From Pseudomonas serboccidentalis (GTDB taxonomy: Bacteria > Pseudomonadota > Gammaproteobacteria > Pseudomonadales > Pseudomonadaceae): a stretch of 64,000 nt of DNA. The position numbers were made by a program, and so were the translations under genes. Below, piece after piece: positions 1 to 64,000 of this stretch (positions are counted from its first letter, which is position 1; each line of letters starts with the position of its first letter). The notes beneath the pieces were generated by a model. It was not told the DNA's origin and searched no databases. It saw only the letters and a list, made by a program, of their open reading frames with translations. The stretch lies in the NCBI RefSeq assembly GCF_028830055.1, contig NZ_CP101655.1, positions 5,760,704 through 5,824,703 of the forward strand, written 5' to 3'.

Positions 1-39
1 GAGCTTTTAGTCCCGCCCACCCCTTCAAGTCTAAACATA

Positions 40-62
40 CAAGCGAGCCTGCTGGCGATGAG
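40..62. repeat. half REP element
   Basis: A single arm resembling the GCGAGCCTGCT...GCGATGAG type of pseudomonad REP lies just downstream of the serine acetyltransferase stop. Its partner would be to the left of the window or is lost. Confidence 0.45.
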
Positions 63-91
63 ACCTGATATCGCAACGCAGACTCAGAAGC

Positions 92-1018
92 TTACTTCTG
101 CGTCCCGTCATCATGCTGCAGATTGGCCTGGGTCAGGTTGCTCCCCGCCGGCACACTGCGGGTCAGCCAGACATTGCCGCCGATGGTCGAGCCCTGGCCG
201 ATGGTGATCCGCCCGAGAATCGTCGCCCCGGCGTAGATCACCACGTCATCCTCGACAATCGGATGCCGAGGATGCCCCTTCTGCAACTGTCCGTCCTCGT
301 CCGCCGGGAAGCGCTTGGCGCCGAGTGTCACGGTCTGATAGATCCGTACACGCTCGCCGATGATCGTGGTTTCGCCGATCACCACACCCGTGCCGTGGTC
401 GATGAAGAAGCTGCGGCCGATCTGCGCGCCCGGGTGAATATCGATGCCCGTCGCCGAGTGCGCGATTTCCGCACTGATCCGCGCCAGCAACGGCAGCCCG
501 GCGCGATACAAATGATGCGCCAGACGGTGGTGGATCACCGCCAGAATCCCCGGATAGCACAACAGCACTTCATCGACACTGCGCGCCGCCGGGTCGCCGT
601 GATAGGCCGCCAGCACGTCGGTGTCGAGCAAGCTGCGCAGGCCCGGCAAGGCCAGGGCGAAGTCCTGAATAATGCGAATCGCCTGTTTCTCGACATCGCT
701 GTCGTCCTGAGCGCTGTGCCGGGCGACATAGCGCAGCTCAAGCCTGGCTTGCGCCAGCAAGGCATTCAGCGCCGTGTCGAGGGTGTGACCGACATAGAAG
801 TCTTCACTCTCCTCACGCAGATCCACCGGCCCCAGACGCATCGGGAACAACGCGCCACACAAGGCCTCGAGAATCTCCGCCATCGCCGCGCGGGATGGCA
901 ACTCGCGGCCACCCTGCTCGCCGGTGGCCCGGCCATTCTGTGCACGCCACTGATCCCGCGCACTGCGCAGTTGGCTGACGATGGTCTGCAGTTGCCAATG
1001 GCTGGAACGCTCGCTCAC
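92..1018 (-). CDS. epsC: serine O-acetyltransferase (EpsC/CysE family)
   Basis: 308 aa. Transfers acetyl from acetyl-CoA to L-serine, giving the O-acetylserine that cysteine synthase converts to cysteine. The C-terminal third (about residues 190-245) is a left-handed beta-helix of hexapeptide repeats with the family signatures DIHPGAQIG and [11 protein letters not shown], including the histidines expected in the active site. The N-terminal 150 residues match the helical SATase domain and make the protein longer than E. coli CysE (273 aa), as is usual for the EpsC subgroup. The start is GTG, preceded by GAGGAG 8 nt upstream. It is divergent from the D-cysteine desulfhydrase gene, so both may answer to cysteine status. 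Cytoplasmic. Confidence 0.93.
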
Positions 1019-1208
1019 GGTAAAGACTCCTCACGGGCGGCCGGACGGTCTGGCCGCGTTAACGGCGACTACTTTACGGCATGCCCGCGACGGCGAATTA
1101 AGAACCGATAGTGCTGGCCTAAGCACATTTGGCTATAAGCGATTGCCGGTTGCCCCGGTAAAACCGCGTGCCTATAGTCCTTTCATCTTTCTCCGCCAGT
1201 ACGGGCTC

Positions 1209-2201
1209 ATGATCAAACAACAGCTGGAACGCTTTAACCGTCTCGATCTGCTCGGACAACCCACGCCTCTGGAAAAACTCGAACGCCTGTCCGCCTGGCT
1301 GGGTCGCGACGTGTACATCAAGCGCGATGACCTGACACCGCTGGCCATGGGCGGCAACAAACTGCGCAAACTCGAATACCTCGCCGCCGATGCCCTCGCC
1401 CAGGGCGCCGACACGCTGATCACCGCAGGCGCCCTGCAATCGAACCACGTGCGCCAGACCGCCGCGCTGGCCGCCAAATTGGGCCTGGGTTGCGTGGCCC
1501 TGCTGGAAAATCCGCTGGGCACCGACGATAGCGATTACACCGGCAACGGCAATCGCCTGCTGCTGGACCTGTTCGACACCAAGGTCGAACGGGTCGACAA
1601 CCTCGATAATGCCGACGAACAACTGGCCGCCCTCGCCGTGCGTCTGCGCAGCAATGGCAAAAAACCCTATCTGGTGCCGATCGGTGGCTCCAATGCACTG
1701 GGTGCGTTGGGCTACGTGCGCGCCGGCCTGGAACTGGCCGAACAGATCAAGGACACCGGCCTCGATTTCGCCGCCGTGGTGCTGGCCTCGGGCAGCGCCG
1801 GGACCCACAGCGGTCTGGCGCTGGCATTGAGCGAAGCCTTGCCACAACTGCCGGTGATCGGCGTGACCGTTTCGCGCAGCGAAGAAGATCAGCGCCCGAA
1901 AGTGCAGGGTCTGGCCGAACGCACGGCGGATCTGCTGGGCGTGAAATTGCCGGAGCACTTCAAGGTCGAGTTGTGGGACGAATACTTCGGCCCGCGGTAT
2001 GGCGAGCCGAATGCCGGGACCCTGGCGGCGGTGAAGCTGTTGGCGAGTCAGGACGCGGTGCTGCTCGATCCGGTGTACACCGGCAAGGCCATGGCCGGTT
2101 TGCTCGACGGCATCGGGCGTCAGCGCTTCGACGATGGCCCGATCATTTTCCTGCATACCGGCGGGGCCCCGGCGTTGTTTGCCTATAGGGATTTTCTGTA
2201 A
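1209..2201 (+). CDS. dcyD: D-cysteine desulfhydrase (PLP-dependent)
   Basis: 330 aa, fold-type II PLP enzyme of the ACC deaminase/D-cysteine desulfhydrase family, which converts D-cysteine to pyruvate, ammonia and sulfide. The PLP lysine is K51 in [10 protein letters not shown]. Other supporting segments are [13 protein letters not shown], the phosphate-binding [10 protein letters not shown] and the C-terminal [10 protein letters not shown]. The reading frame is open upstream to 981, but the ATG at 1209 begins the conserved N-terminus (MIKQQLERF), so the longer start is rejected. In enterobacteria dcyD sits beside the fliY/yecSC (tcyJLN) cystine importer, and the same importer follows here. 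This supports the assignment over ACC deaminase. Confidence 0.92.
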
Positions 2202-2206
2202 CCGGA

Positions 2207-2290
2207 AGATCAAAAGATCGCAGCCTGCGGCAACTCCTACAGGAGTACGCATTCCAAATGTAGGAGCTGCCGCAGGCTGCGATCTTTTTC
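2207..2290. repeat. REP pair, type A (inverted)
   Basis: Two inverted copies of the arm GATCGCAGCCTGCGGCA...CTCCTACA separated by about 16 nt (AGTACGCATTCCAAA). Placed directly after dcyD, the hairpin could also act as its transcription terminator because a T-run follows at 2285-2289. Confidence 0.85.
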
Positions 2291-2300
2291 GCGAACAACA

Positions 2301-2320
2301 CATATTCCACAAAGGAATAT
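2301..2320. promoter_or_regulatory. candidate CysB-type site upstream of tcyJ
   Basis: ATTCC-N5-GGAAT palindrome within CATATTCCACAAAGGAATAT, about 175 nt before the cystine-binding protein. Related half-sites recur before other sulfur genes in this window. The regulator is inferred, not shown. Confidence 0.4.
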
Positions 2321-2493
2321 CATTTCAAATATTAAGTATTTTCAAGTCTAACGCAGACATCTTATAGTCTCGCCGCAGGCGAATTTCGCGCAAGACGCAT
2401 AAGCTGCTTTAGGGCACGATAACGCAGTCGTTCAAATCCCGAATTCGCCAACTTTCCTTAAGCGTCTTCCATAAGAAAACACAGGGGCTTGTC

Positions 2494-3294
2494 ATGAATT
2501 TTTCCGCACTACGTCGCAATCTGCTGGTAGGTTCGCTGGGCCTTGCACTGAGCGCCGGCCTGATCGGCCAGGCAACTGCCGGTGAACAGCTGAAGCAGAT
2601 CAAGGACAAAGGCGTTATCAACGTCGGCCTGGAAGGCACTTACCCACCGTTCAGCTTCGTTGACGAGAACGGCAAACTCTCCGGTTTCGAGGTCGAACTC
2701 TCCGAAGCGCTGGCGCAGAAGCTGGGTGTCAAAGCCAAGGTTCAACCCACCAAGTGGGACGGCATCCTCGCCGCGCTGGAATCCAAGCGCCTGGACGTCG
2801 TGGTCAACCAGGTGACCATCTCCGACGAGCGCAAAAAGAAGTATGACTTCTCCGAGCCCTACACCGTTTCCGGGATTCAGGCGCTGGTGCTGAAGAGCAA
2901 GGAAGCCGCGCTGAACATCAAGACCGCTGCCGACCTGTCCGGCAAGAAGGTCGGTGTCGGCCTGGGCACCAACTACGAACAGTGGGTCCGCGCCAATGTG
3001 CCGGGCGCTGACGTGCGCACCTACGACGATGATCCGACCAAGTTCGCCGACCTGAACAATGGTCGCACCGACGCCATCCTGATCGACCGTCTGGCCGCGC
3101 TGGAATACGCCAAAAAAGCTCCGAAAACCGTAGCCGCTGGTGAAGCCTTCTCCCGTCAGGAGTCCGGCATTGCCCTGCGTAAAGGCGAACCGGAGCTGCT
3201 GGCTGCGGTGAACAAGGCCCTCGACGAACTGCGTGCCGACGGTACCCTTGAGAAGCTGTCCAAGAAATACTTCAACGCTGACGTCACTAAATAA
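2494..3294 (+). CDS. tcyJ: cystine ABC transporter, periplasmic binding protein
   Basis: 266 aa. Residues 1-29 form a signal peptide (arginines RR at 7-8, hydrophobic core, cleavage near ATA-GE). The rest is a type II polar amino-acid-binding protein: IKDKGVINVGLEGTYPPFSFVDENG opens lobe 1 (shown here only as a landmark: VGLEGTYPPFSF), and KYDFSEPYTVSG and LIDRLAALEYA are family positions for ligand and hinge. The downstream permease and ATPase complete the importer, with 1-nt overlap to tcyL. By family knowledge the ligand is L-cystine and related sulfur amino acids. The adjacent dcyD fits this. Shine-Dalgarno CAGGGG is 8 nt before ATG. Confidence 0.92.
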   Translation: MNFSALRRNLLVGSLGLALSAGLIGQATAGEQLKQIKDKGVINVGLEGTYPPFSFVDENGKLSGFEVELSEALAQKLGVKAKVQPTKWDGILAALESKRLDVVVNQVTISDERKKKYDFSEPYTVSGIQALVLKSKEAALNIKTAADLSGKKVGVGLGTNYEQWVRANVPGADVRTYDDDPTKFADLNNGRTDAILIDRLAALEYAKKAPKTVAAGEAFSRQESGIALRKGEPELLAAVNKALDELRADGTLEKLSKKYFNADVTK

Positions 3295-3959
3295 TGGAAG
3301 AAGCTTTCCAACTCGCACTCGACTCCGCGCCCTTCCTGCTCAAGGGCGCGTACTTCACGGTGATCCTCAGTCTCGGCGGCATGTTCTTCGGCTTGCTGCT
3401 GGGCTTTGGGCTGGCGTTGATGCGCCTGTCGCGCTTCAAATCGGTCAGTTGGCTTGCCCGGATCTACGTGTCGTTCTTTCGCGGCACGCCGTTGCTGGTG
3501 CAGCTGTTCGTGATCTATTACGGCTTGCCGCAATTGGGTCTGGAACTCGATCCGCTGCCAGCGGCCCTGATCGGCTTCTCGCTGAACATGGCCGCTTACG
3601 CCTGTGAAATCCTGCGTGCCGCGATCGGTTCGATCGAACGGGGTCAGTGGGAAGCCGCTGCGAGCATCGGCATGACCCGCGCGCAGACCCTGCGCCGGGC
3701 CATCCTGCCGCAGGCCATGCGCACGGCGTTGCCGCCGCTGGGCAACAGCTTCATTTCGCTGGTCAAGGACACGGCACTGGCCGCCACCATTCAGGTGCCG
3801 GAACTGTTCCGTCAGGCACAGCTGATTACCGCCCGGACTTTCGAAGTCTTCACCATGTATCTTGCCGCCGCGCTGATCTACTGGATTCTGGCCACGGTGC
3901 TGTCGCACCTGCAGAACAAGTTGGAAGAGCGGGTCAATCGGCACGACCAGGAGTCCTGA
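3294..3959 (+). CDS. tcyL: cystine ABC transporter, permease
   Basis: 221 aa inner-membrane permease of the polar amino acid (HisMQ/YecS) class. It has about five hydrophobic segments and the cytoplasmic coupling-helix EAA motif at about residues 120-140 ([20 protein letters not shown]). Translation is coupled to tcyJ: its ATG overlaps the tcyJ TAA by one base. It ends 4 nt before tcyN, so the three genes form one operon. A single permease gene implies a homodimeric channel. Confidence 0.93.
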
Positions 3960-3963
3960 CCCC

Positions 3964-4713
3964 ATGATTGTCGTGGAAAAACTGACAAAGCAGTTCAAGG
4001 GTCAAGAGGTGCTCAAAGGCATCGATCTTGAGGTGAAAGAAGGCGAGGTCGTGGCCATCATCGGCCCCAGCGGTTCGGGCAAGACCACGTTCCTGCGCTG
4101 CCTGAATTTCCTTGAGCAACCCACCAGCGGCCGGATCAAGGTCGGCGATATCGAAATCGATACCAGCCGCCCGTTGAGCCAGCAGCAAAGCCTGGTGCGC
4201 AACCTGCGCCAGCACGTGGGTTTCGTGTTCCAGAACTTCAACCTGTTCCCCCATCGTACCGCGCTGGAAAACGTCATCGAAGGGCCGATCGTGGTCAAGA
4301 AGATGCCGCGCGAACAAGCCACCGCCTTGGGCATGAAACTGTTGGCCAAAGTCGGTCTGGCAGGCAAGGAGGACGCTTATCCGCGTCGCCTGTCCGGCGG
4401 TCAGCAACAGCGCGTGGCGATTGCCCGGGCGCTGGCGATGGAGCCGGAAGTGATCCTGTTCGACGAGCCGACCTCGGCCCTCGACCCGGAACTGGTCGGC
4501 GAAGTACTGGCGACCATTCGCGGCCTCGCTGAAGAAAAGCGCACCATGGTCATCGTCACCCACGAAATGGGTTTTGCCCGCGACGTGGCCAACCGGGTGG
4601 TGTTTTTCGACAAAGGCGTGATCGTCGAGCAAGGTGAAGCCAAGGCGTTGTTTGCCAACCCGAAAGAACAACGCACCAAACAGTTTCTCAGCAAGTTTCT
4701 GAATCACGCCTGA
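3964..4713 (+). CDS. tcyN: cystine ABC transporter, ATP-binding protein
   Basis: 249 aa ATPase of the polar amino acid import class. It shows Walker [10 protein letters not shown] (about residues 34-42), Q-loop [14 protein letters not shown] signature [14 protein letters not shown], Walker [13 protein letters not shown] and H-loop VTHEMGFA, so all catalytic elements are present. It is the last gene of the tcyJLN operon. The 450-nt gap after it has a short dyad at 4733-4754 but no clear U-tract terminator. Confidence 0.94.
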
Positions 4714-4997
4714 GCAACTTGATGCAAACCATTAACTTCCATGGATGGAAGTTATCTTCATCTCTCCCGCCAAAACATTAAAACCTTTCAAACAACTACA
4801 TCTATGTTCTGCAACAGATAAGAACAATCTGCGACGTACCTGTGCATGTGGATAAAGGTTTAAACCGGCTTGCCCGAAAACAGCTGAAAATCCGTAAAAA
4901 CCGTAGTTCCGTTCGCCAAAACAGCTAGGCAGCCCGCCTTGCCAGCGTAGGAAGTTTCTGATTAGCTCGTAATTTACGGATTAACTAATCCGGACCA
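4714..4997. other. intergenic stretch after tcyN
   Basis: No convincing gene. The base composition is lower in GC than the flanking genes. It carries a perfect 9-bp inverted repeat (TAACTTCCA / TGGAAGTTA, 4733-4754, loop TGGA) that could be the tcy terminator stem or an operator, although a T-run is missing. Confidence 0.5.
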
Positions 4998-5026
4998 TTG
5001 ACACTCTTTCGCGCACCCTCTTATCT
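4998..5026 (+). promoter_or_regulatory. sigma-70 promoter for the 5165 gene
   Basis: TTGACA (4998-5003), a 17-nt spacer, then TTATCT (5021-5026). Near-consensus spacing and hexamers, about 140 nt upstream of the start at 5165. Confidence 0.6.
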
Positions 5027-5164
5027 AGTCGCCAACCGGCACCAATTAGTTGAATCATTCCGTACTCAACCAGAACAAAAGTTCACAGTTGTATTACCGA
5101 TTCATCACGCCTTTTGTTTTTTCAAGAAACGGAATTCGCTGCAAGACTTCAAGGAGAGAACCCG

Positions 5165-5935
5165 ATGACCCGCACTTCGCCTACCCCCGAACTGGCAGCG
5201 CCGAACCTGGCATCCGCGCAAAAAAACGCCATCAACCTGGCCGCCGCCGCTCATCTGCTGATCGATGTCCTGCCCTACCCCGGCATGGACGTCGGTGACC
5301 TGATCGAACTGTTCTGGAACAACTGCTACGTCGCCTCCCGGGTATTGACCAGCGAAGACCTCGGCGCCTCGGTCAGTCTGCGGGTTCCGGAAAGTTTCAT
5401 TGCCAGTGGCACCGCACGCATCCACTACCGGATCATGCAGGTCGGTCAGGGCCCGGCGCTGTCGGCGGCAACCCGGGTGCAGGTCAAACTCGACTGCCCC
5501 GGTGGTCAGCCTTCGACGTTGTGCGGTGACGAGAATCAGCAACTGGCGCCGGTCACGCTGCCCGACACCATCCGCCGCCAGGGGGTGAACCCCAATCAGA
5601 TCAAACGCGGCGTCCCGCTGACCATCGAGCCCTACCTGAACATGGCCGAGGACGACGAAATCACCTTGCGCTGGGGCGATGTACGAATGGACCTGCCCAG
5701 GATCAGCGCAGCGGATGTCGGGCAGCCAATCCATGTCTGGGTACCCCCGGCGATCATCGTCGAGGGCGGTGAAGACCTGCGTCTGGACGTGACGTATTGC
5801 GTGCTCGACTGGGTCGGCAACAACTCTCGCTGGGCACCGCCACGGACATTGAAGATTGGCTGCGTGAATCCTTATTTGAAGGTGCCACTGCGCCAAGAGC
5901 TAAAGGCCGCTGAATCCCGCAAGAAAGAACTCTGA
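5165..5935 (+). CDS. hypothetical protein with two Ig-like repeats
   Basis: 256 aa, function not recognised. Two similar halves can be seen: residues about 35-120 begin VLPYPGMDVGDLIELFW, and residues about 155-240 begin IEPYLNMAEDDEITLRW. Both follow the pattern [VI].PY..M...D.I.L.W, then a segment resembling S..D.G......VP (VSLRVPESF and IHVWVPPAI). The pattern resembles the Ig-like repeats of large secreted pseudomonad proteins, but no signal peptide or membrane segment is visible here. The frame is open from 5114; ATG 5165 is chosen because AAGGAGAG lies 7 nt before it. A sigma-70 promoter is just upstream, so it appears to be a monocistronic unit lying between two sulfur operons. Confidence 0.7.
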   Translation: MTRTSPTPELAAPNLASAQKNAINLAAAAHLLIDVLPYPGMDVGDLIELFWNNCYVASRVLTSEDLGASVSLRVPESFIASGTARIHYRIMQVGQGPALSAATRVQVKLDCPGGQPSTLCGDENQQLAPVTLPDTIRRQGVNPNQIKRGVPLTIEPYLNMAEDDEITLRWGDVRMDLPRISAADVGQPIHVWVPPAIIVEGGEDLRLDVTYCVLDWVGNNSRWAPPRTLKIGCVNPYLKVPLRQELKAAESRKKEL

Positions 5936-5938
5936 ACC

Positions 5939-5972
5939 TTTGTGGCGAGGGAGCTTGTCGAATCGTCGCACC
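5939..5972. repeat. degenerate half REP, type C
   Basis: TTGTGGCGAGGGAGCTTGTCG resembles the TGTGGCGAGGGGGCTTGCC arm found at 20709 and 50902 but has no inverted partner. It is a probable REP remnant. Confidence 0.4.
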
Positions 5973-6010
5973 CACAATCGTTAACCAAAACGACCACGCA
6001 ACCTTCTATG

Positions 6011-6037
6011 CATATTCCTAAAAGTTAGTTTATTTAA
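6011..6037. promoter_or_regulatory. candidate sulfur-starvation element upstream of sfnB operon
   Basis: CATATTCCTAAAAGTTAG followed by TTTATTTA. It closely matches CATATTCTTTTAAGTTAT + TTATTTA at 29522 between the sftP and sftR genes, and the oscA upstream element at 50812. It is a likely activator site for the operon beginning at 6135, by position and recurrence only. Confidence 0.45.
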
Positions 6038-6089
6038 TATTTATACACGCTTAGGGTATATGAACCGGACCACCGGACATTCTTTCGTT

Positions 6090-6112
6090 CGCCGCACTTT
6101 TGCGGCGTTTTT
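6090..6112 (+). terminator. intrinsic terminator in the leader of the sfnB operon
   Basis: Perfect 7-bp stem CGCCGCA / TGCGGCG with loop CTTT, directly followed by TTTTT. It lies 155 nt after the 5165 gene and only 2 nt before the first in-frame ATG of the micro-ORF. It is either the terminator of the upstream gene or an attenuator of the sfnB operon. Confidence 0.75.
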
Positions 6113-6134
6113 CATGAGATGTGAGGTAGGTAGT

Positions 6135-6203
6135 ATGGTCCGGAACACAATCACCCCAGTGCAGATCGCCAGGGCATTGCGTGCAGCCAAGGAGCGGCAC
6201 TGA
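6135..6203 (+). CDS. 22-aa leader/micro-protein coupled to sfnB
   Basis: Encodes 22 residues: MVRNTITPVQIA then RALRAAKERH. The ATG is preceded by GAGGTAGGT at 4-12 nt; an in-frame ATG at 6114 would give 29 aa. The TGA at 6201-6203 overlaps the ATG of the SfnB-like gene as TGATG, and the SfnB Shine-Dalgarno AAGGAG lies inside this ORF. Translation of the two is therefore probably coupled. The product is basic and helical, with the pattern I-T-P-x-Q-I-A-R-A-L-x-A-A. Function unknown; it could be a regulatory leader peptide or a genuine micro-protein. Confidence 0.6.
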   Translation: MVRNTITPVQIARALRAAKERH

Positions 6204-7444
6204 TGTCCAGTCTGGCAGACGCAAACGTCCAGTCTGATCTGGACATCGCCCCACTGTTGTTGCCCGCGCAGGTCTTGCGCAACGACGCCCAAGCCATCGA
6301 GGCCGCCCATGAGCTGGCGCAAGTCGCTCGCGTGCAGGCCGCCAAGCGCGACCGCCAGCGCAAGCTGCCGTGGGCGGAAATCGAACAGTTCACCCGCAGC
6401 GGCCTGGGCAGCATTGCCATCCCGCGTGAGTACGGCGGCCCGCAGGTTTCGTTCGTTACCCTGGCCGAAGTGTTCGCGATCATTTCCGCGGCCGATCCGG
6501 CCCTGGGGCAGATCCCGCAAAACCAGTTCGGCATCATCAATCTGGTGCTCGGCAGCGCCACTGAAGCGCAGAAAAAGCAGCTGTTCCAGAGCGTTCTGGA
6601 AGGCTGGCGTATCGGCAATGCCGGCCCGGAGCGCGGCACCAAAAACACCCTGGAATTGAAAGCGCGAATCACCGCCGACGGTGATGATTACGTGATCAAC
6701 GGCCAGAAGTTCTACTCCACCGGCGCGCTGTTCGCGCACTGGGTTGCCGTCAAGGCACTCAACGACGACGGCAAGCAAGTGCTGGCCTTCGTCCGTCGAG
6801 GCACTCCGGGGCTGCGCATTGTTGATGATTGGTCGGGCTTCGGTCAGCGCACCACCGCCAGCGGCACGATTGTGCTGAACAACGTGCGCGTCGAATCGAG
6901 CCTGGTGGTCGACAACTGGAAGATCAACGAGAAGCCCAATACTCAAGGTGCGGTGTCGCAGCTGATTCAGGCGGCCATCGACGCCGGAATAGCCCGTGGC
7001 GCCATCGACGATGCCATCGAGTTCGTCAAAACCCGTGCCCGGCCCTGGATCGACGCCAAGGTCGAACGCGCCAGCGATGACCTCTACGTGATCGCCGACA
7101 TCGGCAGACTGAAAATCGAACTGCACGCCGCCGAAGCGCTGCTGCGCAAGGCCGGGCAAGTGCTCGATCAGGTACACGCCGCGCCGCTTACCGCCGAGTC
7201 CGCGGCCCGCGCTTCGATTGCCGTGGCCGAAGCCAAAGTGCTGACCACCGAGATCTCGCTGCTGGCCAGCGAAAAACTTTTCGAACTGGCCGGCAGCCGC
7301 GCCACCCTCGCCGAATTCAACCTCGACCGGCACTGGCGTAACGCCCGGGTGCACACCCTGCACGACCCGGTGCGCTGGAAATATCACGCGGTTGGCGCTT
7401 ATCGCCTCAACGGCACGTTGCCGGCTCGCCACTCCTGGATCTGA
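6203..7444 (+). CDS. sfnB: SfnB-family sulfur acquisition flavoprotein (1)
   Basis: 413 aa, acyl-CoA-dehydrogenase-fold flavoprotein related to SfnB and to DszC-type FMNH2-dependent monooxygenases. Members occur in operons for use of dimethylsulfone, sulfonates and other organosulfur compounds; the exact reaction is not fixed by sequence. Landmarks are IPREYGGP (residues about 73-80), PQNQFG, the flavin-region segment WSGFGQRTTASGT and the C-terminal helix HWRNARVHTLHDPVRW. The start ATG overlaps the micro-ORF stop. A paralogue follows 33 nt downstream, then an FMN monooxygenase, so the operon probably carries out successive oxidations of one or more imported organosulfur substrates with reduced flavin. 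Confidence 0.85.
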   Translation: MSSLADANVQSDLDIAPLLLPAQVLRNDAQAIEAAHELAQVARVQAAKRDRQRKLPWAEIEQFTRSGLGSIAIPREYGGPQVSFVTLAEVFAIISAADPALGQIPQNQFGIINLVLGSATEAQKKQLFQSVLEGWRIGNAGPERGTKNTLELKARITADGDDYVINGQKFYSTGALFAHWVAVKALNDDGKQVLAFVRRGTPGLRIVDDWSGFGQRTTASGTIVLNNVRVESSLVVDNWKINEKPNTQGAVSQLIQAAIDAGIARGAIDDAIEFVKTRARPWIDAKVERASDDLYVIADIGRLKIELHAAEALLRKAGQVLDQVHAAPLTAESAARASIAVAEAKVLTTEISLLASEKLFELAGSRATLAEFNLDRHWRNARVHTLHDPVRWKYHAVGAYRLNGTLPARHSWI

Positions 7445-7477
7445 CCGCACACGTTCTCAAGAGCCTTGGAGAAACCT

Positions 7478-8671
7478 ATGACTTTTTCCCATCCCGTCGC
7501 GGTCATCACCAGCGATGAGCAAGCCCTGATCGTCGCCAGCGACCTGGCCGAAGATTTCAAACGCGACAGCGCGGTGCGCGATCGTGAACGGCGCCTGCCG
7601 CTGCCCGAACTCGATGTGTTTTCCCGCTCCGGCCTGTGGGGCATCAGCGTCCCCAGGGAATACGGCGGTGCCGGTGTGTCCAACGTAACCCTGGCCAAAG
7701 TCATCGCCCTGATCGCTCAGGCCGACGGCTCCCTCGGGCAGATTCCGCAGAACCATTTCTATGCCCTCGAAGTGCTGCGGGTGAACGGCAGCCACGAACA
7801 GAAACAACGCCTGTACGCCGAGGTGCTGGGCGGCCAGCGCTTCGGCAACGCACTGGCGGAACTGGGTACCAAAACCGCCCACGATCGTGTCACCAGCCTC
7901 AAGCGCGACGGAGACGGCTATCGCATCAACGGTCGCAAGTTCTATGCGACCGGCGCGATCTACGCGCAGCGCATCCCGACGTCGGTGGTCGATGAAAACG
8001 GCGTGCAGCAACTGGCGTTCGTCCCGCGCGACAGCCAAGGCCTGACGGTGATCGACGACTGGAGCGGCTTCGGCCAGCGCACCACCGGCAGCGGCTCGGT
8101 GGTGTTCGAGGACGTGTACGTTGCCGCCGAAGACGTGATCCCGTTCCAGAGTGCCTTCGAGCGTCCGACCACGGTCGGCCCGCTGGCGCAGATTCTTCAC
8201 GCGGCCATCGACACCGGCATTGCCCGCGCCGCGTATGAAGACGCGCTGCACTTTGTGCGCAGCAAGACGCGTCCGTGGATCGATTCGGGTAACGACAAAG
8301 CCACTGAAGACCCGCTGACCCTGAAGAGCTTCGGCCACTTGAGCATTCGCCTGCACGCCACCGAAGCGCTGCTCGAACGCGCCGGTGAATTCCTCGACGC
8401 AGCGCAAGCCGAGCTGAATGCCGAGACCGTCGCCGCCGCCTCGATTGCCGTTGCCGAAGCGCGGGCGATCAGCACCGAGATTTCCCTGGCCGCCGGCAGC
8501 ACGCTGTTCGAACTGGCCGGCAGCCAGGCGACCCTGATCGAACACGGCCTCGACCGCCACTGGCGCAACGCCCGGGTGCACACCCTGCACGACCCGGTGC
8601 GCTGGAAATATCACGCGGTGGGCAACTACTACCTCAATGATGAAAACCCTCCGCTGCGAGGGACGATCTGA
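7478..8671 (+). CDS. SfnB-family sulfur acquisition flavoprotein (2)
   Basis: 397 aa paralogue of the preceding gene with the same acyl-CoA-dehydrogenase fold (VPREYGGAG, IPQNHFYALE, DWSGFGQRTTGSGS, HWRNARVHTLHDPVRW). The frame is open from a TTG at 7466, but ATG 7478 has TTGGAG 6 nt upstream. It overlaps the monooxygenase start by 1 nt (TGATG). A 66-bp tract near its 3' end is almost identical to that of the first copy. Two SfnB copies beside an LLM monooxygenase suggest different substrates or successive steps. Confidence 0.85.
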   Translation: MTFSHPVAVITSDEQALIVASDLAEDFKRDSAVRDRERRLPLPELDVFSRSGLWGISVPREYGGAGVSNVTLAKVIALIAQADGSLGQIPQNHFYALEVLRVNGSHEQKQRLYAEVLGGQRFGNALAELGTKTAHDRVTSLKRDGDGYRINGRKFYATGAIYAQRIPTSVVDENGVQQLAFVPRDSQGLTVIDDWSGFGQRTTGSGSVVFEDVYVAAEDVIPFQSAFERPTTVGPLAQILHAAIDTGIARAAYEDALHFVRSKTRPWIDSGNDKATEDPLTLKSFGHLSIRLHATEALLERAGEFLDAAQAELNAETVAAASIAVAEARAISTEISLAAGSTLFELAGSQATLIEHGLDRHWRNARVHTLHDPVRWKYHAVGNYYLNDENPPLRGTI

Positions 8672-10029
8672 TGAGCGCTGCGAAAAAGAAGATCCTGCTC
8701 AACGCGTTCAACATGAACTGCATCGGCCACATCAACCACGGCTTGTGGACGCATCCGCGCGATACCTCGACGCGCTACAACACCATTGAGTACTGGACCG
8801 AACTGGCGCAGTTGCTCGAGCGCGGGCTGTTCGACGGACTGTTCATCGCCGACATCGTCGGCGTGTACGACGTTTACCAGAACTCAGTGGATGTCACGCT
8901 CAGAGAGTCGATCCAGCTGCCGGTCAATGACCCGCTGCTGCTGGTGTCGGCCATGGCTGCGGTGACAAAAAACCTCGGCTTCGGCCTGACCGCCAACCTC
9001 ACTTACGAACCGCCGTATCTGTTCGCCCGGCGCATGTCCACGCTCGATCATCTAAGCCGTGGTCGCGTGGGTTGGAACATCGTCACCGGTTACCTCGACA
9101 GCGCCGCCAAGGCCATGGGCCTGAGCGAGCAGGTCGAGCATGACCGTCGCTACGATCAGGCCGACGAGTACCTGGAAGTGCTCTACAAACTCTGGGAAGG
9201 CAGTTGGGAAAACGGCGCGGTGCTCAATGACCGTGCGCAGCGGATCTACGCGCAACCGGAGAAAGTGCACAAGGTCGAGCACAAGGGCGAGTTCTACCAG
9301 GTCGAGGGTTACCACCTCTGCGAGCCGTCACCGCAGCGTACGCCGGTGCTGTTCCAGGCCGGCAGTTCCGATCGCGGCCTGCTGTTCGCCGGGCGTCACG
9401 CCGAGTGCGTGTTCATCAGCGGCCAGAACAAACCGTCGACCAGGGTGCAAGTGGACAAGGTCCGCGCCAGCGCCGTCGAGGCCGGGCGCAACCGCGAAGA
9501 CATCAAGGTGTTCATGGGCCTCAACGTGATTGTCGGCGAGACCGAAGAAGCCGCTTGGGCCAAGCACGCCGAGTACCTGAGCTACGCCAGTGCCGAGGCT
9601 GGTGTGGCGCACTTTTCGGCTTCCACCGGCATCGATTTTTCCCAGTACGAAATCGACGAGCCGATCCAGTACGTGAAAAGCAACGCCATCCAGTCCGCCA
9701 CCAAAAACCTGCAAAACAACGACTGGACCCGGCGCAAATTGCTCGACCAGCACGCCCTCGGCGGCCGCTACATCACCGTGGTCGGCTCGCCCGAGCAAGT
9801 GGCAGACGAGCTGGAGTCGTGGATCGCCGAAACCGGTCTGGACGGCTTCAACCTGACCCGCATCGTCACCCCGGAAAGCTATGTCGATTTCATTGAACTG
9901 GTGATCCCCGAGCTGCAACGACGTGGGTCGTACAAGACCACGTATGACAGTGGCAGCTTGCGCGAGAAGCTGTTTCACGGGGCGGCGCAACTCCCCGAGC
10001 AACACACCGCTGCTGCGTACCGGCATTAA
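8671..10029 (+). CDS. NtaA/DmoA-family FMN-dependent monooxygenase
   Basis: 452 aa, bacterial luciferase-like (LLM) flavin-dependent monooxygenase of the NtaA/SnaA/DszA/DmoA group. These use FMNH2 from a separate reductase to oxidise sulfides, sulfones or aminopolycarboxylates. Seen: N-terminal ILLNAFNMNCIGHINHG, substrate-barrel segment GLFDGLFIADIVGVYD, flavin-region GRVGWNIVTGYLDSAAKAMG and FQAGSSDRGLLFAGRHAE. No flavin reductase gene lies in the operon, so one must be supplied in trans. It is coupled to the upstream SfnB paralogue (1-nt overlap) and followed after a REP pair by a MetQ-like binding protein, which suggests that import and oxidation of the same compound are linked. Confidence 0.88.
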   Translation: MSAAKKKILLNAFNMNCIGHINHGLWTHPRDTSTRYNTIEYWTELAQLLERGLFDGLFIADIVGVYDVYQNSVDVTLRESIQLPVNDPLLLVSAMAAVTKNLGFGLTANLTYEPPYLFARRMSTLDHLSRGRVGWNIVTGYLDSAAKAMGLSEQVEHDRRYDQADEYLEVLYKLWEGSWENGAVLNDRAQRIYAQPEKVHKVEHKGEFYQVEGYHLCEPSPQRTPVLFQAGSSDRGLLFAGRHAECVFISGQNKPSTRVQVDKVRASAVEAGRNREDIKVFMGLNVIVGETEEAAWAKHAEYLSYASAEAGVAHFSASTGIDFSQYEIDEPIQYVKSNAIQSATKNLQNNDWTRRKLLDQHALGGRYITVVGSPEQVADELESWIAETGLDGFNLTRIVTPESYVDFIELVIPELQRRGSYKTTYDSGSLREKLFHGAAQLPEQHTAAAYRH

Positions 10030-10030
10030 A

Positions 10031-10104
10031 AGCTTCGCGAGCAAGCTCGCTCCTACAGGGGAAACGCATTCCAAATGTAGGAGTGAGCCTGCTCGCGATG
10101 AGGC
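10031..10104. repeat. REP pair, type B
   Basis: Inverted GCTTCGCGAGCAAGCTCGC... and ...GTGAGCCTGCTCGCGATGAGGC arms around GAAACGCATTCCAAAT. It interrupts the sfnB-metQ operon and could set differential mRNA stability of the two halves. Confidence 0.85.
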
Positions 10105-10149
10105 CCGACCAGACTCCACAAACTTCATGCACTGACTGGAAAAAACACC

Positions 10150-10959
10150 ATGACCCAGAAATTCCTGACCCACCCAGTCAAAGCACTGGCCCTGGCCTTC
10201 GGCCTGTTCAGCTCGGCGGTATTCGCCGCCGATGCTCCACTGAAAATCGGCACCACCGCCGCCTTCGCCATTCCGCTGGAAGCCGCCGTCGAAGAGGCCT
10301 CCAAACAAGGCCTGAAAGTCGAGCTGGTGGAGTTCACCGACTGGATCGCGCCCAACGTCAGCCTCGCCGCCGGCGACATCGACGTGAACTACTTCCAGCA
10401 CATCCCGTTCCTCGAAAACGCCAAGGCCGCCTCCGGTTTTGATCTGGTGCCATTTGCCCCGGGGATCATCAACAACGTCGGCCTCTACTCGAAGAAATAC
10501 AAAAGCTTCGACGAGTTGCCCGAGGGCGCCAGCGTCGCCATCGCCAACGACCCGATCAACAGCGGGCGCGGTCTGCAACTGCTGGCCAAGGCGGGGCTGA
10601 TCACGCTCAAACCGGGCGTCGGCTACAAGGCCACCGAAGACGACATCGTCGCCAACCCGAAGAAGATCAAAATCCTGCAAGTGGAAGCCGTGCAACTGGT
10701 GCGCGCCTATGACGACGCCGATCTGGTCCAGGGCTACCCGGCCTACATCCGTCTGGCGAAGACCTTCGATGCCGGTTCCGCCTTGCTGTTCGATGGCCTC
10801 GACCACAAGGAATACGTGATCCAGTTCGTGATCCAGCCGAAAAGCAAAGACGATCCGCGCCTGATCAAGTTCGTCGACATCTACCAGCACTCGCCGGCCG
10901 TGCGTGCCGCGCTGGATAAGGCCCACGGCAAGCTGTACCAGGCCGGTTGGGAAAGCTGA
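10150..10959 (+). CDS. metQ: MetQ/NlpA-family ABC substrate-binding protein (1)
   Basis: 269 aa. The signal peptide ends near VFAADA; there is no lipobox cysteine, so it is probably a soluble periplasmic protein rather than a lipoprotein. The NlpA family core is clear: [70 protein letters not shown]. Family members bind methionine, but the operon with SfnB and LLM monooxygenases suggests another organosulfur ligand; this is inference. It is followed 2 nt later by the ATPase gene. Confidence 0.87.
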
Positions 10960-10961
10960 GG

Positions 10962-12083
10962 ATGACGGCCGCGATCCAACGGCGACTGGAGATTCCAGAG
11001 CCCAAAAATGCTGAAAAAACCGAACTGCACCCCGAGCTGAATCGTGCCCACATCCGCTTCATCGGCCTGGGTAAAACCTACGATGGCCGGCAAGGTCCGG
11101 TCGCGGCCCTGCAAGGCATCGATCTGGCGATCCAGCGCGGCGAGGTGTTCGGCATCATCGGCCGCAGTGGCGCCGGCAAGTCGTCGCTGATCCGTACGAT
11201 CAACCGTCTGGAGCAACCGACGTCGGGCCGGGTGCTGATCGATCAGGTCGACATCGGCGAGTTCGATGAGGATCGCCTGGTCAACCTGCGCCGACGCATC
11301 GGCATGATCTTCCAGCACTTCAACTTGATGTCGGCGAAGACGGTCTGGCAGAACGTCGAACTGCCGCTGAAAGTCGCTGGCGTACCGAAAGAACAGCGCG
11401 AACAGAAAGTCCGCGAACTGCTCGAACTGGTCGGCCTGCAAACCAAGCACAAGGCCTACCCGGCGCAGCTCTCCGGCGGGCAGAAACAGCGTGTCGGCAT
11501 CGCCCGCGCGCTGGTGCATGATCCGGACATTCTGCTGTGCGACGAGGCGACCTCGGCGCTGGACCCGGAGACCACCCAGTCGATCCTCGGCCTGCTGCGC
11601 GAGATCAACCAGCGCCTGGGCCTGACCATCGTGTTGATCACCCACGAAATGGCGGTGATCCGCGAAATCTGCGACCGCGTGGTGGTGCTGGAACACGGGC
11701 GGATCGTCGAGCAAGGCCCGGTCTGGGAGGTGTTCGGCAATCCGCAACACGAGGTCAGCCAGACCTTGCTCGCACCGCTGCAACACGCCTTGCCGGAAGA
11801 ACTGCAAAACCGTCTGCATGCCTCACCACCCTCCTCCGAGGCATCGGTGGTGCTGCGCCTGCAATTCACCGGCAGTGCCAGTGACGAGCCGGATCTGGCG
11901 GCGTTGTTCGCCGCCCTCGGTGGTCGCGTGAAGTTGCTGCAGGGTGGCGTGGAACGGATTCAGGGCCATGCGCTGGGGCAATTGCTGCTGGCCGTGAGCG
12001 GTTCGGCGGCGAGCGCCGAGCAATTGCGCGAACGCGCCGGGCAATGGGCGCAACGGGTGGAGGTGTTGGGTTATGTGGTTTGA
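10962..12083 (+). CDS. metN: methionine-type ABC transporter ATP-binding protein with NIL domain
   Basis: 373 aa. Walker [11 protein letters not shown]-loop MIFQHFNLM, signature [14 protein letters not shown], Walker [14 protein letters not shown]-loop ITHEMAVI. The C-terminal region (about residues 285-373) is a NIL/ACT-like domain, which in E. coli MetN binds methionine and causes trans-inhibition. The N-terminus is extended by about 30 residues before [11 protein letters not shown]. An alternative TTG at 10947 overlaps metQ; ATG 10962 with GCTGAGG upstream is preferred. It overlaps metI by 11 nt. Confidence 0.9.
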
Positions 12084-12717
12084 TCGCTTGCTGCAGGGTT
12101 TTATCGACACCTTTCTGATGGTCGGCGTGTCGTCGCTGATCGCCTTGCTGGTGGGGATTCCGATGGCGGTGATTCTGGTCACCAGCGACAAGGGCGGGAT
12201 CTATCAAGCGCCAGTGCTCAACCGTGCCTTGGGCGCGTTCGTGAACCTGTTTCGTTCGATCCCGTTTCTGATTCTGATGGTCGCGCTGATTCCGTTCACC
12301 CGGCTGATTGTCGGCACCACCTACGGCGTGTGGGCGGCCGTGGTGCCGCTGACGATTGCCGCGACGCCATTCTTTGCGCGGATTGCCGAAGTGAGTCTGC
12401 GTGAGGTTGACCACGGTTTGATCGAGGCCGCGCAAGCCATGGGTTGCCGACGCTGGCACATTGTCTGGCATGTGCTGTTGCCCGAAGCGCTACCGGGGAT
12501 TGTTGGCGGTTTCACCATCACCCTGGTAACGATGATCAACTCGTCGGCCATGGCCGGGGCGATTGGGGCCGGCGGTTTGGGCGACATTGCTTACCGTTAT
12601 GGGTATCAGCGCTTTGACAGCCAGATCATGTTGACGGTGATCGTGTTGCTGGTGGCGTTGGTGGCGGTGATTCAGTTGGGCGGGGATCGTTTGGCGCGGG
12701 GGCTGAACAAGCGTTGA
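12073..12717 (+). CDS. metI: methionine-type ABC transporter permease
   Basis: 214 aa integral membrane protein of the MetI family with five predicted membrane segments. The coupling motif [20 protein letters not shown] is at about residues 117-136. Residues [24 protein letters not shown] (landmark [15 protein letters not shown]) are typical of MetI. It overlaps metN, completing a MetQ-N-I importer transcribed with the sfnB-type oxidoreductases. Confidence 0.92.
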
Positions 12718-12721
12718 AGCA

Positions 12722-12802
12722 AGATCAAAAGATCGCAACCTTCGGCAGCTCCTACAGGGGAATGCGGTCTTCTGTAGGGGCTGCCGAAGGCTGCGATCTT
12801 TT
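12722..12802. repeat. REP pair, type A
   Basis: Inverted AAAAGATCGCAACCTTCGGC and GCCGAAGGCTGCGATCTTTT arms directly after metI; probably also terminates the operon. Confidence 0.88.
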
Positions 12803-12853
12803 AAAGCGCGAAAGCGCTTATAGTCTGCTCAACTCCCCCAAATAGTCCGCCCC

Positions 12854-13483
12854 ATGAAACAGACCCCCACCGATCTGGACCAGATCACCGCCACCACCCT
12901 CGGCCATTACAACTCGGTGGCTGAAGACTTCCGCGAAGGCACCCGCGATCACGATGTCAGCCAGAACATCGACGCGCTGCTGCGGCACATCCACAGTACG
13001 GCGCCGTTCACGATTCTCGATTTCGGCTGCGGGCCGGGGCGGGACTTGCAGACATTCACGCGCATGGGCCACATCGCCGTCGGCCTCGACGGCGCAGAAA
13101 AATTCGCGCAGATGGCGCGGGCAGACAGTGGCTGCGAGGTGTGGTGCCAGGATTTTCTGAAACTCGATCTACCAGCCGAGCGCTTCGACGGGATCTTCGC
13201 CAACGCGGTGCTGTTCCATGTGCCATTGCAGGAGTTGCCGCGGGTGCTCAAGCAACTGCACGGCACGCTGAAGCCGGATGGAGTGTTGTTCAGCTCCAAT
13301 CCGCGTGGAGATAACCGTGAGGGCTGGAACGGGTCACGGTATGGCGCGTATCACGACCTGGAGGCGTGGCGCGGGTTGCTGACGGCGGCGGGCTTTGTCG
13401 AGCTTGAACATTACTACCGGCCGGCGGGGCTGCCGCGGGAGCAGCAGCCTTGGCTGGCCAGTGTCTGGCGGCGGGTTGGCTGA
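12854..13483 (+). CDS. class I SAM-dependent methyltransferase
   Basis: 209 aa Rossmann-fold methyltransferase. Motif I ILDFGCGPGRDLQTF binds SAM, the acidic residue VGLDGAEKFAQMA follows beta-2, and motif post-I/II is FDGIFANAVLFHVP. The substrate cannot be named from sequence. It stands alone between two REP pairs downstream of the organosulfur operon, so a link to sulfur metabolism is possible but unsupported. Confidence 0.85.
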   Translation: MKQTPTDLDQITATTLGHYNSVAEDFREGTRDHDVSQNIDALLRHIHSTAPFTILDFGCGPGRDLQTFTRMGHIAVGLDGAEKFAQMARADSGCEVWCQDFLKLDLPAERFDGIFANAVLFHVPLQELPRVLKQLHGTLKPDGVLFSSNPRGDNREGWNGSRYGAYHDLEAWRGLLTAAGFVELEHYYRPAGLPREQQPWLASVWRRVG

Positions 13484-13559
13484 AGATCAAAAGATCGCAG
13501 CCTTCGGCAGCGCCTACATGGGATTACCGGTAGGAGCTGCCGCAGGCTGCGATCTTTTG
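13484..13559. repeat. REP pair, type A
   Basis: AAAAGATCGCAGCCTTCGGC and inverted GCCGCAGGCTGCGATCTTTT arms, located between the convergent methyltransferase and triC genes where it can terminate both. Confidence 0.88.
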
Positions 13560-13567
13560 CTTTTGCC

Positions 13568-16500
13568 TTAAGCGGCCTCTTTCTTCGGTTCGCGAATCTT
13601 GTACCAGGCCACATACAGCGCCGGCAAAAACAGTAGCGTGAGCAGCGTCGCCACCACGATCCCGCCAATCATCGCGTAAGCCATCGGCCCCCAGAACACT
13701 TCCCGGGCAATCGGGATCATGCCCATGCTCGCCGCCGCGGCGGTCAGCAGGATCGGCCGGCGCCGGTGCTCGGTCGCTTCCACCACCGCATCCCACGGCG
13801 TCGAACCATTTCTCTCGAACTCATCGATCTGCGTCACGAGGATCACCGAGTTGCGGATGATGATGCCGATCAGAGCCAGAATCCCCAGGATCGCCACGAA
13901 GCCCATCGGGGTGCCCGTCGGCACCAACGCCAGCACCACGCCGATCAGCCCCAGCGGCGCAACACTCGCCACCAGGAACATCTTCTGCACGCTGTGCAGC
14001 TGGATCATCAGAAAGGTCGCCATCAAAAACAGCATCAATGGCAGAACCTTGGCAATCGGCCCCTGGGCCTTGCCGCTTTCCTCGACCGTACCGCCCGTGG
14101 CGACTTTGTAGCCAACGGGCAGCTTGTCGGCAAAGGCATCAATCGACGGCTTGAGCAGTTTCACCAGGTCGGTCGGCTGGATCTCGTCGCGTACCGAGGC
14201 CTTGATGGTAATGGTCGGCAAGCGGTCGCGACGCCACACCAGCGGCTGCTCCAGCTCATAACGCACGGTGGCGAACGCCAGCAGCGGGATCGACGTGCCG
14301 TTGGGCGTGACAATCTGCAGGTTCTGCAGGGTTTCCGGCGTACCGCGTTCCGAACTCACCGCCCGGCCGACCACGTTGATCAAGTAGATGTCGTCATTGA
14401 CCTGGGTCAGCGGCGCGCCGCTGACGATGCTGTTCATCAGGTTCGCCACGTCTTCGGACGACAACCCGAGCTGCCGTGCCTTGTCCTGGGCGATGTCGAT
14501 GCGCAGGACTTTGCCCGGCTCGTTCCAGTCGTAAATGATCTCGCCGATGTGCTGGTTCTTGTCCAGTTCAGTCGCCAGGTCGATGGCGTGCTTGCGCACC
14601 TGATCGATGTCCTTGCCACTGACCCGGTACTGGATCGGCCGCCCCACCGGCGGGCCCATTTCCAGCGCCTGCACGTAACTGCCGATGCCGACGAAATCCT
14701 TGTGCAAGCGCTCACGCAGACGCTGGCTCAGGGCCTCGCGGGCCTCGAAGTTCTTGCTGACGATCACCAGTTGCGCGTAGTACGGGTTTTGCAGTTGCTG
14801 GTCGAGAGGCAAGTAGAAACGGATCGCGCCCTGACCGATGTAGGTACTCCAGCGCACGATGTCCGGGTCACCCTTGAGCGTGGCCTCGAGCTTGTCGACA
14901 GCCTTGCGGGTTTCGTCGATGGAGGCGTTTTGCGGCAGGTTGAGGTCGACGAGGATTTCCGGGCGATCCGACGACGGGAAGAACTGGTTCTGCACAAAAC
15001 GCATGCAGAACACCGCCAGTACAAACAGCAGCACGGTGATACCGATGGCCCACCAGCGATTGCGCATGCACCACAGCAAACCGCCGTTGAAGGCCCGGCC
15101 GACGCGGCCCGGCTCGGCTTCATGAGGTTTCACATTGGTGCTGAGGATGTGCACACCGATCACCGGGGCAAAGAACACCGCCACCACCCACGACACGAGC
15201 ATCGCCACTGCGATCACCGCGAACAGGGTGAAGGTGTACTCGCCGGCGGAACTGGCGTTGAGGCCGATGGGCACGAAACCGGCCACGGTCACCAGCGTAC
15301 CGGTGAGCATCGGGAACGCCGTGGAGGTGTAGGCGAACGTGGCCGCCTGCTCCTTGCTCTCGCCCATTTCCAGGCGTGTGACCATCATCTCCACGGTGAT
15401 CATCGCGTCGTCCACCAGCAGACCGAGGGCGATGATCAGCGCACCGAGAGAAATCCGCTGCATGGTGATGCCGCTGTATTCCATGAACAAGAACACCATC
15501 GCCAGCACCAGCGGGATCGAGCACGCCACCACCAGCCCGGCACGCACGCCGAGGCTGATGAAGCTGACCACCAGCACGATCACCACCGCTTCGAACAACG
15601 CACTGGTGAAACCGCCAACCGCCTCTTCCACCACCACGGCCTGATCGGACACGGTGTGCACGCCGACGCCTACCGGCAGGTCGGCGGTGACCTGGTCGAT
15701 ACGCTGGTGCAACGCCTTGCCGAATTCCTGAACGTTGCCGCCCTTCTGCATGGCAATCGCCAGGCCGATTGCCGGCTTGCCGTCGAAGCGAAATTCCGGG
15801 GTGGCCGGGTCAACGTAACCGCGGCTGATGTCGGCGATGTCCGCCAGGCGGTAGAACCGGTCATTGAGCTTGAGATTGACCTCGGCCAAGTCTTTTTCCG
15901 AAGCGAACTGCCCCGAGGTGCGCACCGAAATGCGCTCCGGACCGGCCTCGATCACCCCCGCCGGGGTCACGGCGTTCTGCGATTGCAGGCTCTGCACCAC
16001 CTGACGCTGGTCGATGCCCAGCGCGGCGAGTTTGCGGGTGGAGAAGTTCAGGTAAATCACTTCATCCTGCTGGCCGATCATCTCGATCTTGCCCAGCCCC
16101 GGTACGTCGCGGATTTCGGCGCGCGCCTGCTCCACGTAGTCGCGCAACTGGCGCATGGTCAGACCGTCGGCGGTAAACGCATAGACCGAACCGTACACAT
16201 CGCCGAATTCGTCGTTGAACCCGGGGCCTTGAATGCCCTGAGGAAACTGGCCACGAATGTCGTCGATCTTCTTGCGCACCTGGTACCAGATTTGCGGAAT
16301 GTCCTTGGCACTGGTGGTGTCGCGCAGGTACACGTACACCGTCGATTCGCCGGGGCGCGTGTAGCTTTTCACGTAGTCGAGGGAATCGAGCTCTTCGAGT
16401 TTTTTCTCGATGCGGTCGGTGACCTGCTTGAGGGTTTCCTCCTGGGTCGCGCCCGGCCATTTGGTCTGGATCACCATGGTCTTGATGGTGAACGAGGGGT

Positions 16501-16621
16501 CTTCTTCGCGGCCCAGATTGAAGTAGGAGAACACCCCCATCAGCAACGCGACGAACATCAGATACCAGACGAACGACTGATGCTTGAGGGCCCATTCGGA
16601 GAGATTGAAAGAGCCTTTCAT
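13568..16621 (-). CDS. triC: RND multidrug efflux permease, TriC-like
   Basis: 1017 aa inner-membrane proton/drug antiporter of the HAE-RND superfamily with 12 expected membrane helices and two large periplasmic loops. Visible landmarks: N-terminal FNLGREEDPSFTIKTMVIQT, the TM4 acidic pair in LGLLVDDAMITVEMM, and the TM10-11 region ILALIGIIIRNSVILVTQID. It overlaps triB by 4 nt. The order MFP-MFP-RND matches P. aeruginosa TriABC (PA0156-0158), which exports triclosan through OpmH; no outer-membrane factor gene is nearby here, as in that system. Confidence 0.9.
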   Translation of the reverse strand: MKGSFNLSEWALKHQSFVWYLMFVALLMGVFSYFNLGREEDPSFTIKTMVIQTKWPGATQEETLKQVTDRIEKKLEELDSLDYVKSYTRPGESTVYVYLRDTTSAKDIPQIWYQVRKKIDDIRGQFPQGIQGPGFNDEFGDVYGSVYAFTADGLTMRQLRDYVEQARAEIRDVPGLGKIEMIGQQDEVIYLNFSTRKLAALGIDQRQVVQSLQSQNAVTPAGVIEAGPERISVRTSGQFASEKDLAEVNLKLNDRFYRLADIADISRGYVDPATPEFRFDGKPAIGLAIAMQKGGNVQEFGKALHQRIDQVTADLPVGVGVHTVSDQAVVVEEAVGGFTSALFEAVVIVLVVSFISLGVRAGLVVACSIPLVLAMVFLFMEYSGITMQRISLGALIIALGLLVDDAMITVEMMVTRLEMGESKEQAATFAYTSTAFPMLTGTLVTVAGFVPIGLNASSAGEYTFTLFAVIAVAMLVSWVVAVFFAPVIGVHILSTNVKPHEAEPGRVGRAFNGGLLWCMRNRWWAIGITVLLFVLAVFCMRFVQNQFFPSSDRPEILVDLNLPQNASIDETRKAVDKLEATLKGDPDIVRWSTYIGQGAIRFYLPLDQQLQNPYYAQLVIVSKNFEAREALSQRLRERLHKDFVGIGSYVQALEMGPPVGRPIQYRVSGKDIDQVRKHAIDLATELDKNQHIGEIIYDWNEPGKVLRIDIAQDKARQLGLSSEDVANLMNSIVSGAPLTQVNDDIYLINVVGRAVSSERGTPETLQNLQIVTPNGTSIPLLAFATVRYELEQPLVWRRDRLPTITIKASVRDEIQPTDLVKLLKPSIDAFADKLPVGYKVATGGTVEESGKAQGPIAKVLPLMLFLMATFLMIQLHSVQKMFLVASVAPLGLIGVVLALVPTGTPMGFVAILGILALIGIIIRNSVILVTQIDEFERNGSTPWDAVVEATEHRRRPILLTAAAASMGMIPIAREVFWGPMAYAMIGGIVVATLLTLLFLPALYVAWYKIREPKKEAA

Positions 16622-17682
16622 TGACTGTCCTCGTCGAGTTTCACGGCTTGTCCGGGTTTGAGACTGTTGACGCCTGCACTGACCACCTGCTCGCCGGACT
16701 TGACCCCGTCGACCAGCACCACAGTGCCGTCGGTACGACTGATCACGCTGACGTCACGGGGCGCAACGGTTTTGCTTTGGGTATCGATCACCCAGATGCG
16801 GGTCTTGCCGTCGGCTTCTTGCAGGGCGGTGGCGGGCAACTCGATGCGCGGTTTGATTGCCGAACTGAGGGTCACACTGATTGCCGTGCCGAGGCGGAAG
16901 CCGTCCGGCGTATTGGCCAGGGTCAGCCGCGCACGGCGGGTACGCGTGGCGCTTTGTGCCTGCGGTTCGATCTCGCGGATGGTCGCCGTGGTGTTGATAC
17001 TCGGGTCGAGTTGCCCGGCCACCAGAAACACCACGTCGGAAGGAATTTCATCGACCAGCGTGTCCGGCAGATCGATCACCGCTTCCTTGATGTCCGGCTG
17101 CGCCAGGGTCACCACCTGTTGACCGGCCGTCACCACTTGCCCGGCTTCGGCGTTCCACGCAGTGACCACGGCTTTGTGGTCGGAACGCAGTTCGGTGTAG
17201 CCCAGTTGATCCTTGCTTTGATTGACCGCCGCCCGCGCCTGATCGAGCGAGGCCTGGGTGGTTTTCAAATCGGTGGTGGCGATGTCCAGTTGCGCCTGCG
17301 CGCCGACCCCGCGATCGAACAACGCCTGCTGGCGTCGGGCGTTGGCCTGGGCGTTGATCAGTTGCGCCTGGACCTTGGCCAGATCGCCCTGGGCCGAACG
17401 CAACTGGTTCTGCTGATCGGACGGGTCGAGGGTGGCGAGCAGCGTGCCCTTTTGCACCTCGGCGCCGACATCGACGTTACGGCTGGCAATGCGTCCGCCA
17501 ACGCGAAAACCGGTGTTGCTCTCGTAACGCGCCTGAATGCTGCCGGCGAAACGCCCGAGGGTTTCCTCGTTCAGCGCCTGAACCTTGATCGACAGCACCG
17601 GCCGCACCGGCTCTGGTGGTGGTTCGCTTTTTGAGCAGGCGACCAACAGCACCCCCATGGACAACAGCCCCAGACGCTTCAT
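16618..17682 (-). CDS. triB: RND efflux periplasmic adaptor lipoprotein, TriB-like
   Basis: 354 aa membrane-fusion protein. The signal peptide carries lipobox LLVACSKS, so it is lipid-anchored at Cys16. A coiled-coil hairpin spans about residues 95-165 (QGDLAKVQAQLINAQANARR then DQARAAVNQSKDQLGYTELR), flanked by biotinyl-lipoyl half-motifs, followed by beta-barrel segments. It overlaps triA and triC at ATGA-type junctions. Two tandem adaptors are the hallmark of TriABC-type pumps. Confidence 0.9.
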   Translation of the reverse strand: MKRLGLLSMGVLLVACSKSEPPPEPVRPVLSIKVQALNEETLGRFAGSIQARYESNTGFRVGGRIASRNVDVGAEVQKGTLLATLDPSDQQNQLRSAQGDLAKVQAQLINAQANARRQQALFDRGVGAQAQLDIATTDLKTTQASLDQARAAVNQSKDQLGYTELRSDHKAVVTAWNAEAGQVVTAGQQVVTLAQPDIKEAVIDLPDTLVDEIPSDVVFLVAGQLDPSINTTATIREIEPQAQSATRTRRARLTLANTPDGFRLGTAISVTLSSAIKPRIELPATALQEADGKTRIWVIDTQSKTVAPRDVSVISRTDGTVVLVDGVKSGEQVVSAGVNSLKPGQAVKLDEDSQ

Positions 17683-18782
17683 GGCTGAGCTCCCGGTTGC
17701 AGACCTTCGTAGGTGTTTTCGGCAATCTCGACTTTCATGCCCGGATGCAACAACTGCCCACCCGCGACAATGACTTTCTCCCCGCCCTTGAGGCCGTCGC
17801 TGATAATGACCTTACCGATCAGGTAGCGGCTGACGGTGACGTTGTGCAGCTGCGCTTCGCCTTTGTCGTCGACCATCCACACCGCTGGATCGCTGATGTT
17901 TTTGGTCAGCGCCGACCATGGCAATTCCACCGCCGACTTGCCGCTGCCCTTGGCCGTGGCGCTGACCACCGAGCCCAGCTGCATGCCCTGCGGCAGGCTG
18001 TCGAGGCTGACTTTGACTTGCACCGTGCCGGACTGCGCCGACACCGCCGGGGTGATTTCACGCACCATACCGGTGGTCTTGATGGCCGGGTTATCGAGCA
18101 GACTGACGACAATTGACCGATCCGCCGGGCGCTCGGCCAGCAGCGATTCATAAACGTTGAACACCGCGTCACGGTCGCCATCACGGGCCAGCGAAAAAAT
18201 CGGCGCGGTGGCCTGCACCACCTGTCCGACTTCGGCCTGACGCTCGGTGATCACCCCCGGCGCTTCGGCGATCAGCGAGGTGTAGCTCAACTGGTCCTTG
18301 GCATTGGCCAATTGCGCCTGCGCCGCGCTCAAGGCGCTCTGGCTGCTGCGCAATGCAGCCTGGGCGGAATCGTATTCGCTCTGGCTGGTGTAGCCCTTGG
18401 GTAGCAGTTTCTGCTGACGTACGAACGCCGCGGCGCTCTGTTTGACCCGCGCCTGCTCGGCGGTGACCTGGGCTTGAGCGGAATCGACGTTGGTCTGCAG
18501 ATCCTTGGGATCGAGTTTGGCCAGCACTTGTCTGGCGCTGACCCGGTCGCCGACATCCACCATGCGCTGGATGATCTTGCCACCGACCCGGAACGACAGT
18601 TCAGTCTGCACCCGCGCCTGCACATCGCCGGTAAGGGTCACGGCAGCGGCGTAATTGGCCGGTTTGACCTCTTGCACAAAGACCCGTGGCAGGTACTCCG
18701 CCGGGGCTTCTTTCTTGCTGCAAGCGGTCAGCAACGTGAGCAGGCTCAGCACGACAACTGTTTTCAATCCGGGACTCGCCAT
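17679..18782 (-). CDS. triA: RND efflux periplasmic adaptor lipoprotein, TriA-like
   Basis: 367 aa membrane-fusion lipoprotein (lipobox LLTACSKK, Cys20). The architecture is the same as its neighbour: lipoyl half-motif, hairpin at about residues 105-170, lipoyl half-motif, beta-barrel. It is first gene of the triABC operon. The frame is open far upstream, but the ATG at 18782 has AGGAAGGAG 6 nt before it and starts a proper signal peptide, so the 449-aa version is rejected. No regulator gene is adjacent. Confidence 0.9.
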   Translation of the reverse strand: MASPGLKTVVVLSLLTLLTACSKKEAPAEYLPRVFVQEVKPANYAAAVTLTGDVQARVQTELSFRVGGKIIQRMVDVGDRVSARQVLAKLDPKDLQTNVDSAQAQVTAEQARVKQSAAAFVRQQKLLPKGYTSQSEYDSAQAALRSSQSALSAAQAQLANAKDQLSYTSLIAEAPGVITERQAEVGQVVQATAPIFSLARDGDRDAVFNVYESLLAERPADRSIVVSLLDNPAIKTTGMVREITPAVSAQSGTVQVKVSLDSLPQGMQLGSVVSATAKGSGKSAVELPWSALTKNISDPAVWMVDDKGEAQLHNVTVSRYLIGKVIISDGLKGGEKVIVAGGQLLHPGMKVEIAENTYEGLQPGAQP

Positions 18783-18889
18783 GCAGACTCCTTCCTGTGT
18801 ACGAACGTGCAAGTGACGATACGACTGTGAGCTTAGAACAGGGTTCAACGTTCGCTCGCGGGAGCAACGCATTTTTCGACAATGATTTC

Positions 18890-19021
18890 TGTGGCGAGAG
18901 AGCTTGCTCCCGCTGGGGTGCGAAGCGCCCCTGAGAGCCCGCATCCGCGTGCTCTCAGTTAACACGGTGGCAGCGTTTGCGACTGCTGCGCAGTCCGGCG
19001 CGAGCAAGCTCGCTCGCCACA
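18890..19021. repeat. REP pair, mixed type C/B, with GC-rich internal hairpin
   Basis: TGTGGCGAGAGAGCTTGCTC and, about 95 nt later, inverted GAGCAAGCTCGCTCGCCACA. The spacer holds a further dyad (GAGAGCCCGCAT / GTGCTCTCAG). It sits between the divergent triA and AAA ATPase genes. Confidence 0.75.
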
Positions 19022-19067
19022 AGGACACAGGCGCGGCACACTATCGGTTCCGGCAAAGGAAACGCCC

Positions 19068-20264
19068 ATGCTCAAGACCCTGGCGGTGGCCAATTACCGC
19101 TCGATCAACAAACTGGTGATTCCGCTGGGCCGGTTGAACCTGATCACCGGCCCCAACGGCAGCGGCAAGTCCAATCTCTATCGGGCCTTGCGCTTGTTGG
19201 CGGAGACCGCTCAGGGCGGCGTGGTGAATGCGCTGGCCCGCGAGGGCGGGCTGGATTCGACGTTCTGGGCCGGCCCGGAAACCATCAGCCGGCGCATGCG
19301 CAGCGGCGAGGTGGCGGTCGAGCCGACGGTGCGTCAGGGCGTCAAACGTCTGCGCCTGGGGTTTGCCGGGGAGGATTTCAGCTATTGCATCAGCCTCGGC
19401 CTGCCCGACTCCAATGGACATTTCATGTTGCCGGGGGACAGTCATCCCAGCCCCTCGCGCTTCAGCCTCGATCCGCAGATCAAGCGCGAATGCATCTGGG
19501 CCGGTCCGCTCTATCGCCCGGCGAGCCTGCTGGTGGATCGCAACGGCCCGATGATCCGCGCCCGCGAAGCCCGCAGCTGGGACGTGCTCGCGCAGCACAC
19601 GCCGAACTTCGACAGCCTGTTCGATCAGGTCGGCAGCCTGCGCAGTTCACCGGAAGTGTTCCAGATGCGTGAGTTCATTCGCCGCTGGCGCTTCTACGAT
19701 CACTTTCGCAGCGACGTCGACGCCCCGGTGCGCCAACCGCAACTGGGCACCCGCACGCCGGTGCTGCACCACGACGGCCGCGACTTGGCCGCGGCGTTGC
19801 AGACCATCAATGAAATCGGCGACCCCGAAGCGTTGCAGGCCGCAATCAGCGATGCGTTTCCCGGCGCACGGCTGAACATCGCACCGTTGGCCGGCGGACG
19901 CTTTGCCATCGAGTTCTTTCAGGAGGGCTTGTTGCGGCCGCTGTCGGCAGCGGAACTGTCAGATGGGACGTTGCGTTATCTGCTGCTGGTCGCGGCTCTG
20001 CTGACACCGAGACCGCCGACATTGATGGTGCTGAACGAACCGGAAACCAGTCTGCACCCGGACCTGCTACCGGCGCTGGCGCGGTTGATCATTCGTGCCT
20101 CACAGGAGTGTCAGGTGTGGGTGGTGTCCCATGCGCGGCGGTTGATTTCGGCGCTGCAGCAAGACCCCGAGTGCAATTGCATTGTGCTGGAGAAGACGCT
20201 GGGGCAGACCGGGATCGTCGGGCAGCGGGTGTTGGATGAACCGGCGTGGAACTGGCCGGACTAA
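19068..20264 (+). CDS. AAA family ATPase (RecF/OLD-like)
   Basis: 398 aa. Walker A GPNGSGKS at residues 28-35 after the RecF/SMC-type N-terminus LAVANYRSINKL. The C-terminal lobe has a signature-like LSDGTLRYLLLVAALL and Walker B LMVLNEPETSLHP, then an H-loop-like VWVVSHARRL. The protein is a single-chain ABC-type ATPase without a TOPRIM domain, in the class often annotated as predicted ATPase. The role is unknown; relatives act in DNA repair or phage defence, but there is no partner gene here. The last codons (WNWPD stop) lie in the left arm of a perfect 23-bp palindrome. Confidence 0.82.
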   Translation: MLKTLAVANYRSINKLVIPLGRLNLITGPNGSGKSNLYRALRLLAETAQGGVVNALAREGGLDSTFWAGPETISRRMRSGEVAVEPTVRQGVKRLRLGFAGEDFSYCISLGLPDSNGHFMLPGDSHPSPSRFSLDPQIKRECIWAGPLYRPASLLVDRNGPMIRAREARSWDVLAQHTPNFDSLFDQVGSLRSSPEVFQMREFIRRWRFYDHFRSDVDAPVRQPQLGTRTPVLHHDGRDLAAALQTINEIGDPEALQAAISDAFPGARLNIAPLAGGRFAIEFFQEGLLRPLSAAELSDGTLRYLLLVAALLTPRPPTLMVLNEPETSLHPDLLPALARLIIRASQECQVWVVSHARRLISALQQDPECNCIVLEKTLGQTGIVGQRVLDEPAWNWPD

Positions 20265-20322
20265 CCCCACCTGATCATTCCCACGCTCTGAGTGGGAACG
20301 ATCAGGTGGGGTTAGTCCGGCC
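20254..20322. repeat. 23-bp perfect palindrome between convergent gene ends
   Basis: Arms 20254-20276 and 20300-20322 are exact inverted copies (GGCCGGACTAACCCCACCTG + ATC). The inner part TTCCCACGCTCTGAGTGGGAA also pairs. The left arm contains the stop of the AAA ATPase, and the right arm contains on the minus strand the stop of a transporter relict. Confidence 0.85.
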
Positions 20323-20460
20323 ACTTGCCACCTTCCACAATCACACTCTCAGCCTGGTGTCATCGCTCAGCAGATCCTTGGCAAAACGCCGACCAATCTC
20401 GGTGTCGAAGCCGACGTAGCGCCCAGCCTCATCGACGAAACCGAAAACTATCCTGTGGGT
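20312..20460 (-). pseudogene. relict of an amino-acid ABC substrate-binding protein
   Basis: On the minus strand 20460-20340 encodes a segment typical of the lobe 1 start of polar amino acid binding proteins (VFGFVDEAGRYVGFDTEIGR, then RFAKDLLSDD). The frame stops at 20341. In the +1 frame the DNA continues as AESVIVEGGKWPD and stop at 20312. The start, most of the body and probably the promoter-proximal codons are missing, so this looks like a gene reduced by internal deletion. Confidence 0.6.
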
Positions 20461-20470
20461 TTGCCGGGAA

Positions 20471-20489
20471 GGAATAAGAAGGCTATTTT
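20471..20489. promoter_or_regulatory. candidate sulfur-starvation element
   Basis: GGAATAAGAAGGCTATTTT. Nearly identical to GGAATAAGAAGCTATTTG at 23591. It could have served the relict transporter gene (minus strand) or the micro-ORF at 20590 (plus strand). Confidence 0.4.
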
Positions 20490-20589
20490 CCTTTGCGCTG
20501 TAGGAAGGATCTTTTTTGCACGAAAGCCCTCCAAGGACGAACAGCTTTTGGCCAGACTCCCCCGGCCAAACCATTACAAGGAAGACAAC

Positions 20590-20682
20590 ATGGACGTAAA
20601 AGTGCCGCAGCGACTGGATCCGCAGGACATTGTGAAATTACTCGTGGCGTTGCGTCGGGCGTTGAAGACCCAAGTGGCCTGA
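20590..20682 (+). CDS. 30-aa micro-ORF
   Basis: Encodes MDVKVPQRLDPQDIV then KLLVALRRALKTQVA. AAGGAAG lies 7 nt before the ATG, a good ribosome binding site. It is a predicted amphipathic helix with pattern L-D-P-x-D-I-V-K-L-L-x-A-L-R, similar to the 22-aa peptide at 6135 and the first helix of OscA. It is followed by a REP pair. No known function; its reality depends on the ribosome binding site and the shared pattern. Confidence 0.5.
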   Translation: MDVKVPQRLDPQDIVKLLVALRRALKTQVA

Positions 20683-20708
20683 GCCTGGAGCCCGAAGCGA
20701 GGCACAGT

Positions 20709-20809
20709 TGTGGCGAGGGGGCTTGCCCCCGTTGGGTCGCGTAGCGGCCCGCTTTGATCTAGAAAAGGGCCTGCTGCGCAGTCCAACGGGGGCAAGCCCC
20801 CTCGCCACA
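20709..20809. repeat. REP pair, type C
   Basis: TGTGGCGAGGGGGCTTGCCC and inverted GGGCAAGCCCCCTCGCCACA with internal GCGTAGCGGCCC / GGGCCTGCTGCGC. Same type as 50902-50994. Confidence 0.9.
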
Positions 20810-20843
20810 ACAGCATTCACATGCCCCAATTCGAACAAGTGCA

Positions 20844-20879
20844 AAAACGCCGATGACCATCACTGGCCATCGGCGTTTT
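20844..20879 (-). terminator. terminator of the metQ-like gene
   Basis: Stem AAAACGCCGATGACCA / TGGCCATCGGCGTTTT with one mismatch. On the minus strand it ends in a T-run 32 nt after the stop of the 20911 gene. Confidence 0.8.
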
Positions 20880-20910
20880 CATACTTTGAAAGGGTAGTTC
20901 AGGCGTCAGA

Positions 20911-21708
20911 TCAGAACGCCGGCAGTACCGCGCCGTTGTACTTCTTCTCGATGAACGCTTTGACTTCCGGGCTGGTCAGGGCCGCAGCCAGTTTCTTGAT
21001 GGCGTCGCTGTTCTTGTTGTCCTCACGGGCCACCAGGAAGTTCACGTAAGGCGAATCGGCACCTTCGATCACCAGAGCGTCCTTGGTCGGGTTCAGCTTG
21101 GCTTCCAGCGCGTAGTTGGTGTTGATCATGTCCAGATCAACTTCTTTCAGCACGCGTGGCAGCAGGGCCGATTCCAGTTCCTTGAACTTGAAGTTGTGCG
21201 GGTTCTTGGCGATGTCTTTCGGAGTCGCCAGCGCGTTGTTCGGATCCTTCAGTTCGATCAGGCCAGCCTTCTGCAGCAGGATCAGGGCACGGCCGCTGTT
21301 GCTGCCTTCGTTCGGGATGGCGATGGTGGCGCCGTCCGGCAGATCAGCCAGTTTCTTGTACTTGCTCGAGTAGCCACCGAACGGTTCAACGTGCACGCCT
21401 TGTACAGTGACCAGGTACTTGGACTTGTCATCCTTGTATTTGCCAGCGTTGAAGCTGTCCAGGTAAGGCTTGGTCTGGAAGTAGTTGGCGTCCAGACGCT
21501 TCTCGCCGACTTGCACGTTCGGTTGCACGTAGTCGGTGAAGACTTTGATTTCCAGATCCACGCCTTCTTTGGCAAGGGTCGGTTTGATCAGCTCGAGGAT
21601 TTCAGCGTGCGGTACCGGGGTCGCCGCGACCACCAGTTTCTCGCCGGCCTGGGCCAGACCAGCAGTCAGAGCAGCCGCCAATGCGGTAAACAACAGAACC
21701 TTTTTCAT
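20911..21708 (-). CDS. metQ: MetQ/NlpA-family ABC substrate-binding protein (2)
   Basis: 265 aa with a cleavable signal peptide (GLAQAGEK) and no lipobox. Family segments: VVAATPVPHAEILELIKPTL, VFTDYVQPNVQVGEK, DANYFQTKPYL, IAIPNEGSNSGRALILLQ, MINTNYALEA. It is closer to canonical methionine-binding MetQ than the copy at 10150. No ATPase or permease is adjacent, so it is an orphan binding protein that may use the MetNI at 10962-12717 or another set elsewhere. Confidence 0.88.
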   Translation of the reverse strand: MKKVLLFTALAAALTAGLAQAGEKLVVAATPVPHAEILELIKPTLAKEGVDLEIKVFTDYVQPNVQVGEKRLDANYFQTKPYLDSFNAGKYKDDKSKYLVTVQGVHVEPFGGYSSKYKKLADLPDGATIAIPNEGSNSGRALILLQKAGLIELKDPNNALATPKDIAKNPHNFKFKELESALLPRVLKEVDLDMINTNYALEAKLNPTKDALVIEGADSPYVNFLVAREDNKNSDAIKKLAAALTSPEVKAFIEKKYNGAVLPAF

Positions 21709-21878
21709 GCAGTGTCCTTATCGAGAATCACGATCGCGGATGGCGACGGCTATTAATACGAGTGCCAGTGAAGTGCTATCTCTGGCGTGACGCAGACAAT
21801 ACCGGGATTTTTTATTCCCGGACAATAACGTTTATTCACTTTGATATTCCATTTTGCTCATACACGCGAGATAGACAG

Positions 21879-21968
21879 GTAGGAGCTGCCGCAGGCTGCG
21901 ATCTTTTGATTTTCAATAGCTTGAAACCGCTGAAGATCAAAAGATCGCAGCCTGCGGCAACTCCTACA
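21879..21968. repeat. REP pair, type A
   Basis: GTAGGAGCTGCCGCAGGCTG and inverted CAGCCTGCGGCAACTCCTAC arms. The outer edge of the right arm supplies the TAG stop codon of the sigma-54 activator-like gene at 21964. Confidence 0.9.
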
Positions 21969-22884
21969 TGAGCCCGACGTCTTTCAGTAACTGCTTTAGC
22001 GCCTGCTGCTCGGAAGCGGTGCCATTTCCCAGGATTTGTTTGATCTGGCTTTCGATCTGCACCCGCGCCGGTGGCAGGTTCAGGTGTTCCGGGAGGATTT
22101 CATCACCAGTGCTGACCAGCAGCGCAAAGTGAATGACGTTTTCCAGCTCGCGGGTGTTGCCCGGCCAGCTGTGGCGCTCCAACAGGTGTTGCGCCGCTTC
22201 GCTGATCAACGGCACCGGCAGGTCGAGGCGTTGGCTGTAGATGCCGAGAAAATATTCCGCCAGCGACAGGATGTCGCCGATTCGCTCGCGCAGCGCCGGC
22301 AATTCCAGTTGCCCTTCGCTGAGGTAGTGATAAAGCCGTTCATGGAATTTCCCTGCGTCCACCGCTTGCGCCAGGTCGATGCTGGTCGCCGCCACCAGGC
22401 GCACGTCCACCGGGCTCGGCTGATGGGCTCCGACACGGGTAACTTCGTGGTTTTCCAGAGCGGCGAGCAATTTGATCTGGATCGGCAACGGCAGGTCGCC
22501 AATCTCATCCAGATACAACGTGCCGCCATTGGCCGAACCGAACCAGCCGGCGCGGCTGCTGGCCGAGCCTGTGTAACTGCCAGCGGCATAGCCGAACAGT
22601 TCGGCATCGGCGTAGGTCGGGCTGATCGCGCCGCAATTGACCGAGACGAACAGACCGCTGCGATCACTGGCCCGGTGGATGTGGCGGGCGAGCAGCTCTT
22701 TACCGGTACCGGTCTCGCCACGGATCAACACCGAGATGGCACGCGGTGCCAGGTGCTCCAGCTCTTCGCGCAATTGGCGCGAACGTGGATCGACGAAGAC
22801 CAGCGCCTTGGCGCGGATGCTCAGGGGGCTTTTTTCCGCATCGGGAAAGGTCAGCAACGGCTGACCGAACGTTTCAAAACTCAT
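21964..22884 (-). CDS. degenerate sigma-54 activator (SfnR-like), no HTH
   Basis: 306 aa, essentially one AAA+ domain of the bacterial enhancer-binding protein family. Walker A is GETGTGKE (56-63), Walker B GTLYLDEIG (121-129), and PGNTRELENVIH marks sensor II. Three departures are visible. The GAFTGA loop that contacts sigma-54 reads GSYTGS (102-107). The two arginine-finger positions (PspF R162 and R168) are His181 and Tyr187 in KFHERLYHYL. After residue about 270 there is no Fis-type helix-turn-helix; the protein ends DVGLM with its stop in a REP. There is no N-terminal sensor domain, as in SfnR. It may be a decayed or repurposed regulator of organosulfur genes. Confidence 0.75.
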   Translation of the reverse strand: MSFETFGQPLLTFPDAEKSPLSIRAKALVFVDPRSRQLREELEHLAPRAISVLIRGETGTGKELLARHIHRASDRSGLFVSVNCGAISPTYADAELFGYAAGSYTGSASSRAGWFGSANGGTLYLDEIGDLPLPIQIKLLAALENHEVTRVGAHQPSPVDVRLVAATSIDLAQAVDAGKFHERLYHYLSEGQLELPALRERIGDILSLAEYFLGIYSQRLDLPVPLISEAAQHLLERHSWPGNTRELENVIHFALLVSTGDEILPEHLNLPPARVQIESQIKQILGNGTASEQQALKQLLKDVGLM

Positions 22885-22943
22885 GGCAGACTCCCGCCCA
22901 CAACCGCCGGGAGACGGGGGCGATCAAAAAGAAAATGTACAAC

Positions 22944-23525
22944 TCAAGCGCGACGCCGGGCGTGGTGTTCCAGGCGGTTTTGCAGGCGATAGAGGTAAGC
23001 GAACCCCTGCTCCCAGCGCTGATGCCCGGACTTGACGTTAATGTGCCCGGCCCCGGCGAGAATCCCCGCCTCGGCGCCCCAGTTACGCGCCAGTTCCAGT
23101 GCACGCGGGGCACTGACGGCGGCGTCATTGTCGGAGGCGACGACCTGGCTGGGGAACGGCAGCAGATCGCTCGGGATCGGGGCGAAATTGCGCAGCGCCG
23201 GCGCGCAGGTCGGACGCTCGACATCCGCAGGCGCGACCAGCAACGCCCCGCGCACCTGCCGCAGGTACTGCAGCGGCGCAGTGGCCGCCCAATGCGCAAC
23301 GGTGACGCAGCCGAGGCTGTGGGCGATCAGGATCACGGGCGTGCTGTCGGCGGCAATCGCCTCGGCCAGCGCAGCGACCCAGTCTTCACGTCGTGGCGTC
23401 AGCCAGTCGGCCTGCTCCACCCGGGCGCTGTTGGGCAGGCTGTTTTGCCAGTGGGTTTGCCAATGATCTTCTGGCGATCCTTGCCAGCCCGGCACAATCA
23501 GATAGCGGATTGATTCGTTGCGCAT
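22944..23525 (-). CDS. RBBP9/YdeN-family alpha/beta hydrolase
   Basis: 193 aa serine hydrolase. N-terminal YLIVPGWQGSPEDHWQTHW is the family signature, nucleophile elbow is AHSLGCV with serine at about residue 74, Asp lies in VVASDNDAAVS, and the catalytic His in GAGHINVKSG. The frame is open to 23690, but ATG 23525 has GGAG 8 nt upstream and starts the conserved region. The substrate is unknown. A CysB-like element and a 12-bp inverted repeat lie in its promoter region, hinting at sulfur control. Confidence 0.87.
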   Translation of the reverse strand: MRNESIRYLIVPGWQGSPEDHWQTHWQNSLPNSARVEQADWLTPRREDWVAALAEAIAADSTPVILIAHSLGCVTVAHWAATAPLQYLRQVRGALLVAPADVERPTCAPALRNFAPIPSDLLPFPSQVVASDNDAAVSAPRALELARNWGAEAGILAGAGHINVKSGHQRWEQGFAYLYRLQNRLEHHARRRA

Positions 23526-23574
23526 GGGGGAGCTCTCCTGCGTCGTGTCTGTTCCTGATCGAGTATAGGGACGG

Positions 23575-23633
23575 GATTTATATTCGGTAAGGAATAAGAA
23601 GCTATTTGTTAATACCTGAAACGAATATAAATC
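23575..23633. promoter_or_regulatory. 12-bp inverted repeat enclosing GGAATAAGAAG element
   Basis: GATTTATATTCG (23575-23586) and CGAATATAAATC (23622-23633) are perfect inverted copies 35 nt apart. Between them is GGAATAAGAAGCTATTTG (23591-23608). It is positioned as the upstream control region of the hydrolase at 22944-23525. Confidence 0.5.
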
Positions 23634-23636
23634 GCT

Positions 23637-23721
23637 CTCTGTAGGAGCTGCCGAAGGCTGCGATCTTTTGACCCTGTTTTTTAAGATCAAAAGATCGCAG
23701 CCTTCGGCAGCTCCTACAGAG
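23637..23721. repeat. REP pair, type A, near-perfect palindrome
   Basis: CTCTGTAGGAGCTGCCGAAG and inverted CTTCGGCAGCTCCTACAGAG; arms of about 33 bp match completely, suggesting a recent insertion or correction. Confidence 0.92.
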
Positions 23722-23790
23722 CAGGGCCGTTCGGGATAAAAAAGGGCCGCACCCTGCCAAGGAGACGGCCCCGGAAAAACGAAAATCCTG

Positions 23791-24192
23791 TTACCGCGCC
23801 GTGATCACCGACAATTTGGTAATCCCCGCCCGCTCGATCGAAGCCATGGCTCGCGCCACTTCGCCGTAGTTCACCCCGTCGTCGGCCTGCAGTTGCACGC
23901 GCACTTCCGGGTCCTTGGCTTTCGCCGACTTGAGGTTGAATTCCAGCAGGTCCGGCTGAATCTCATCCTTGTTGATAAACAGTTTGCCGGCGCCGTCGAT
24001 GCTCACCACCAGCGGGTCTTTCTGCTCGACCGGCGCCACGGCTTCGGTCTTCGGCAGGTTGATCGGAATCGCGTTGGTCAGCAGCGGCGCGGTGACGATA
24101 AACACCACCAGCAGCACCAGCATCACGTCCACCAGCGGCGTCACGTTGATCTCGCTCAGCACCTCGTCGCTGTCTTGCGTGGAGAAGGCCAT
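23791..24192 (-). CDS. exbD: ExbD, TonB energy-transduction protein
   Basis: 133 aa. One N-terminal membrane helix (VDVMLVLLVVFIVTAPLL) carries the proton-pathway aspartate of the ExbD family in NVTPLVDVML. A periplasmic domain follows. It forms the ExbB5D2 motor with the gene upstream. It starts 1 nt after the exbB stop, so the two are cotranscribed. Confidence 0.93.
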   Translation of the reverse strand: MAFSTQDSDEVLSEINVTPLVDVMLVLLVVFIVTAPLLTNAIPINLPKTEAVAPVEQKDPLVVSIDGAGKLFINKDEIQPDLLEFNLKSAKAKDPEVRVQLQADDGVNYGEVARAMASIERAGITKLSVITAR

Positions 24193-24193
24193 A

Positions 24194-24919
24194 TCAGGAC
24201 GCCTCCTTCACTTTTGTCGCGTTGCCCGGCGCTGCTACCTTGTTCGCGGTCGGGTGGATCAGCACGCGGAACGAGCTCTTCTGCGCCAGGCTGTAGAAGT
24301 CATGAGCGAAGTCATCCAGATCCGCGGCGGTCAGTTTCAGACGCCGCAAAAAGTAGTTGTAAACCAGCACCGCCGGCACCGCGACGGCGATCCCCACACC
24401 GGTGGCGACCAGTGCTGCACCGATCGGTCCGGCCACGGTTTCCAGGCTCGCCGAGCCGGCCGCGCTGATGCCTTTCAACGCCTCCATGATTCCCCACACC
24501 GTGCCGAACAGGCCAATGAACGGCGAAGTACTGCCAATACTCGCGACCACCGCCAGACCGGTTTCCAGCGAACGGCGTTCGCGCACGATCTGCTGACGCA
24601 AGGCGCGCTCCAGTCGATCCTGATGGTTGATCGCCTGGCTCAGGTCATTGGCCTGTGGCGCCTCGCCCACCTGAATCGCCGCGTAACCGGCCTGCGCCAC
24701 CCTGGCTGCAGCCCCGGGTTGGGTTTCGCTCAACTCGGCGGCGGAATCCAGACTCGACGCCGCCCAGAAGCGCTTATGAAACTTGCGATCCTGCGCCTTC
24801 AGACGCCCGAACTGCACAGCCTTGAGCAGGGCCAGCCCCCAAGTGGCGACGGAAAAAACCACCAGCAGCCAGATCACCGCGCTTTCGATGGATTCCAGTG
24901 GAGATGCCAGTAACGTCAT
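24194..24919 (-). CDS. exbB: ExbB, TonB proton-channel protein
   Basis: 241 aa, MotA/TolQ/ExbB family. Three hydrophobic segments (residues about 13-33, 130-155, 170-195). The conserved family region is IGSTSPFIGLFGTVWGIMEA, followed by PIGAALVATGVGIAVAVPAV. It uses the proton gradient to drive TonB. It is in the order tonB-exbB-exbD, 45 nt after tonB. Confidence 0.94.
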   Translation of the reverse strand: MTLLASPLESIESAVIWLLVVFSVATWGLALLKAVQFGRLKAQDRKFHKRFWAASSLDSAAELSETQPGAAARVAQAGYAAIQVGEAPQANDLSQAINHQDRLERALRQQIVRERRSLETGLAVVASIGSTSPFIGLFGTVWGIMEALKGISAAGSASLETVAGPIGAALVATGVGIAVAVPAVLVYNYFLRRLKLTAADLDDFAHDFYSLAQKSSFRVLIHPTANKVAAPGNATKVKEAS

Positions 24920-24964
24920 GATGTGTTCCCTCGTGTAAACGTTTAGCGCGAAATAGGTTTCGGT

Positions 24965-25780
24965 TTAATGAATCTTGAAATCGATGGGCACGCTGACCCA
25001 GCCATCCTGGGCAACATCACCCTGCTTGGCCGGGACGAAGCTCCACTGCTTGACCGCGTTCAGCGCTGCATCGTCGAGCTGTTGCCGGCCACTGCTTTTC
25101 TGGATCTGGATCTCGCCCGGTTTGCCATTGGCCAACACGTGCACCCTTAGCATCACCGTGCCCTCCCAACCGCGACGCTGGGCCAGCGACGGGTATTCCG
25201 GCGCCGGGTTCTTCAAATACGCGGCGTTGGCCGAGGCCGGTGTCACCGGCGCTGGGGCCGGTGGTGCAGGTGGCGCTGGCGCAGCGACCGGGGCTGCCGG
25301 TTGCGGCGGCGCGGGTGGTTGCTCAACGGCTTTTGCCGCCGGTTTCGGAACCGGTTTGGCCACCGGTTTCGGCTTGGGTTTGGGGATCGGCTTGGGCGGT
25401 GGCGGCTTCACCGCCAGTTCGTCTTCAACCGGCGGTGGCGGCTCGATCACCGGCGCCGGTGGCGGCGGTTCGACCACTGGCGGTGCTGGCGGCGCCGGCC
25501 GCGAAAACTCGATGGTCATCGGCGGAATTTCCGGCGGCACGATCGGCAACGCCGGTGTCGGATGCTGATTGATCCAGTAGATCACCGCACCGTGCACCAC
25601 CAGCGCCAGCACACCCAGCAGGATCGCTTCGCGTCGGCTCAGAATGCCCTTGGGCGCGCGCTGCAAACGCAACTGGCCCAACGGCACGCGATGAGGTCGG
25701 CCAAGATCGACCAATTCGCCGCTCGGCGTCTGACGCCACAGCAATTCCTGTGCGCTGGCGGCGGTCTGGACATTGCCCAT
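24965..25780 (-). CDS. tonB: TonB energy transducer
   Basis: 271 aa. A cytoplasmic N-terminus of about 50 residues precedes the single membrane helix (ILLGVLALVVHGAVIYWI), which is longer than in E. coli TonB. A Pro/Ala/Lys-rich periplasmic spacer spans about residues 85-185, and the C-terminal TonB box-binding domain has EYPSLAQRRGWEGTVMLRV and VKQWSFVPA. The frame allows a start at 25873; ATG 25780 with GGAGTG 6 nt upstream is preferred. This set is a likely power source for the SftP-like receptor 1.3 kb away. Confidence 0.92.
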   Translation of the reverse strand: MGNVQTAASAQELLWRQTPSGELVDLGRPHRVPLGQLRLQRAPKGILSRREAILLGVLALVVHGAVIYWINQHPTPALPIVPPEIPPMTIEFSRPAPPAPPVVEPPPPAPVIEPPPPVEDELAVKPPPPKPIPKPKPKPVAKPVPKPAAKAVEQPPAPPQPAAPVAAPAPPAPPAPAPVTPASANAAYLKNPAPEYPSLAQRRGWEGTVMLRVHVLANGKPGEIQIQKSSGRQQLDDAALNAVKQWSFVPAKQGDVAQDGWVSVPIDFKIH

Positions 25781-26136
25781 TGATTCACTCCCTGCGGTCT
25801 TTTTGCGTTCTCTACAAAAACTGCCGATCCGCCGTTTGTTGAATCCCCCACGACAGATCGATGGGTTAATCATTGGGTCTGACGCTTATCTCCGAAAGTA
25901 ATTTTTCAGGTTATACATAGACCATTCGGAAATATGAGAACTGATCATTTTTCGCAGCCCCATGCCAATCAAGGGCTGTAGCCGAACGGACGAAATCCGA
26001 TGCTTTTCAAGCATCAGAAATATTCGTACAAGGTATGGGTTCGTCTACATGCCCACTTACAACAATCACATTGCATGAGTTGTCACGAGCGCATTAGATC
26101 GCTATCGCGTTATCAATCGACTCAGGAAGAGTAAGC
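25781..26136. other. intergenic, tonB promoter region and low-GC stretch
   Basis: No gene seen. The left 90 nt are open in the tonB frame. From about 25890 to 26130 the DNA is clearly AT-richer than its surroundings and holds ATTCGGAAATATGAG at 25924 (a loose match to the sulfur element) and the ribosome binding site AGGAAGAG of the 26137 gene. Confidence 0.5.
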
Positions 26137-26442
26137 ATGCAATCAAGCAAATGGACATTGATCTACATGGCGCTATTACTGGCGCCGCTATCGCTCGCCA
26201 CTGCCAGGGACACGGCCCCGGTTGAGTTGGAAATCACCAATAAAACCGGTTTTCCGATTTATGTGTTTCAGGGAAAGTGGCGCGGTGTGGTTTTGCCGGA
26301 TGAACACTTTCAGGCCAAAGACTACAAATCATCGGCGTTGACCGTCTCAACTTCGACGCCCGAGGCGGGATTCAAGTTTGTCACGCTCAGTCAGGCAAAG
26401 GGCTGTAAAGCACAAACGTGTATCTTGATCGACGGCAACTGA
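26137..26442 (+). CDS. small secreted hypothetical protein
   Basis: 101 aa. Signal peptide of about 23 residues (hydrophobic core YMALLLAPLSLA, cleavage after ATA). The mature part of about 78 residues is probably beta-rich (VELEITNKTGFPIYVFQG) and ends with a cysteine pair GCKAQTC that could form a periplasmic disulfide. Function not recognised. CAGGAAGAG is a good ribosome binding site. Base composition is lower in GC than flanking genes, and it shares a bidirectional terminator with the orphan at 26533. Confidence 0.7.
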   Translation: MQSSKWTLIYMALLLAPLSLATARDTAPVELEITNKTGFPIYVFQGKWRGVVLPDEHFQAKDYKSSALTVSTSTPEAGFKFVTLSQAKGCKAQTCILIDGN

Positions 26443-26487
26443 ATGTTGCCGAAGGGAAATATCAGACACATGCGCCGCCTATAAAAA

Positions 26488-26518
26488 AGCCGCCATACCC
26501 GATGAGGGTATGGCGGCT
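26488..26518. terminator. bidirectional terminator
   Basis: Perfect 13-bp stem AGCCGCCATACCC / GGGTATGGCGGCT flanked by AAAAAA on the left and TCTTATTT on the right, between two convergent orphan genes. Confidence 0.85.
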
Positions 26519-26532
26519 CTTATTTACAGTGC

Positions 26533-26859
26533 TTATTGTTTTACGAATTCCCCGGCCAGCCCTACAACATCGCCATCAAAGTTATTGCGTGAGCCAACCG
26601 CACGAACTTTCGAATAGTTGTGGTCCGGCGAGAACAATGTCCAGGACTGATAACCCGTGCCGTCATTGAGGGCCGTGAACGTGATGATCGTAGGCTGGCC
26701 GGTGCTGTTCTGGAAATGGTAATGCCCATAAGCGATGTCGTAGTTCACGCCGTTCTGGCTGAACTTGCCGCTGAAAGTGCCGTTGGAATCGTTGCCATCG
26801 GTAATTGTCAGTTTGGCGCCAGCGTTAGCGTTTACATAATTGCCATTAATGCTCGACAT
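26533..26859 (-). CDS. orphan beta-barrel-like protein, possibly avidin-like
   Basis: 108 aa, no signal peptide. The alternating, glycine- and asparagine-rich sequence (INGNYVNANAGAKLTITDG, NGTFSGKFSQNG) suggests antiparallel beta strands. The spacing of a first strand with L.I, then G.FSG.F, a W.L.S segment (SWTLFSP) and a closing G..F.K resembles avidin/streptavidin topology, but the biotin-binding tryptophans are not obvious. Function is therefore not assigned. Ribosome binding site AAAGGAA lies 8 nt before the ATG. Low GC, no homologue recognised. Confidence 0.65.
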   Translation of the reverse strand: MSSINGNYVNANAGAKLTITDGNDSNGTFSGKFSQNGVNYDIAYGHYHFQNSTGQPTIITFTALNDGTGYQSWTLFSPDHNYSKVRAVGSRNNFDGDVVGLAGEFVKQ

Positions 26860-27116
26860 AACGAGATTCCTTTATCGTTGGATAAGTGTCTTCCGATGAG
26901 AGCAAGTTTCCTCCTGGAAACTCACGACAGTCAGGATGGTTCGACATTCAAATATTGTCCACGCCACAAACTAACGAAATTGCAATAACCACTGTTCTGG
27001 TTACTCATAAGTTATTGCCAATCCGTCGAGCATTAATTCCATTTCTACTAATGACTCACGTTGGTCTGCTGCACGCCAATGGCGGGCAACATGATGCAGC
27101 GCCTTGAACGATCCAA

Positions 27117-29477
27117 TCAGAAGTCGTAGCGACCGGTCACACCGAGGGTGCGCGGGGTGCCGAGCAGGCCTTCGTAGCCGCCGTTGCCGCCGGTCCACAG
27201 GGTCGTGTAGTAGGTTTTGTCGAAGGCGTTTTTCAGCCACAGCGAGACGTCCCACTGCCCCTGGTTGAAGTCGCCGCGCAGGCCGGTGGAGACGTTGACC
27301 ACGGCGTAGCTCGGGATCTGCCCGTAGTCGGAATCCTCGACCGTGCCCACGGCTTTGGAACGGAACGCATAGCTGGCGGTGACGTAGGGTTCGAAGCCGT
27401 TGGCCAGATTCCATTTGTATTCGCCGTTGGCGTTGCCGATCCATTTCGAAGCGCCGACCACCTGATGACCGCTGAGGTCGCAAGAGGCCGGCGCGCCCGG
27501 TGCCTGGCTGACTTCCGGCGGGCACGGCGCATCTTTGTACGAGAGGTAGCTGACGTCGTTGTACGAGCCGTTGAAATTCAGGGTCAGGCCACGCAGCGGG
27601 ATCACCGTGCTTTCAAACTCGACGCCGCGTGAGCGCACGGAGCCGGCATTGGTCAGGTACTGCACGCGATTGACGTCGTCGTAGGCGTTGGTCTGGTAGG
27701 CGTTGACCTGGGTCCAGAACACGTTGGCGTTGAGCTGCAGACGGCGATCCCACAGGGTGCTTTTGAAGCCGAGTTCGGCGTTGTTGGCGCGCTCGGTGCC
27801 GATCAGCAGCGAGTCGGCGCCAGCGGTGGGCGCAGACCCCACCGCGAGGTTCACCCCACCGGATTTTTCGCCGTGGGACAGGGTGGCGTAGCCGAGCAGA
27901 TCATCGGTGATGCGATAGCTGAGGTTGAGCAACCCGGACGGGCTGGAGCTGTACTGATTGAGATCGCCGGAGTCGTAGGCACCGGTACGTCCGCGTCGAG
28001 CGGTGGCCGCTGCGCCGGTCACCGCAGCGCCACCGACTGGCGCATCGCGGGTGACCCAGGCGTTTTTCTCTTCATAGGTGCCGCGCACTCCGGCAGTGAA
28101 ATCCAGACGCTCGGTCAGGTGCCAGGTGCCTTGGGCGAACAGCGCGAAACTGTCGGTCTTGATATGGCCATTGCCGACGCTGCCGACATTGGCCAGGGCA
28201 CCGCGCGGCGTGCCATTCCAGATGTCGGCCTGCGGGCCGTAATAGGCGAAGGATTTGTTGTCCAGATCCGAGCCGAAGTAGTACGCGCCCACCACATAAT
28301 CGAAGAACTCGCCCTTGGGCGAAGCCAGACGGAATTCCTGCGAGTACTGTTTGTCTTCCACCGAGACGCCGGCGTTATAGGTCGCCGCCACGTTGAGGCC
28401 ATCATCGTTGGCCGGGGTGAAATTCCAGAAGCGGTAGGAGCTGATCGAGGTCAGGGTGAAATCGCTCGGCAACGTCCAGTTGGCCTCCACCGACGTGCCG
28501 CCCTGATGCACGGTGACGTGCTGGTCGTTGTCCAGATTGACCTTGCGGTGCGACCCGTTGACCAGTGTCGCGCCAGCGGCATTGGCTCGCGATTGATAGA
28601 GGTTGACGCCGTTGATAGTCGGCCCGGTGTTGTACAGCACGCGCGTGCCGGCGCTGGAGTCCTCTTCGTTGTAGTCGCCGATCCAGCGCAGATTGAAATC
28701 TTCGTTGGGCTTGAACAGCAACTGCGCACGGAAGCCATCGCGCGATCCGCCATTCAGGTCATGGCCGTTGTATTCGTTCTTGATGTCGCCGTCGCTGCGA
28801 GTGCGATAGGCCGAAAAGCGTCCGGCCAGTTGATCGTTGAGCGGCCCGGAAATGGTGCCCTTGGTCTGGAAATAACCGTCCTCGCCGACCGAGGTTTCGA
28901 TGCTGCGTTCCGGCGTGAAGGTCGGCGCGCGCGTGCTGATGTTGATCACCCCGGCGGTGGTGTTCTTGCCGAACAGCGTGCCCTGCGGCCCGCGCAGGAC
29001 TTCAAGCTGTTCGATGTCCATCAGGTCGAACACTGCCATCCCCGGACGGCCCAGGTACACGTTGTCGATGTACAGACCGACGCTGCCTTCCAGGCCGTCG
29101 CTGGCCGGGTTGTTGCCCAGGCCGCGAATCGACACGCTGGACTGGCGCGCGTGCATGTAGGCGACGTTGACGCTGGGCACCAGTTGCTGCAGATCCTGAA
29201 TCCGGTAGACCCGCTGCGTCTCCAGGGTCTGGCCGCTGACCACGCTCATCGGCGTCGGCACGTCTTGCGAACTTTCTTCGCGACGGCGGGTGGTGACGGT
29301 CACGGTTTCCAGTTGCGAACTGTTGGCCGTCGGTTTGCCCGCAGACACCGGCGGCGGGTTTTCAGCGTCGGCGGCGTAGCTGTGCGTCCAACTGGCGCTC
29401 CCTGCCAGCAACAGGGCCAGAAGCAGGCGTTTGAGCCGTCGTGGCGTTAAGGGTGACGCAAGGTTCAACGGACTCAT
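27117..29477 (-). CDS. sftP: TonB-dependent outer membrane receptor, SftP-like
   Basis: 786 aa. Signal peptide ending near SYAADA, a TonB box-like ETVTVTTRRR, plug domain at about residues 60-165 (PTPMSVVSGQTL, SVSIRGLGNNPASDG, LEVLRGPQGTLFGKNTTAGV) and a 22-strand barrel ending in the Phe-terminal YDF. It is divergent from a LysR regulator, the arrangement reported for sftP/sftR of P. putida S-313 in sulfate-ester use. The frame is open to 29510; ATG 29477 (CAGGAG upstream) starts the signal peptide. It is inferred to take up sulfate esters across the outer membrane, energised by the TonB-ExbBD genes at 23.8-25.8 kb. Confidence 0.85.
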   Translation of the reverse strand: MSPLNLASPLTPRRLKRLLLALLLAGSASWTHSYAADAENPPPVSAGKPTANSSQLETVTVTTRRREESSQDVPTPMSVVSGQTLETQRVYRIQDLQQLVPSVNVAYMHARQSSVSIRGLGNNPASDGLEGSVGLYIDNVYLGRPGMAVFDLMDIEQLEVLRGPQGTLFGKNTTAGVINISTRAPTFTPERSIETSVGEDGYFQTKGTISGPLNDQLAGRFSAYRTRSDGDIKNEYNGHDLNGGSRDGFRAQLLFKPNEDFNLRWIGDYNEEDSSAGTRVLYNTGPTINGVNLYQSRANAAGATLVNGSHRKVNLDNDQHVTVHQGGTSVEANWTLPSDFTLTSISSYRFWNFTPANDDGLNVAATYNAGVSVEDKQYSQEFRLASPKGEFFDYVVGAYYFGSDLDNKSFAYYGPQADIWNGTPRGALANVGSVGNGHIKTDSFALFAQGTWHLTERLDFTAGVRGTYEEKNAWVTRDAPVGGAAVTGAAATARRGRTGAYDSGDLNQYSSSPSGLLNLSYRITDDLLGYATLSHGEKSGGVNLAVGSAPTAGADSLLIGTERANNAELGFKSTLWDRRLQLNANVFWTQVNAYQTNAYDDVNRVQYLTNAGSVRSRGVEFESTVIPLRGLTLNFNGSYNDVSYLSYKDAPCPPEVSQAPGAPASCDLSGHQVVGASKWIGNANGEYKWNLANGFEPYVTASYAFRSKAVGTVEDSDYGQIPSYAVVNVSTGLRGDFNQGQWDVSLWLKNAFDKTYYTTLWTGGNGGYEGLLGTPRTLGVTGRYDF

Positions 29478-29521
29478 GGCGCGGCTCCTGGTCAAAAAAC
29501 ACACAGACATCTTCAGCGCTG

Positions 29522-29547
29522 CATATTCTTTTAAGTTATTTATTTAT
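29522..29547. promoter_or_regulatory. candidate sulfur-starvation element between sftP and sftR
   Basis: CATATTCTTTTAAGTTATTT then ATTTAT. Best match to the element at 6011. About 45 nt before sftP. Confidence 0.45.
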
Positions 29548-29602
29548 GGATTTACAAATATTTACTGCATAAGAGATTGCCTTTATAAGGAGTCGACCTA
29601 AT

Positions 29603-29620
29603 GCATATCCAATGCATTTC
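29603..29620. promoter_or_regulatory. candidate SftR operator
   Basis: GCATATCCAATGCATTTC, 23 nt before the sftR start. Related copies: GCATCCACTGCAT at 30683 and, on the minus strand, GCATCCAATGCATTC at 35756-35770. Confidence 0.45.
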
Positions 29621-29642
29621 CCGGATATTTTTTATGTGAAAA

Positions 29643-30587
29643 ATGCATATCGACTTGCGCCAGTTACGACACTTCATCGCCCTCGCCGAACAACGCAGCT
29701 TCGTCGCTGGCGCGCAGGTGGTGAACCTGTCGCAGTCGGCGTTCAGCCGCAGCATTCAGGCGCTGGAACACAGCGTCGGCTGTCAGTTGGTCGATCGCGG
29801 CCGCAAGGACCTGCCGCCGACCAAACAAGGCCAGGTGCTGCTCGAACATGCGCGACGGCTGGTCAGTGGCGCGCAGCAAATGGCCAACGAGATCAGCCAG
29901 TTCAATGGCCTGGAGGCCGGCGAGCTGCGTTTCGGCTGTGGGCCGGCGCCGGCAGCCGGATTGATCCCGCGAGCGATCGGCGCATTCATCGGGCGTTACC
30001 CGAAGGCGCGGGTGCAGTTTCAGGTCGATGACTGGCAGAGCCTGAGCAAACGCCTGCTCAGTGAAGAGTTCGAATTCTTCGTCGCCGACACTCGACACTT
30101 CGAGGCCGATCCGGATTACCTCACCCATCGATTGCGTCCGCGCAAATGGCATTTCTGTTGTCGTGCCGGGCATCCGCTGGCCACTGTTGAACGGGTCACC
30201 GCCGAGCAACTGATGAGTTATCCACTGGCGGTGAGCATCCGTCCGCCGAACCTGCGCAAGGTGATCGTCGACCTCAGCGGCCGCCCGGATTTCACACCCA
30301 ATGTGGAATGCGAAAACAGCTCGAGCCTGCTCAGTGTGGTACTGCGTTCGGAGGCGATCGGGATTGTTGGAGCGTACTCCGATGCGCTGCATCAGGCCAA
30401 GGGTGAGCTGGTGTGTTTGAAGATCGAGGGCCTGGCCGATGATCTGGAGGAGCTGTACACCCGCTACGGGATTGTCAGCCGCGCAGGGTATCGGTTGTCG
30501 CCGTTGGCGGAAGCGATGATTGAGCAGATCAAGGCGATTGATGTGGTGAAGGAAGAGATGTGTTCGCTGGAGAATTTTGCGGTCTGA
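29643..30587 (+). CDS. sftR: LysR-family regulator, SftR-like
   Basis: 314 aa. The N-terminal winged HTH (MHIDLRQLRHFIALAEQRSF landmark, then QSAFSRSIQALE) is followed by a LysR substrate-binding domain. It is divergent from the TonB receptor gene, with 165 nt between starts. In P. putida, SftR controls sulfate-ester genes and responds to sulfur supply; the same role is proposed here by position. It is closely similar to the second LysR gene at 33579 throughout (FGCGPAPA, EFFVAD.RHFEADP, SGRPDFTPNVE). Confidence 0.82.
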   Translation: MHIDLRQLRHFIALAEQRSFVAGAQVVNLSQSAFSRSIQALEHSVGCQLVDRGRKDLPPTKQGQVLLEHARRLVSGAQQMANEISQFNGLEAGELRFGCGPAPAAGLIPRAIGAFIGRYPKARVQFQVDDWQSLSKRLLSEEFEFFVADTRHFEADPDYLTHRLRPRKWHFCCRAGHPLATVERVTAEQLMSYPLAVSIRPPNLRKVIVDLSGRPDFTPNVECENSSSLLSVVLRSEAIGIVGAYSDALHQAKGELVCLKIEGLADDLEELYTRYGIVSRAGYRLSPLAEAMIEQIKAIDVVKEEMCSLENFAV

Positions 30588-30592
30588 TCAAC

Positions 30593-30665
30593 CGCTATCG
30601 CGAGCAGGCTCACTCCTACCATGGATCGCATTCCAATTGTAGGAGTGCGCCTGCTCGCGATAGCG
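30593..30665. repeat. REP pair, type B
   Basis: CGCTATCGCGAGCAGGCTCA and inverted GCGCCTGCTCGCGATAGCG around ATGGATCGCATTCCAATTG. Confidence 0.9.
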
Positions 30666-30682
30666 TCAGCCCAGGCGCCGAT

Positions 30683-30695
30683 GCATCCACTGCAT
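30683..30695. promoter_or_regulatory. candidate SftR operator before sulfatase
   Basis: GCATCCACTGCAT, one mismatch from the core GCATCCAATGCAT seen on the minus strand at 35758-35770, 83 nt before the sulfatase start. Confidence 0.4.
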
Positions 30696-30777
30696 AAAAC
30701 CCATTCCCCAAATGCACTTGCCGAACACCCCCGCCGAAAGCGAAAACCCTCACCTGTCTCTCTGACCGGTGAACCCC

Positions 30778-32394
30778 ATGTCCAAGCCGCCAAAACCCGT
30801 GCGCAACGTGCTGTACATCATGTGCGATCAGCTGCGTCGCGATTACCTGTCCTGCTACGGCCACCCGCATCTGCACACGCCGAACATCGATCGCCTGGCC
30901 GCCGCCGGCGTGCGCTTCAGCCGCGCCTACACCCAGGGCACGATCTGCGGGCCGTCGCGCATGTCGGCCTACACCGGGCGTTACGTCAGCAGCCATCAAG
31001 TGGCGTGGAACGCCGTGCCGCTGCCGCTGGAAGAACTGACCATCGGCGACTATCTGCGCCCCCACCGCATCCGCACCGCGCTGGTCGGCAAGACCCACGC
31101 CACGGCCAATGTCGATGCCCTGCAGCGCCTGGCGATCAACCCGGACAGCGCGCAAGCCGAGGTGCTCAACGAGGTCGGCTTCGAACCGTACTTTCGCCAC
31201 GACGGGATCTTTCCCGACGACCCGCTGTTCGACGACAAACGCGAATCCGCGCCCTACACCCATTACCTGCGCGAGCAGGGTTTCGACGGCCGCAACCCCT
31301 GGCACGACTGGGCTAACGCCGCCGAAGGCGAGAACGGGGAAATCCTCAGCGGCTGGCAGATGCGTCATGCGCATTTGCCAGCACGAATTCCCGAGCAATT
31401 TTCAGAGACTGTCTACACTACAAATCGAGCCATCGACTTCATCGGTGAGCAAGGTGACAAATCCTGGTGTTTGCACCTGTCCTACATCAAACCGCACTGG
31501 CCCTACATCGTACCGGCGCCATACCACACCCTGTACAGTACGAAATCGATTCTCGAACCGGTCCGCGCGACGCCCTCCGAAGCCAGTAAACACCCCGTAT
31601 ACACGGCGTTTCGCCAGCACGAGGAAAGCCTCAACTTCTCCCGTGATTCAGTACGATTGAATGTAATCCCCACCTACATGGGCCTGATCAAGCAAGTGGA
31701 TGATCAGCTCGGGCGGCTGTTCGATTTTCTGCAGAGCAACGGTCGTTGGGAGGACACGTTGATCGTGTTCACCAGCGATCACGGCGACTTTCTCGGCGAT
31801 CACTGGCTGGGCGAGAAGGAGTTTTTGCTGGAGCAAGCGGTGGGCGTGCCACTGATCGTGCGCGACCCGCGCGCGGCGGCGGACATCACCCGTGGCACGG
31901 TGGATGAGCGCCTGACAGAAACCATCGACGCATTGCCGACGTTTCTGCAGGCACTGGGCTTGCCGGGGGCCGAGCATCGGCTGGAGGGACGCTCGCTGAT
32001 CCCGCTGTTGCACGGTGAAAATCCTGACTGGCGCCACTATGCAATCAGCGAATACGACTACGCCTTCCAGGCCCCGGCACGCGAGCGACTTGGGCAGCCG
32101 ATCGACCGTTGCCGCATGACCATGGTGCGCAGCGAGCGCTGGAAATACCTGGCGTACGACGGCTTCCGGCCGCAGTTGTTTGACTTGTTGAATGATCCGC
32201 AGGAACTGCGCGATTTGGGTGAAGATCCGGCGTACGCGGCAGTGCGCGAGGAACACGCGGGGTATTTGTTTGAATGGCTGCGCGGGTTGAAGCGGCGGAC
32301 CACGATCAGTCATCAGGAGATTGATGTGCGCGGGCAGCGGTTTCGATATGGAGAGCCGGAGACCGAGAAGGTCGTTCAAATCGGCGTCTGGTGA
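30778..32394 (+). CDS. sulfatase / phosphonate monoester hydrolase family
   Basis: 538 aa, alkaline phosphatase superfamily with formylglycine nucleophile. The maturation motif is C57-GPSR, inside TQGTICGPSRMSAYTGR. The metal site includes D17 in IMCDQLRRDYLS and the SDHGD of FTSDHGDFLGDHWLGEKEF. Cys57 position and the DQ metal ligand match characterised rhizobial and Burkholderia phosphonate monoester hydrolases, which also cleave sulfate and sulfonate esters. There is no signal peptide, so it is cytoplasmic. A GTG at 30769 could add three residues. Its place between the sft genes and atsK suggests sulfate-ester cleavage in vivo. Confidence 0.87.
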   Translation: MSKPPKPVRNVLYIMCDQLRRDYLSCYGHPHLHTPNIDRLAAAGVRFSRAYTQGTICGPSRMSAYTGRYVSSHQVAWNAVPLPLEELTIGDYLRPHRIRTALVGKTHATANVDALQRLAINPDSAQAEVLNEVGFEPYFRHDGIFPDDPLFDDKRESAPYTHYLREQGFDGRNPWHDWANAAEGENGEILSGWQMRHAHLPARIPEQFSETVYTTNRAIDFIGEQGDKSWCLHLSYIKPHWPYIVPAPYHTLYSTKSILEPVRATPSEASKHPVYTAFRQHEESLNFSRDSVRLNVIPTYMGLIKQVDDQLGRLFDFLQSNGRWEDTLIVFTSDHGDFLGDHWLGEKEFLLEQAVGVPLIVRDPRAAADITRGTVDERLTETIDALPTFLQALGLPGAEHRLEGRSLIPLLHGENPDWRHYAISEYDYAFQAPARERLGQPIDRCRMTMVRSERWKYLAYDGFRPQLFDLLNDPQELRDLGEDPAYAAVREEHAGYLFEWLRGLKRRTTISHQEIDVRGQRFRYGEPETEKVVQIGVW

Positions 32395-32402
32395 AGAAAA
32401 AG

Positions 32403-32470
32403 GCTTCGCGAGCGGGCTCGCTCCCACATTTGGAATGCATTCCCCTGTGAGCGAGCCTGCTCGCGAAGAG
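32403..32470. repeat. REP pair, type B
   Basis: GCTTCGCGAGCGGGCTCGCT and inverted GAGCGAGCCTGCTCGCGAAG, between the convergent sulfatase and atsK genes. Confidence 0.9.
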
Positions 32471-32476
32471 GCCCGA

Positions 32477-33397
32477 TCAGACGCCGACGAGCTCGGCACC
32501 TTTAATCGTCTGACTACGTTGCCCCGAAGCCCCCACCGGCACCTCCCCCTTGAGCGTCACCCGGCGCACGATGCGGTCCTGAGTGCCGTAATCATCAATC
32601 GCATAGTGCTGGGTCGAACGGTTATCCCAGATCGCCACGTCACCCGCCTTCCAGCGCCAGCGCACAGTATTTTCCTGACGAATCACATGGCTCTGCAACA
32701 GGCCGAACAGGTGTGCCGAATCAGCCTGCGAATAGCCCTTGATGCGCTTGACGAAATGCCCCAGCAGCAAGCTCTTCTCGCCACTGATCGGATGCACGCG
32801 CACCACCGGGTGCTCGGTCTCGTAGACCGTCGAGGTGAAGACCTTGCGATAGCGCTCGAGCTTTTCCGCCGAGACGTCCGGCTTGGCCCCGGCGTAGTCG
32901 TATTCATTGCTGTGCACGGCGACCAGTTTGTCCGCCAACTCGCGCAGCTCCGTCGGCAGTTCGTTGTACGCGGTCGCGGTGTTGGCCCACAGGGTGTCAC
33001 CACCGAAGGCCGGGGCCACCACCGAGCGCAGGATCGAGGCTTTCGGGTAGGCGTCGACGAAGGTCACGTCGGTGTGCCAGGAGTTGGCGCGCTGGCCCTC
33101 GGCACCGTCCAGTTCCAGCAGATAACGTGTGCCCTCACGCACCGGCACGGTCGGATGCGCCACGGGTTCACCGAGCAGATGCGCGAAGGCTTCCTGACGC
33201 TGATCGTCGAGTTGAGTCTGCTCGCGGAAGAATACGACCTTGTACTGGATCAGCGCCTGCTGGATGGCTTCGACCGTGGCGGCGTCCAGTTCACCGGACA
33301 GGTGCACACCACGAATCTCGGCGCCGATACGACCGGCCACCGGATGGATTTCCAGCACGTGGACAGCGGGTTTTACAGCGAGTGCGGCATTGCTCAT
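32477..33397 (-). CDS. atsK: alkylsulfatase, TauD/AtsK-type dioxygenase
   Basis: 306 aa Fe(II)/2-oxoglutarate-dependent dioxygenase. The facial triad is His-Asp in SWHTDVTF (about residues 107-109) and a distal His in STQHYAIDDYG; the 2-oxoglutarate-binding Arg is in DRIVRRVTLKG. Length and sequence landmarks (LEIHPVAGRIGAEIRGVHL, DTLWANTATAY) agree with AtsK of P. putida S-313 (301 aa), which oxidises alkyl sulfates to aldehyde and sulfate. TauD itself is shorter. It is divergent from the LysR gene at 33579, and the intergenic region contains a GGAATAAGA element. Confidence 0.9.
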   Translation of the reverse strand: MSNAALAVKPAVHVLEIHPVAGRIGAEIRGVHLSGELDAATVEAIQQALIQYKVVFFREQTQLDDQRQEAFAHLLGEPVAHPTVPVREGTRYLLELDGAEGQRANSWHTDVTFVDAYPKASILRSVVAPAFGGDTLWANTATAYNELPTELRELADKLVAVHSNEYDYAGAKPDVSAEKLERYRKVFTSTVYETEHPVVRVHPISGEKSLLLGHFVKRIKGYSQADSAHLFGLLQSHVIRQENTVRWRWKAGDVAIWDNRSTQHYAIDDYGTQDRIVRRVTLKGEVPVGASGQRSQTIKGAELVGV

Positions 33398-33496
33398 GGG
33401 TAGACCCTCATCGACTGCTTGCGGTTGGACGGCAGCGAAACATCGCTCTATCTATATTCCATTTACATCTAATAGATATTCACATGCTTCGTTGAC

Positions 33497-33515
33497 GGAA
33501 TAAGAGCTTGCATTT
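33497..33515. promoter_or_regulatory. candidate sulfur-starvation element, atsK/lysR intergenic
   Basis: GGAATAAGAGCTTGCATTT, aligned with GGAATAAGAAGCTATTTG at 23591. About 100 nt upstream of atsK on one side and 64 nt from the LysR start on the other. Confidence 0.4.
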
Positions 33516-33578
33516 AAAACCTCAAGCAACCCTCGTCGCAAATGCCTTCGAGCTATTTTTAGGATGCCGGAAAAGCAT

Positions 33579-34499
33579 ATGGATCTTCGCCAGTTGCGTT
33601 ACTTCATCGCCCTCAACGAACACCGCAGTTTTGTCCGCGCGGCGGACGCGATGGGCATCACCCAGCCGGCATTCAGCCGCAGCATTCAAGGGCTGGAGCA
33701 AGAGTTCGGCTGCGTGCTGGTGGATCGTGGCAACAAGGATCTGCGCCCCACGCCCGAGGGCCAGGTGGTGCTGCAACACGCCCTGACCCTGGTCCAGGGC
33801 GCGGCGCTGCTCAGTGCCGAGGTGACGCAGATGACCAAGCTCGATGCCGGTGAACTGCACTTCGGTTGCGGCCCGGCGCCAGCGGTGAAACTGGTGCCGG
33901 ATGCGGTGGCGCAATTCATCAACGCGCACCCGAAAGTGCGCACCTGTTTTCAGGTGGATAACTGGGAAAAACTCAGCCGTGCGCTGAGCCGCGAAGAGAT
34001 CGAATTCTTCATCGCTGACATTCGCCATTTCGAGGCCGATCCGAACTTTCAGACCCAGGCGCTGACGCCCAAGCGCGGGGTGTTTTTCTGCCGCCCGGGG
34101 CACCCGTTGCTGGCCAAGGAAAGCCTCTCGACCAACGACATGTTCGACTACCCGCTGGCGACCACACTGATCCCGCCGGGGATCCGCAAACTGCTGGCGA
34201 ACCTCAGTGGCCGGATCGATTTTTCGCCGACCATCGAGACCGAGCATTTCCCGGCGCTGGTGAAGGTCGTGCTGCAATCGAATGCGATTGGCGTGGGCAC
34301 GGAAGAGGCGTTCGTCGAGGACATTGCCCAGGGTTCGCTGGCGCTGCTGCACTGGCGCAACCTGCCGCAGAATCTGGAGAGCATGAACGCGCGCTGCGGG
34401 ATTGTCAGTCGTACCGGATTCAGGCTGTCGCCGGCGGCGCGGGCGATGATCGAGACGTTGGTGGCGGTGGATAAACAGGAAGTCAGCATGGTCGTTTGA
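33579..34499 (+). CDS. LysR-family regulator, second SftR-like copy
   Basis: 306 aa. N-terminal HTH MDLRQLRYFIALNEHRSF and TQPAFSRSIQGLE, then a substrate-binding domain. The reading frame starts at 33564, but ATG 33579 matches the start of the paralogue at 29643 and the family N-terminus. It is divergent from atsK and therefore its likely regulator; it may also govern the atsR and atsBCA units to the right. Two related LysR proteins may split the response to different sulfate esters or cross-regulate. Confidence 0.83.
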   Translation: MDLRQLRYFIALNEHRSFVRAADAMGITQPAFSRSIQGLEQEFGCVLVDRGNKDLRPTPEGQVVLQHALTLVQGAALLSAEVTQMTKLDAGELHFGCGPAPAVKLVPDAVAQFINAHPKVRTCFQVDNWEKLSRALSREEIEFFIADIRHFEADPNFQTQALTPKRGVFFCRPGHPLLAKESLSTNDMFDYPLATTLIPPGIRKLLANLSGRIDFSPTIETEHFPALVKVVLQSNAIGVGTEEAFVEDIAQGSLALLHWRNLPQNLESMNARCGIVSRTGFRLSPAARAMIETLVAVDKQEVSMVV

Positions 34500-34574
34500 A
34501 GATCAAAAGATCGCAGCCTTCGGCAGCGCCTACATCAATCTATGCAGGCGCAGCCGAAAGCTGCGATCTTTTGC
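34500..34574. repeat. REP pair, type A
   Basis: AAAAGATCGCAGCCTTCGGC and inverted GCCGAAAGCTGCGATCTTTT. It separates the convergent LysR and atsR genes. Confidence 0.88.
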
Positions 34575-34576
34575 TT

Positions 34577-35590
34577 TTAAAGCTTGGCCGCCGCCAGCTC
34601 AGGCGCCACCCAATCGCTGACCTTGAACGGCTTGCGAATCAGCTTCTGCTGCGCCGCCAGGTCCACCGAGTCCTGCAATTTGCCGAGGAACACCGGGTCC
34701 AGCGTCGACGGGAACACTTCGCTGAGTTTCTGATCCTGCAGGTCCTGCGACAGGATCACCGGTGGATAACTCGCCAGCCCCGACACCAGTTGCACGTAAG
34801 CGTCCTTGTTGCTGTCCTGGGTCAACCACTCCACCGCCTGCTGCTGCGCCTTGAGCAGTTTCGCCACGACCTCCGGATGCCCGTCGACAAACTTGCCGGC
34901 GCCCACCAGCACCGATTGCACGCTGCCGGCACCGCCCAGGTCCTTGGTGTTCAGCGGCAATTCCGCCAGCCCCTTGGCTTTCAGCGCCGTCAGCCCTGAA
35001 CTGCCCCACGACGCGTCGATCTGTTTGGCCGCCAGTGCCGCGACCGCCCCACTGAAGTCGAGGTTGATCACTTTCAGATCCTTCTCGCTCAAACCCTGAC
35101 TGGCCAGCGCCGCGTCAAACGACAACTGCGTGGCGGTGCCACGGAAGATCGCCACGCGCTTGCCCTTGAGGTCCTGCAAGGTCTTGATCCCCGAGCCCGG
35201 CACCACGCCCAGATACTGCTTCACCCCGCGCGCACTGGCGCTGAGCAAACGCGTGTCGAGGCCATTGGACTTGCCGATGATCGCCGCCAGATCGCCCAGA
35301 TACGCCAGATCGACCTGACCGTTGGCAAACGCTTCATTGATCACCGGCCCGGCGCCTTTGAAGAAGCTCCATTGAATCTTGATGCCCTGATCAGCGAAGG
35401 CCTTTTCGAAGATCTGCCGATCCCGCAGCACGTCCACCACACCGCCACCGCTGTGCTGGGTGCCAGCGCTCAGGTCTGGCACAGCGATCCTGATTTCCTT
35501 GAGTTCGTCAGCGTGCGCGGTAAAGGCCAGCAGCCCCGCCAGCGCCGGGATGGTCAACAGGCTGAAGACACGTTTGAAGGGAAAGTTCAT
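34577..35590 (-). CDS. atsR: sulfate-ester ABC transporter binding protein, AtsR-like
   Basis: 337 aa periplasmic protein with signal peptide (AFTAHADE) of the SsuA/NrtT-like family for aliphatic sulfonates, taurine and sulfate esters. Seen: IRIAVPDLSAGTQHSGGG, VDLAYLGDLAAIIGKSNG, DLKGKRVAIFRGTATQLSF. It is divergent from the fused permease and ATPase genes. The set plus atsA and atsK matches the ats locus of P. putida and P. aeruginosa (PA0183-0186 region), which supports AtsR rather than SsuA. Confidence 0.87.
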   Translation of the reverse strand: MNFPFKRVFSLLTIPALAGLLAFTAHADELKEIRIAVPDLSAGTQHSGGGVVDVLRDRQIFEKAFADQGIKIQWSFFKGAGPVINEAFANGQVDLAYLGDLAAIIGKSNGLDTRLLSASARGVKQYLGVVPGSGIKTLQDLKGKRVAIFRGTATQLSFDAALASQGLSEKDLKVINLDFSGAVAALAAKQIDASWGSSGLTALKAKGLAELPLNTKDLGGAGSVQSVLVGAGKFVDGHPEVVAKLLKAQQQAVEWLTQDSNKDAYVQLVSGLASYPPVILSQDLQDQKLSEVFPSTLDPVFLGKLQDSVDLAAQQKLIRKPFKVSDWVAPELAAAKL

Positions 35591-35986
35591 GGGTACGGCT
35601 CCTTGATCACGACAGGCGTTGAGGAGCCGAAAGTAGGCCGAAGCGTGACCTTCACTTAAATACTATAAATGCACATTTTTATAGCTTTTAACGCTAAACA
35701 AGCAACGGCGCGGCTTGCAGCGGCATATGCATTAACAGCATCGAAAATATTCTTCGAATGCATTGGATGCGCGTCGGGCTGGAGGCCTTAAATGGCGCTG
35801 CTTATCTCCAAATCTAATTTTTAGCACAGCGCTTATAACTTATTGTTTTTAGCTAATGCCGCTAAAGATCGCAGCCTTCGGCCGCTCCTATCGAGTGAAT
35901 TCACGGACGCATCCCCCTGTAGGAGCTGCCGAAGGCTGCGATCTTTTGATCTTGATCCCGATCCAACCCGACAACGGAGGTCACTC
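35591..35986. promoter_or_regulatory. atsR-atsB divergent control region
   Basis: Gene-free, AT-rich centre (35650-35850). It holds ATATTCTTCGAATGCATTGG (35748-35767), which joins the sulfur element ATATTCTT to the minus-strand operator core GCATCCAATGCATTC (35756-35770); a second ATATGCATTAAC lies at 35725-35736. A type A REP pair occupies 35863-35950, next to atsB. Confidence 0.55.
35863..35950. repeat. REP pair, type A
   Basis: AAAGATCGCAGCCTTCGGCC and inverted GCCGAAGGCTGCGATCTTTT, spacer of about 35 nt. It lies within the 5' leader of atsB, an unusual place for an element that often blocks transcription. Confidence 0.85.
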
Positions 35987-37581
35987 ATGGCCCGTCATTC
36001 CCCGCTCAGCCTGCCGCTGCCCGCGCCGCCACTCAAAAGTCGACGGGCGTGGCCAAGCCTGAACCGACGCCTGTTGCCCTGGCTGTTGCCGATCAGCCTG
36101 TTTGCCCTGTGGTGGCTGGCTGCGCGCAATCAATGGATGAGCGAACAGATCCTGCCGGCGCCATCGCTGGTGTGGAACAGCGCTGTCGAGTTGTCCCAGG
36201 GTGAGTTGTGGAGTCACCTGTGGATCAGCCTGCAACGCCTGCTCTGGGGTTTGCTGGCAGGAATATCCGCTGGCGCAGTTCTGGGTGCCACGCTGGGTTT
36301 CAGCCGACGGCTCGAACGGCTGATCTTTCCAACGTTCGCCGGTCTCGCACAAGTGCCGACACTGGCGTGGATTCCGCTGTTCATGGTGTTTTTCGGCATC
36401 GGCGAAGTGCTGAAACTGGTGGTGCTGATCAAGGCCATCGTGGTCCCGGTGACCCTGCACACGCTGGTCGGCGTCCGTGATGCGCAACCGAAACTGCGCG
36501 AGGCCGCCGCCGTATTGCGCCTGCCGCCCTACTTGCTGATCCGCCGCCTGGTGCTGCCCGCCGCGCTTCCGGCGTTCATGGCCGGCGTGCGCCTGGCCCT
36601 GGCCGCAGGCTGGACTTCGTTGCTGGCGGTGGAGTTGCTGGCGTCCAGCGAAGGCATCGGTTACCTGATGGTCTGGGCGCGACAGCTGTTCATGCTCGAC
36701 ATCGTGTTTGTGTGCATCGTGGTCATCGGCCTGCTCGGCGTGGCGATGGATCGCGGCATCGGCTTGCTCGACCGCAAACTGGTGCACTGGCCGCACCCGG
36801 CCACCGCAGAAATCCGCCGTGGCCTGCGTTATGAAGGCTGGCAACGTCTGCAACCATGGCTGTTGCCGCTGGCCCTGCTCGGCGTCTGGCAAGTGGCGAG
36901 CGATCAGCAGTGGATCGACGCGAACATCCTGGTCAGCCCGCTGGCGGTGCTGGAAACGACCACGAACGGTCTGCTCGACGGCACGCTGATCAGCGGCATG
37001 GCCTTGAGCCTCGGCCGCACTGTGGGCGGTTTGTTGCTCGGTGGCGGACTCGGTTTCGCCCTCGGCCTGCTGCTGGGCCTGTCGCGCACCAGCGAACGGC
37101 TGCTCGGCCCGACCCTCGCAGCACTGCGGCAGATTGCGATTTTTGCCTGGGTGCCGCTGCTCACCGCGTGGTTCGGATTGGGTGAATTGTCGAAGTGGGT
37201 ATTCGTCGCCCTCGCCGCGTTCTTCCCACTGTTCATCGCCACCCAACGCAGCGTCGCCAACCTCTCGCCACAACTCAATGAAGCCGCGCAAGTGCTGCGC
37301 CTGAGCCTCGGCCAACGCCTGCGTCGCCTGGTGCTGCCGGGTGCGGCACCGGGGATTTTTGCCGGGCTGCGCCTAAGCCTGATCTACGCCTGGCTCGGCA
37401 CCATCGGCGCCGAATACTTCATGCCGTCCAACGGCGGCATCGGCAGCCAGATGATCGGCGCGCAACAGCTGCTGCGCATGGACCTGATCATGGCCGGGAT
37501 GCTGTTGGTCGGCCTCACCGGCGCCCTGCTCAACCTCATCGGCCAACGCCTGGAAATTCGCGCCACTCGCTGGAGACACGC

Positions 37582-37585
<4 letters not shown>
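35987..37585 (+). CDS. atsB: fused double permease of sulfate-ester ABC transporter
   Basis: 532 aa, twice the length of an SsuC permease. Two permease domains can be seen: residues about 60-265 and 320-525. Each has its own coupling EAA loop: EAAAVLRLPPYLLIRRLVLP (about 170) and EAAQVLRLSLGQRLRRLVLP (about 430). A fused permease is described for AtsB of P. putida S-313. The frame extends to 35843, but ATG 35987 has CGGAGG 8 nt upstream. It overlaps atsC by 4 nt (ATGA). With AtsR and AtsC it imports sulfate esters. Confidence 0.9.
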
Positions 37586-40022
<2,437 letters not shown>

Positions 40023-40042
40023 GGTTGCCTGACAAACCGCTT

Positions 40043-40108
40043 TCGCGAGCAGGCTCACTCCCACAGTTGGAATGCGTCCCCCTGTAGGAGTGAGCCTGCT
40101 CGCAATGA
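40043..40108. repeat. REP pair, type B
   Basis: TTCGCGAGCAGGCTCACTCC and inverted GGAGTGAGCCTGCTCGCAAT, between the convergent atsA and desaturase genes. Confidence 0.88.
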
Positions 40109-40127
40109 GGTCCTTTGCAACAACAGA

Positions 40128-41201
40128 TCAAGCCCGGGCAGTACGCACCTCTTCCTGCACCACCTCATCCTTGCGAACAAACCGGTTCGCCCGCCCAAAC
40201 GTGCCGAAATCATTGAATCGCACGCCCATCTCGCGCATCACCTTGTGCGCCACCGGCACGGTCATCTGGCGAATGTAGAACGGCTCTTTCACCACGAAAT
40301 GGTGAATCCCGTGGCTGCTGCCGAAGTTGAAGCAGAACGCCTGCAACGGCCACAACCACCACGGATTCAGCACCTGGCATTGCTGCAGCACATTGCCGGG
40401 CTCGACGTCACCGTAGTAATGCATGTTCGAACTGATGAAGTGCAGGCAAAACGTGCGCAGCACGTTCGGGCCGATGATCACCACCGCCGCGATGTCGATC
40501 ACCTGCATGACCGACAGCGTGGTCGCCGACCATTCAATCGGCGAACCCATGAGGTAGGCGATGCCATTCGCCGCATGAAAGCCGAGAAACACGTACCACG
40601 CCCCCCAATGCACCAGCGCCAGCGGCGCGTAGACCTTCAGGCTACGTTTGATGATGCTGACTTTGTGCGCCCAGGTTTTCGCCCGCAGCATACGGATGAA
40701 CGCCGACATCACGTTATCGCCAACCATCAACAGCCGCGCAAAGCCCCACGGCTCGCCGTTGGTGATCGCGCGCTCTTCCATGTCGGTTTCGGTGCCGGAG
40801 ACCTTGTGATGGTTGAGGTGCAGATGCCGACGGATCCACGGGTTGATCGTGCTCGGCCGCGCCAGCCACACCAGTCCCATCATCAAGTTGTGCGACACGC
40901 GCTGCTTGCGGAAATACATGCTGTGGATCAGGTCGTGCTCCAGCTCATGGGTCAACGAGGCGAAAAAAGCGTTGAGCAGCAGGCACACCCACCATGCCAT
41001 GTGACCGCTGATGTACAGCGCCGCCGAGCCGATCATCCCGGCCAACGCGAACGCCAGGATTCCCGCGCCCAGCGCATCCTGATGCTGGAGAATCGGATAG
41101 CGCTCACGCAGTTCGACGCCTTTGGCCAGCACCACTTCGCGAATATGCGCTGATCGCTGAGCAGCATTGTGTCGCTGGGGACTTGCAGAAGTACGGTCCA
41201 T
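40128..41201 (-). CDS. membrane fatty acid desaturase family protein
   Basis: 357 aa di-iron membrane enzyme. Three histidine boxes are seen: HELEHD (85-90), HLHLNHH (126-132) and SHGIHHFV (about 310). Four or more hydrophobic segments surround them. This box pattern differs from the acyl-CoA/DesA type at 53071, so the two are not duplicates; the substrate (fatty acid, alkane or ketocarotenoid-like) is not defined. It is divergent from an AraC regulator 100 nt away, the likely controller. Boundaries follow the ATG at 41201. Confidence 0.85.
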   Translation of the reverse strand: MDRTSASPQRHNAAQRSAHIREVVLAKGVELRERYPILQHQDALGAGILAFALAGMIGSAALYISGHMAWWVCLLLNAFFASLTHELEHDLIHSMYFRKQRVSHNLMMGLVWLARPSTINPWIRRHLHLNHHKVSGTETDMEERAITNGEPWGFARLLMVGDNVMSAFIRMLRAKTWAHKVSIIKRSLKVYAPLALVHWGAWYVFLGFHAANGIAYLMGSPIEWSATTLSVMQVIDIAAVVIIGPNVLRTFCLHFISSNMHYYGDVEPGNVLQQCQVLNPWWLWPLQAFCFNFGSSHGIHHFVVKEPFYIRQMTVPVAHKVMREMGVRFNDFGTFGRANRFVRKDEVVQEEVRTARA

Positions 41202-41301
41202 GCTTCCATCCTCTGGTTATCGATGCTCGCATCCTGCCCTGTGCGGTTGCAGAACACGCTAGCCGAGCACGCCAACCTGTTGACCGGAAGCGCCAATCAG
41301 C

Positions 41302-42306
41302 ATGAAGGAACCGACCTCCCTCGCCAGTTGGACCCGTGCCTTGCGCAAACAACTCGATGCGCTGGGTCTGGACAGCATTGCCCTGTGCGAACAGGCTGGC
41401 CTCGATCCGCAGCTGATGGACGACCCGAACGCGCGCTATCCACTGTCCGGCACCACGCGCCTGTGGGAATTGGCGGTGCAGGCCAGCGGCGATCCAGCGA
41501 TCGGTCTGCGGGTGTCGCGCTTCGTCAGCCCGACCACGTTTCACGCGCTCGGTTATGCGCTGGTGGCCAGCGGCAGCCTGCGTGAGGTGTTCGAGCGCAT
41601 CGTGCGTTATCACCCGGTAGTCAGCGATGCGCTGGAGCTGGAACTGAGCCAGGGCGACGACCGTTATCTGTTCCGTCTGAAGACTCCGCCAGGCAATCCG
41701 GCGCCGGCCTTCGAAGCCATTGATGCGTTCACCGCGATCTATGTGCGCACCTGCCGCAATCGCCTGGGCCGCGACTACGCGCCGCTGGCGGTGTATCTGC
41801 GCCGTCCGGAGCCGGTCGACGCGCACCAGTGGCACAAGGTGTTCCGCGCCCCGGTGCATTTCTCCTGCGCCGAAGATCGCCTGGAGTTCGCTCTCGCCGA
41901 CTTCGACAGCCACCTCGACGACGCCAACCCGGAACTGGCCGAACACAACGAAGCGGTGCTCAAGCGCACCCTGGCCCAGCTCAAACCGCTGACCTGGGAG
42001 CGCAAGGTACGCGACGCCATCGAAGAGCAACTGCCCGAAGGCGAACCCAGCGCCGAACGCATCGCCCAAGCGTTGCACCTGAGCCTGCGCAGCCTGCAAC
42101 GGCATCTGGCGGATGAAGGCTGTCGCTTCGACACGCTGCTCAACGAGAGCCGCGAAAACCTCGCGCTGCTGCACCTGCGTGATCCGCAGTGTTCGTTGAG
42201 TGAGGTCAGTTATCTGCTGGGGTTTGCCGACACCAGCAGCTTCAGCCGGGCGTTCAAACGCTGGACCGGGATGACGCCGGGGCAGTTTCGCGATCAGTTG
42301 CGCTGA
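41302..42306 (+). CDS. AraC-family transcriptional regulator
   Basis: 334 aa. The N-terminal ligand domain is of the Arabinose_bd/OruR type (GTTRLWELAVQASGDPAIGL, landmark) and the C-terminal double HTH is at about residues 240-334 (AQALHLSLRSLQRHLADEG and FADTSSFSRAFKRWTGMTP). It is divergent from the desaturase and probably controls it in response to a lipid-like ligand, as members of this subgroup often do. Confidence 0.88.
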   Translation: MKEPTSLASWTRALRKQLDALGLDSIALCEQAGLDPQLMDDPNARYPLSGTTRLWELAVQASGDPAIGLRVSRFVSPTTFHALGYALVASGSLREVFERIVRYHPVVSDALELELSQGDDRYLFRLKTPPGNPAPAFEAIDAFTAIYVRTCRNRLGRDYAPLAVYLRRPEPVDAHQWHKVFRAPVHFSCAEDRLEFALADFDSHLDDANPELAEHNEAVLKRTLAQLKPLTWERKVRDAIEEQLPEGEPSAERIAQALHLSLRSLQRHLADEGCRFDTLLNESRENLALLHLRDPQCSLSEVSYLLGFADTSSFSRAFKRWTGMTPGQFRDQLR

Positions 42307-42331
42307 TCCAGAATCAGGTTGTCTGATCTGA

Positions 42332-42405
42332 CGCCATCGCGAGCAGGCTCACTCCTACAGGGGGAACGCATTCCAATTGTAGGAGTGAGCCTGCTCGCGA
42401 TAGCG
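42332..42405. repeat. REP pair, type B
   Basis: GCCATCGCGAGCAGGCTCAC and inverted GTGAGCCTGCTCGCGATAGC with GGGGGAACGCATTCCAATTG between. Confidence 0.9.
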
Positions 42406-42409
42406 CCCT

Positions 42410-43795
42410 TTAATTCAACGCAAAACCCAGCTCAAAAACGCTGCCGTCAGCATCACTGCTCACCCGTACCCGCCCGCCATGCAATTGCATGATCGACTGC
42501 ACAATCGCCAACCCCAGCCCACCCGAATCCCCCGGCTCTGCCCGCGAAGGGTCGACGCGATAGAAGCGATCGAACAATTTGCCCAAATGCTGCGGCGCAA
42601 TGGCCGGGCCGTGGTTATGCACCTGCAACCAGCCCACGCCGGGCTCATCCCGGCGCCGCAGGCTGATCAATGTGCCTGCATCCGCATGCCGCACTGCATT
42701 GGCCAACAGGTTGCCAAGGGCGCGCTGCAGCAGTTGCTGATCGGCGAACAGTTCGCCGTGCAACTGGTTTTCCAGGCGCAACTCGCGGTCATCCGCCAAG
42801 GCTTCAAAGTAATCGCAGAGCTCGCTGCCAACGCTGTGCAGATCCAGCGTGCGCCGGTCGAGCGCCCGCTCCGCCTGTTCGGCGCGGGCGAGGAACATCA
42901 GGTTCTCGGCCATGCGCTTGAGGCGTTCGAATTCTTCCATGTTCGACGCCAGCAGCTCCTGATATTCAGCGGTGCTGCGCGGGTGATTCAGCGCCTGACC
43001 GTTGCTCGCCAGCAGGGTGTGCAGAGGCGTGCGGATCTCGTGCGCAAGGTCGGCGGAAAACTGCGACAGCCGCTGCACGCTATCGTCCAGGCGCGCGAGC
43101 ATGCCGTTGAGTGCCTGCACCGGTTCGAGCAACTCTGCTGGCGTACCGCTCGCTGGCAACCGTTGATCGAGGCTGCGCAGGTCGATCCCGCGCACCGCTT
43201 CGCTCAATTGTCGCAACGGTTGCAGACCACGGCGCAGCAGCACCAGGCCCAGCGCGAACGCGAGCAACGCGCCGAGCCCGACCGCCAGATAGAGGCGCAA
43301 GCGATAACTGCCGAGCATCTGCTCACGCTCACTGAGCACCTTGCCGGCGATCACCGTCAGCGGCTCACCGTTCGGGCCCTGAGCCTCACCGGACAGCAAC
43401 GCCAGCTCGGCACCGTCCGGCGCTTGCCAGGTCAGCACGTCGTGGCGCTGCGGCGTATGCTCGCGGGGGATCGCCTTCAGCGCCGGCAATTCACGCTGGC
43501 GAGGGTTGATGCCGATGACGCTTGATCCGTCGGCGCGCCGCACCAGCAGCAGGCTGTCGAGGTTACCGAGCATGTTCTGGTACAACCGTGGCCGCGCCTG
43601 CAAGGCATCGAGGCTATCGCTGTCAGCGAGCAATGCGCGCACCTGTTCAAGGCGACCGAGCAGCGCCAGATCATCGCGGTAAGCGATCTCCGACGCCAAC
43701 GAGCGGTAGAGGAACACGCCAATCGCACTGAGCACCAACGCGCAGACCACGGCGAACGCCAGCGCCAGACGCCAGGTGATCGACCTAGCGCGCAT
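42410..43795 (-). CDS. sensor histidine kinase, HprS/YedV- or CusS-like
   Basis: 461 aa. Two membrane helices (residues about 9-31 and 160-182) flank a periplasmic sensor of about 125 residues, followed by HAMP. The HisKA H-box is [15 protein letters not shown]-box [11 protein letters not shown] and G-box [12 protein letters not shown], so it is catalytically complete. Translation is coupled to the response regulator by an 11-nt overlap. Context with hydroxyisourate hydrolase suggests the peroxide/copper-responsive HprRS (YedWV) type rather than a dedicated copper system. Confidence 0.9.
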
Positions 43796-44465
43796 CGTCG
43801 GGCGCTTCCAGCTGATAGCCGACGCCGCGCACGGTGTGGATCAGTTTCGGCATGTACGGATCATCGACCTTGGCCCGCAAGCGACGCACCGCCACTTCGA
43901 CCATGTTGGTGTCGCTGTCGAAATTCAGGTTCCACACCTGCGAGGCGATCAGCGTGCGCGACAACACTTCGCCATGACGGCTGGCAAGCAGTTGCAGCAG
44001 GGCAAACTCCTTGTTGGTCAAGGCAATGCGCTGACCGCCGCGACTGACCCGACGCCGTAGCACATCAATCTCAAGGTCGGCGATGCTGTAGGACTCGGCC
44101 TCGCGCATCGGCCCGCGCCGCAGCAGCGTGCGCACCCGCGCAAGCAATTCGGCGAACGCGAAGGGTTTGAGCAAGTAATCGTCGGCGCCCAGTTCGAGGC
44201 CGCGCACACGGTCTTCGATGGCATCCTTGGCGGTCAGGAACAGGACCGGCGTGGCGCCGCGCTGGCGGATCAGTTGCAGCAGTTGCCAGCCGTTGAGGCC
44301 CGGCAGCATCACATCGAGGATGATCAGGTCGTACGCCTGCTGTTCGATGAAATAGCGCCCGTCGAGGCCATTGAGTGCCACGTCCACGGCGAAACCCGAT
44401 TCGCCGAGCCCTTTGGCCAGGAAGTTCGCGGTTTTGGCTTCATCTTCTACGACCAGCAAACGCAT
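43785..44465 (-). CDS. OmpR-family response regulator, HprR/CusR-like
   Basis: 226 aa. The receiver domain begins [16 protein letters not shown] with phosphoacceptor Asp51 in [14 protein letters not shown] and [11 protein letters not shown] near the end. The C-terminal winged helix has [18 protein letters not shown] and [20 protein letters not shown] (landmark). ATG 44465 is preferred over an upstream in-frame ATG because it begins the conserved core. A CATTACAA...TTGTAAT operator is 54 nt upstream. Confidence 0.92.
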
Positions 44466-44518
44466 GGCACACCTCGATTGATCAGGCACACAGGCTAGGC
44501 GCCTTCGGCCCGGTTGCC

Positions 44519-44535
44519 CATTACAAACTTGTAAT
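44519..44535. promoter_or_regulatory. HprR/CusR-type operator
   Basis: CATTACAAACTTGTAAT matches the known E. coli HprR/CusR box CATTACAAAATTGTAATG except at the centre and last base. It lies between the divergent response regulator and hydroxyisourate hydrolase genes. Confidence 0.78.
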
Positions 44536-44601
44536 CCGACTGACGAGGTTCTGACGAGGAGCGCCGGCTAACGTGGCGACCTTCGCTTTCGGAGCCTGTT
44601 C

Positions 44602-45015
44602 ATGACCCTCAACTACCTCGTTGCGAGCTTCGCCATCGGTCTGAGCGCCTGTTCAAGCCTGGCGCTGGCCGCCAGCAACCCGCTGAGCGTGCACGTGCTC
44701 AATCTGGAAAACGGCCTGCCGTCCCCCGGAATCAACGTGACCCTGGAAAAACACGTCGCTCAGAACTGGCAGCCACTGGCTCAGGGCACCACCAACGAAC
44801 AGGGGCGCATCGCCGAACTGTTTCCGGCCAAACAGCCTTTCGAAGCGGGGGAATACCGGGTGGTGTTCAAGACTGGCGAGTACTTCGAAAAGAACAAACG
44901 CGAGACGTTTTTCCCGGAGATTCCGGTGATCTTTGAAGTGAAGCAGACTGACCAGCACTACCACATCCCGTTGCTGCTCAGCCCTTATGGCTTCTCGACC
45001 TATCGTGGTTCGTAG
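44602..45015 (+). CDS. uraH: periplasmic 5-hydroxyisourate hydrolase
   Basis: 137 aa transthyretin-like protein with signal peptide (residues 1-24, ALAASNP). The family fingerprints are SVHVLNLENGLPSPG at the mature N-terminus, TNEQGRIAEL, and the C-terminal YRGS tetrapeptide. It hydrolyses 5-hydroxyisourate in urate oxidation. As with E. coli HiuH, it is exported and adjacent to a two-component system of the YedVW/HprRS type, and the intervening operator ties them together. Confidence 0.92.
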   Translation: MTLNYLVASFAIGLSACSSLALAASNPLSVHVLNLENGLPSPGINVTLEKHVAQNWQPLAQGTTNEQGRIAELFPAKQPFEAGEYRVVFKTGEYFEKNKRETFFPEIPVIFEVKQTDQHYHIPLLLSPYGFSTYRGS

Positions 45016-45032
45016 CCACCACACAAATCCTC

Positions 45033-45121
45033 TGTAGGAGTGAGCCTGCTCGCGATAATGGTGTGTCAGTCGCCTCTGGTTTTCCTGATACACCGTTATC
45101 GCGAGCAGGCTCACTCCTACA
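45033..45121. repeat. REP pair, type B, long spacer
   Basis: TGTAGGAGTGAGCCTGCTCG and inverted CGAGCAGGCTCACTCCTACA separated by about 49 nt; separates convergent uraH and the Crp/Fnr gene. Confidence 0.9.
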
Positions 45122-45138
45122 ATGGATCGGTGTGAATT

Positions 45139-45816
45139 TCAGAGAGTGGTCAGCGCCCGCAATCGCGCGGCATCAAGGATTTCGATCTCACCGTACCCCA
45201 GCCCGATAATCCCCTGCCCCTGCAGATCCTTGAGGATCTGGTTGGCGGTCTGCCGCGACAGCGACAGCATCGACGCCAGCTGTTCCTGCGGCAACTGCAG
45301 CACACGGCGTGGCGAGTCGAGTTCGCCGTAGCCTTCGGCGATCAGCAGCAGACGATGAGCCAGGCGTGCCGGGGCCGGGAGCAAACTGAGCTGTTCGAGG
45401 TTGATGAAGGTCAGGCGCAATTTCTGGCTCATCAGCAGCGCCAGATGTCGCCAGTACAGCGGCTGTTCATCAAGCAGTTTGAGCAGGGTGTGCTGCGGGA
45501 TATTCAGCAACGTGCACGGCCCGACGGCGTAGGCGTCATGGGTGCGCGGCTGGCCGTCGAACAGGCAGATTTCGCCGAACCAGTGCGGCGCTTCCACCAG
45601 GCTCAGCAGCGCCTCCTTGCCCTGCTCGCTTACCGCACCGATACGGATCGCGCCGTCGAGCACCGCGTACAACCCGCACGGCGCATCACCGCGCTGGAAC
45701 AAGCGCTGCCCCGCCGTCAGCCGCCGCTCACGGGCCGCCGCCAGCAGACTATCCTGAAAGGATACCGGCAGATGACTGAACCATTGCCCGGTCATCAGCT
45801 TTGAACGCTTATCCAT
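45139..45816 (-). CDS. Crp/Fnr-family transcriptional regulator
   Basis: 225 aa. Cyclic-nucleotide-binding-like beta-roll at residues 10-125 (GLYAVLDGAIRIGAVSEQG, GEICLFDGQPRTHDA) and C-terminal HTH LASMLSLSRQTANQILKDL. The N-terminal [4Fe-4S] cysteines of Fnr are absent, so an oxygen sensor is unlikely; ligand unknown. The frame is open to 45876; ATG 45816 with GGGAGTG upstream is chosen. It is divergent from the DUF962 gene. Confidence 0.88.
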   Translation of the reverse strand: MDKRSKLMTGQWFSHLPVSFQDSLLAAARERRLTAGQRLFQRGDAPCGLYAVLDGAIRIGAVSEQGKEALLSLVEAPHWFGEICLFDGQPRTHDAYAVGPCTLLNIPQHTLLKLLDEQPLYWRHLALLMSQKLRLTFINLEQLSLLPAPARLAHRLLLIAEGYGELDSPRRVLQLPQEQLASMLSLSRQTANQILKDLQGQGIIGLGYGEIEILDAARLRALTTL

Positions 45817-45898
45817 GAACACTCCCAATTGTCGCCTGCCTGACAGAGCGAACGCCGAACCCGGGGCATGCTGCACTCACCCTACAGGAGGAACAACA

Positions 45899-46426
45899 AT
45901 GAAAAGCCTCGTCGATCATTTGAGTCAATACGCCGCGTACCACCGTGACCCGCGCAACATCGCCAGCCACTTTATCGGCATTCCGCTGATCGTGGTGGCG
46001 GTGGCCGTTTTATTGTCGCGACCAGAGTGGTCACTGGGCGGCTTGTGGCTATCGCCGGCGGTGTTGCTGGCATTGGCCTCGGCGTGGTTTTACCTGCGCC
46101 TGGAAGTGAAGCTTGGCATTGTGATGACGGTGCTGATGGGACTGTCGGTCTGGGCCGGGCATGCGCTGGCGCAGCAGAGCACCATGGTCTGGCTCGGCAG
46201 CGGCCTGGCGATGTTCGTGATCGGCTGGGTGATCCAGTTTGTCGGGCACCACTATGAAGGGCGCAAACCGGCGTTTGTCGATGATGTAAGCGGGTTGATT
46301 GTCGGGCCGTTGTTTGTGGTGGCGGAGCTGGCCTTCATGCTCGGGATGCGGCATGAGTTGAAAGAGCAGATCGAGGCGCGGGCGGGGGTCGTGCGGGTCA
46401 ATCCGAATGGCAAAGCGGCGGCTTAG
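45899..46426 (+). CDS. Mpo1-like (DUF962) membrane protein
   Basis: 175 aa with about four membrane segments. The DUF962 signature opens YAAYHRDPRNIASHFIGIPL and a second conserved segment is QFVGHHYEGRKPAFVDD. Yeast Mpo1 of this family is an Fe(II) dioxygenase acting in alpha-oxidation of 2-hydroxy fatty acids; the conserved His residues here are compatible, but bacterial function is unproven. The start is at 45899 with AGGAGGAA 8 nt upstream; a longer frame from 45815 is rejected. Confidence 0.85.
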   Translation: MKSLVDHLSQYAAYHRDPRNIASHFIGIPLIVVAVAVLLSRPEWSLGGLWLSPAVLLALASAWFYLRLEVKLGIVMTVLMGLSVWAGHALAQQSTMVWLGSGLAMFVIGWVIQFVGHHYEGRKPAFVDDVSGLIVGPLFVVAELAFMLGMRHELKEQIEARAGVVRVNPNGKAAA

Positions 46427-46434
46427 GCCGCTTT

Positions 46435-46510
46435 AAAAGATCGCAGCCTGCGGCAGCTCCGACATTGGAATGCGTTTCCCCTGTAGGAGCAGGCTGCGAT
46501 CTTTTGATCT
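46435..46510. repeat. REP pair, type A with arm deletion
   Basis: AAAAGATCGCAGCCTGCGGC and inverted GTAGGAG-CAGGCTGCGATCT, in which the expected CTGCCG between GTAGGAG and CAGGCTG is missing. It follows the DUF962 gene and abuts the cysA stop. Confidence 0.82.
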
Positions 46511-47499
46511 TAAAGGCTGGCGACTTTCTGCCAGACCTTCGGTTTGAAGAACAGCGTTTCACCCTTGGCCAGACCAATCAGGCTGTCGTGATCCTTCACC
46601 ACTTCGGCCTCAATCAGATCCGTCTGCCCTTCCACCTTCAAAGTCACCCGCGTGGTCGCGCCCAACGGGCGGATATCGCGCACTTCAGCGGCGTGGTGAT
46701 CTTCCAGCTCATGCCTGGACAGTGACACTTCGTGCGGGCGGAACAGCACGTGGTTGTCGTCGCTGAGCAGCAGACGGTTCGAGTCGCCGAGGAAGTGATA
46801 GACGAAATCGCTGGCCGGGTTTTCGTAGACGTCGCCCGGTGAGCCGATCTGCTCGATCACGCCCTTGTTCATCACCACGATACGGTCGGCGACTTCCATC
46901 GCTTCTTCCTGGTCGTGGGTCACGAACACCGAGGTCAGGTTGATGTCTTCGTGCAGGCGCGCGAGCCAGCGGCGCAGCTCTTTGCGCACCTTGGCGTCGA
47001 GGGCGCCGAACGGCTCATCGAGCAACAGCACTTTCGGCTCCACCGCCAAGGCCCGGGCCAGGGCGATGCGCTGACGCTGGCCGCCGGACAATTGCTCCGG
47101 GTAGCGATCCGACAGCCAGTCCAGTTGCACCATGTTCAGCAGTTCGTGAACCTTGGTCGCGATCTGGCTTTCGCTCGGGCGCTGGTTTTTCGGTTTCATG
47201 CGCAGGCCGAACGCGACGTTGTCAAACACCGTCATGTGGCGAAACAGTGCGTAGTGCTGGAACACAAAACCGACGTTGCGATCACGCACATCATGGCCGG
47301 AGACGTCTTCACCGTGAAAGACGATGTTGCCCTGATCCGGGGTTTCCAGCCCGGCGATGATCCGCAGCAGCGTGGTCTTGCCGCAACCGGACGGACCGAG
47401 CAGCGCCACCAGTTCACCGCTCTGGATGTCCAGACTGATGTTGTCCAGCGCCTTGAACGCATTGAAATTCTTGCTGACGTTACGCACTTCGATCGACAT
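46510..47499 (-). CDS. cysA: sulfate/thiosulfate ABC transporter ATP-binding protein
   Basis: 329 aa. Walker [11 protein letters not shown]-loop [11 protein letters not shown], signature [14 protein letters not shown], Walker [14 protein letters not shown]-loop [15 protein letters not shown]-terminal TOBE-like domain follows residue about 240. It is the last gene of oscA-sbp-cysT-cysW-cysA. Supplies energy for sulfate uptake. Confidence 0.95.
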
Positions 47500-47502
47500 G
47501 AA

Positions 47503-48375
47503 TTATTCCTCCGCGGCGCTGGCGCGCAGGCGGTTGATACGGTTTTCGCTCCACTGCTTGAGCAGCAGGATGAAGAGCGCCAGGATCAGCAACAGGCTCG
47601 CCACGGCGAACGCGGCCACGTGGTTGTATTCGTTGTAGAGGATCTCGACGTGCAGCGGCAAGGTGTTGGTCACCCCGCGAATGTGCCCGGAAACCACCGA
47701 CACCGCACCGAACTCACCCATGGCCCGCGCGGTACACAGCACCACGCCATAGATCAGGCCCCATTTGATGTTGGGGACGGTGACGTGCCAGAACATCTGC
47801 CAGCCGTTGGCGCCGAGCAACCGCGCGGCTTCCTCTTCCTGAGTGCCTTGTTCCTGCATCAGCGGGATCAGCTCACGGGCCACGAACGGTACGGTGACGA
47901 AGATCGTCGCCAGCACGATGCCCGGCAGGGCGAAGACGATTTGAATGTCGTGATCCTGCAGCCACGGCCCGAACAGGCCCTGGGCGCCGAACATCAACAC
48001 GTAGACTAAACCTGCGATCACTGGCGACACCGAGAACGGCAGGTCGATCAGCGTCACCAGCATGCTCTTGCCACGGAACGAGTACTTGCTCACGCACCAC
48101 GCGGCACTGACGCCGAACACCAGGTTCAGCGGCACCGAAATCAGGACCGCGATCACCGTCAGTTTCAGCGCCGACAGCGCGTCCGGTTCAAAAATCGCGG
48201 TGAAGAATGCCCCGAGGCCGTTCTTCAGACCCTGCGACACCACGATGAACAGCGGCAGCAGCAGAAACAGGAGAAAGATCAGCCAGCCGAGGCCGATCAG
48301 GATTCTGCGCGAAGTGGCGCTGCCACGGCGCGCAGCGTTGGCCGAGGACGCGGCCGCAATAGACGATTGGGACAT
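47503..48375 (-). CDS. cysW: sulfate ABC transporter permease CysW
   Basis: 290 aa, six membrane segments, coupling motif [20 protein letters not shown]. Conserved CysW regions are [36 protein letters not shown] and [19 protein letters not shown]. Pairs with CysT. 3 nt separate it from cysA. Confidence 0.95.
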
Positions 48376-48388
48376 GGTTCGCGCCTCC

Positions 48389-49207
48389 TTATGGGGTTTC
48401 GATGCGCCGCTGCAGCAAGTTGATCAGCAGCAACAGGACAAAGGAAACCACCAGCATCAACACGCCGATGGCCGTAGCGCCGGTGTAGTCGTATTGGTCG
48501 AGTTTGACCATGATCAACAACGGCAGGATCTCGGTTTTCATCGGCATGTTGCCGGCAATGAAAATCACCGAACCGTACTCGCCGACACCACGGGCAAACG
48601 CCAGGGCGAAACCCGTCAGCCAGGCGGGCAACAGCGCCGGCAGCAGGATATGGCGGAACACCTGCAACGGTTTCGCACCAAGGCAGGCGGCGGCTTCTTC
48701 GACTTCACGCGGGATGTCGGCCAGCACCGGCTGCACCGTGCGCACCACGAACGGCAGGGTCACGAAAGTCAGCGCGAGGGTGATGCCCAACGGCGTGTAG
48801 GCGATCTTGAAACCGAGGTCGGCGGCGAACTGCCCGACCAGACCGGTCGGGGTGTACAGCGCAGTCAAGGCGATACCGGCTACAGCCGTCGGCAGAGCGA
48901 ACGGCAGATCGATCATTGCGTCGATCACCTTGCGCCCCGGGAAGGTGTAGCGCACCAGCACCCACGCCAGCAGCGTACCGATGATGCCGTTGATGATCGC
49001 CGCGCACAGGGCGGTGCCGAAGCTCAGCTTCAAGGCAGCCAACACCCGCGGCGCGGTAATGATCGTCCAGAACTGATCCCAGGTGAGTTGGGCGGCGTGG
49101 ACGAACATCGCCGCCAGCGGGATGAGCACAATCAGGCTGAGGTACACCAAGGTGTAACCCAGCGTCAGCCCGAAGCCGGGTATGACGGGGGAGATACGAC
49201 GCGACAT
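48389..49207 (-). CDS. cysT: sulfate ABC transporter permease CysT
   Basis: 272 aa, six membrane segments. [20 protein letters not shown] is the coupling loop, [19 protein letters not shown] the family core, and [17 protein letters not shown] its C-terminal signature. 13 nt before cysW. A REP pair separates it from sbp, which may lower expression of the membrane genes relative to the binding protein. Confidence 0.95.
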
Positions 49208-49246
49208 AAAAGTCCCTGGTTAAAAAGCATTCCGCTGAACGCACCA

Positions 49247-49338
49247 ATGTGGGAGCGAGCTTGCTCGCGAAGAAGGAGTATCAGCCAACTCTACGTCGTC
49301 TGACACTCCGCTTTCGCGAGCAAGCTCGCTCCCACATT
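49247..49338. repeat. REP pair, type B, inside the sulfate operon
   Basis: ATGTGGGAGCGAGCTTGCTC and inverted GAGCAAGCTCGCTCCCACAT with about 45 nt between, located between sbp and cysT. Confidence 0.9.
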
Positions 49339-49380
49339 TTCCGCGCCTGGCTTCAGGCTTAGTGTGTGGCTGAAGTCAGA

Positions 49381-50394
49381 TTACTGCGCCTGATAGATCT
49401 GGTCGAACACGCCACCGTCGTTGAAGAATTTCGGCTGCGCGGATTTCCAGCCGCCGAAGTCCTTGTCGATGGTCACCAGTTCCAGTTTCGGGAACTGCTG
49501 GGCGTACTTCGCCGCCACGTCCTTGTCACGCGGGCGGTAGAAGTTCTTCGCGGCGATCTCCTGACCGGCCGGGCTGTACAGGTGCTTGAGATAGGCTTCG
49601 GCGATCTGCTCGTTGCCCTTCTTCTCGGCGTTCTTGTCGACCACGGCCACCGGCGGCTCGGCAAGAATCGACAGCGACGGCACGACGATGTCGAACTTGT
49701 CGGCGCCGCCGTCCTCTTTCAGCGCCAGAAACGCTTCGTTTTCCCAGGCCAGCAACACGTCACCCTGACCGTTGTTGACGAAGGTGATGGTCGAGCCACG
49801 GGCGCCGGTGTCCAGTACCGGAACGTGCTTGAACAGGGTCTGCACGTAGGCCTTGGCCTTGGCTTCGTCACCGCCGTTGGCTTTCAGGCCGTAGGCCCAC
49901 GCGGCGAGGAAGTTCCAGCGTGCACCGCCGGAGGTTTTCGGGTTCGGGGTGATCACCGAGACGTCGTTCTTGACCAGGTCGCCCCAGTCCTTGATGCCTT
50001 TCGGGTTGCCCTTGCGCACCAGAAACACGATGGTCGAGGTGTACGGTGTGCTGGCGTCCGGCAGACGCTTCTGCCAGTCGGCCGGCAGGGTCTTGCCAAG
50101 CTTGGCGATTTCGTCGATGTCGCCGGCCAGCGCCAGGGTCACGACATCGGCACGCAGACCGTCGATCACCGCGCGGCCCTGCTTGCCCGAACCGCCGTGG
50201 GACTGCTGGATTTTCACGGTGTCGCCAGCATGATCCTGCTGCCAGAACTTGATGAATTCGGCGTTGTAGTCCTGATACAGCTCACGGGTCGGGTCGTACG
50301 ACACGTTGAGCAGCTCGTAATCCTTGGCAACCGCGGAACCGGCAAACACAGCGCTGGCCAGGGCGGCCAAAGCGTAACGGCGAATCGACGACAT
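49381..50394 (-). CDS. sbp: sulfate-binding periplasmic protein
   Basis: 337 aa with signal peptide (GSAVAKDY). The Sbp/CysP fingerprints are [36 protein letters not shown] and [16 protein letters not shown]; these contain the backbone groups that chelate sulfate. It delivers sulfate to CysTWA. oscA lies directly upstream on the same strand, with a REP pair between. Confidence 0.95.
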
Positions 50395-50463
50395 GGTGAA
50401 AGCTCCTGGAATTCTGGGTGATGGCTTTTTCTTATGAATATCTGGAATCGGGTTTGCCGGCGA

Positions 50464-50538
50464 AAGATCGCAGCCTCCGACAGCTCCTGCACACAGCCCC
50501 CTGTAGGAGCTGCCGCAGGCTGCGATTTTTTGATCTTC
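50464..50538. repeat. REP pair, type A
   Basis: AAAGATCGCAGCCTCCGACA and inverted TGCCGCAGGCTGCGATTTTT, between oscA and sbp. Confidence 0.85.
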
Positions 50539-50541
50539 AGC

Positions 50542-50724
50542 TCAGCCCGGTTTGTTGCCCGGCTGCTGCAAACGGAATTTCTCTTTGCGTTCGATCTGCA
50601 CGACCTGGGCGTTGTGCACAGTGATCTCCACCGCGCCAAACCGCAGATCGCGCAGCGCGCTCTGGATTTCACGCAAGATGGTGGTTTCGTCCTGACCGTC
50701 AACGCTGCGAAGGGATGCGCTCAT
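50542..50724 (-). CDS. oscA: OscA-type small protein (YezD/DUF2292 family)
   Basis: 60 aa. N-terminal amphipathic helix ETTILREIQSALRDL, then a short beta hairpin FGAVEITVHNAQVVQIERKE and a basic tail. Homologues upstream of sbp in pseudomonads (OscA of P. corrugata; PA0284) are needed for growth on organosulfur compounds and are induced by sulfur limitation; the molecular role is unknown. It starts with ATG after a GGAG site and precedes sbp. A sulfur-type element lies 90-110 nt upstream. Confidence 0.88.
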   Translation of the reverse strand: MSASLRSVDGQDETTILREIQSALRDLRFGAVEITVHNAQVVQIERKEKFRLQQPGNKPG

Positions 50725-50811
50725 GGTGCTGCTCCTTTGAATGGGATATGCCTGGCAGTGGGCGGCACTGCGTTTGGCGTGGGAGCAATATAAGAGAGGC
50801 GCAGATATTCT

Positions 50812-50830
50812 TAAAAAGACTATTTGAGAA
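50812..50830. promoter_or_regulatory. candidate sulfur-starvation element upstream of oscA
   Basis: AGATATTCTTAAAAAGACTA then TTTGAGAAT. It contains the ATATTCTT..AAG..TATTT pattern shared with 6011 and 29522, about 90 nt before oscA. Confidence 0.45.
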
Positions 50831-50901
50831 TGTTTATATAACTAGAAAACATTATGTGGCCGGGCAAGGGTTTGCGCGCATTTCGGGCAACAGATAACCC
50901 A

Positions 50902-50994
50902 TGGCGAGGGGGCTTGCCCCCGTTCGGCTGCGAAACAGTCGCAAAACTCCAAGGGCCGCTGCGCGACCCAACGGGGGCAAGCCCCCTCGCCACA
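50902..50994. repeat. REP pair, type C
   Basis: TGGCGAGGGGGCTTGCCCCC and inverted GGGGGCAAGCCCCCTCGCCA; same type as 20709-20809. Confidence 0.9.
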
Positions 50995-51003
50995 GAATTC
51001 TAT

Positions 51004-52935
51004 TCAGCCGATGACTGGTGCACACTCCCAATCAATCTCCCCTGCTGGCACCGGCCGCCCAAACCAGTAGCCCTGCCCCAGATCACACGCCTGTTCCAGC
51101 AGAAACGCCGCCTGCTCCGCCTGCTCGATGCCTTCGGCATGCACCTGCATGCCCATGCTCCGAGCCAGGGCGATGATCACCCGAACGATGGCCACATCGT
51201 CCTCGTCCCACGGCAGCCCGGCGACAAAGCCCTGATCGATCTTGAGCTTCTGCACCGGCAGGCGCTTGAGCCGCAGCAGTGACGAATAGCCAGTGCCGAA
51301 ATCGTCGATCGCCAGGCGAATCCCCAGTTCGCGCAAACGATGCATCTGCTCCAGCGCCACTTCCGGATCATCCATCACCGCGCTTTCGGTGACTTCCAGC
51401 TCCAGATAGGCCGGGTTCAACCCGCTCTCGTGCAGCACTTGCGCCACCTGCTGATACAGCTCGCGCCGGGCGAACAGCCGCGACGACACGTTCACCGCGA
51501 CGAACGACAGCACAATCCCGGCCTGCTGCCATTGGCACATCTGCGAACACGCCTGGCGCATCACCCAGGCGTCAATTTCGGCAATCAGCCCGGTGCGCTC
51601 GGCAATCGGAATGAATTCCGCCGGCGACACCAGCCCGCGCTGCGGATGCTGCCAGCGCACCAGCGCTTCGACACCGATCAGGCGACTGGAACTCAGATCG
51701 TGAACCGGTTGGTAGTAAACCCGCAGCTCCTGCTGCTCCAGCGCGCGGCGCAGTTCGAAGGCGATCTCGACCCGTTGCTGTGCATGCGCAGTCAGCTCTT
51801 CGGTATACAACGCGTAACCATTGCGCCCGCTACTCTTGGCCTTGAACAGCGCGGCGTCGGCGTTGCGCAGCAGCTGGTCGGCGCTCAACGCGTCACTGGG
51901 GAACAGGCTGATGCCGATACTGGCGTTGATGAACAGCTCATGCCGGTCGATACCGAATGGCTCCTTCAGCGCATCGAGAATGCGCTGCGCCAGCGCCGCA
52001 GCCTGGACCAGCTGTGGACAACTTTCCGCCAGCACCGCGAACTCGTCACCACCGAGCCGCGCCAGGGTAATCCCGGGGCCGAACAGGTCCTGCAGACGCG
52101 CCGCCACTGCCTTGAGCAGGCGGTCGCCGACGTTGTGCCCGAGGCTGTCGTTGATCATCTTGAATTGATCGAGATCGATCATCAGCAAGGCGCAGCCACG
52201 CTTGTGGATCTGCGCCGAGGCCAGCGCCTGTTCGGCGCGGTCGCTGAACAGCAGGCGATTGGGCAGATCGGTCAGCGGGTCGTGGTGGGCGAGGTGTTTG
52301 AGTTCGTGTTCGGAGTCCTTGATCGCACTGATGTCGGAAAACACCGCCACGTAGTGACTGAGGCGATCCTGATCGTCGTGAATGACGCGGATGGTCTGCC
52401 ACTGTGGATAAATCTCACCGCTCTTGCGCCGGTTCCAGATTTCCCCGCTCCACTCGCCGTGGGCCTGCAGCGTGGCGAACATCGCCTGATAGAAGCCCGG
52501 CGGATGATGGCCGGACTTGAACAGGCTCGGCTGATGACCGAGGACTTCTTCGCACTGGTAACCGGTGATCTCCATGAACGCCCGATTGACGTGCACGATC
52601 AGGCCCTCGCGGTTGGTAACCAGCACCCCTTCGCGGGTGCAATCGAACACCGCTGCCGCCTGGCGCAGGCGCTCACGGTCGGCCTGACGCTCGCGCAAGC
52701 GCGCACCGATGCCGAGAAACTCATACAAACGCACGCGCGCCAGAAAGATCAATCCGGCACTCAACGCCGCCCAGATGTAACCGTTGATCAGTTGCCATCG
52801 CTGTAGATCGACAGATTCATCAAAGAAACTGTTCAATAAGTAACCAGTACCCTGCAGCCAGACGACAGCAAGTACCAGATAAAGCAGCGCTGCACGCAAG
52901 GCATCGCGGTATGTGGCAGGCATTCGGCTGTCCAT
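51004..52935 (-). CDS. membrane PAS-GGDEF-EAL cyclic-di-GMP protein
   Basis: 643 aa. Two N-terminal membrane helices (about 13-30 and 48-66), PAS domain (about 90-215, EITGYQCEEVLGHQPSLFKS), GGDEF (about 225-380, intact RLGGDEFAVL) and EAL (about 385-635). EAL catalytic residues are present: GVEALVRW, VNVSSRLF, AIDDFGTGYSSL, KIDQGFV, HAEGIEQ. There is no RxxD inhibitory site before GGDEF. Both activities are possible; phosphodiesterase is the safer prediction. The position next to oscA and desA matches P. aeruginosa PA0285. Confidence 0.92.
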   Translation of the reverse strand: MDSRMPATYRDALRAALLYLVLAVVWLQGTGYLLNSFFDESVDLQRWQLINGYIWAALSAGLIFLARVRLYEFLGIGARLRERQADRERLRQAAAVFDCTREGVLVTNREGLIVHVNRAFMEITGYQCEEVLGHQPSLFKSGHHPPGFYQAMFATLQAHGEWSGEIWNRRKSGEIYPQWQTIRVIHDDQDRLSHYVAVFSDISAIKDSEHELKHLAHHDPLTDLPNRLLFSDRAEQALASAQIHKRGCALLMIDLDQFKMINDSLGHNVGDRLLKAVAARLQDLFGPGITLARLGGDEFAVLAESCPQLVQAAALAQRILDALKEPFGIDRHELFINASIGISLFPSDALSADQLLRNADAALFKAKSSGRNGYALYTEELTAHAQQRVEIAFELRRALEQQELRVYYQPVHDLSSSRLIGVEALVRWQHPQRGLVSPAEFIPIAERTGLIAEIDAWVMRQACSQMCQWQQAGIVLSFVAVNVSSRLFARRELYQQVAQVLHESGLNPAYLELEVTESAVMDDPEVALEQMHRLRELGIRLAIDDFGTGYSSLLRLKRLPVQKLKIDQGFVAGLPWDEDDVAIVRVIIALARSMGMQVHAEGIEQAEQAAFLLEQACDLGQGYWFGRPVPAGEIDWECAPVIG

Positions 52936-53070
52936 GTCCCTACAAAAAAGGCTGGAATTATAGGTGAAGAAACATCCAGCGACTCTTATCTGAAAGGGCG
53001 ACTGGTTTTATCTGTGTGCTTGGTGATAATGCAACGGCTGTTTTTTTCTTTTTCGAGGGCCCTATAGCCT

Positions 53071-54255
53071 ATGTGGTACGAAGGTTTTCTTGGCTTGTCG
53101 GCCTGGTCACTGGTCGCGGTCACCCTGCTGATGACCCATGTGACAATTGTCGCCGTCACGGTCTATCTGCACCGTTACTCGGCCCATCGCTCGCTTGAGC
53201 TGAATGCCGGCCTGAAACACTTTTTCCGCTTCTGGCTGTGGCTGACCACGGCGCAGAATACCCGCGAGTGGACCGCCATCCACCGTAAACACCACGCCAA
53301 ATGCGAAACCGAAGATGACCCGCACAGCCCGGTCGTCAAGGGTCTGTCCACGGTGCTGCGCAAAGGCGCCGAGCTGTATCGCGCCGAAGCCGAAAACCCG
53401 GAGACCCTGCGCATCTACGGCAAGAACTGCCCCGAAGACTGGATCGAGCGCAATCTCTACAGCCGCTATCCGTTGCTGGGCGTGGCGATCATGGGCGTCA
53501 TCGACCTGCTGCTGTTCGGCACCATCGGCATCACCATCTGGGCGATCCAGATGATGTGGATCCCGGTCTGGGCCGCCGGCGTGGTCAACGGTCTGGGCCA
53601 TGCCATCGGCTACCGCAACTTCGAATGCCGCGACGCGGCGACCAATCTGGTGCCGTGGGGCATCCTGATCGGCGGCGAAGAGCTGCACAACAACCATCAC
53701 ACCTACCCCAACTCGGCCAAGCTGTCGGTGAAGAAGTGGGAGTTCGACCTCGGCTGGGCGTGGATCAAGGTCTTCAGCTTCCTCGGTCTGGCCAAGGTGC
53801 AACGTGTGGCGCCGATCGCCCACCGCGTCGAGGGCAAGGGCAATCTGGACATGGACACCGCCATGGCGATCCTCAACAACCGTTTCCAGATCATGGCCCA
53901 GTACCGCAAATTGGTGATCGGCCCGCTGGTCAAGCAGGAGCTGGACAAGGTCGATCATTCGGTACGCCATCAATTCCATCGGGCCAAACGCCTGCTCTCG
54001 CGGGAAACCAGCCTGCTGGAAGACCGTCATCACTTGCGCATTCAGAACATGCTCGAGCACAGCCAGGCGCTGAAGGTAATTTACGAAAAACGCCTGGCCC
54101 TGCAGCAGATCTGGGTCAAGACCAGCGCCAATGGCCACGACATGCTCGCCGCCATCAAGGAATGGGTGCACGAGGCCGAGGCCAGCGGCATTCAATCCCT
54201 GCGTGAATTCGCCGACCAGTTGAAAACCTACTCGTTGCGTCCTGCAGCGGTCTGA
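53071..54255 (+). CDS. desA: DesA-type delta-9 fatty acid desaturase
   Basis: 394 aa membrane di-iron desaturase. Histidine boxes HRYSAH (34-39), HRKHH (71-75) and HNNHHTYPNS (about 211). The C-terminal extension of about 110 residues after the last membrane segment is helical and typical of P. aeruginosa DesA (PA0286), which introduces cis double bonds into phospholipid acyl chains under aerobic growth. The gene order oscA-GGDEF/EAL-desA is the same as in PAO1. Confidence 0.9.
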   Translation: MWYEGFLGLSAWSLVAVTLLMTHVTIVAVTVYLHRYSAHRSLELNAGLKHFFRFWLWLTTAQNTREWTAIHRKHHAKCETEDDPHSPVVKGLSTVLRKGAELYRAEAENPETLRIYGKNCPEDWIERNLYSRYPLLGVAIMGVIDLLLFGTIGITIWAIQMMWIPVWAAGVVNGLGHAIGYRNFECRDAATNLVPWGILIGGEELHNNHHTYPNSAKLSVKKWEFDLGWAWIKVFSFLGLAKVQRVAPIAHRVEGKGNLDMDTAMAILNNRFQIMAQYRKLVIGPLVKQELDKVDHSVRHQFHRAKRLLSRETSLLEDRHHLRIQNMLEHSQALKVIYEKRLALQQIWVKTSANGHDMLAAIKEWVHEAEASGIQSLREFADQLKTYSLRPAAV

Positions 54256-54398
54256 TGCCGTTGATCGGTGCGTCCGGACTACCGGGCGCACCCTTCGGAA
54301 CTAAGCACAAAATCCCCTATCTCAAAGACTTCGCCACCCCGGCGGGCTGTACTGTGGCCGTTGTCGAAATCGCGGCACGCCCTTTGAGATATGTGCCG

Positions 54399-55388
54399 AT
54401 GGTCAACAACAATCACAAAGACTCGTCCCCTGCGCAGTGGCCCGAGGCCGCGCAAACCCTGATGGCGCTGATGCACGCCCAAGGCGAAGTCGCCCGGCTG
54501 AGCGAGCGCGAACAGCTGTTCAGCTCACTGCTGGTGAGCGTGAACGCGGTGCTTTGGGCGTTCAACTGGGAAACCCGTCAGGTGCTGTACGTCAGCCCCG
54601 CGTATGAACGGATTTTCGGTCGCTCTGCCGGGCTCTTGCTCGCCGACTACAACCAGTGGCGCGACAGCATCTACCCCGACGATCTGGATTACGCCGAACG
54701 CAGCCTTGCCGACGTGCTGCACAAAGGCGCGGTGGAAGACCGTGAATACCGGATCATCGCCGCCGACGGCCAGGTACGGTGGATCAGCGACAAATGCTTC
54801 ATCAACCGTCAGGACGAGCCCGGGCAACCGGTGATCATTGTCGGCATCGCCGAGGACATCACCGACAAGAAGCACATGGAAACCGAGTTGCAACGCCTGG
54901 CCACCACCGACGTGCTGACCCAAAGCAGCAACCGTCGCCATTTCTTCGAATGCGCCCATCGCGAGTTCGAACAGGCACGCCTGCAAGGTGCGCCACTGGC
55001 CTTCCTGCTGCTGGACATCGATAACTTCAAGCTGATCAACGACAGCTACGGCCACCCCGAGGGCGACAACGTACTGCAGCGGATTGCCGAGTGCGGGCGC
55101 GGCTCGTTACGCCGGGGCGATCTGTTCGGACGCATTGGCGGTGAGGAGTTCGCCGCGGTGTTCCCCGGTTGCGCGCCGGACATGGCGATGCAAGTGGCCG
55201 AGCGGTTGCAGCAGGAGATTCAGCGCTTGAGTTTCAGCCATGACGGGCAGACATTCGGCATCACCGTCAGCCAGGGCCTGACCAGCCTCAAGGAAGGCGA
55301 CGCCAGCCTCGACAGCCTGTTCGCCCGAGCGGATGCGGCGATGTACGAGGCCAAGCGGCAGGGCAAGAATCGGATTATCTCAAGCTGA
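54399..55388 (+). CDS. PAS-GGDEF diguanylate cyclase
   Basis: 329 aa, soluble. PAS/PAC domain at about residues 40-165 (VSPAYERIFGRSAGLLLADY, IVGIAEDITDKKHME) and a GGDEF domain with active-site RIGGEEF and inhibitory I-site RRGD five residues before it. It makes c-di-GMP from GTP and is probably feedback inhibited. The open frame begins at 54255 overlapping the desA stop; ATG 54399 (MVNNNHKDSS) is preferred because the upstream 48 codons show no domain, though its ribosome site is weak (GAGAT). It may oppose the neighbouring EAL protein. Confidence 0.83.
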   Translation: MVNNNHKDSSPAQWPEAAQTLMALMHAQGEVARLSEREQLFSSLLVSVNAVLWAFNWETRQVLYVSPAYERIFGRSAGLLLADYNQWRDSIYPDDLDYAERSLADVLHKGAVEDREYRIIAADGQVRWISDKCFINRQDEPGQPVIIVGIAEDITDKKHMETELQRLATTDVLTQSSNRRHFFECAHREFEQARLQGAPLAFLLLDIDNFKLINDSYGHPEGDNVLQRIAECGRGSLRRGDLFGRIGGEEFAAVFPGCAPDMAMQVAERLQQEIQRLSFSHDGQTFGITVSQGLTSLKEGDASLDSLFARADAAMYEAKRQGKNRIISS

Positions 55389-55410
55389 ATCCACCGTCCG
55401 ACTCACCTCC

Positions 55411-55500
55411 CTGTAGGAGCTGCGGCACGCTGCGATCTTTTGATCTTTTGATCTTTTGATTTCAAAGATCAAAAGATCGCAGCGTGCCGCAGCTCCTACA
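55411..55500. repeat. REP pair, type A with tandem GATCTTTT expansion
   Basis: TGTAGGAGCTGCGGCACGCT and inverted AGCGTGCCGCAGCTCCTACA. The left arm ends in three tandem copies of an 8-9 nt unit GATCTTTTG, seen once in other type A copies. Confidence 0.9.
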
Positions 55501-55520
55501 ATGGATCCTGGTGAATCCGG

Positions 55521-56732
55521 TTATTTGCGCATCCGCATCAACTCCGGCAGCCCGATCTTCAGCAGCCGCGCCGTACGACTCTTGGCCAGTTCCTCGACGC
55601 CCTCGTGCTCGGTCAGGCGAGCCATTTGTGCCGCCATGTTCATCACCAGCGCCTCACGAGAGTAAACCCCGCCACCGAGCTGGTAGACCGATGCAATCAG
55701 CTCCCGCAGCTCCAGCGGCAAGCGCCAGCGCGTGCGCAGCGCCGAACCGTAGGCCGCGCCAAACTCCGCCAGCGCATCGCCCACCTCCTCCCACTCATCC
55801 AGCTCTCCGCCAGCCTGCTTCCACTCCTGCAAACAGCGCAGCAACGCCAGATCGCCGAGGCGATGCAACATGCCGGCGCAATAGCAGCGTTCCTGATCCA
55901 GATCGAGCAGGCGCGCCAGCGTGCGAGCGTATTCCGCAGTGTGCAGCGACAGCCCCCAATAGCGCTCGGCGTAATCGGCCAGGCACGGGTCACTGAGTTT
56001 GGCACTGCGCTTGAGCGCCAGGCCGAGAATCAGATTCATGCTCTGCCCCGTGCCCAACCGATGCAGCGCCTGCCCCAGGGTTTGCACCGCCGCGCCATGA
56101 TGCTGCGCTGCGCTGTTGGCCGCCGCGATCAGCACCGCAGTGATCTGCGGATCGGTGCGTACCTCTTCTTCCAGCAGTTTCAGATCAAGGCCGCTCGGAT
56201 TCAGGCTGCGCTTCACCGCCACCTGGACATCGGTCATCAACGGCGCACCATCGGCCTGCTCGCGGCGGCGCTCAAGAAACACCGCCAGGGTCATGCCCGG
56301 CGCCAGCGTCGGCACTTCGCAGGACACCTCTTCGCCGGCATCCAGCAGCAGGCCCTGCAAGCGCTCGGTCAGGCTTTCCATGTTCAACGGTTTGGTCAGG
56401 TAGGCCGTGGGGGCCAGCGGAATCGCTTCGCGCACACTGGCGCTGTCATTGCGGCTGCTCATCAGAATGAACGGCAGTGGCGGATTGCGTTTGCGCTGAC
56501 GCACGCTGCGCAGCACGCTCAAACCGTCGATGCCCGGCAACTCCCAATCGACAATCGCCAGGTCATACGGCACTTCGCTGAGCAATGACATGGCTTGCTG
56601 ACCATCGGCACACAGGTCCAGCCGCGCATCGCAACGGACATTGAGCAACACGTGTTTGAGCAGGTCCCGGGACCACGGATCGGCCTCGGCAATCAGCACT
56701 CGGGGTACGGCGGGTAAATCAACGGCAGTCAT
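55521..56732 (-). CDS. response regulator with HDOD output domain
   Basis: 403 aa. Receiver domain at residues about 10-130: acidic cluster EADPWSRDLL, phosphoacceptor Asp in LAIVDWELPGIDGL, Lys in YLTKPLNMESL. An HDOD domain spans about 180-385 (LKLLEEEVRTDPQITAVLI, YCAGMLHRLGDLALL). HDOD lacks the HD metal dyad and acts in signalling rather than hydrolysis. The frame is open to 56792; ATG 56732 after GGGAGAG is preferred. No cognate kinase is adjacent. Confidence 0.87.
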   Translation of the reverse strand: MTAVDLPAVPRVLIAEADPWSRDLLKHVLLNVRCDARLDLCADGQQAMSLLSEVPYDLAIVDWELPGIDGLSVLRSVRQRKRNPPLPFILMSSRNDSASVREAIPLAPTAYLTKPLNMESLTERLQGLLLDAGEEVSCEVPTLAPGMTLAVFLERRREQADGAPLMTDVQVAVKRSLNPSGLDLKLLEEEVRTDPQITAVLIAAANSAAQHHGAAVQTLGQALHRLGTGQSMNLILGLALKRSAKLSDPCLADYAERYWGLSLHTAEYARTLARLLDLDQERCYCAGMLHRLGDLALLRCLQEWKQAGGELDEWEEVGDALAEFGAAYGSALRTRWRLPLELRELIASVYQLGGGVYSREALVMNMAAQMARLTEHEGVEELAKSRTARLLKIGLPELMRMRK

Positions 56733-56818
56733 GCTCGCTCTCCCTTGCAATGCCTGAACCTTAGCCAATGCTGGCCTTTCGATACAGCGCAAAAGCGCTT
56801 GATGTGTTTCAGGGGCGT

Positions 56819-56846
56819 AAAAAAACCCGCCGAAGCGGGTTTTTTG
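56819..56846 (-). terminator. terminator of gabT
   Basis: Stem AACCCGC / GCGGGTT with loop CGAA flanked by A6 and T6 runs, 26 nt after the gabT stop; works on both strands. Confidence 0.88.
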
Positions 56847-56871
56847 TCTATCCGATCACACAGCGCGCGGC

Positions 56872-58152
56872 TTACAGCTCCGAGAAGCACTCTTCGATGA
56901 TCGCCAGACCTTTGTCCAGTTGCTCGTCCGGCGCCGTCAGCGGAACCAGAACGCGCAGAACGTTGCCGTAGGTGCCGCAGGACAGCAGGATCAGGCCCTT
57001 GTCACGCGCCTTGGCCACCACCGATGCCACTGCCGCAGCGTTCGGCTTGTGGCTGTCGCCGTTTTCGAACAGCTCGACCGCGATCATCGCGCCCAGGGCA
57101 CGCACTTCGCCGATCACTGCCGGGTATTTGGCCTGGATGGCCTTCAGGCCGGTCACCAGACGCTCGCCGACAGCCTTGCAGCGGTCCAGCAGGTGTTCTT
57201 CTTCGAACACTTCCATCACGGCCAGGGCCGCAGCGCAAGCGATCGGGCTACCGGCGTAGGTGCCGCCCAAGCCGCCTGGGGCGATGGCGTCCATGTACTC
57301 GGCCTTGCCGCAGACACCGGCCAGCGGGAAGCCGCCAGCGATGGATTTGGCGAAGGTGGTCAGGTCGGCAGCAACGCCCATCTGTTCCATCGCGAAGAAA
57401 GTGCCGGTACGGCCAGCGCCGGTCTGCACTTCGTCAGCAATCAGCAGGATGCCGTGCTGGTCGCACAGGGCGCGCAGGCGCTTCATGAACTCTTTCGGCG
57501 CGACGTAGAAACCACCTTCACCCTGCACAGGCTCGATGATGATCGCGGCGATGTCTTTCGGCTCGGCGTCGTTCTTGAAGATGCGTTCGATGGAAGCGAT
57601 CGAATCGTCGATGCTCACGCCGTGCAGTTCATTCGGATACAGTGCGCGGAAGATGCCGCCTGGCATCAGGCCCATGCCGGCCGAGTAAGGTACGACTTTA
57701 CCGGTCAGACCCAGGGTCATCATGGTGCGACCGTGATAAGCGCCGGTGAAGGCGATCACGCCGGCACGGCCAGTGGCGGCACGGGCGATTTTCACGGCGT
57801 TTTCCACGGCTTCGGAACCGGTGGTCACCAGCAGGGTTTTCTTGGCGAAATCACCAGGCACCTTGGCGTTGATCTTTTCGCACAGCTCAACGTACGGCTC
57901 GTAGGCCAGCACCTGGAAGCAGGTGTGGGTCAGCTTGTTCAGTTGTTCGGTCACGGCAGCGATGATTTTCGGGTGCACGTGGCCGGTGTTCAGCACCGCG
58001 ATGCCGCCGGCGAAGTCGATGAACTCACGACCTTCAACGTCAGTCACGGTGGCGTTCTTCGCCGATTCAGCGAAGATCGGGTGAATCTGGCCAACACCAC
58101 GTGGAACAGCTGCGGTACGACGGGCCATCAGTTCAGCGTTAGTCTTGCTCAT
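56872..58152 (-). CDS. gabT: 4-aminobutyrate aminotransferase
   Basis: 426 aa class III PLP aminotransferase converting GABA and 2-oxoglutarate to succinate semialdehyde and glutamate. PLP lysine in FAKSIAGGFPLAG, phosphate contacts VTTGSEAVENAVKIAR, aspartate in LLIADEVQTGAGRTG. ATG 58152 starts the usual MSKTNAELMAR; an upstream ATG at 58164 adds four residues. It is second in the gabD-gabT operon, 185 nt after gabD. Confidence 0.95.
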   Translation of the reverse strand: MSKTNAELMARRTAAVPRGVGQIHPIFAESAKNATVTDVEGREFIDFAGGIAVLNTGHVHPKIIAAVTEQLNKLTHTCFQVLAYEPYVELCEKINAKVPGDFAKKTLLVTTGSEAVENAVKIARAATGRAGVIAFTGAYHGRTMMTLGLTGKVVPYSAGMGLMPGGIFRALYPNELHGVSIDDSIASIERIFKNDAEPKDIAAIIIEPVQGEGGFYVAPKEFMKRLRALCDQHGILLIADEVQTGAGRTGTFFAMEQMGVAADLTTFAKSIAGGFPLAGVCGKAEYMDAIAPGGLGGTYAGSPIACAAALAVMEVFEEEHLLDRCKAVGERLVTGLKAIQAKYPAVIGEVRALGAMIAVELFENGDSHKPNAAAVASVVAKARDKGLILLSCGTYGNVLRVLVPLTAPDEQLDKGLAIIEECFSEL

Positions 58153-58337
58153 TACAGTCCTCATTCGCCGCTCATCGGGCGGCGTGGTTCAAGGATTAAG
58201 CGGGAGAAATCGGCGGTGGCAGCATGCGATGATCGACTGCCACGGCGTTCCCGGCCGCAGAGAAAATTCCGGTTTGAAACGACGCAAAGGGACAGCGCTC
58301 TCGTGCCCTTTGCGTTTGCAGCGATCCCTTTCCCGGC

Positions 58338-59780
58338 TTAGATGCCCAGGCAGAGGTATTTGATTTCCAGGTAATCTTCGATGCCGTACTTGGAGCCTTC
58401 ACGGCCCAGACCAGAGGCCTTGATGCCGCCGAACGGCGCGACTTCGTTGGAGATCAGCCCGGTGTTGACGCCGACCATGCCGTATTCCAGGGCTTCAGCC
58501 ACACGGAACACACGACCCAGGTCACGCGCGTAAAAGTAGGAGGCCAGACCGAACTCGGTGTCGTTGGACATCGCGATCACTTCGGCTTCGTCTTTGAAGC
58601 GGAACAGCGGCGCCAGCGGGCCGAAGGTTTCTTCCTTGGCCACAGCCGCGTCTTTCGGCACGTTGGTCAGGATGGTCGGCTCGAAGAAGTTGCCTTCCAT
58701 CGGCTTGCCGCCGGCCAGCACGGTGGCGCCTTTGGCCACGGCGTCAGCGATGTGCTCTTGCACCTTGGCCACGGCTTTTTCGTCGATCAGCGGGCCAGTG
58801 GTAGTGCCTTCTTCCAGACCGTTACCGATTTTCAGCTTGGCGACGGCCACTTTCAGCTTCTCGGCGAACGCGTCGTAGACCGAATCCTGAATGTACAGGC
58901 GGTTGGCGCAGACGCAGGTCTGGCCGTTGTTGCGGTACTTGGAAATGATCGCGCCTTCGACGGCCTTATCCAGATCCGCGTCGTCGAACACGATGAACGG
59001 TGCGTTGCCGCCCAGTTCCAGCGAGACTTTCTTGATGTCCTTGGCGCACTCCGACATCAGTTGGCGACCGATTTCGGTCGAGCCGGTGAAGGACAGCTTG
59101 CGCACGATCGGGTTGCTGGTCAGCTCGCTGCCGATGTCACCGGCGCTGCCGGAGACCACGCTGAACACGCCTTTCGGGATGCCGGCACGCTGTGCCAGTT
59201 CAGCCAGGGCGAACGCGGAGAACGGGGTTTGCGAAGCCGGCTTGAGCACCATGGTGCAACCAGCGGCGAGCGCAGGGCCGGCTTTACGGGTGATCATCGC
59301 CGCCGGGAAGTTCCACGGGGTAATTGCCGCGGTCACGCCGATCGGCTGCTTGATCACGATCAGGCGCTTGTCCGGCTGGTGGCCCGGAATCACGTCACCG
59401 TAGATGCGTTTGGCTTCTTCGGCGAACCACTCGATGAACGAAGCGGCGTATACGATTTCGCCCTTGGCTTCGGCCAGCGGCTTGCCCTGCTCGAGGGTCA
59501 TCAGGCGCGCGAGGTCGTCCTGGTTCTCGATCATCAGTTCGAACCAGCGACGCAGCTTGCCTGCACGCTCCTTGGCGGTCAGTGCACGCCAGGCTGGCAG
59601 CGCTTTATCAGCGGCTTCGATCGCGCGGCGGGTTTCGGCAGCGCCCATTTTTGGCACGGTGCCAAGGATTTCGCCGGTGGCCGGGTTGTTGACCTTGATC
59701 GTCTGACCGTTGTCCGCATCGACCCAAGCGCCATCAATGAAGGCTTGCTGGCGGAACAACAGGGTGTCTTTAAGCTGCAT
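58338..59780 (-). CDS. gabD: succinate-semialdehyde dehydrogenase (NADP+)
   Basis: 480 aa aldehyde dehydrogenase. Catalytic Cys in NNGQTCVCANRLYIQ, general base Glu in VSLELGGNAPFIVFDDAD, cofactor segment FTGSTEIGRQLM. The Cys-x-Cys seen here matches the redox-sensitive pair of E. coli GabD. ATG 59780 (MQLKDTLLFRQ) is the standard start; the longer frame to 59801 is rejected. Together with gabT it channels GABA to succinate. Confidence 0.95.
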   Translation of the reverse strand: MQLKDTLLFRQQAFIDGAWVDADNGQTIKVNNPATGEILGTVPKMGAAETRRAIEAADKALPAWRALTAKERAGKLRRWFELMIENQDDLARLMTLEQGKPLAEAKGEIVYAASFIEWFAEEAKRIYGDVIPGHQPDKRLIVIKQPIGVTAAITPWNFPAAMITRKAGPALAAGCTMVLKPASQTPFSAFALAELAQRAGIPKGVFSVVSGSAGDIGSELTSNPIVRKLSFTGSTEIGRQLMSECAKDIKKVSLELGGNAPFIVFDDADLDKAVEGAIISKYRNNGQTCVCANRLYIQDSVYDAFAEKLKVAVAKLKIGNGLEEGTTTGPLIDEKAVAKVQEHIADAVAKGATVLAGGKPMEGNFFEPTILTNVPKDAAVAKEETFGPLAPLFRFKDEAEVIAMSNDTEFGLASYFYARDLGRVFRVAEALEYGMVGVNTGLISNEVAPFGGIKASGLGREGSKYGIEDYLEIKYLCLGI

Positions 59781-60224
59781 GTCGGCTTTCCTTAACAGCA
59801 CCGCGGCCTGCGCGGAGCAAAATTATGATTGTAGAAAGGCGCCTCGCAAGGCTGCCGTCAGGGAAATCAGAGACCGGGTGAGGCCCATCCATCGTGCACG
59901 ATTCGAAACACGTACGGCTCAGCACCCGATCTAAGAGCGTTTGAAATCTCAAACGGATCGTAGGATCAAAGGGGTTAAAGGACAATAGGTCGTTCGAAAA
60001 AAAGAACAAAAACGGCGTGTTTGTGGAAATTTTCAGATCAACGAACAAAAATCCCCGGCCGCAGCCAAACCATAGATCAGCCCGGCAAAAGCGCCAAGCG
60101 AGGGTTTTGCAGAACGTTACCGCTTTAAGGAATACAGCGGTTTAGCACCGACACGCGCCCTGACAAAACCCGCCGAAACCCAGCATGGACGCCCCGAGCC
60201 GACCTAGGTATGATGTCGCCCGCT
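59781..60224. promoter_or_regulatory. gabD / tRNA-Arg divergent region
   Basis: No gene seen in 444 nt. The region contains an inverted repeat CGTTTGA-AATC-TCAAACG (59938-59955) about 160 nt before gabD, a possible operator, and GTTCGAAAAAAAGAAC at 59993. The tRNA promoter lies at its right end. Confidence 0.5.
60186..60214 (+). promoter_or_regulatory. promoter of tRNA-Arg
   Basis: TGGACG (60186-60191), 17-nt spacer, TATGAT (60209-60214), 11 nt before the mature tRNA 5' end. Confidence 0.6.
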
Positions 60225-60301
60225 GCACCAGTAGCTCAGCTGGATAGAGTACTGCCCTCCGAAGGCAGGGGTCGTGGGTTCGAATCCCGCCTGGTGCACC
60301 A
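60225..60301 (+). tRNA. tRNA-Arg (anticodon CCG)
   Basis: 77 nt with encoded CCA. Acceptor stem GCACCAG / CTGGTGC, D-arm GCTCAGCTGGATAGAGT, anticodon stem CTGCC / GGCAG with loop CTCCGAA, and T-arm GTGGGTTCGAATCCCGC. Anticodon CCG reads CGG. Confidence 0.97.
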
Positions 60302-60317
60302 CTGATTTAAACGAGAA

Positions 60318-60349
60318 AGCCCCGGACTGTGATGGTCCGGGGCTTTTTT
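60318..60349 (+). terminator. terminator after tRNA-Arg
   Basis: 10-bp stem AGCCCCGGAC / GTCCGGGGCT followed by TTTTTT, 17 nt after the tRNA. Also placed to stop minus-strand transcription from 60372. Confidence 0.9.
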
Positions 60350-60371
60350 GTGGTCTCTCATGCGACGGCTT

Positions 60372-60644
60372 TCACTCCGTCGTCCAGTCAAACTCATCGT
60401 AATCGTAATCGTCGTCATCCTCTTCTTCCCCAACCTCCTCAAAAACCTCGTCTTCTTCCACGACGTCTTCTTCCGACTGGTTCAGCAGAAACTCCTTACG
60501 CGCCTCGGTAATCGCGCGCCGCATCTCTCCGCCCTTTTGCGGGCAGTTGAGGAGTTGGGCGATGCGGTCGATTTTTGGTGCCACGGTGTTCTCCAGCGCT
60601 TCAGCTATGGCCCGATAGTGCGCGTTTTTGCCGGGCAATGCCAA
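60372..60644 (-). CDS. small protein with acidic C-terminal tail
   Basis: 90 aa. Residues 1-55 are helical and basic (YRAIAEALENTVAPKIDRIA, RRAITEARKEFLLNQ). Residues about 57-86 are almost all Glu/Asp. Not recognised; the strongly acidic tail is typical of nucleic-acid mimics or of proteins binding basic partners, but this is speculation. It lies 20 nt after the anti-sigma-like gene on the same strand, so may be the last gene of the sigma-factor operon. Confidence 0.7.
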   Translation of the reverse strand: MALPGKNAHYRAIAEALENTVAPKIDRIAQLLNCPQKGGEMRRAITEARKEFLLNQSEEDVVEEDEVFEEVGEEEDDDDYDYDEFDWTTE

Positions 60645-60664
60645 ATGGCTGGGCGAACAGGTGG

Positions 60665-61261
60665 TCAGTTCTGGCGGATTTGCTCGAGTCGCAGGTCAAG
60701 GTCCACACCGGGGTAGCGTTTGTGCAGGTTGTTGTACAGCGCATCAGCGGCTTGCGACTGGCCGGAGTCGCGCAGGCGCAGGACTTCGCGCAGTTGTGTG
60801 TCAAGGCCGTTGGCCGGGGCGGCGGCGCGTTTGCTGACTTTGGCTTCATCGGTGCTGATCGCGTCGCTTTGCATCGGCGCCGCCATTTCCATCATCGGCG
60901 CCGGTGCCGGCATTGCGCCAGCGGGGACTGCCAGCGACTGCGCTTCAGGGGCTTGTTTGCGCGCCAATGGTGCGGCGGGTTTGGCGGCTGGGGCGAAGTC
61001 GAATCGGGGCTGTGGCTCGGGCGCACGTTGCACCAGCGACAGCATCAGTGCCACACCGACCAGGCTGGCGAAGGCGACCTGCCAACGCGGCTTCTGGCAG
61101 GCTTGCAGCCAGCGTTGCCACAGGCTTGGCTTCGGCGCCGGGGTTTCGCGGTGGGCCGCATTGAGGATGAACGCATCAAGGTGCGCCGGCGGTTCAGCGT
61201 TTTGCTGTTCGCGAACATGTTTGATCACAGGATCTTCGGGTGTCTGCCGGGCGTCAGTCAT
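60665..61261 (-). CDS. probable anti-sigma-like membrane protein
   Basis: 198 aa with one membrane helix (about residues 60-78, VAFASLVGVALMLSLV). A cytoplasmic N-terminus (DPVIKHVREQQ) precedes it, and a Pro/Ala-rich periplasmic part ends in a helical repeat-like segment (LREVLRLRDSGQSQAADALY). The topology and the 4-nt overlap (ATGA) with the ECF sigma gene suggest an anti-sigma factor, though no zinc (HxxxCxxC) motif is present. A longer frame running through the sigma gene is a shadow. Confidence 0.72.
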   Translation of the reverse strand: MTDARQTPEDPVIKHVREQQNAEPPAHLDAFILNAAHRETPAPKPSLWQRWLQACQKPRWQVAFASLVGVALMLSLVQRAPEPQPRFDFAPAAKPAAPLARKQAPEAQSLAVPAGAMPAPAPMMEMAAPMQSDAISTDEAKVSKRAAAPANGLDTQLREVLRLRDSGQSQAADALYNNLHKRYPGVDLDLRLEQIRQN

Positions 61262-61869
61262 GTCAGTACCTCCTCGGCCAGCAGCCGACGCAGTTTTTGC
61301 TGGGCGTAGCGCAAGCGGCTCTTGACGGTTTCCAGCGGTGTTTCGGTGAGGCTGGCGATTTGCGCCAGGTCGAGGTCGCCGTGGGCGCGCAGCAGGAACA
61401 CTTCGCGTTGATCGGCGGGCAGGGTTTGCAGGGCGTTTTCCAGGCGTTGACTGTCGCGGCTGAGGTTCAGCAGTTGTTCGGGATCGTTGGCCTCGTCGCC
61501 CACCGCATGCAGCTGTTCGTCGTAGCTGTCGTGCAGCGGCTGATGAGCGCCGTGTTTGCGCCAGTGATCGATCAGGCGATTGCGCGCAATCTGGAACAGC
61601 CACGTACGAAATGTCGCCCGCCCCTGTGGCTGACTGGCGCTGCGGATCAGGCTCAGCCATGTGTCCTGAAACACCTCATCCGCCAGTTCCGGTTTACCGC
61701 TCAATCCCAGCAGAAAGCGATACAGACTCTGACGATGGCGGGCGTACAGCGTCTCGAACGCCGCGCCGTCGCCCTCGCGATAACGCGCCAGCAGCGCTTC
61801 ATCGCTGCTGGCGGCCGTGCTGTCTGGCACAGCAAACAGCTGACTGATGAAGCCTTTCAATCGGCTCAC
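61258..61869 (-). CDS. ECF-type RNA polymerase sigma factor
   Basis: 203 aa. Region 2 at about residues 25-95 (FETLYARHRQSLYRFLLGLS, ADEVFQDTWLSLIR, FRTWLFQIARNRLIDHWR). Region 4 at about 140-200 (LQTLPADQREVFLLRAHGDL, ETPLETVKSRLRYAQQKLRR). Coupled at its 3' end to the membrane gene and, at its 5' end, touching the stop of the VWA gene (1-nt overlap), so all are one unit. Confidence 0.93.
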   Translation of the reverse strand: MSRLKGFISQLFAVPDSTAASSDEALLARYREGDGAAFETLYARHRQSLYRFLLGLSGKPELADEVFQDTWLSLIRSASQPQGRATFRTWLFQIARNRLIDHWRKHGAHQPLHDSYDEQLHAVGDEANDPEQLLNLSRDSQRLENALQTLPADQREVFLLRAHGDLDLAQIASLTETPLETVKSRLRYAQQKLRRLLAEEVLT

Positions 61870-63554
61870 TATTCGATCCGTCGCTCAGTGGGCATCGCAT
61901 TCGATGCGGTTGAGGTGCGCAGGCTTTGCGCCAGTTCGACCAATTGCACGAACTCGTTACGCAAGCCGAAACGGTCATCGCCGCGCGCACCACGGGCCAG
62001 CGCTTCGGTGTCTTTCAGGCTGAAATCGCCGGTGTAACGAGCATCCTTGAGCTGTTGGGAAAACGCCGCAACCGCCGCCGCGAAACGCAGATCTTCGCTG
62101 GCCGGTGCGACCTGATTGGCAATCGGTCGCTCGATCAGCAGACTTTTCCCACCATCGGACTGTTGATATCGCACACGCAGCATCGCCATTTCCCCGTTCT
62201 TCGCCGCAACCGCCGCCTCCGATTTACCGTAGCGCAGCGGTTCCAGCCAGCCCTTCTCGCCTGCCGGGACAATTTCATACAGCGCGGTCACCGTGTGCCC
62301 TGCGCCGACTTCACCGGCATCGACCTTGTCGTTGCTGAAATCCTCACGCTTGAGCGCGCGGTTTTCGTAGCCGAGCAGGCGATATTCACTGACCTGGGCC
62401 GGGTTGAATTCCACCTGCAATTTGACGTTTTTCGCCACCACCGCCAAGGTCGAGCCGAGTTGATCCACCAATACTTTGCGCGCCTCGCGCAGGTTGTCGA
62501 TGTAGGCGTAGTTGCCGTCACCGGCGTCGGCCAGTTGTTCCATCAGGTGTTCATTGTAGTTATCCACACCAAAACCCAGAGTGGTCAGGGAAATCCCGGT
62601 CTTGCGTTTATCCACAGCCATTTGCTTGAGACTGTCGAAGTCGCTGACGCCGACGTTGAAGTCACCGTCGGTGGCCAGCAGGATGCGGTTGATGCCTTGG
62701 GGGATGAACGCCTGCTGCGCCATTTGATAGGCCAGTTCGATGCCCGACGCGCCAGCGGTAGAGCCGCCTGCGGTCAATTGCTCGATGGCTGTGCGAATCT
62801 TGGCTTTTTCCCGGCCGGACGTTGGCTCCAGCACCACCCGGGATTCGCCGGCATACACCACCAGCGACACCCGGTCCTGCTCGCGCAATTGATCGACCAG
62901 CAACTTCAGCGTGCTTTTGACCAGCGGCAGCCCTTCGCGGCGATCCATCGAACCGGAAACGTCCACCAGAAACACCAGATTCGCCGGGGCCAGTTCCGCC
63001 ACAGCGCGGTCGGAGGCTTTGATGCCGATGCGCAGCAGGCGCGTGTGTGAATTCCACGGGGTGGCGGCCAGTTCGGTGGTTACGCCGAACGGCGAGCCAT
63101 CGCTGGGCAGCGCGTAGCTATAGGGAAAGTAATTGACCATCTCTTCCAGTCGCACCGCGCCCTCCGGCGGCAGATGTCCCTGATTGAGCAAACGCCGGAC
63201 GTTGGCATAGGCGCCCGTATCGACGTCGGCACTGAAGGTCGAGACCGGGGATTCGGCGACGCTATGGATCGGGTTGTCGGCCAGCGCCTGATACTGCTCG
63301 CGCTGTTCGTCGCGGTAGCCCTGTGGATAACTGTCTGCAGCCGGCATCGCCGCGAAACTGGCGATCGGCGCCGGACGCGCGCTGCGCTTGGCCATGGCGC
63401 CATCGACGCTGAGCGCTTCATGCTGAATCGAAGCCTGAGGCTGCGCCGGTGGCGGGACAGCAGCTGACTCCGGATTGGAAGACACGCCGCAACCGGCGAC
63501 GGCCAACAACACACCGACCGCAGCAGGTCGCAGAAAAGGCAGAGAACGGGACAT
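61869..63554 (-). CDS. VWA-domain lipoprotein (YfbK-like)
   Basis: 561 aa. Lipoprotein signal with lipobox LAVAGCGV (Cys22). A YfbK N-terminal segment (STFSADVDTGAYANVRRLLN, EEMVNYFPYSYA) precedes a von Willebrand A domain at about residues 190-365. The metal-ion-dependent adhesion site is DVSGS in VFLVDVSGSMDRREG with LATDGDFNVG later, so it can bind a divalent metal. A C-terminal domain of unknown function follows. It is first of the VWA/sigma/anti-sigma unit; the pairing with an ECF system suggests an envelope signal, which is inference. Confidence 0.9.
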   Translation of the reverse strand: MSRSLPFLRPAAVGVLLAVAGCGVSSNPESAAVPPPAQPQASIQHEALSVDGAMAKRSARPAPIASFAAMPAADSYPQGYRDEQREQYQALADNPIHSVAESPVSTFSADVDTGAYANVRRLLNQGHLPPEGAVRLEEMVNYFPYSYALPSDGSPFGVTTELAATPWNSHTRLLRIGIKASDRAVAELAPANLVFLVDVSGSMDRREGLPLVKSTLKLLVDQLREQDRVSLVVYAGESRVVLEPTSGREKAKIRTAIEQLTAGGSTAGASGIELAYQMAQQAFIPQGINRILLATDGDFNVGVSDFDSLKQMAVDKRKTGISLTTLGFGVDNYNEHLMEQLADAGDGNYAYIDNLREARKVLVDQLGSTLAVVAKNVKLQVEFNPAQVSEYRLLGYENRALKREDFSNDKVDAGEVGAGHTVTALYEIVPAGEKGWLEPLRYGKSEAAVAAKNGEMAMLRVRYQQSDGGKSLLIERPIANQVAPASEDLRFAAAVAAFSQQLKDARYTGDFSLKDTEALARGARGDDRFGLRNEFVQLVELAQSLRTSTASNAMPTERRIE

Positions 63555-63642
63555 GGGGGCTGACCTCGGGATGAAAGTGATCCATTCATCCTCTGAGACG
63601 GGCAGCCCCTTCAGTTCGGGTTAAACGCCGCTGACATTATTT

Positions 63643-64000
63643 TCAGCGGTGATAACGCCGCACCACGCTGCTGTTACGCAGTACGTGGCCTCTGATTTTG
63701 TCCATCAGTTCAGCACGGGTCAGACCGGCCGGCAGGGCATCCGGGGCCAGGTCGAGGGCGTAGATCTGGATGATGTAGTGGTGAGCACTGTCGCCGACCG
63801 GCGGGCATGGCCCGATATAATTTGTGGTGCCTTTGCTATTGGTGCCGCCCACGCCTTCGAGGCTGGACTTGGCGCCAACACCGGCCGGGATCTGCCGGGT
63901 GGTGGCCTTGATGCCGTAGTGAATCCAGTGATCGACGCCCATGCCCTTCTGACCGTCCGGGTCGTGCATGACGATCGCGTAGCTCTGGGTAGCGCTGGGG
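63643..64000 (-). CDS. YbhB/YbcL-family (PEBP-like) protein, partial
   Basis: At least 119 residues; the gene is cut by the right window edge, so its N-terminus is missing. Family motifs: SYAIVMHDPDG, DHWIHYGI, YIGPCPPVGDSAHHYIIQIY and the C-terminal VRRYHR. Phosphatidylethanolamine-binding/Raf kinase inhibitor fold; bacterial function is undefined. The in-frame ATG at 63969 is internal because the conserved motif continues upstream of it. Confidence 0.88.
   Translation of the reverse strand, partial: PSATQSYAIVMHDPDGQKGMGVDHWIHYGIKATTRQIPAGVGAKSSLEGVGGTNSKGTTNYIGPCPPVGDSAHHYIIQIYALDLAPDALPAGLTRAELMDKIRGHVLRNSSVVRRYHR

Follow-up and report, generated by a model that had tools for sequence, protein, structure and literature searches.

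Probable CysB-type activator sites upstream of sulfur-scavenging operons in Pseudomonas serboccidentalis

Six of eight intergenic sites in a 64,000-nucleotide stretch of the Pseudomonas serboccidentalis genome (contig NZ_CP101655.1; hereafter the window) are probably CysB-type activator sites, a reading to which we give a probability of about 0.78. CysB is a bacterial sulfur-starvation regulator and the known activator at E. coli cysP and cysD. Known CysB activation sites have their centres 50-60 bp ahead of the transcription start, and the enteric operator has a very weak consensus. The original prediction held that eight places shared one element and that the sulfur genes behind it might form one regulon. 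All eight letter strings were present in the sequence at their positions. The shared element was upheld at tcyJ (2301), sfnB (6011), the hydrolase gene (23591), sftP/sftR (29522), atsK/lysR (33497) and oscA-sbp (50812), but not at 35744 or 20471. The set appears to have been read correctly for the most part, as real sites of a type that is already known.

Results

Conservation and structure of the six elements

Two profiles were used: R1, trained on the sfnB, sftR, oscA and tcyJ sites, and R2, trained on the hydrolase and atsK sites only, with no E. coli sequence. The retained sites were as follows.

2301..2338, + strand: putative CysB-type element before tcyJ (cystine ABC transporter); R1 22 bits, with tcyJ in the R1 training set
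6009..6047, + strand: putative CysB-type element before the sfnB operon; ATATT[CT]C in 28/28 orthologous upstream regions
23575..23615, - strand: putative CysB-type element before the serine hydrolase gene (22944-23525); CTTATTCC in 28/28 orthologous regions
29520..29560, + strand: putative CysB-type element between sftP (TonB-dependent receptor) and sftR (LysR); ATATTC in 26/26 loci; R1 20.3 bits, with sftR in the R1 training set
33483..33521, - strand: putative CysB-type element between atsK and a LysR gene, TTATTCCGTCAACGAA; TTATTCC in 28/29 loci
50804..50843, - strand: putative CysB-type element before oscA-sbp, the element itself covering 50804-50841; TAGT[CA]TTTTTAAGAATA in 25/29 Pseudomonas loci

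Each block was about 35-40 bp long, A+T-rich, placed ahead of its operon and conserved in relatives, and it carried either a dyad or a dyad with one degenerate arm; the common core was approximately (A/T)TATTC-N6/7-GAATA(A/T). Conservation in orthologous intergenic regions, the lack of which had been named as grounds against the element, was found for six of the eight places and not for 35744 or 20471. Five of the six retained sites were nearly invariant among relatives, and the tcyJ pattern was kept loosely: its dyad TATTC-CACAAAG-GAATA lies at 2303-2319, and 8 of the 22 regions upstream of tcyJ orthologues contained an exact TATTC-N6/7-GAATA, compared with 0.14% of shuffled upstream regions. 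The oscA-sbp element formed an inverted repeat around TAGTC-TTTTTAA-GAATA, and TATTC-N6/7-G[AG]ATA was found at the hydrolase site in 27/28 orthologous regions. At atsK/lysR the TTATTCC count covers the 29 loci that share this divergent gene order; the other 17 aligned loci have different DNA, with TTATTCC in none of them (0/17). These 46 were aligned from 80 AtsK loci, leaving out L063 and, from L078 on, all except L081 and L087, mainly non-Pseudomonas. After the start-codon or peptide filter, 29/30 oscA, 28/30 sfnB, 28/30 hydrolase, 22/30 tcyJ and 29/30 lsfA loci were used, 24 of the 29 lsfA loci being displayed.

At oscA, sfnB and the hydrolase gene the block lay upstream of a -10-like hexamer, as judged from the alignments; the sfnB element was followed by GGTATAT and the hydrolase site by an aligned CCTATACT-like -10. 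A sigma54-activator gene (21964-22884) lies behind the hydrolase gene; when the window was scanned strictly for sigma54 promoters, no intergenic match appeared. The sfnB leader ORF was unsupported as a conserved peptide because its codon positions varied equally (6, 6, 7). Rfam at gathering thresholds returned only a tRNA and a gabT RNA, and a plasmid search with sbp found nothing useful.

Since every block is A+T-rich, the likeness could come from composition alone, the blocks being mere promoter DNA such as UP elements or IHF or MvaT sites. Some control matches did reach 8.7 bits, and a simple matrix was weak. However, when pairwise similarity was summed over seven conserved blocks (those at the six sites and at lsfA, with tcyJ and lsfA typed as consensus-like mixtures), z was 4.1, and 0 of 400 dinucleotide shuffles reached that sum. 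The exact dyad TATTC-N6/7-GAATA occurred just twice in the 436 kb of genome examined, both times at named sites, and specific letters such as CTTATTCC at the hydrolase site were preserved in 28/28 loci. A purely compositional origin is accordingly very improbable.

Profile searches across the genome

The original prediction had proposed that a matrix hitting random DNA as often as sulfur promoters would count against the element. The outcome depended on the model, the simple symmetric matrix performing poorly and the longer profiles well. With the symmetric matrix built from the six sites (leave-one-out), only 4 of 6 loci were outscored by 5 or fewer of the 115 control promoters, the exceptions being sftR (beaten by 16/115) and atsK (34/115), and no clear enrichment was seen in 11 held-out regions. 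Because this matrix distinguished poorly between sulfur and control promoters, the motif was taken to be degenerate. Fixed-pattern genome searches, whose patterns were too rigid, returned nothing or only two window places, and a seed-string search was too strict.

At E<=10, with 150 of 214 first-look candidates scored, R1 recovered from the whole genome its four training sites and one new place, a weak match (E 2.76) located 0.2 kb ahead of a gene for a taurine-binding protein; R2 yielded no additional place. Of the 7 R1 matches in sulfonate-gene stretches totalling 92 kb, 6 fell into intergenic DNA of lsfA and of two genes for taurine-binding proteins, against 3 matches in 260 kb of control DNA, where scores were 5.9-8.7 bits. 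Outside the window, R1 matched 3 of 8 sulfur promoters but no more than 3 of 117 control promoters (Fisher p 0.003), a count in which the L188 taurine promoter joined the list after its match and weaker SsuA-family loci elsewhere were left out. R1 covered 13/13 and R2 9/13 control stretches, and stretch L193 was left out of the profile scans. Within the window, unfiltered scans from 35.7 kb to the end gave only oscA above 5.5 bits, bearing out the by-eye impression that the element is missing before the gab, tri, des and GGDEF genes.

CysB as the probable binder

The genome encodes a single CysB match at E<=1e-30, with 64% identity to E. coli CysB and a well-conserved DNA-binding domain (49 of 65 N-terminal residues). 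Over 45.5 kb of E. coli sulfur loci R2 gave 17 matches, with cysP leading at 10.4 bits and cysD next at 7.8, while the best score in an equal-length E. coli control was 5.8 bits; the cysJ and ssuE promoters were unranked and cysK was weak. The atsK/lysR block had 20 of 26 columns in common with E. coli cysD. R1 ranked E. coli promoters weakly. Pairwise tests with E. coli numbered ten; uncorrected p was 0.015-0.046 in four of them and at least 0.09 in the other six. The summed block similarity was low in p for E. coli tcyJ (0.007), cysP (0.026), tauA (0.026) and cysJ (0.033), and p was at least 0.18 for cysK, cysD, ssuE and cysH. Because of the cysP and cysD matches and the one clear CysB in the genome, CysB is the best-supported binder of the retained sites. 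The original proposal of CysB as a candidate binder is supported for the tcy, sfn, atsK, sft, osc and hydrolase sites, to which the matches outside the training set, before lsfA and the two taurine-binding-protein genes, also point; it is unsupported at 35744 and doubtful at 20471.

The pairwise tests paired hydrolase with atsK, and sfnB with sftR, oscA and tcyJ, and only the hydrolase/atsK profile matched E. coli cys promoters well. Two kinds of site might thus be mixed, with hydrolase and atsK bound by CysB and the sfnB, sftR and oscA type by another sulfur-starvation factor. We regard this as unlikely, although it is the strongest of the alternatives, since the full TATTC-N7-GAATA dyad is present at tcyJ and a single width-22 EM motif brought sites from both groups into alignment. 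That motif emerged after REP masking, the first motif search having returned REP repeats only, and was not taken as proof because it had no null run.

Another LysR-type regulator, SftR or the one adjacent to atsK, could also occupy the blocks while CysB acts elsewhere. Two LysR genes do lie within the window, and a separate conserved 66-bp block is found at sftR and atsR/atsB. Yet the element also precedes oscA-sbp and tcyJ, and related blocks precede lsfA and the taurine-uptake genes, all away from the local regulators, and R2 matches E. coli promoters at which CysB is known to act. This makes a local LysR protein an improbable binder, and CysB is preferred.

The two remaining places and a candidate SftR operator

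Four further features concern the two remaining places and the sulfate-ester genes.

20469..20488, - strand: doubtful site near a 30-aa micro-ORF; R2 10.3 bits, outside the R2 training set
29586..29650, + strand: 66-column block at the sftR start, in common with the atsR/atsB intergenic region (alignment)
35655..35690, no strand assigned: weak CysB-like block in the atsR/atsB intergenic region; R1 10.1 and 9.2 bits, outside the R1 training set
35724..35790, - strand: second copy of the candidate SftR operator, containing the predicted 35744 site; AATGCATTGG in 29/29 loci

At 20471 the TTATTCC half was present in the window and poorly conserved elsewhere, and of 11 relatives 6 retained GAATA of the GGAATA half while 5 had lost it; the site's membership in the shared element is doubtful. 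At 35744 no conserved TATTC-type dyad was found, and the conserved part was instead a different, 66-bp CCAATGCATT block. At the sftR start this block carried CAATGCATT in 22/26 loci. Its core, with at most 3 mismatches, had no match in 372 kb of other stretches and occurred at two places in the window. SftR regulates sulfate-ester genes, and the block is a candidate SftR operator. The weak atsR/atsB block contained AAATACT in 27/29 loci; 29 atsR loci passed the filter, of which 25 were displayed.

Discussion

A mechanism can be proposed for the six sites. Under sulfur limitation, CysB would bind the blocks as a tetramer, stimulated by its inducer acetylserine, and recruit RNA polymerase to promoters that lack a good -35 box. 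One regulon would thereby be turned on, comprising cystine uptake, sulfone and sulfonate oxidation (sfnB and the sigma54 activator behind the hydrolase gene), sulfate-ester uptake and cleavage (sftP/sftR and atsK) and oscA-sbp. As a second layer, SftR may exert substrate-specific control from its own 66-bp block, found at sftR and atsR/atsB. In P. aeruginosa, sulfur starvation raised the expression of cys, ssu, msu and sfnG, according to PMC12581299. These sites would bring the scavenging of cystine, sulfones, sulfonates and sulfate esters in Pseudomonas into a single testable regulon. They would also offer a description of the CysB site, drawn from comparative data, that can be put to use, and a separate candidate SftR operator at two window promoters.

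PMC11329422 describes the CysB sites of E. coli as 19-bp elements lying upstream of the -35 region, and its authors considered each element more likely to contain two half-sites. TATTC-N7-GAATA with one flanking base per side is likewise 19 bp. We tentatively suggest, as a possibility somewhat short of even odds, that the CysB operator is a definable 19-bp dyad, (A/T)TATTC-N7-GAATA(A/T) with N6 variants, so that each classical 19-bp half-site would be a complete two-armed site, and that in Pseudomonas it is layered with the separate 66-bp SftR operator as a substrate-specific sulfate-ester switch.

Compared with the E. coli and Salmonella CysB activation sites (cysP, cysD, cysK, cysJ), the Pseudomonas elements are alike in the TTATTCC core (at cysP and cysD), in their place upstream of sulfur-assimilation genes, in the 19-bp length as given in PMC11329422, and in that a CysB with a conserved DNA-binding domain is encoded here too. 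They differ in that the Pseudomonas footprints show a clearer dyad and serve sulfate-ester, sulfone, osc and tcy genes, and the profiles fail to match the E. coli cysJ and ssuE promoters. The BenM-type LysR dyad ATAC-N7-GTAT, as given in PMC11329422, also has two short inverted arms with a 6-7 bp spacer, whereas the arms here are TATTC/GAATA. The known SftR system is matched by the sftR gene and by the block common to sftR and atsR/atsB, for which the role of a 66-bp operator is our proposal.

Conservation of the blocks upstream of the sulfur genes

The genome carrying the window is a single Pseudomonas contig of 6.0 Mb, and the top match of the AtsK of the window was 99%, to P. koreensis. The names oscA, sftP, sftR, atsK, atsR and atsB are presumptive, being drawn from the original prediction, from the accessible part of PMC3596284 and from established usage. 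A match to the gabT RNA family above the gathering score was found at 58199-58259 (-).

Family searches identified the following genes in the window
tcyJ with its permease and ATPase genes
two SfnB-family genes
NtaA/DmoA-type monooxygenase
MetQ-like proteins
TonB-dependent receptor
two LysR genes
sulfatases
TauD-type dioxygenase
NMT1-type binding protein, permease and ATPase
serine hydrolase, with a sigma54 activator next in order
sbp-type binding protein, downstream of a 60-aa ORF (named oscA here)

The strings of an element proposed to recur in front of the sulfur genes were present at all eight predicted positions (2301, 6011, 20471, 23591, 29522, 33497, 35744 and 50812). When the DNA upstream of the same gene was aligned across other genomes, the element was conserved in orthologous intergenic regions at tcyJ, sfnB, the hydrolase, sftP/sftR, atsK/lysR and oscA, but not at 20471 and 35744. 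At oscA, a block some 40 bp long was almost invariant across 29 loci, with TAGT[CA]TTTTTAAGAATA in 25 of them; ATATT[CT]C at sfnB and CTTATTCC at the hydrolase were each kept in 28/28 loci, and a -10-like hexamer followed the block in all three alignments. Scripted counts gave ATATTC in 26/26 sftP/sftR loci and TTATTCC in 28 of the 29 atsK/lysR loci with the same divergent arrangement; TTATTCC was not found in 17 other loci, where the DNA upstream of atsK differs in kind. Individual letters were variable upstream of tcyJ, and the exact dyad TATTC-N6/7-GAATA was found there in 8/22 loci (0.14% in shuffled tcyJ upstream regions). A related conserved block was present at the lsfA promoter outside the window (TATTTATTCTTTTT in 27/29 loci).

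Two further conserved stretches were observed. The sfnB 5' leader (6064-6203, +) carried ACCGGACCACCGGAC in 28/28 loci and a 22-aa ORF that ends in TGATG where sfnB begins. Such an ORF was read in 26 loci, 22 of them with the stop at the same place, and no coding signature was found across the loci, so the leader may act as an RNA or a protein-binding site. The atsK-LysR gene interval (33398-33563) contained a second block, CGAAGGCATTTGCGAC, perhaps the operator of the adjacent LysR protein.

Two sites where the element is not conserved

At 20471, the surrounding DNA and a 30-aa ORF were conserved, but the GAATA half was kept in 6/11 relatives and lost in 5/11. This micro-ORF (MDVKVPQRLDPQDIVKLLVALRRALKTQVA; 20590-20682, +) has a ribosome-binding site, and its region was present in 11 of the 14 relatives examined; it looks coding because its variable columns numbered 10, 3 and 17 by codon position over 22 codons. 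A 77-aa ORF (20341-20574, -), by eye like part of a binding protein, is possibly the relict mentioned in the original prediction.

The conserved block at 35744 was a different one, CCAATGCATT-N5-RATATTTT followed farther on by AATGCATAT. It was also present at the sftR start, and the two copies aligned over 66 columns. In 372 kb of other stretches, its core was not found with up to three mismatches and occurred at two places with four. Scripted counts gave AATGCATTGG in 29/29 atsR loci and CAATGCATT in 22/26 sftR loci. We propose that the LysR protein SftR would act through this 66-bp block at sftR and atsR/atsB. A weak CysB-like block from the profile scan lay elsewhere in the atsR/atsB region, at 35655-35690.

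One description and two subgroups

The blocks may be described in common as (A/T)TATTC-N6/7-GAATA(A/T), one arm often being degenerate; the exact dyad occurred only twice in the window and 372 kb of other stretches, both times at named sites. The summed similarity of the seven blocks (six sites and lsfA), with mixtures of orthologues used for tcyJ and lsfA, was 235 versus a mean of 200 (SD 8.5) in dinucleotide shuffles, none of 400 being as high. The blocks formed two subgroups, sfnB, sftR, oscA and tcyJ in one, and the hydrolase and atsK in the other.

Matrix matches were expected to concentrate before sulfur genes, and this depended on the matrix. The symmetric-arm matrix was weak: in leave-one-out scoring, four of six loci were beaten by at most 5/115 control promoters, sftR was beaten by 16/115 and atsK by 34/115, and no clear enrichment was found in 11 held-out regions. 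Sequence-only profiles were also trained on each subgroup, R1 on the first and R2 on the second, the latter with no E. coli sequence. In whole-genome scans (E<=10), which scored 150/214 (R1) and 150/203 (R2) first-look candidates and possibly missed weak sites, R2 returned its own two sites with no new match, and R1 its own four plus a single additional location (11.9 bits, E 2.76), about 0.2 kb upstream of a gene scoring above the taurine-binding-protein family cut-off. In 92 kb of stretches picked for sulfonate-type or sulfate-binding genes before either profile was constructed, unfiltered R1 gave seven matches, six of them in intergenic regions of lsfA and two taurine-binding-protein genes; 260 kb of control stretches gave three, one of them lying where a called gene begins. 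By promoter, this was 3/8 sulfur versus at most 3/117 control (Fisher p 0.003), one of the eight having been listed only after its match. Of the promoters matched, that of lsfA and one of the taurine ones had been seen by eye before R1 was built, though neither was in its training set. The best R2 match in the same sulfur stretches, upstream of a TauD-type gene, reached only 5.3 bits, no better than control matches of up to 6.7 bits.

CysB as the candidate regulator

In a scan of E. coli sulfur loci totalling 45.5 kb, R2 ranked the region upstream of cysP first (10.4 bits) and that upstream of cysD second (7.8 bits); the maximum in an equal-size E. coli control stretch was 5.8 bits. Two matches upstream of tauA (6.4 bits) were equalled by matches within genes, cysK was weak, and the cysJ and ssuE promoters were not ranked. 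The atsK block shared 20/26 columns with E. coli cysD. Of ten single-pair E. coli tests, four gave uncorrected p values of 0.015-0.046 and six at least 0.09; R1 was weak on E. coli. The genome had one CysB match at E<=1e-30, with 64% identity to E. coli CysB and 49/65 N-terminal residues in common. The helix TSQPGISKQ-R-LEDELG, which we take to be the recognition helix, differed from that of E. coli at two similar residues.

These comparisons argue for CysB as the binder, while the different block at 35744 and the half-lost element at 20471 speak against extending it to all eight sites. From sequence, the six sites are probably CysB-type activator sites active under sulfur limitation, a reading that we put at about 0.78 rather than 0.80, because the genome scan scored part of the candidates and one promoter was listed after its match. 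Under sulfur limitation, CysB would activate the operons behind the conserved blocks. Downstream of the hydrolase gene, across a gap of 59 bp and in the same direction, lies the sigma54 activator gene (21964-22884), so that regulator would also fall under CysB, forming a regulatory cascade.

In the accessible parts of the sources, more than 1000 CysB peaks are reported for P. syringae, with no CysB motif given there (PMC11957545), induction of sulfur genes is reported for P. aeruginosa (PMC12581299), and the alginate operon is the subject of PMC9431422. The portion of PMC11329422 available describes CysB sites as 19-bp elements of very weak consensus, each more likely two half-sites like the BenM ATAC-N7-GTAT; counting a flanking base at either end, the present dyad also spans 19 bp.
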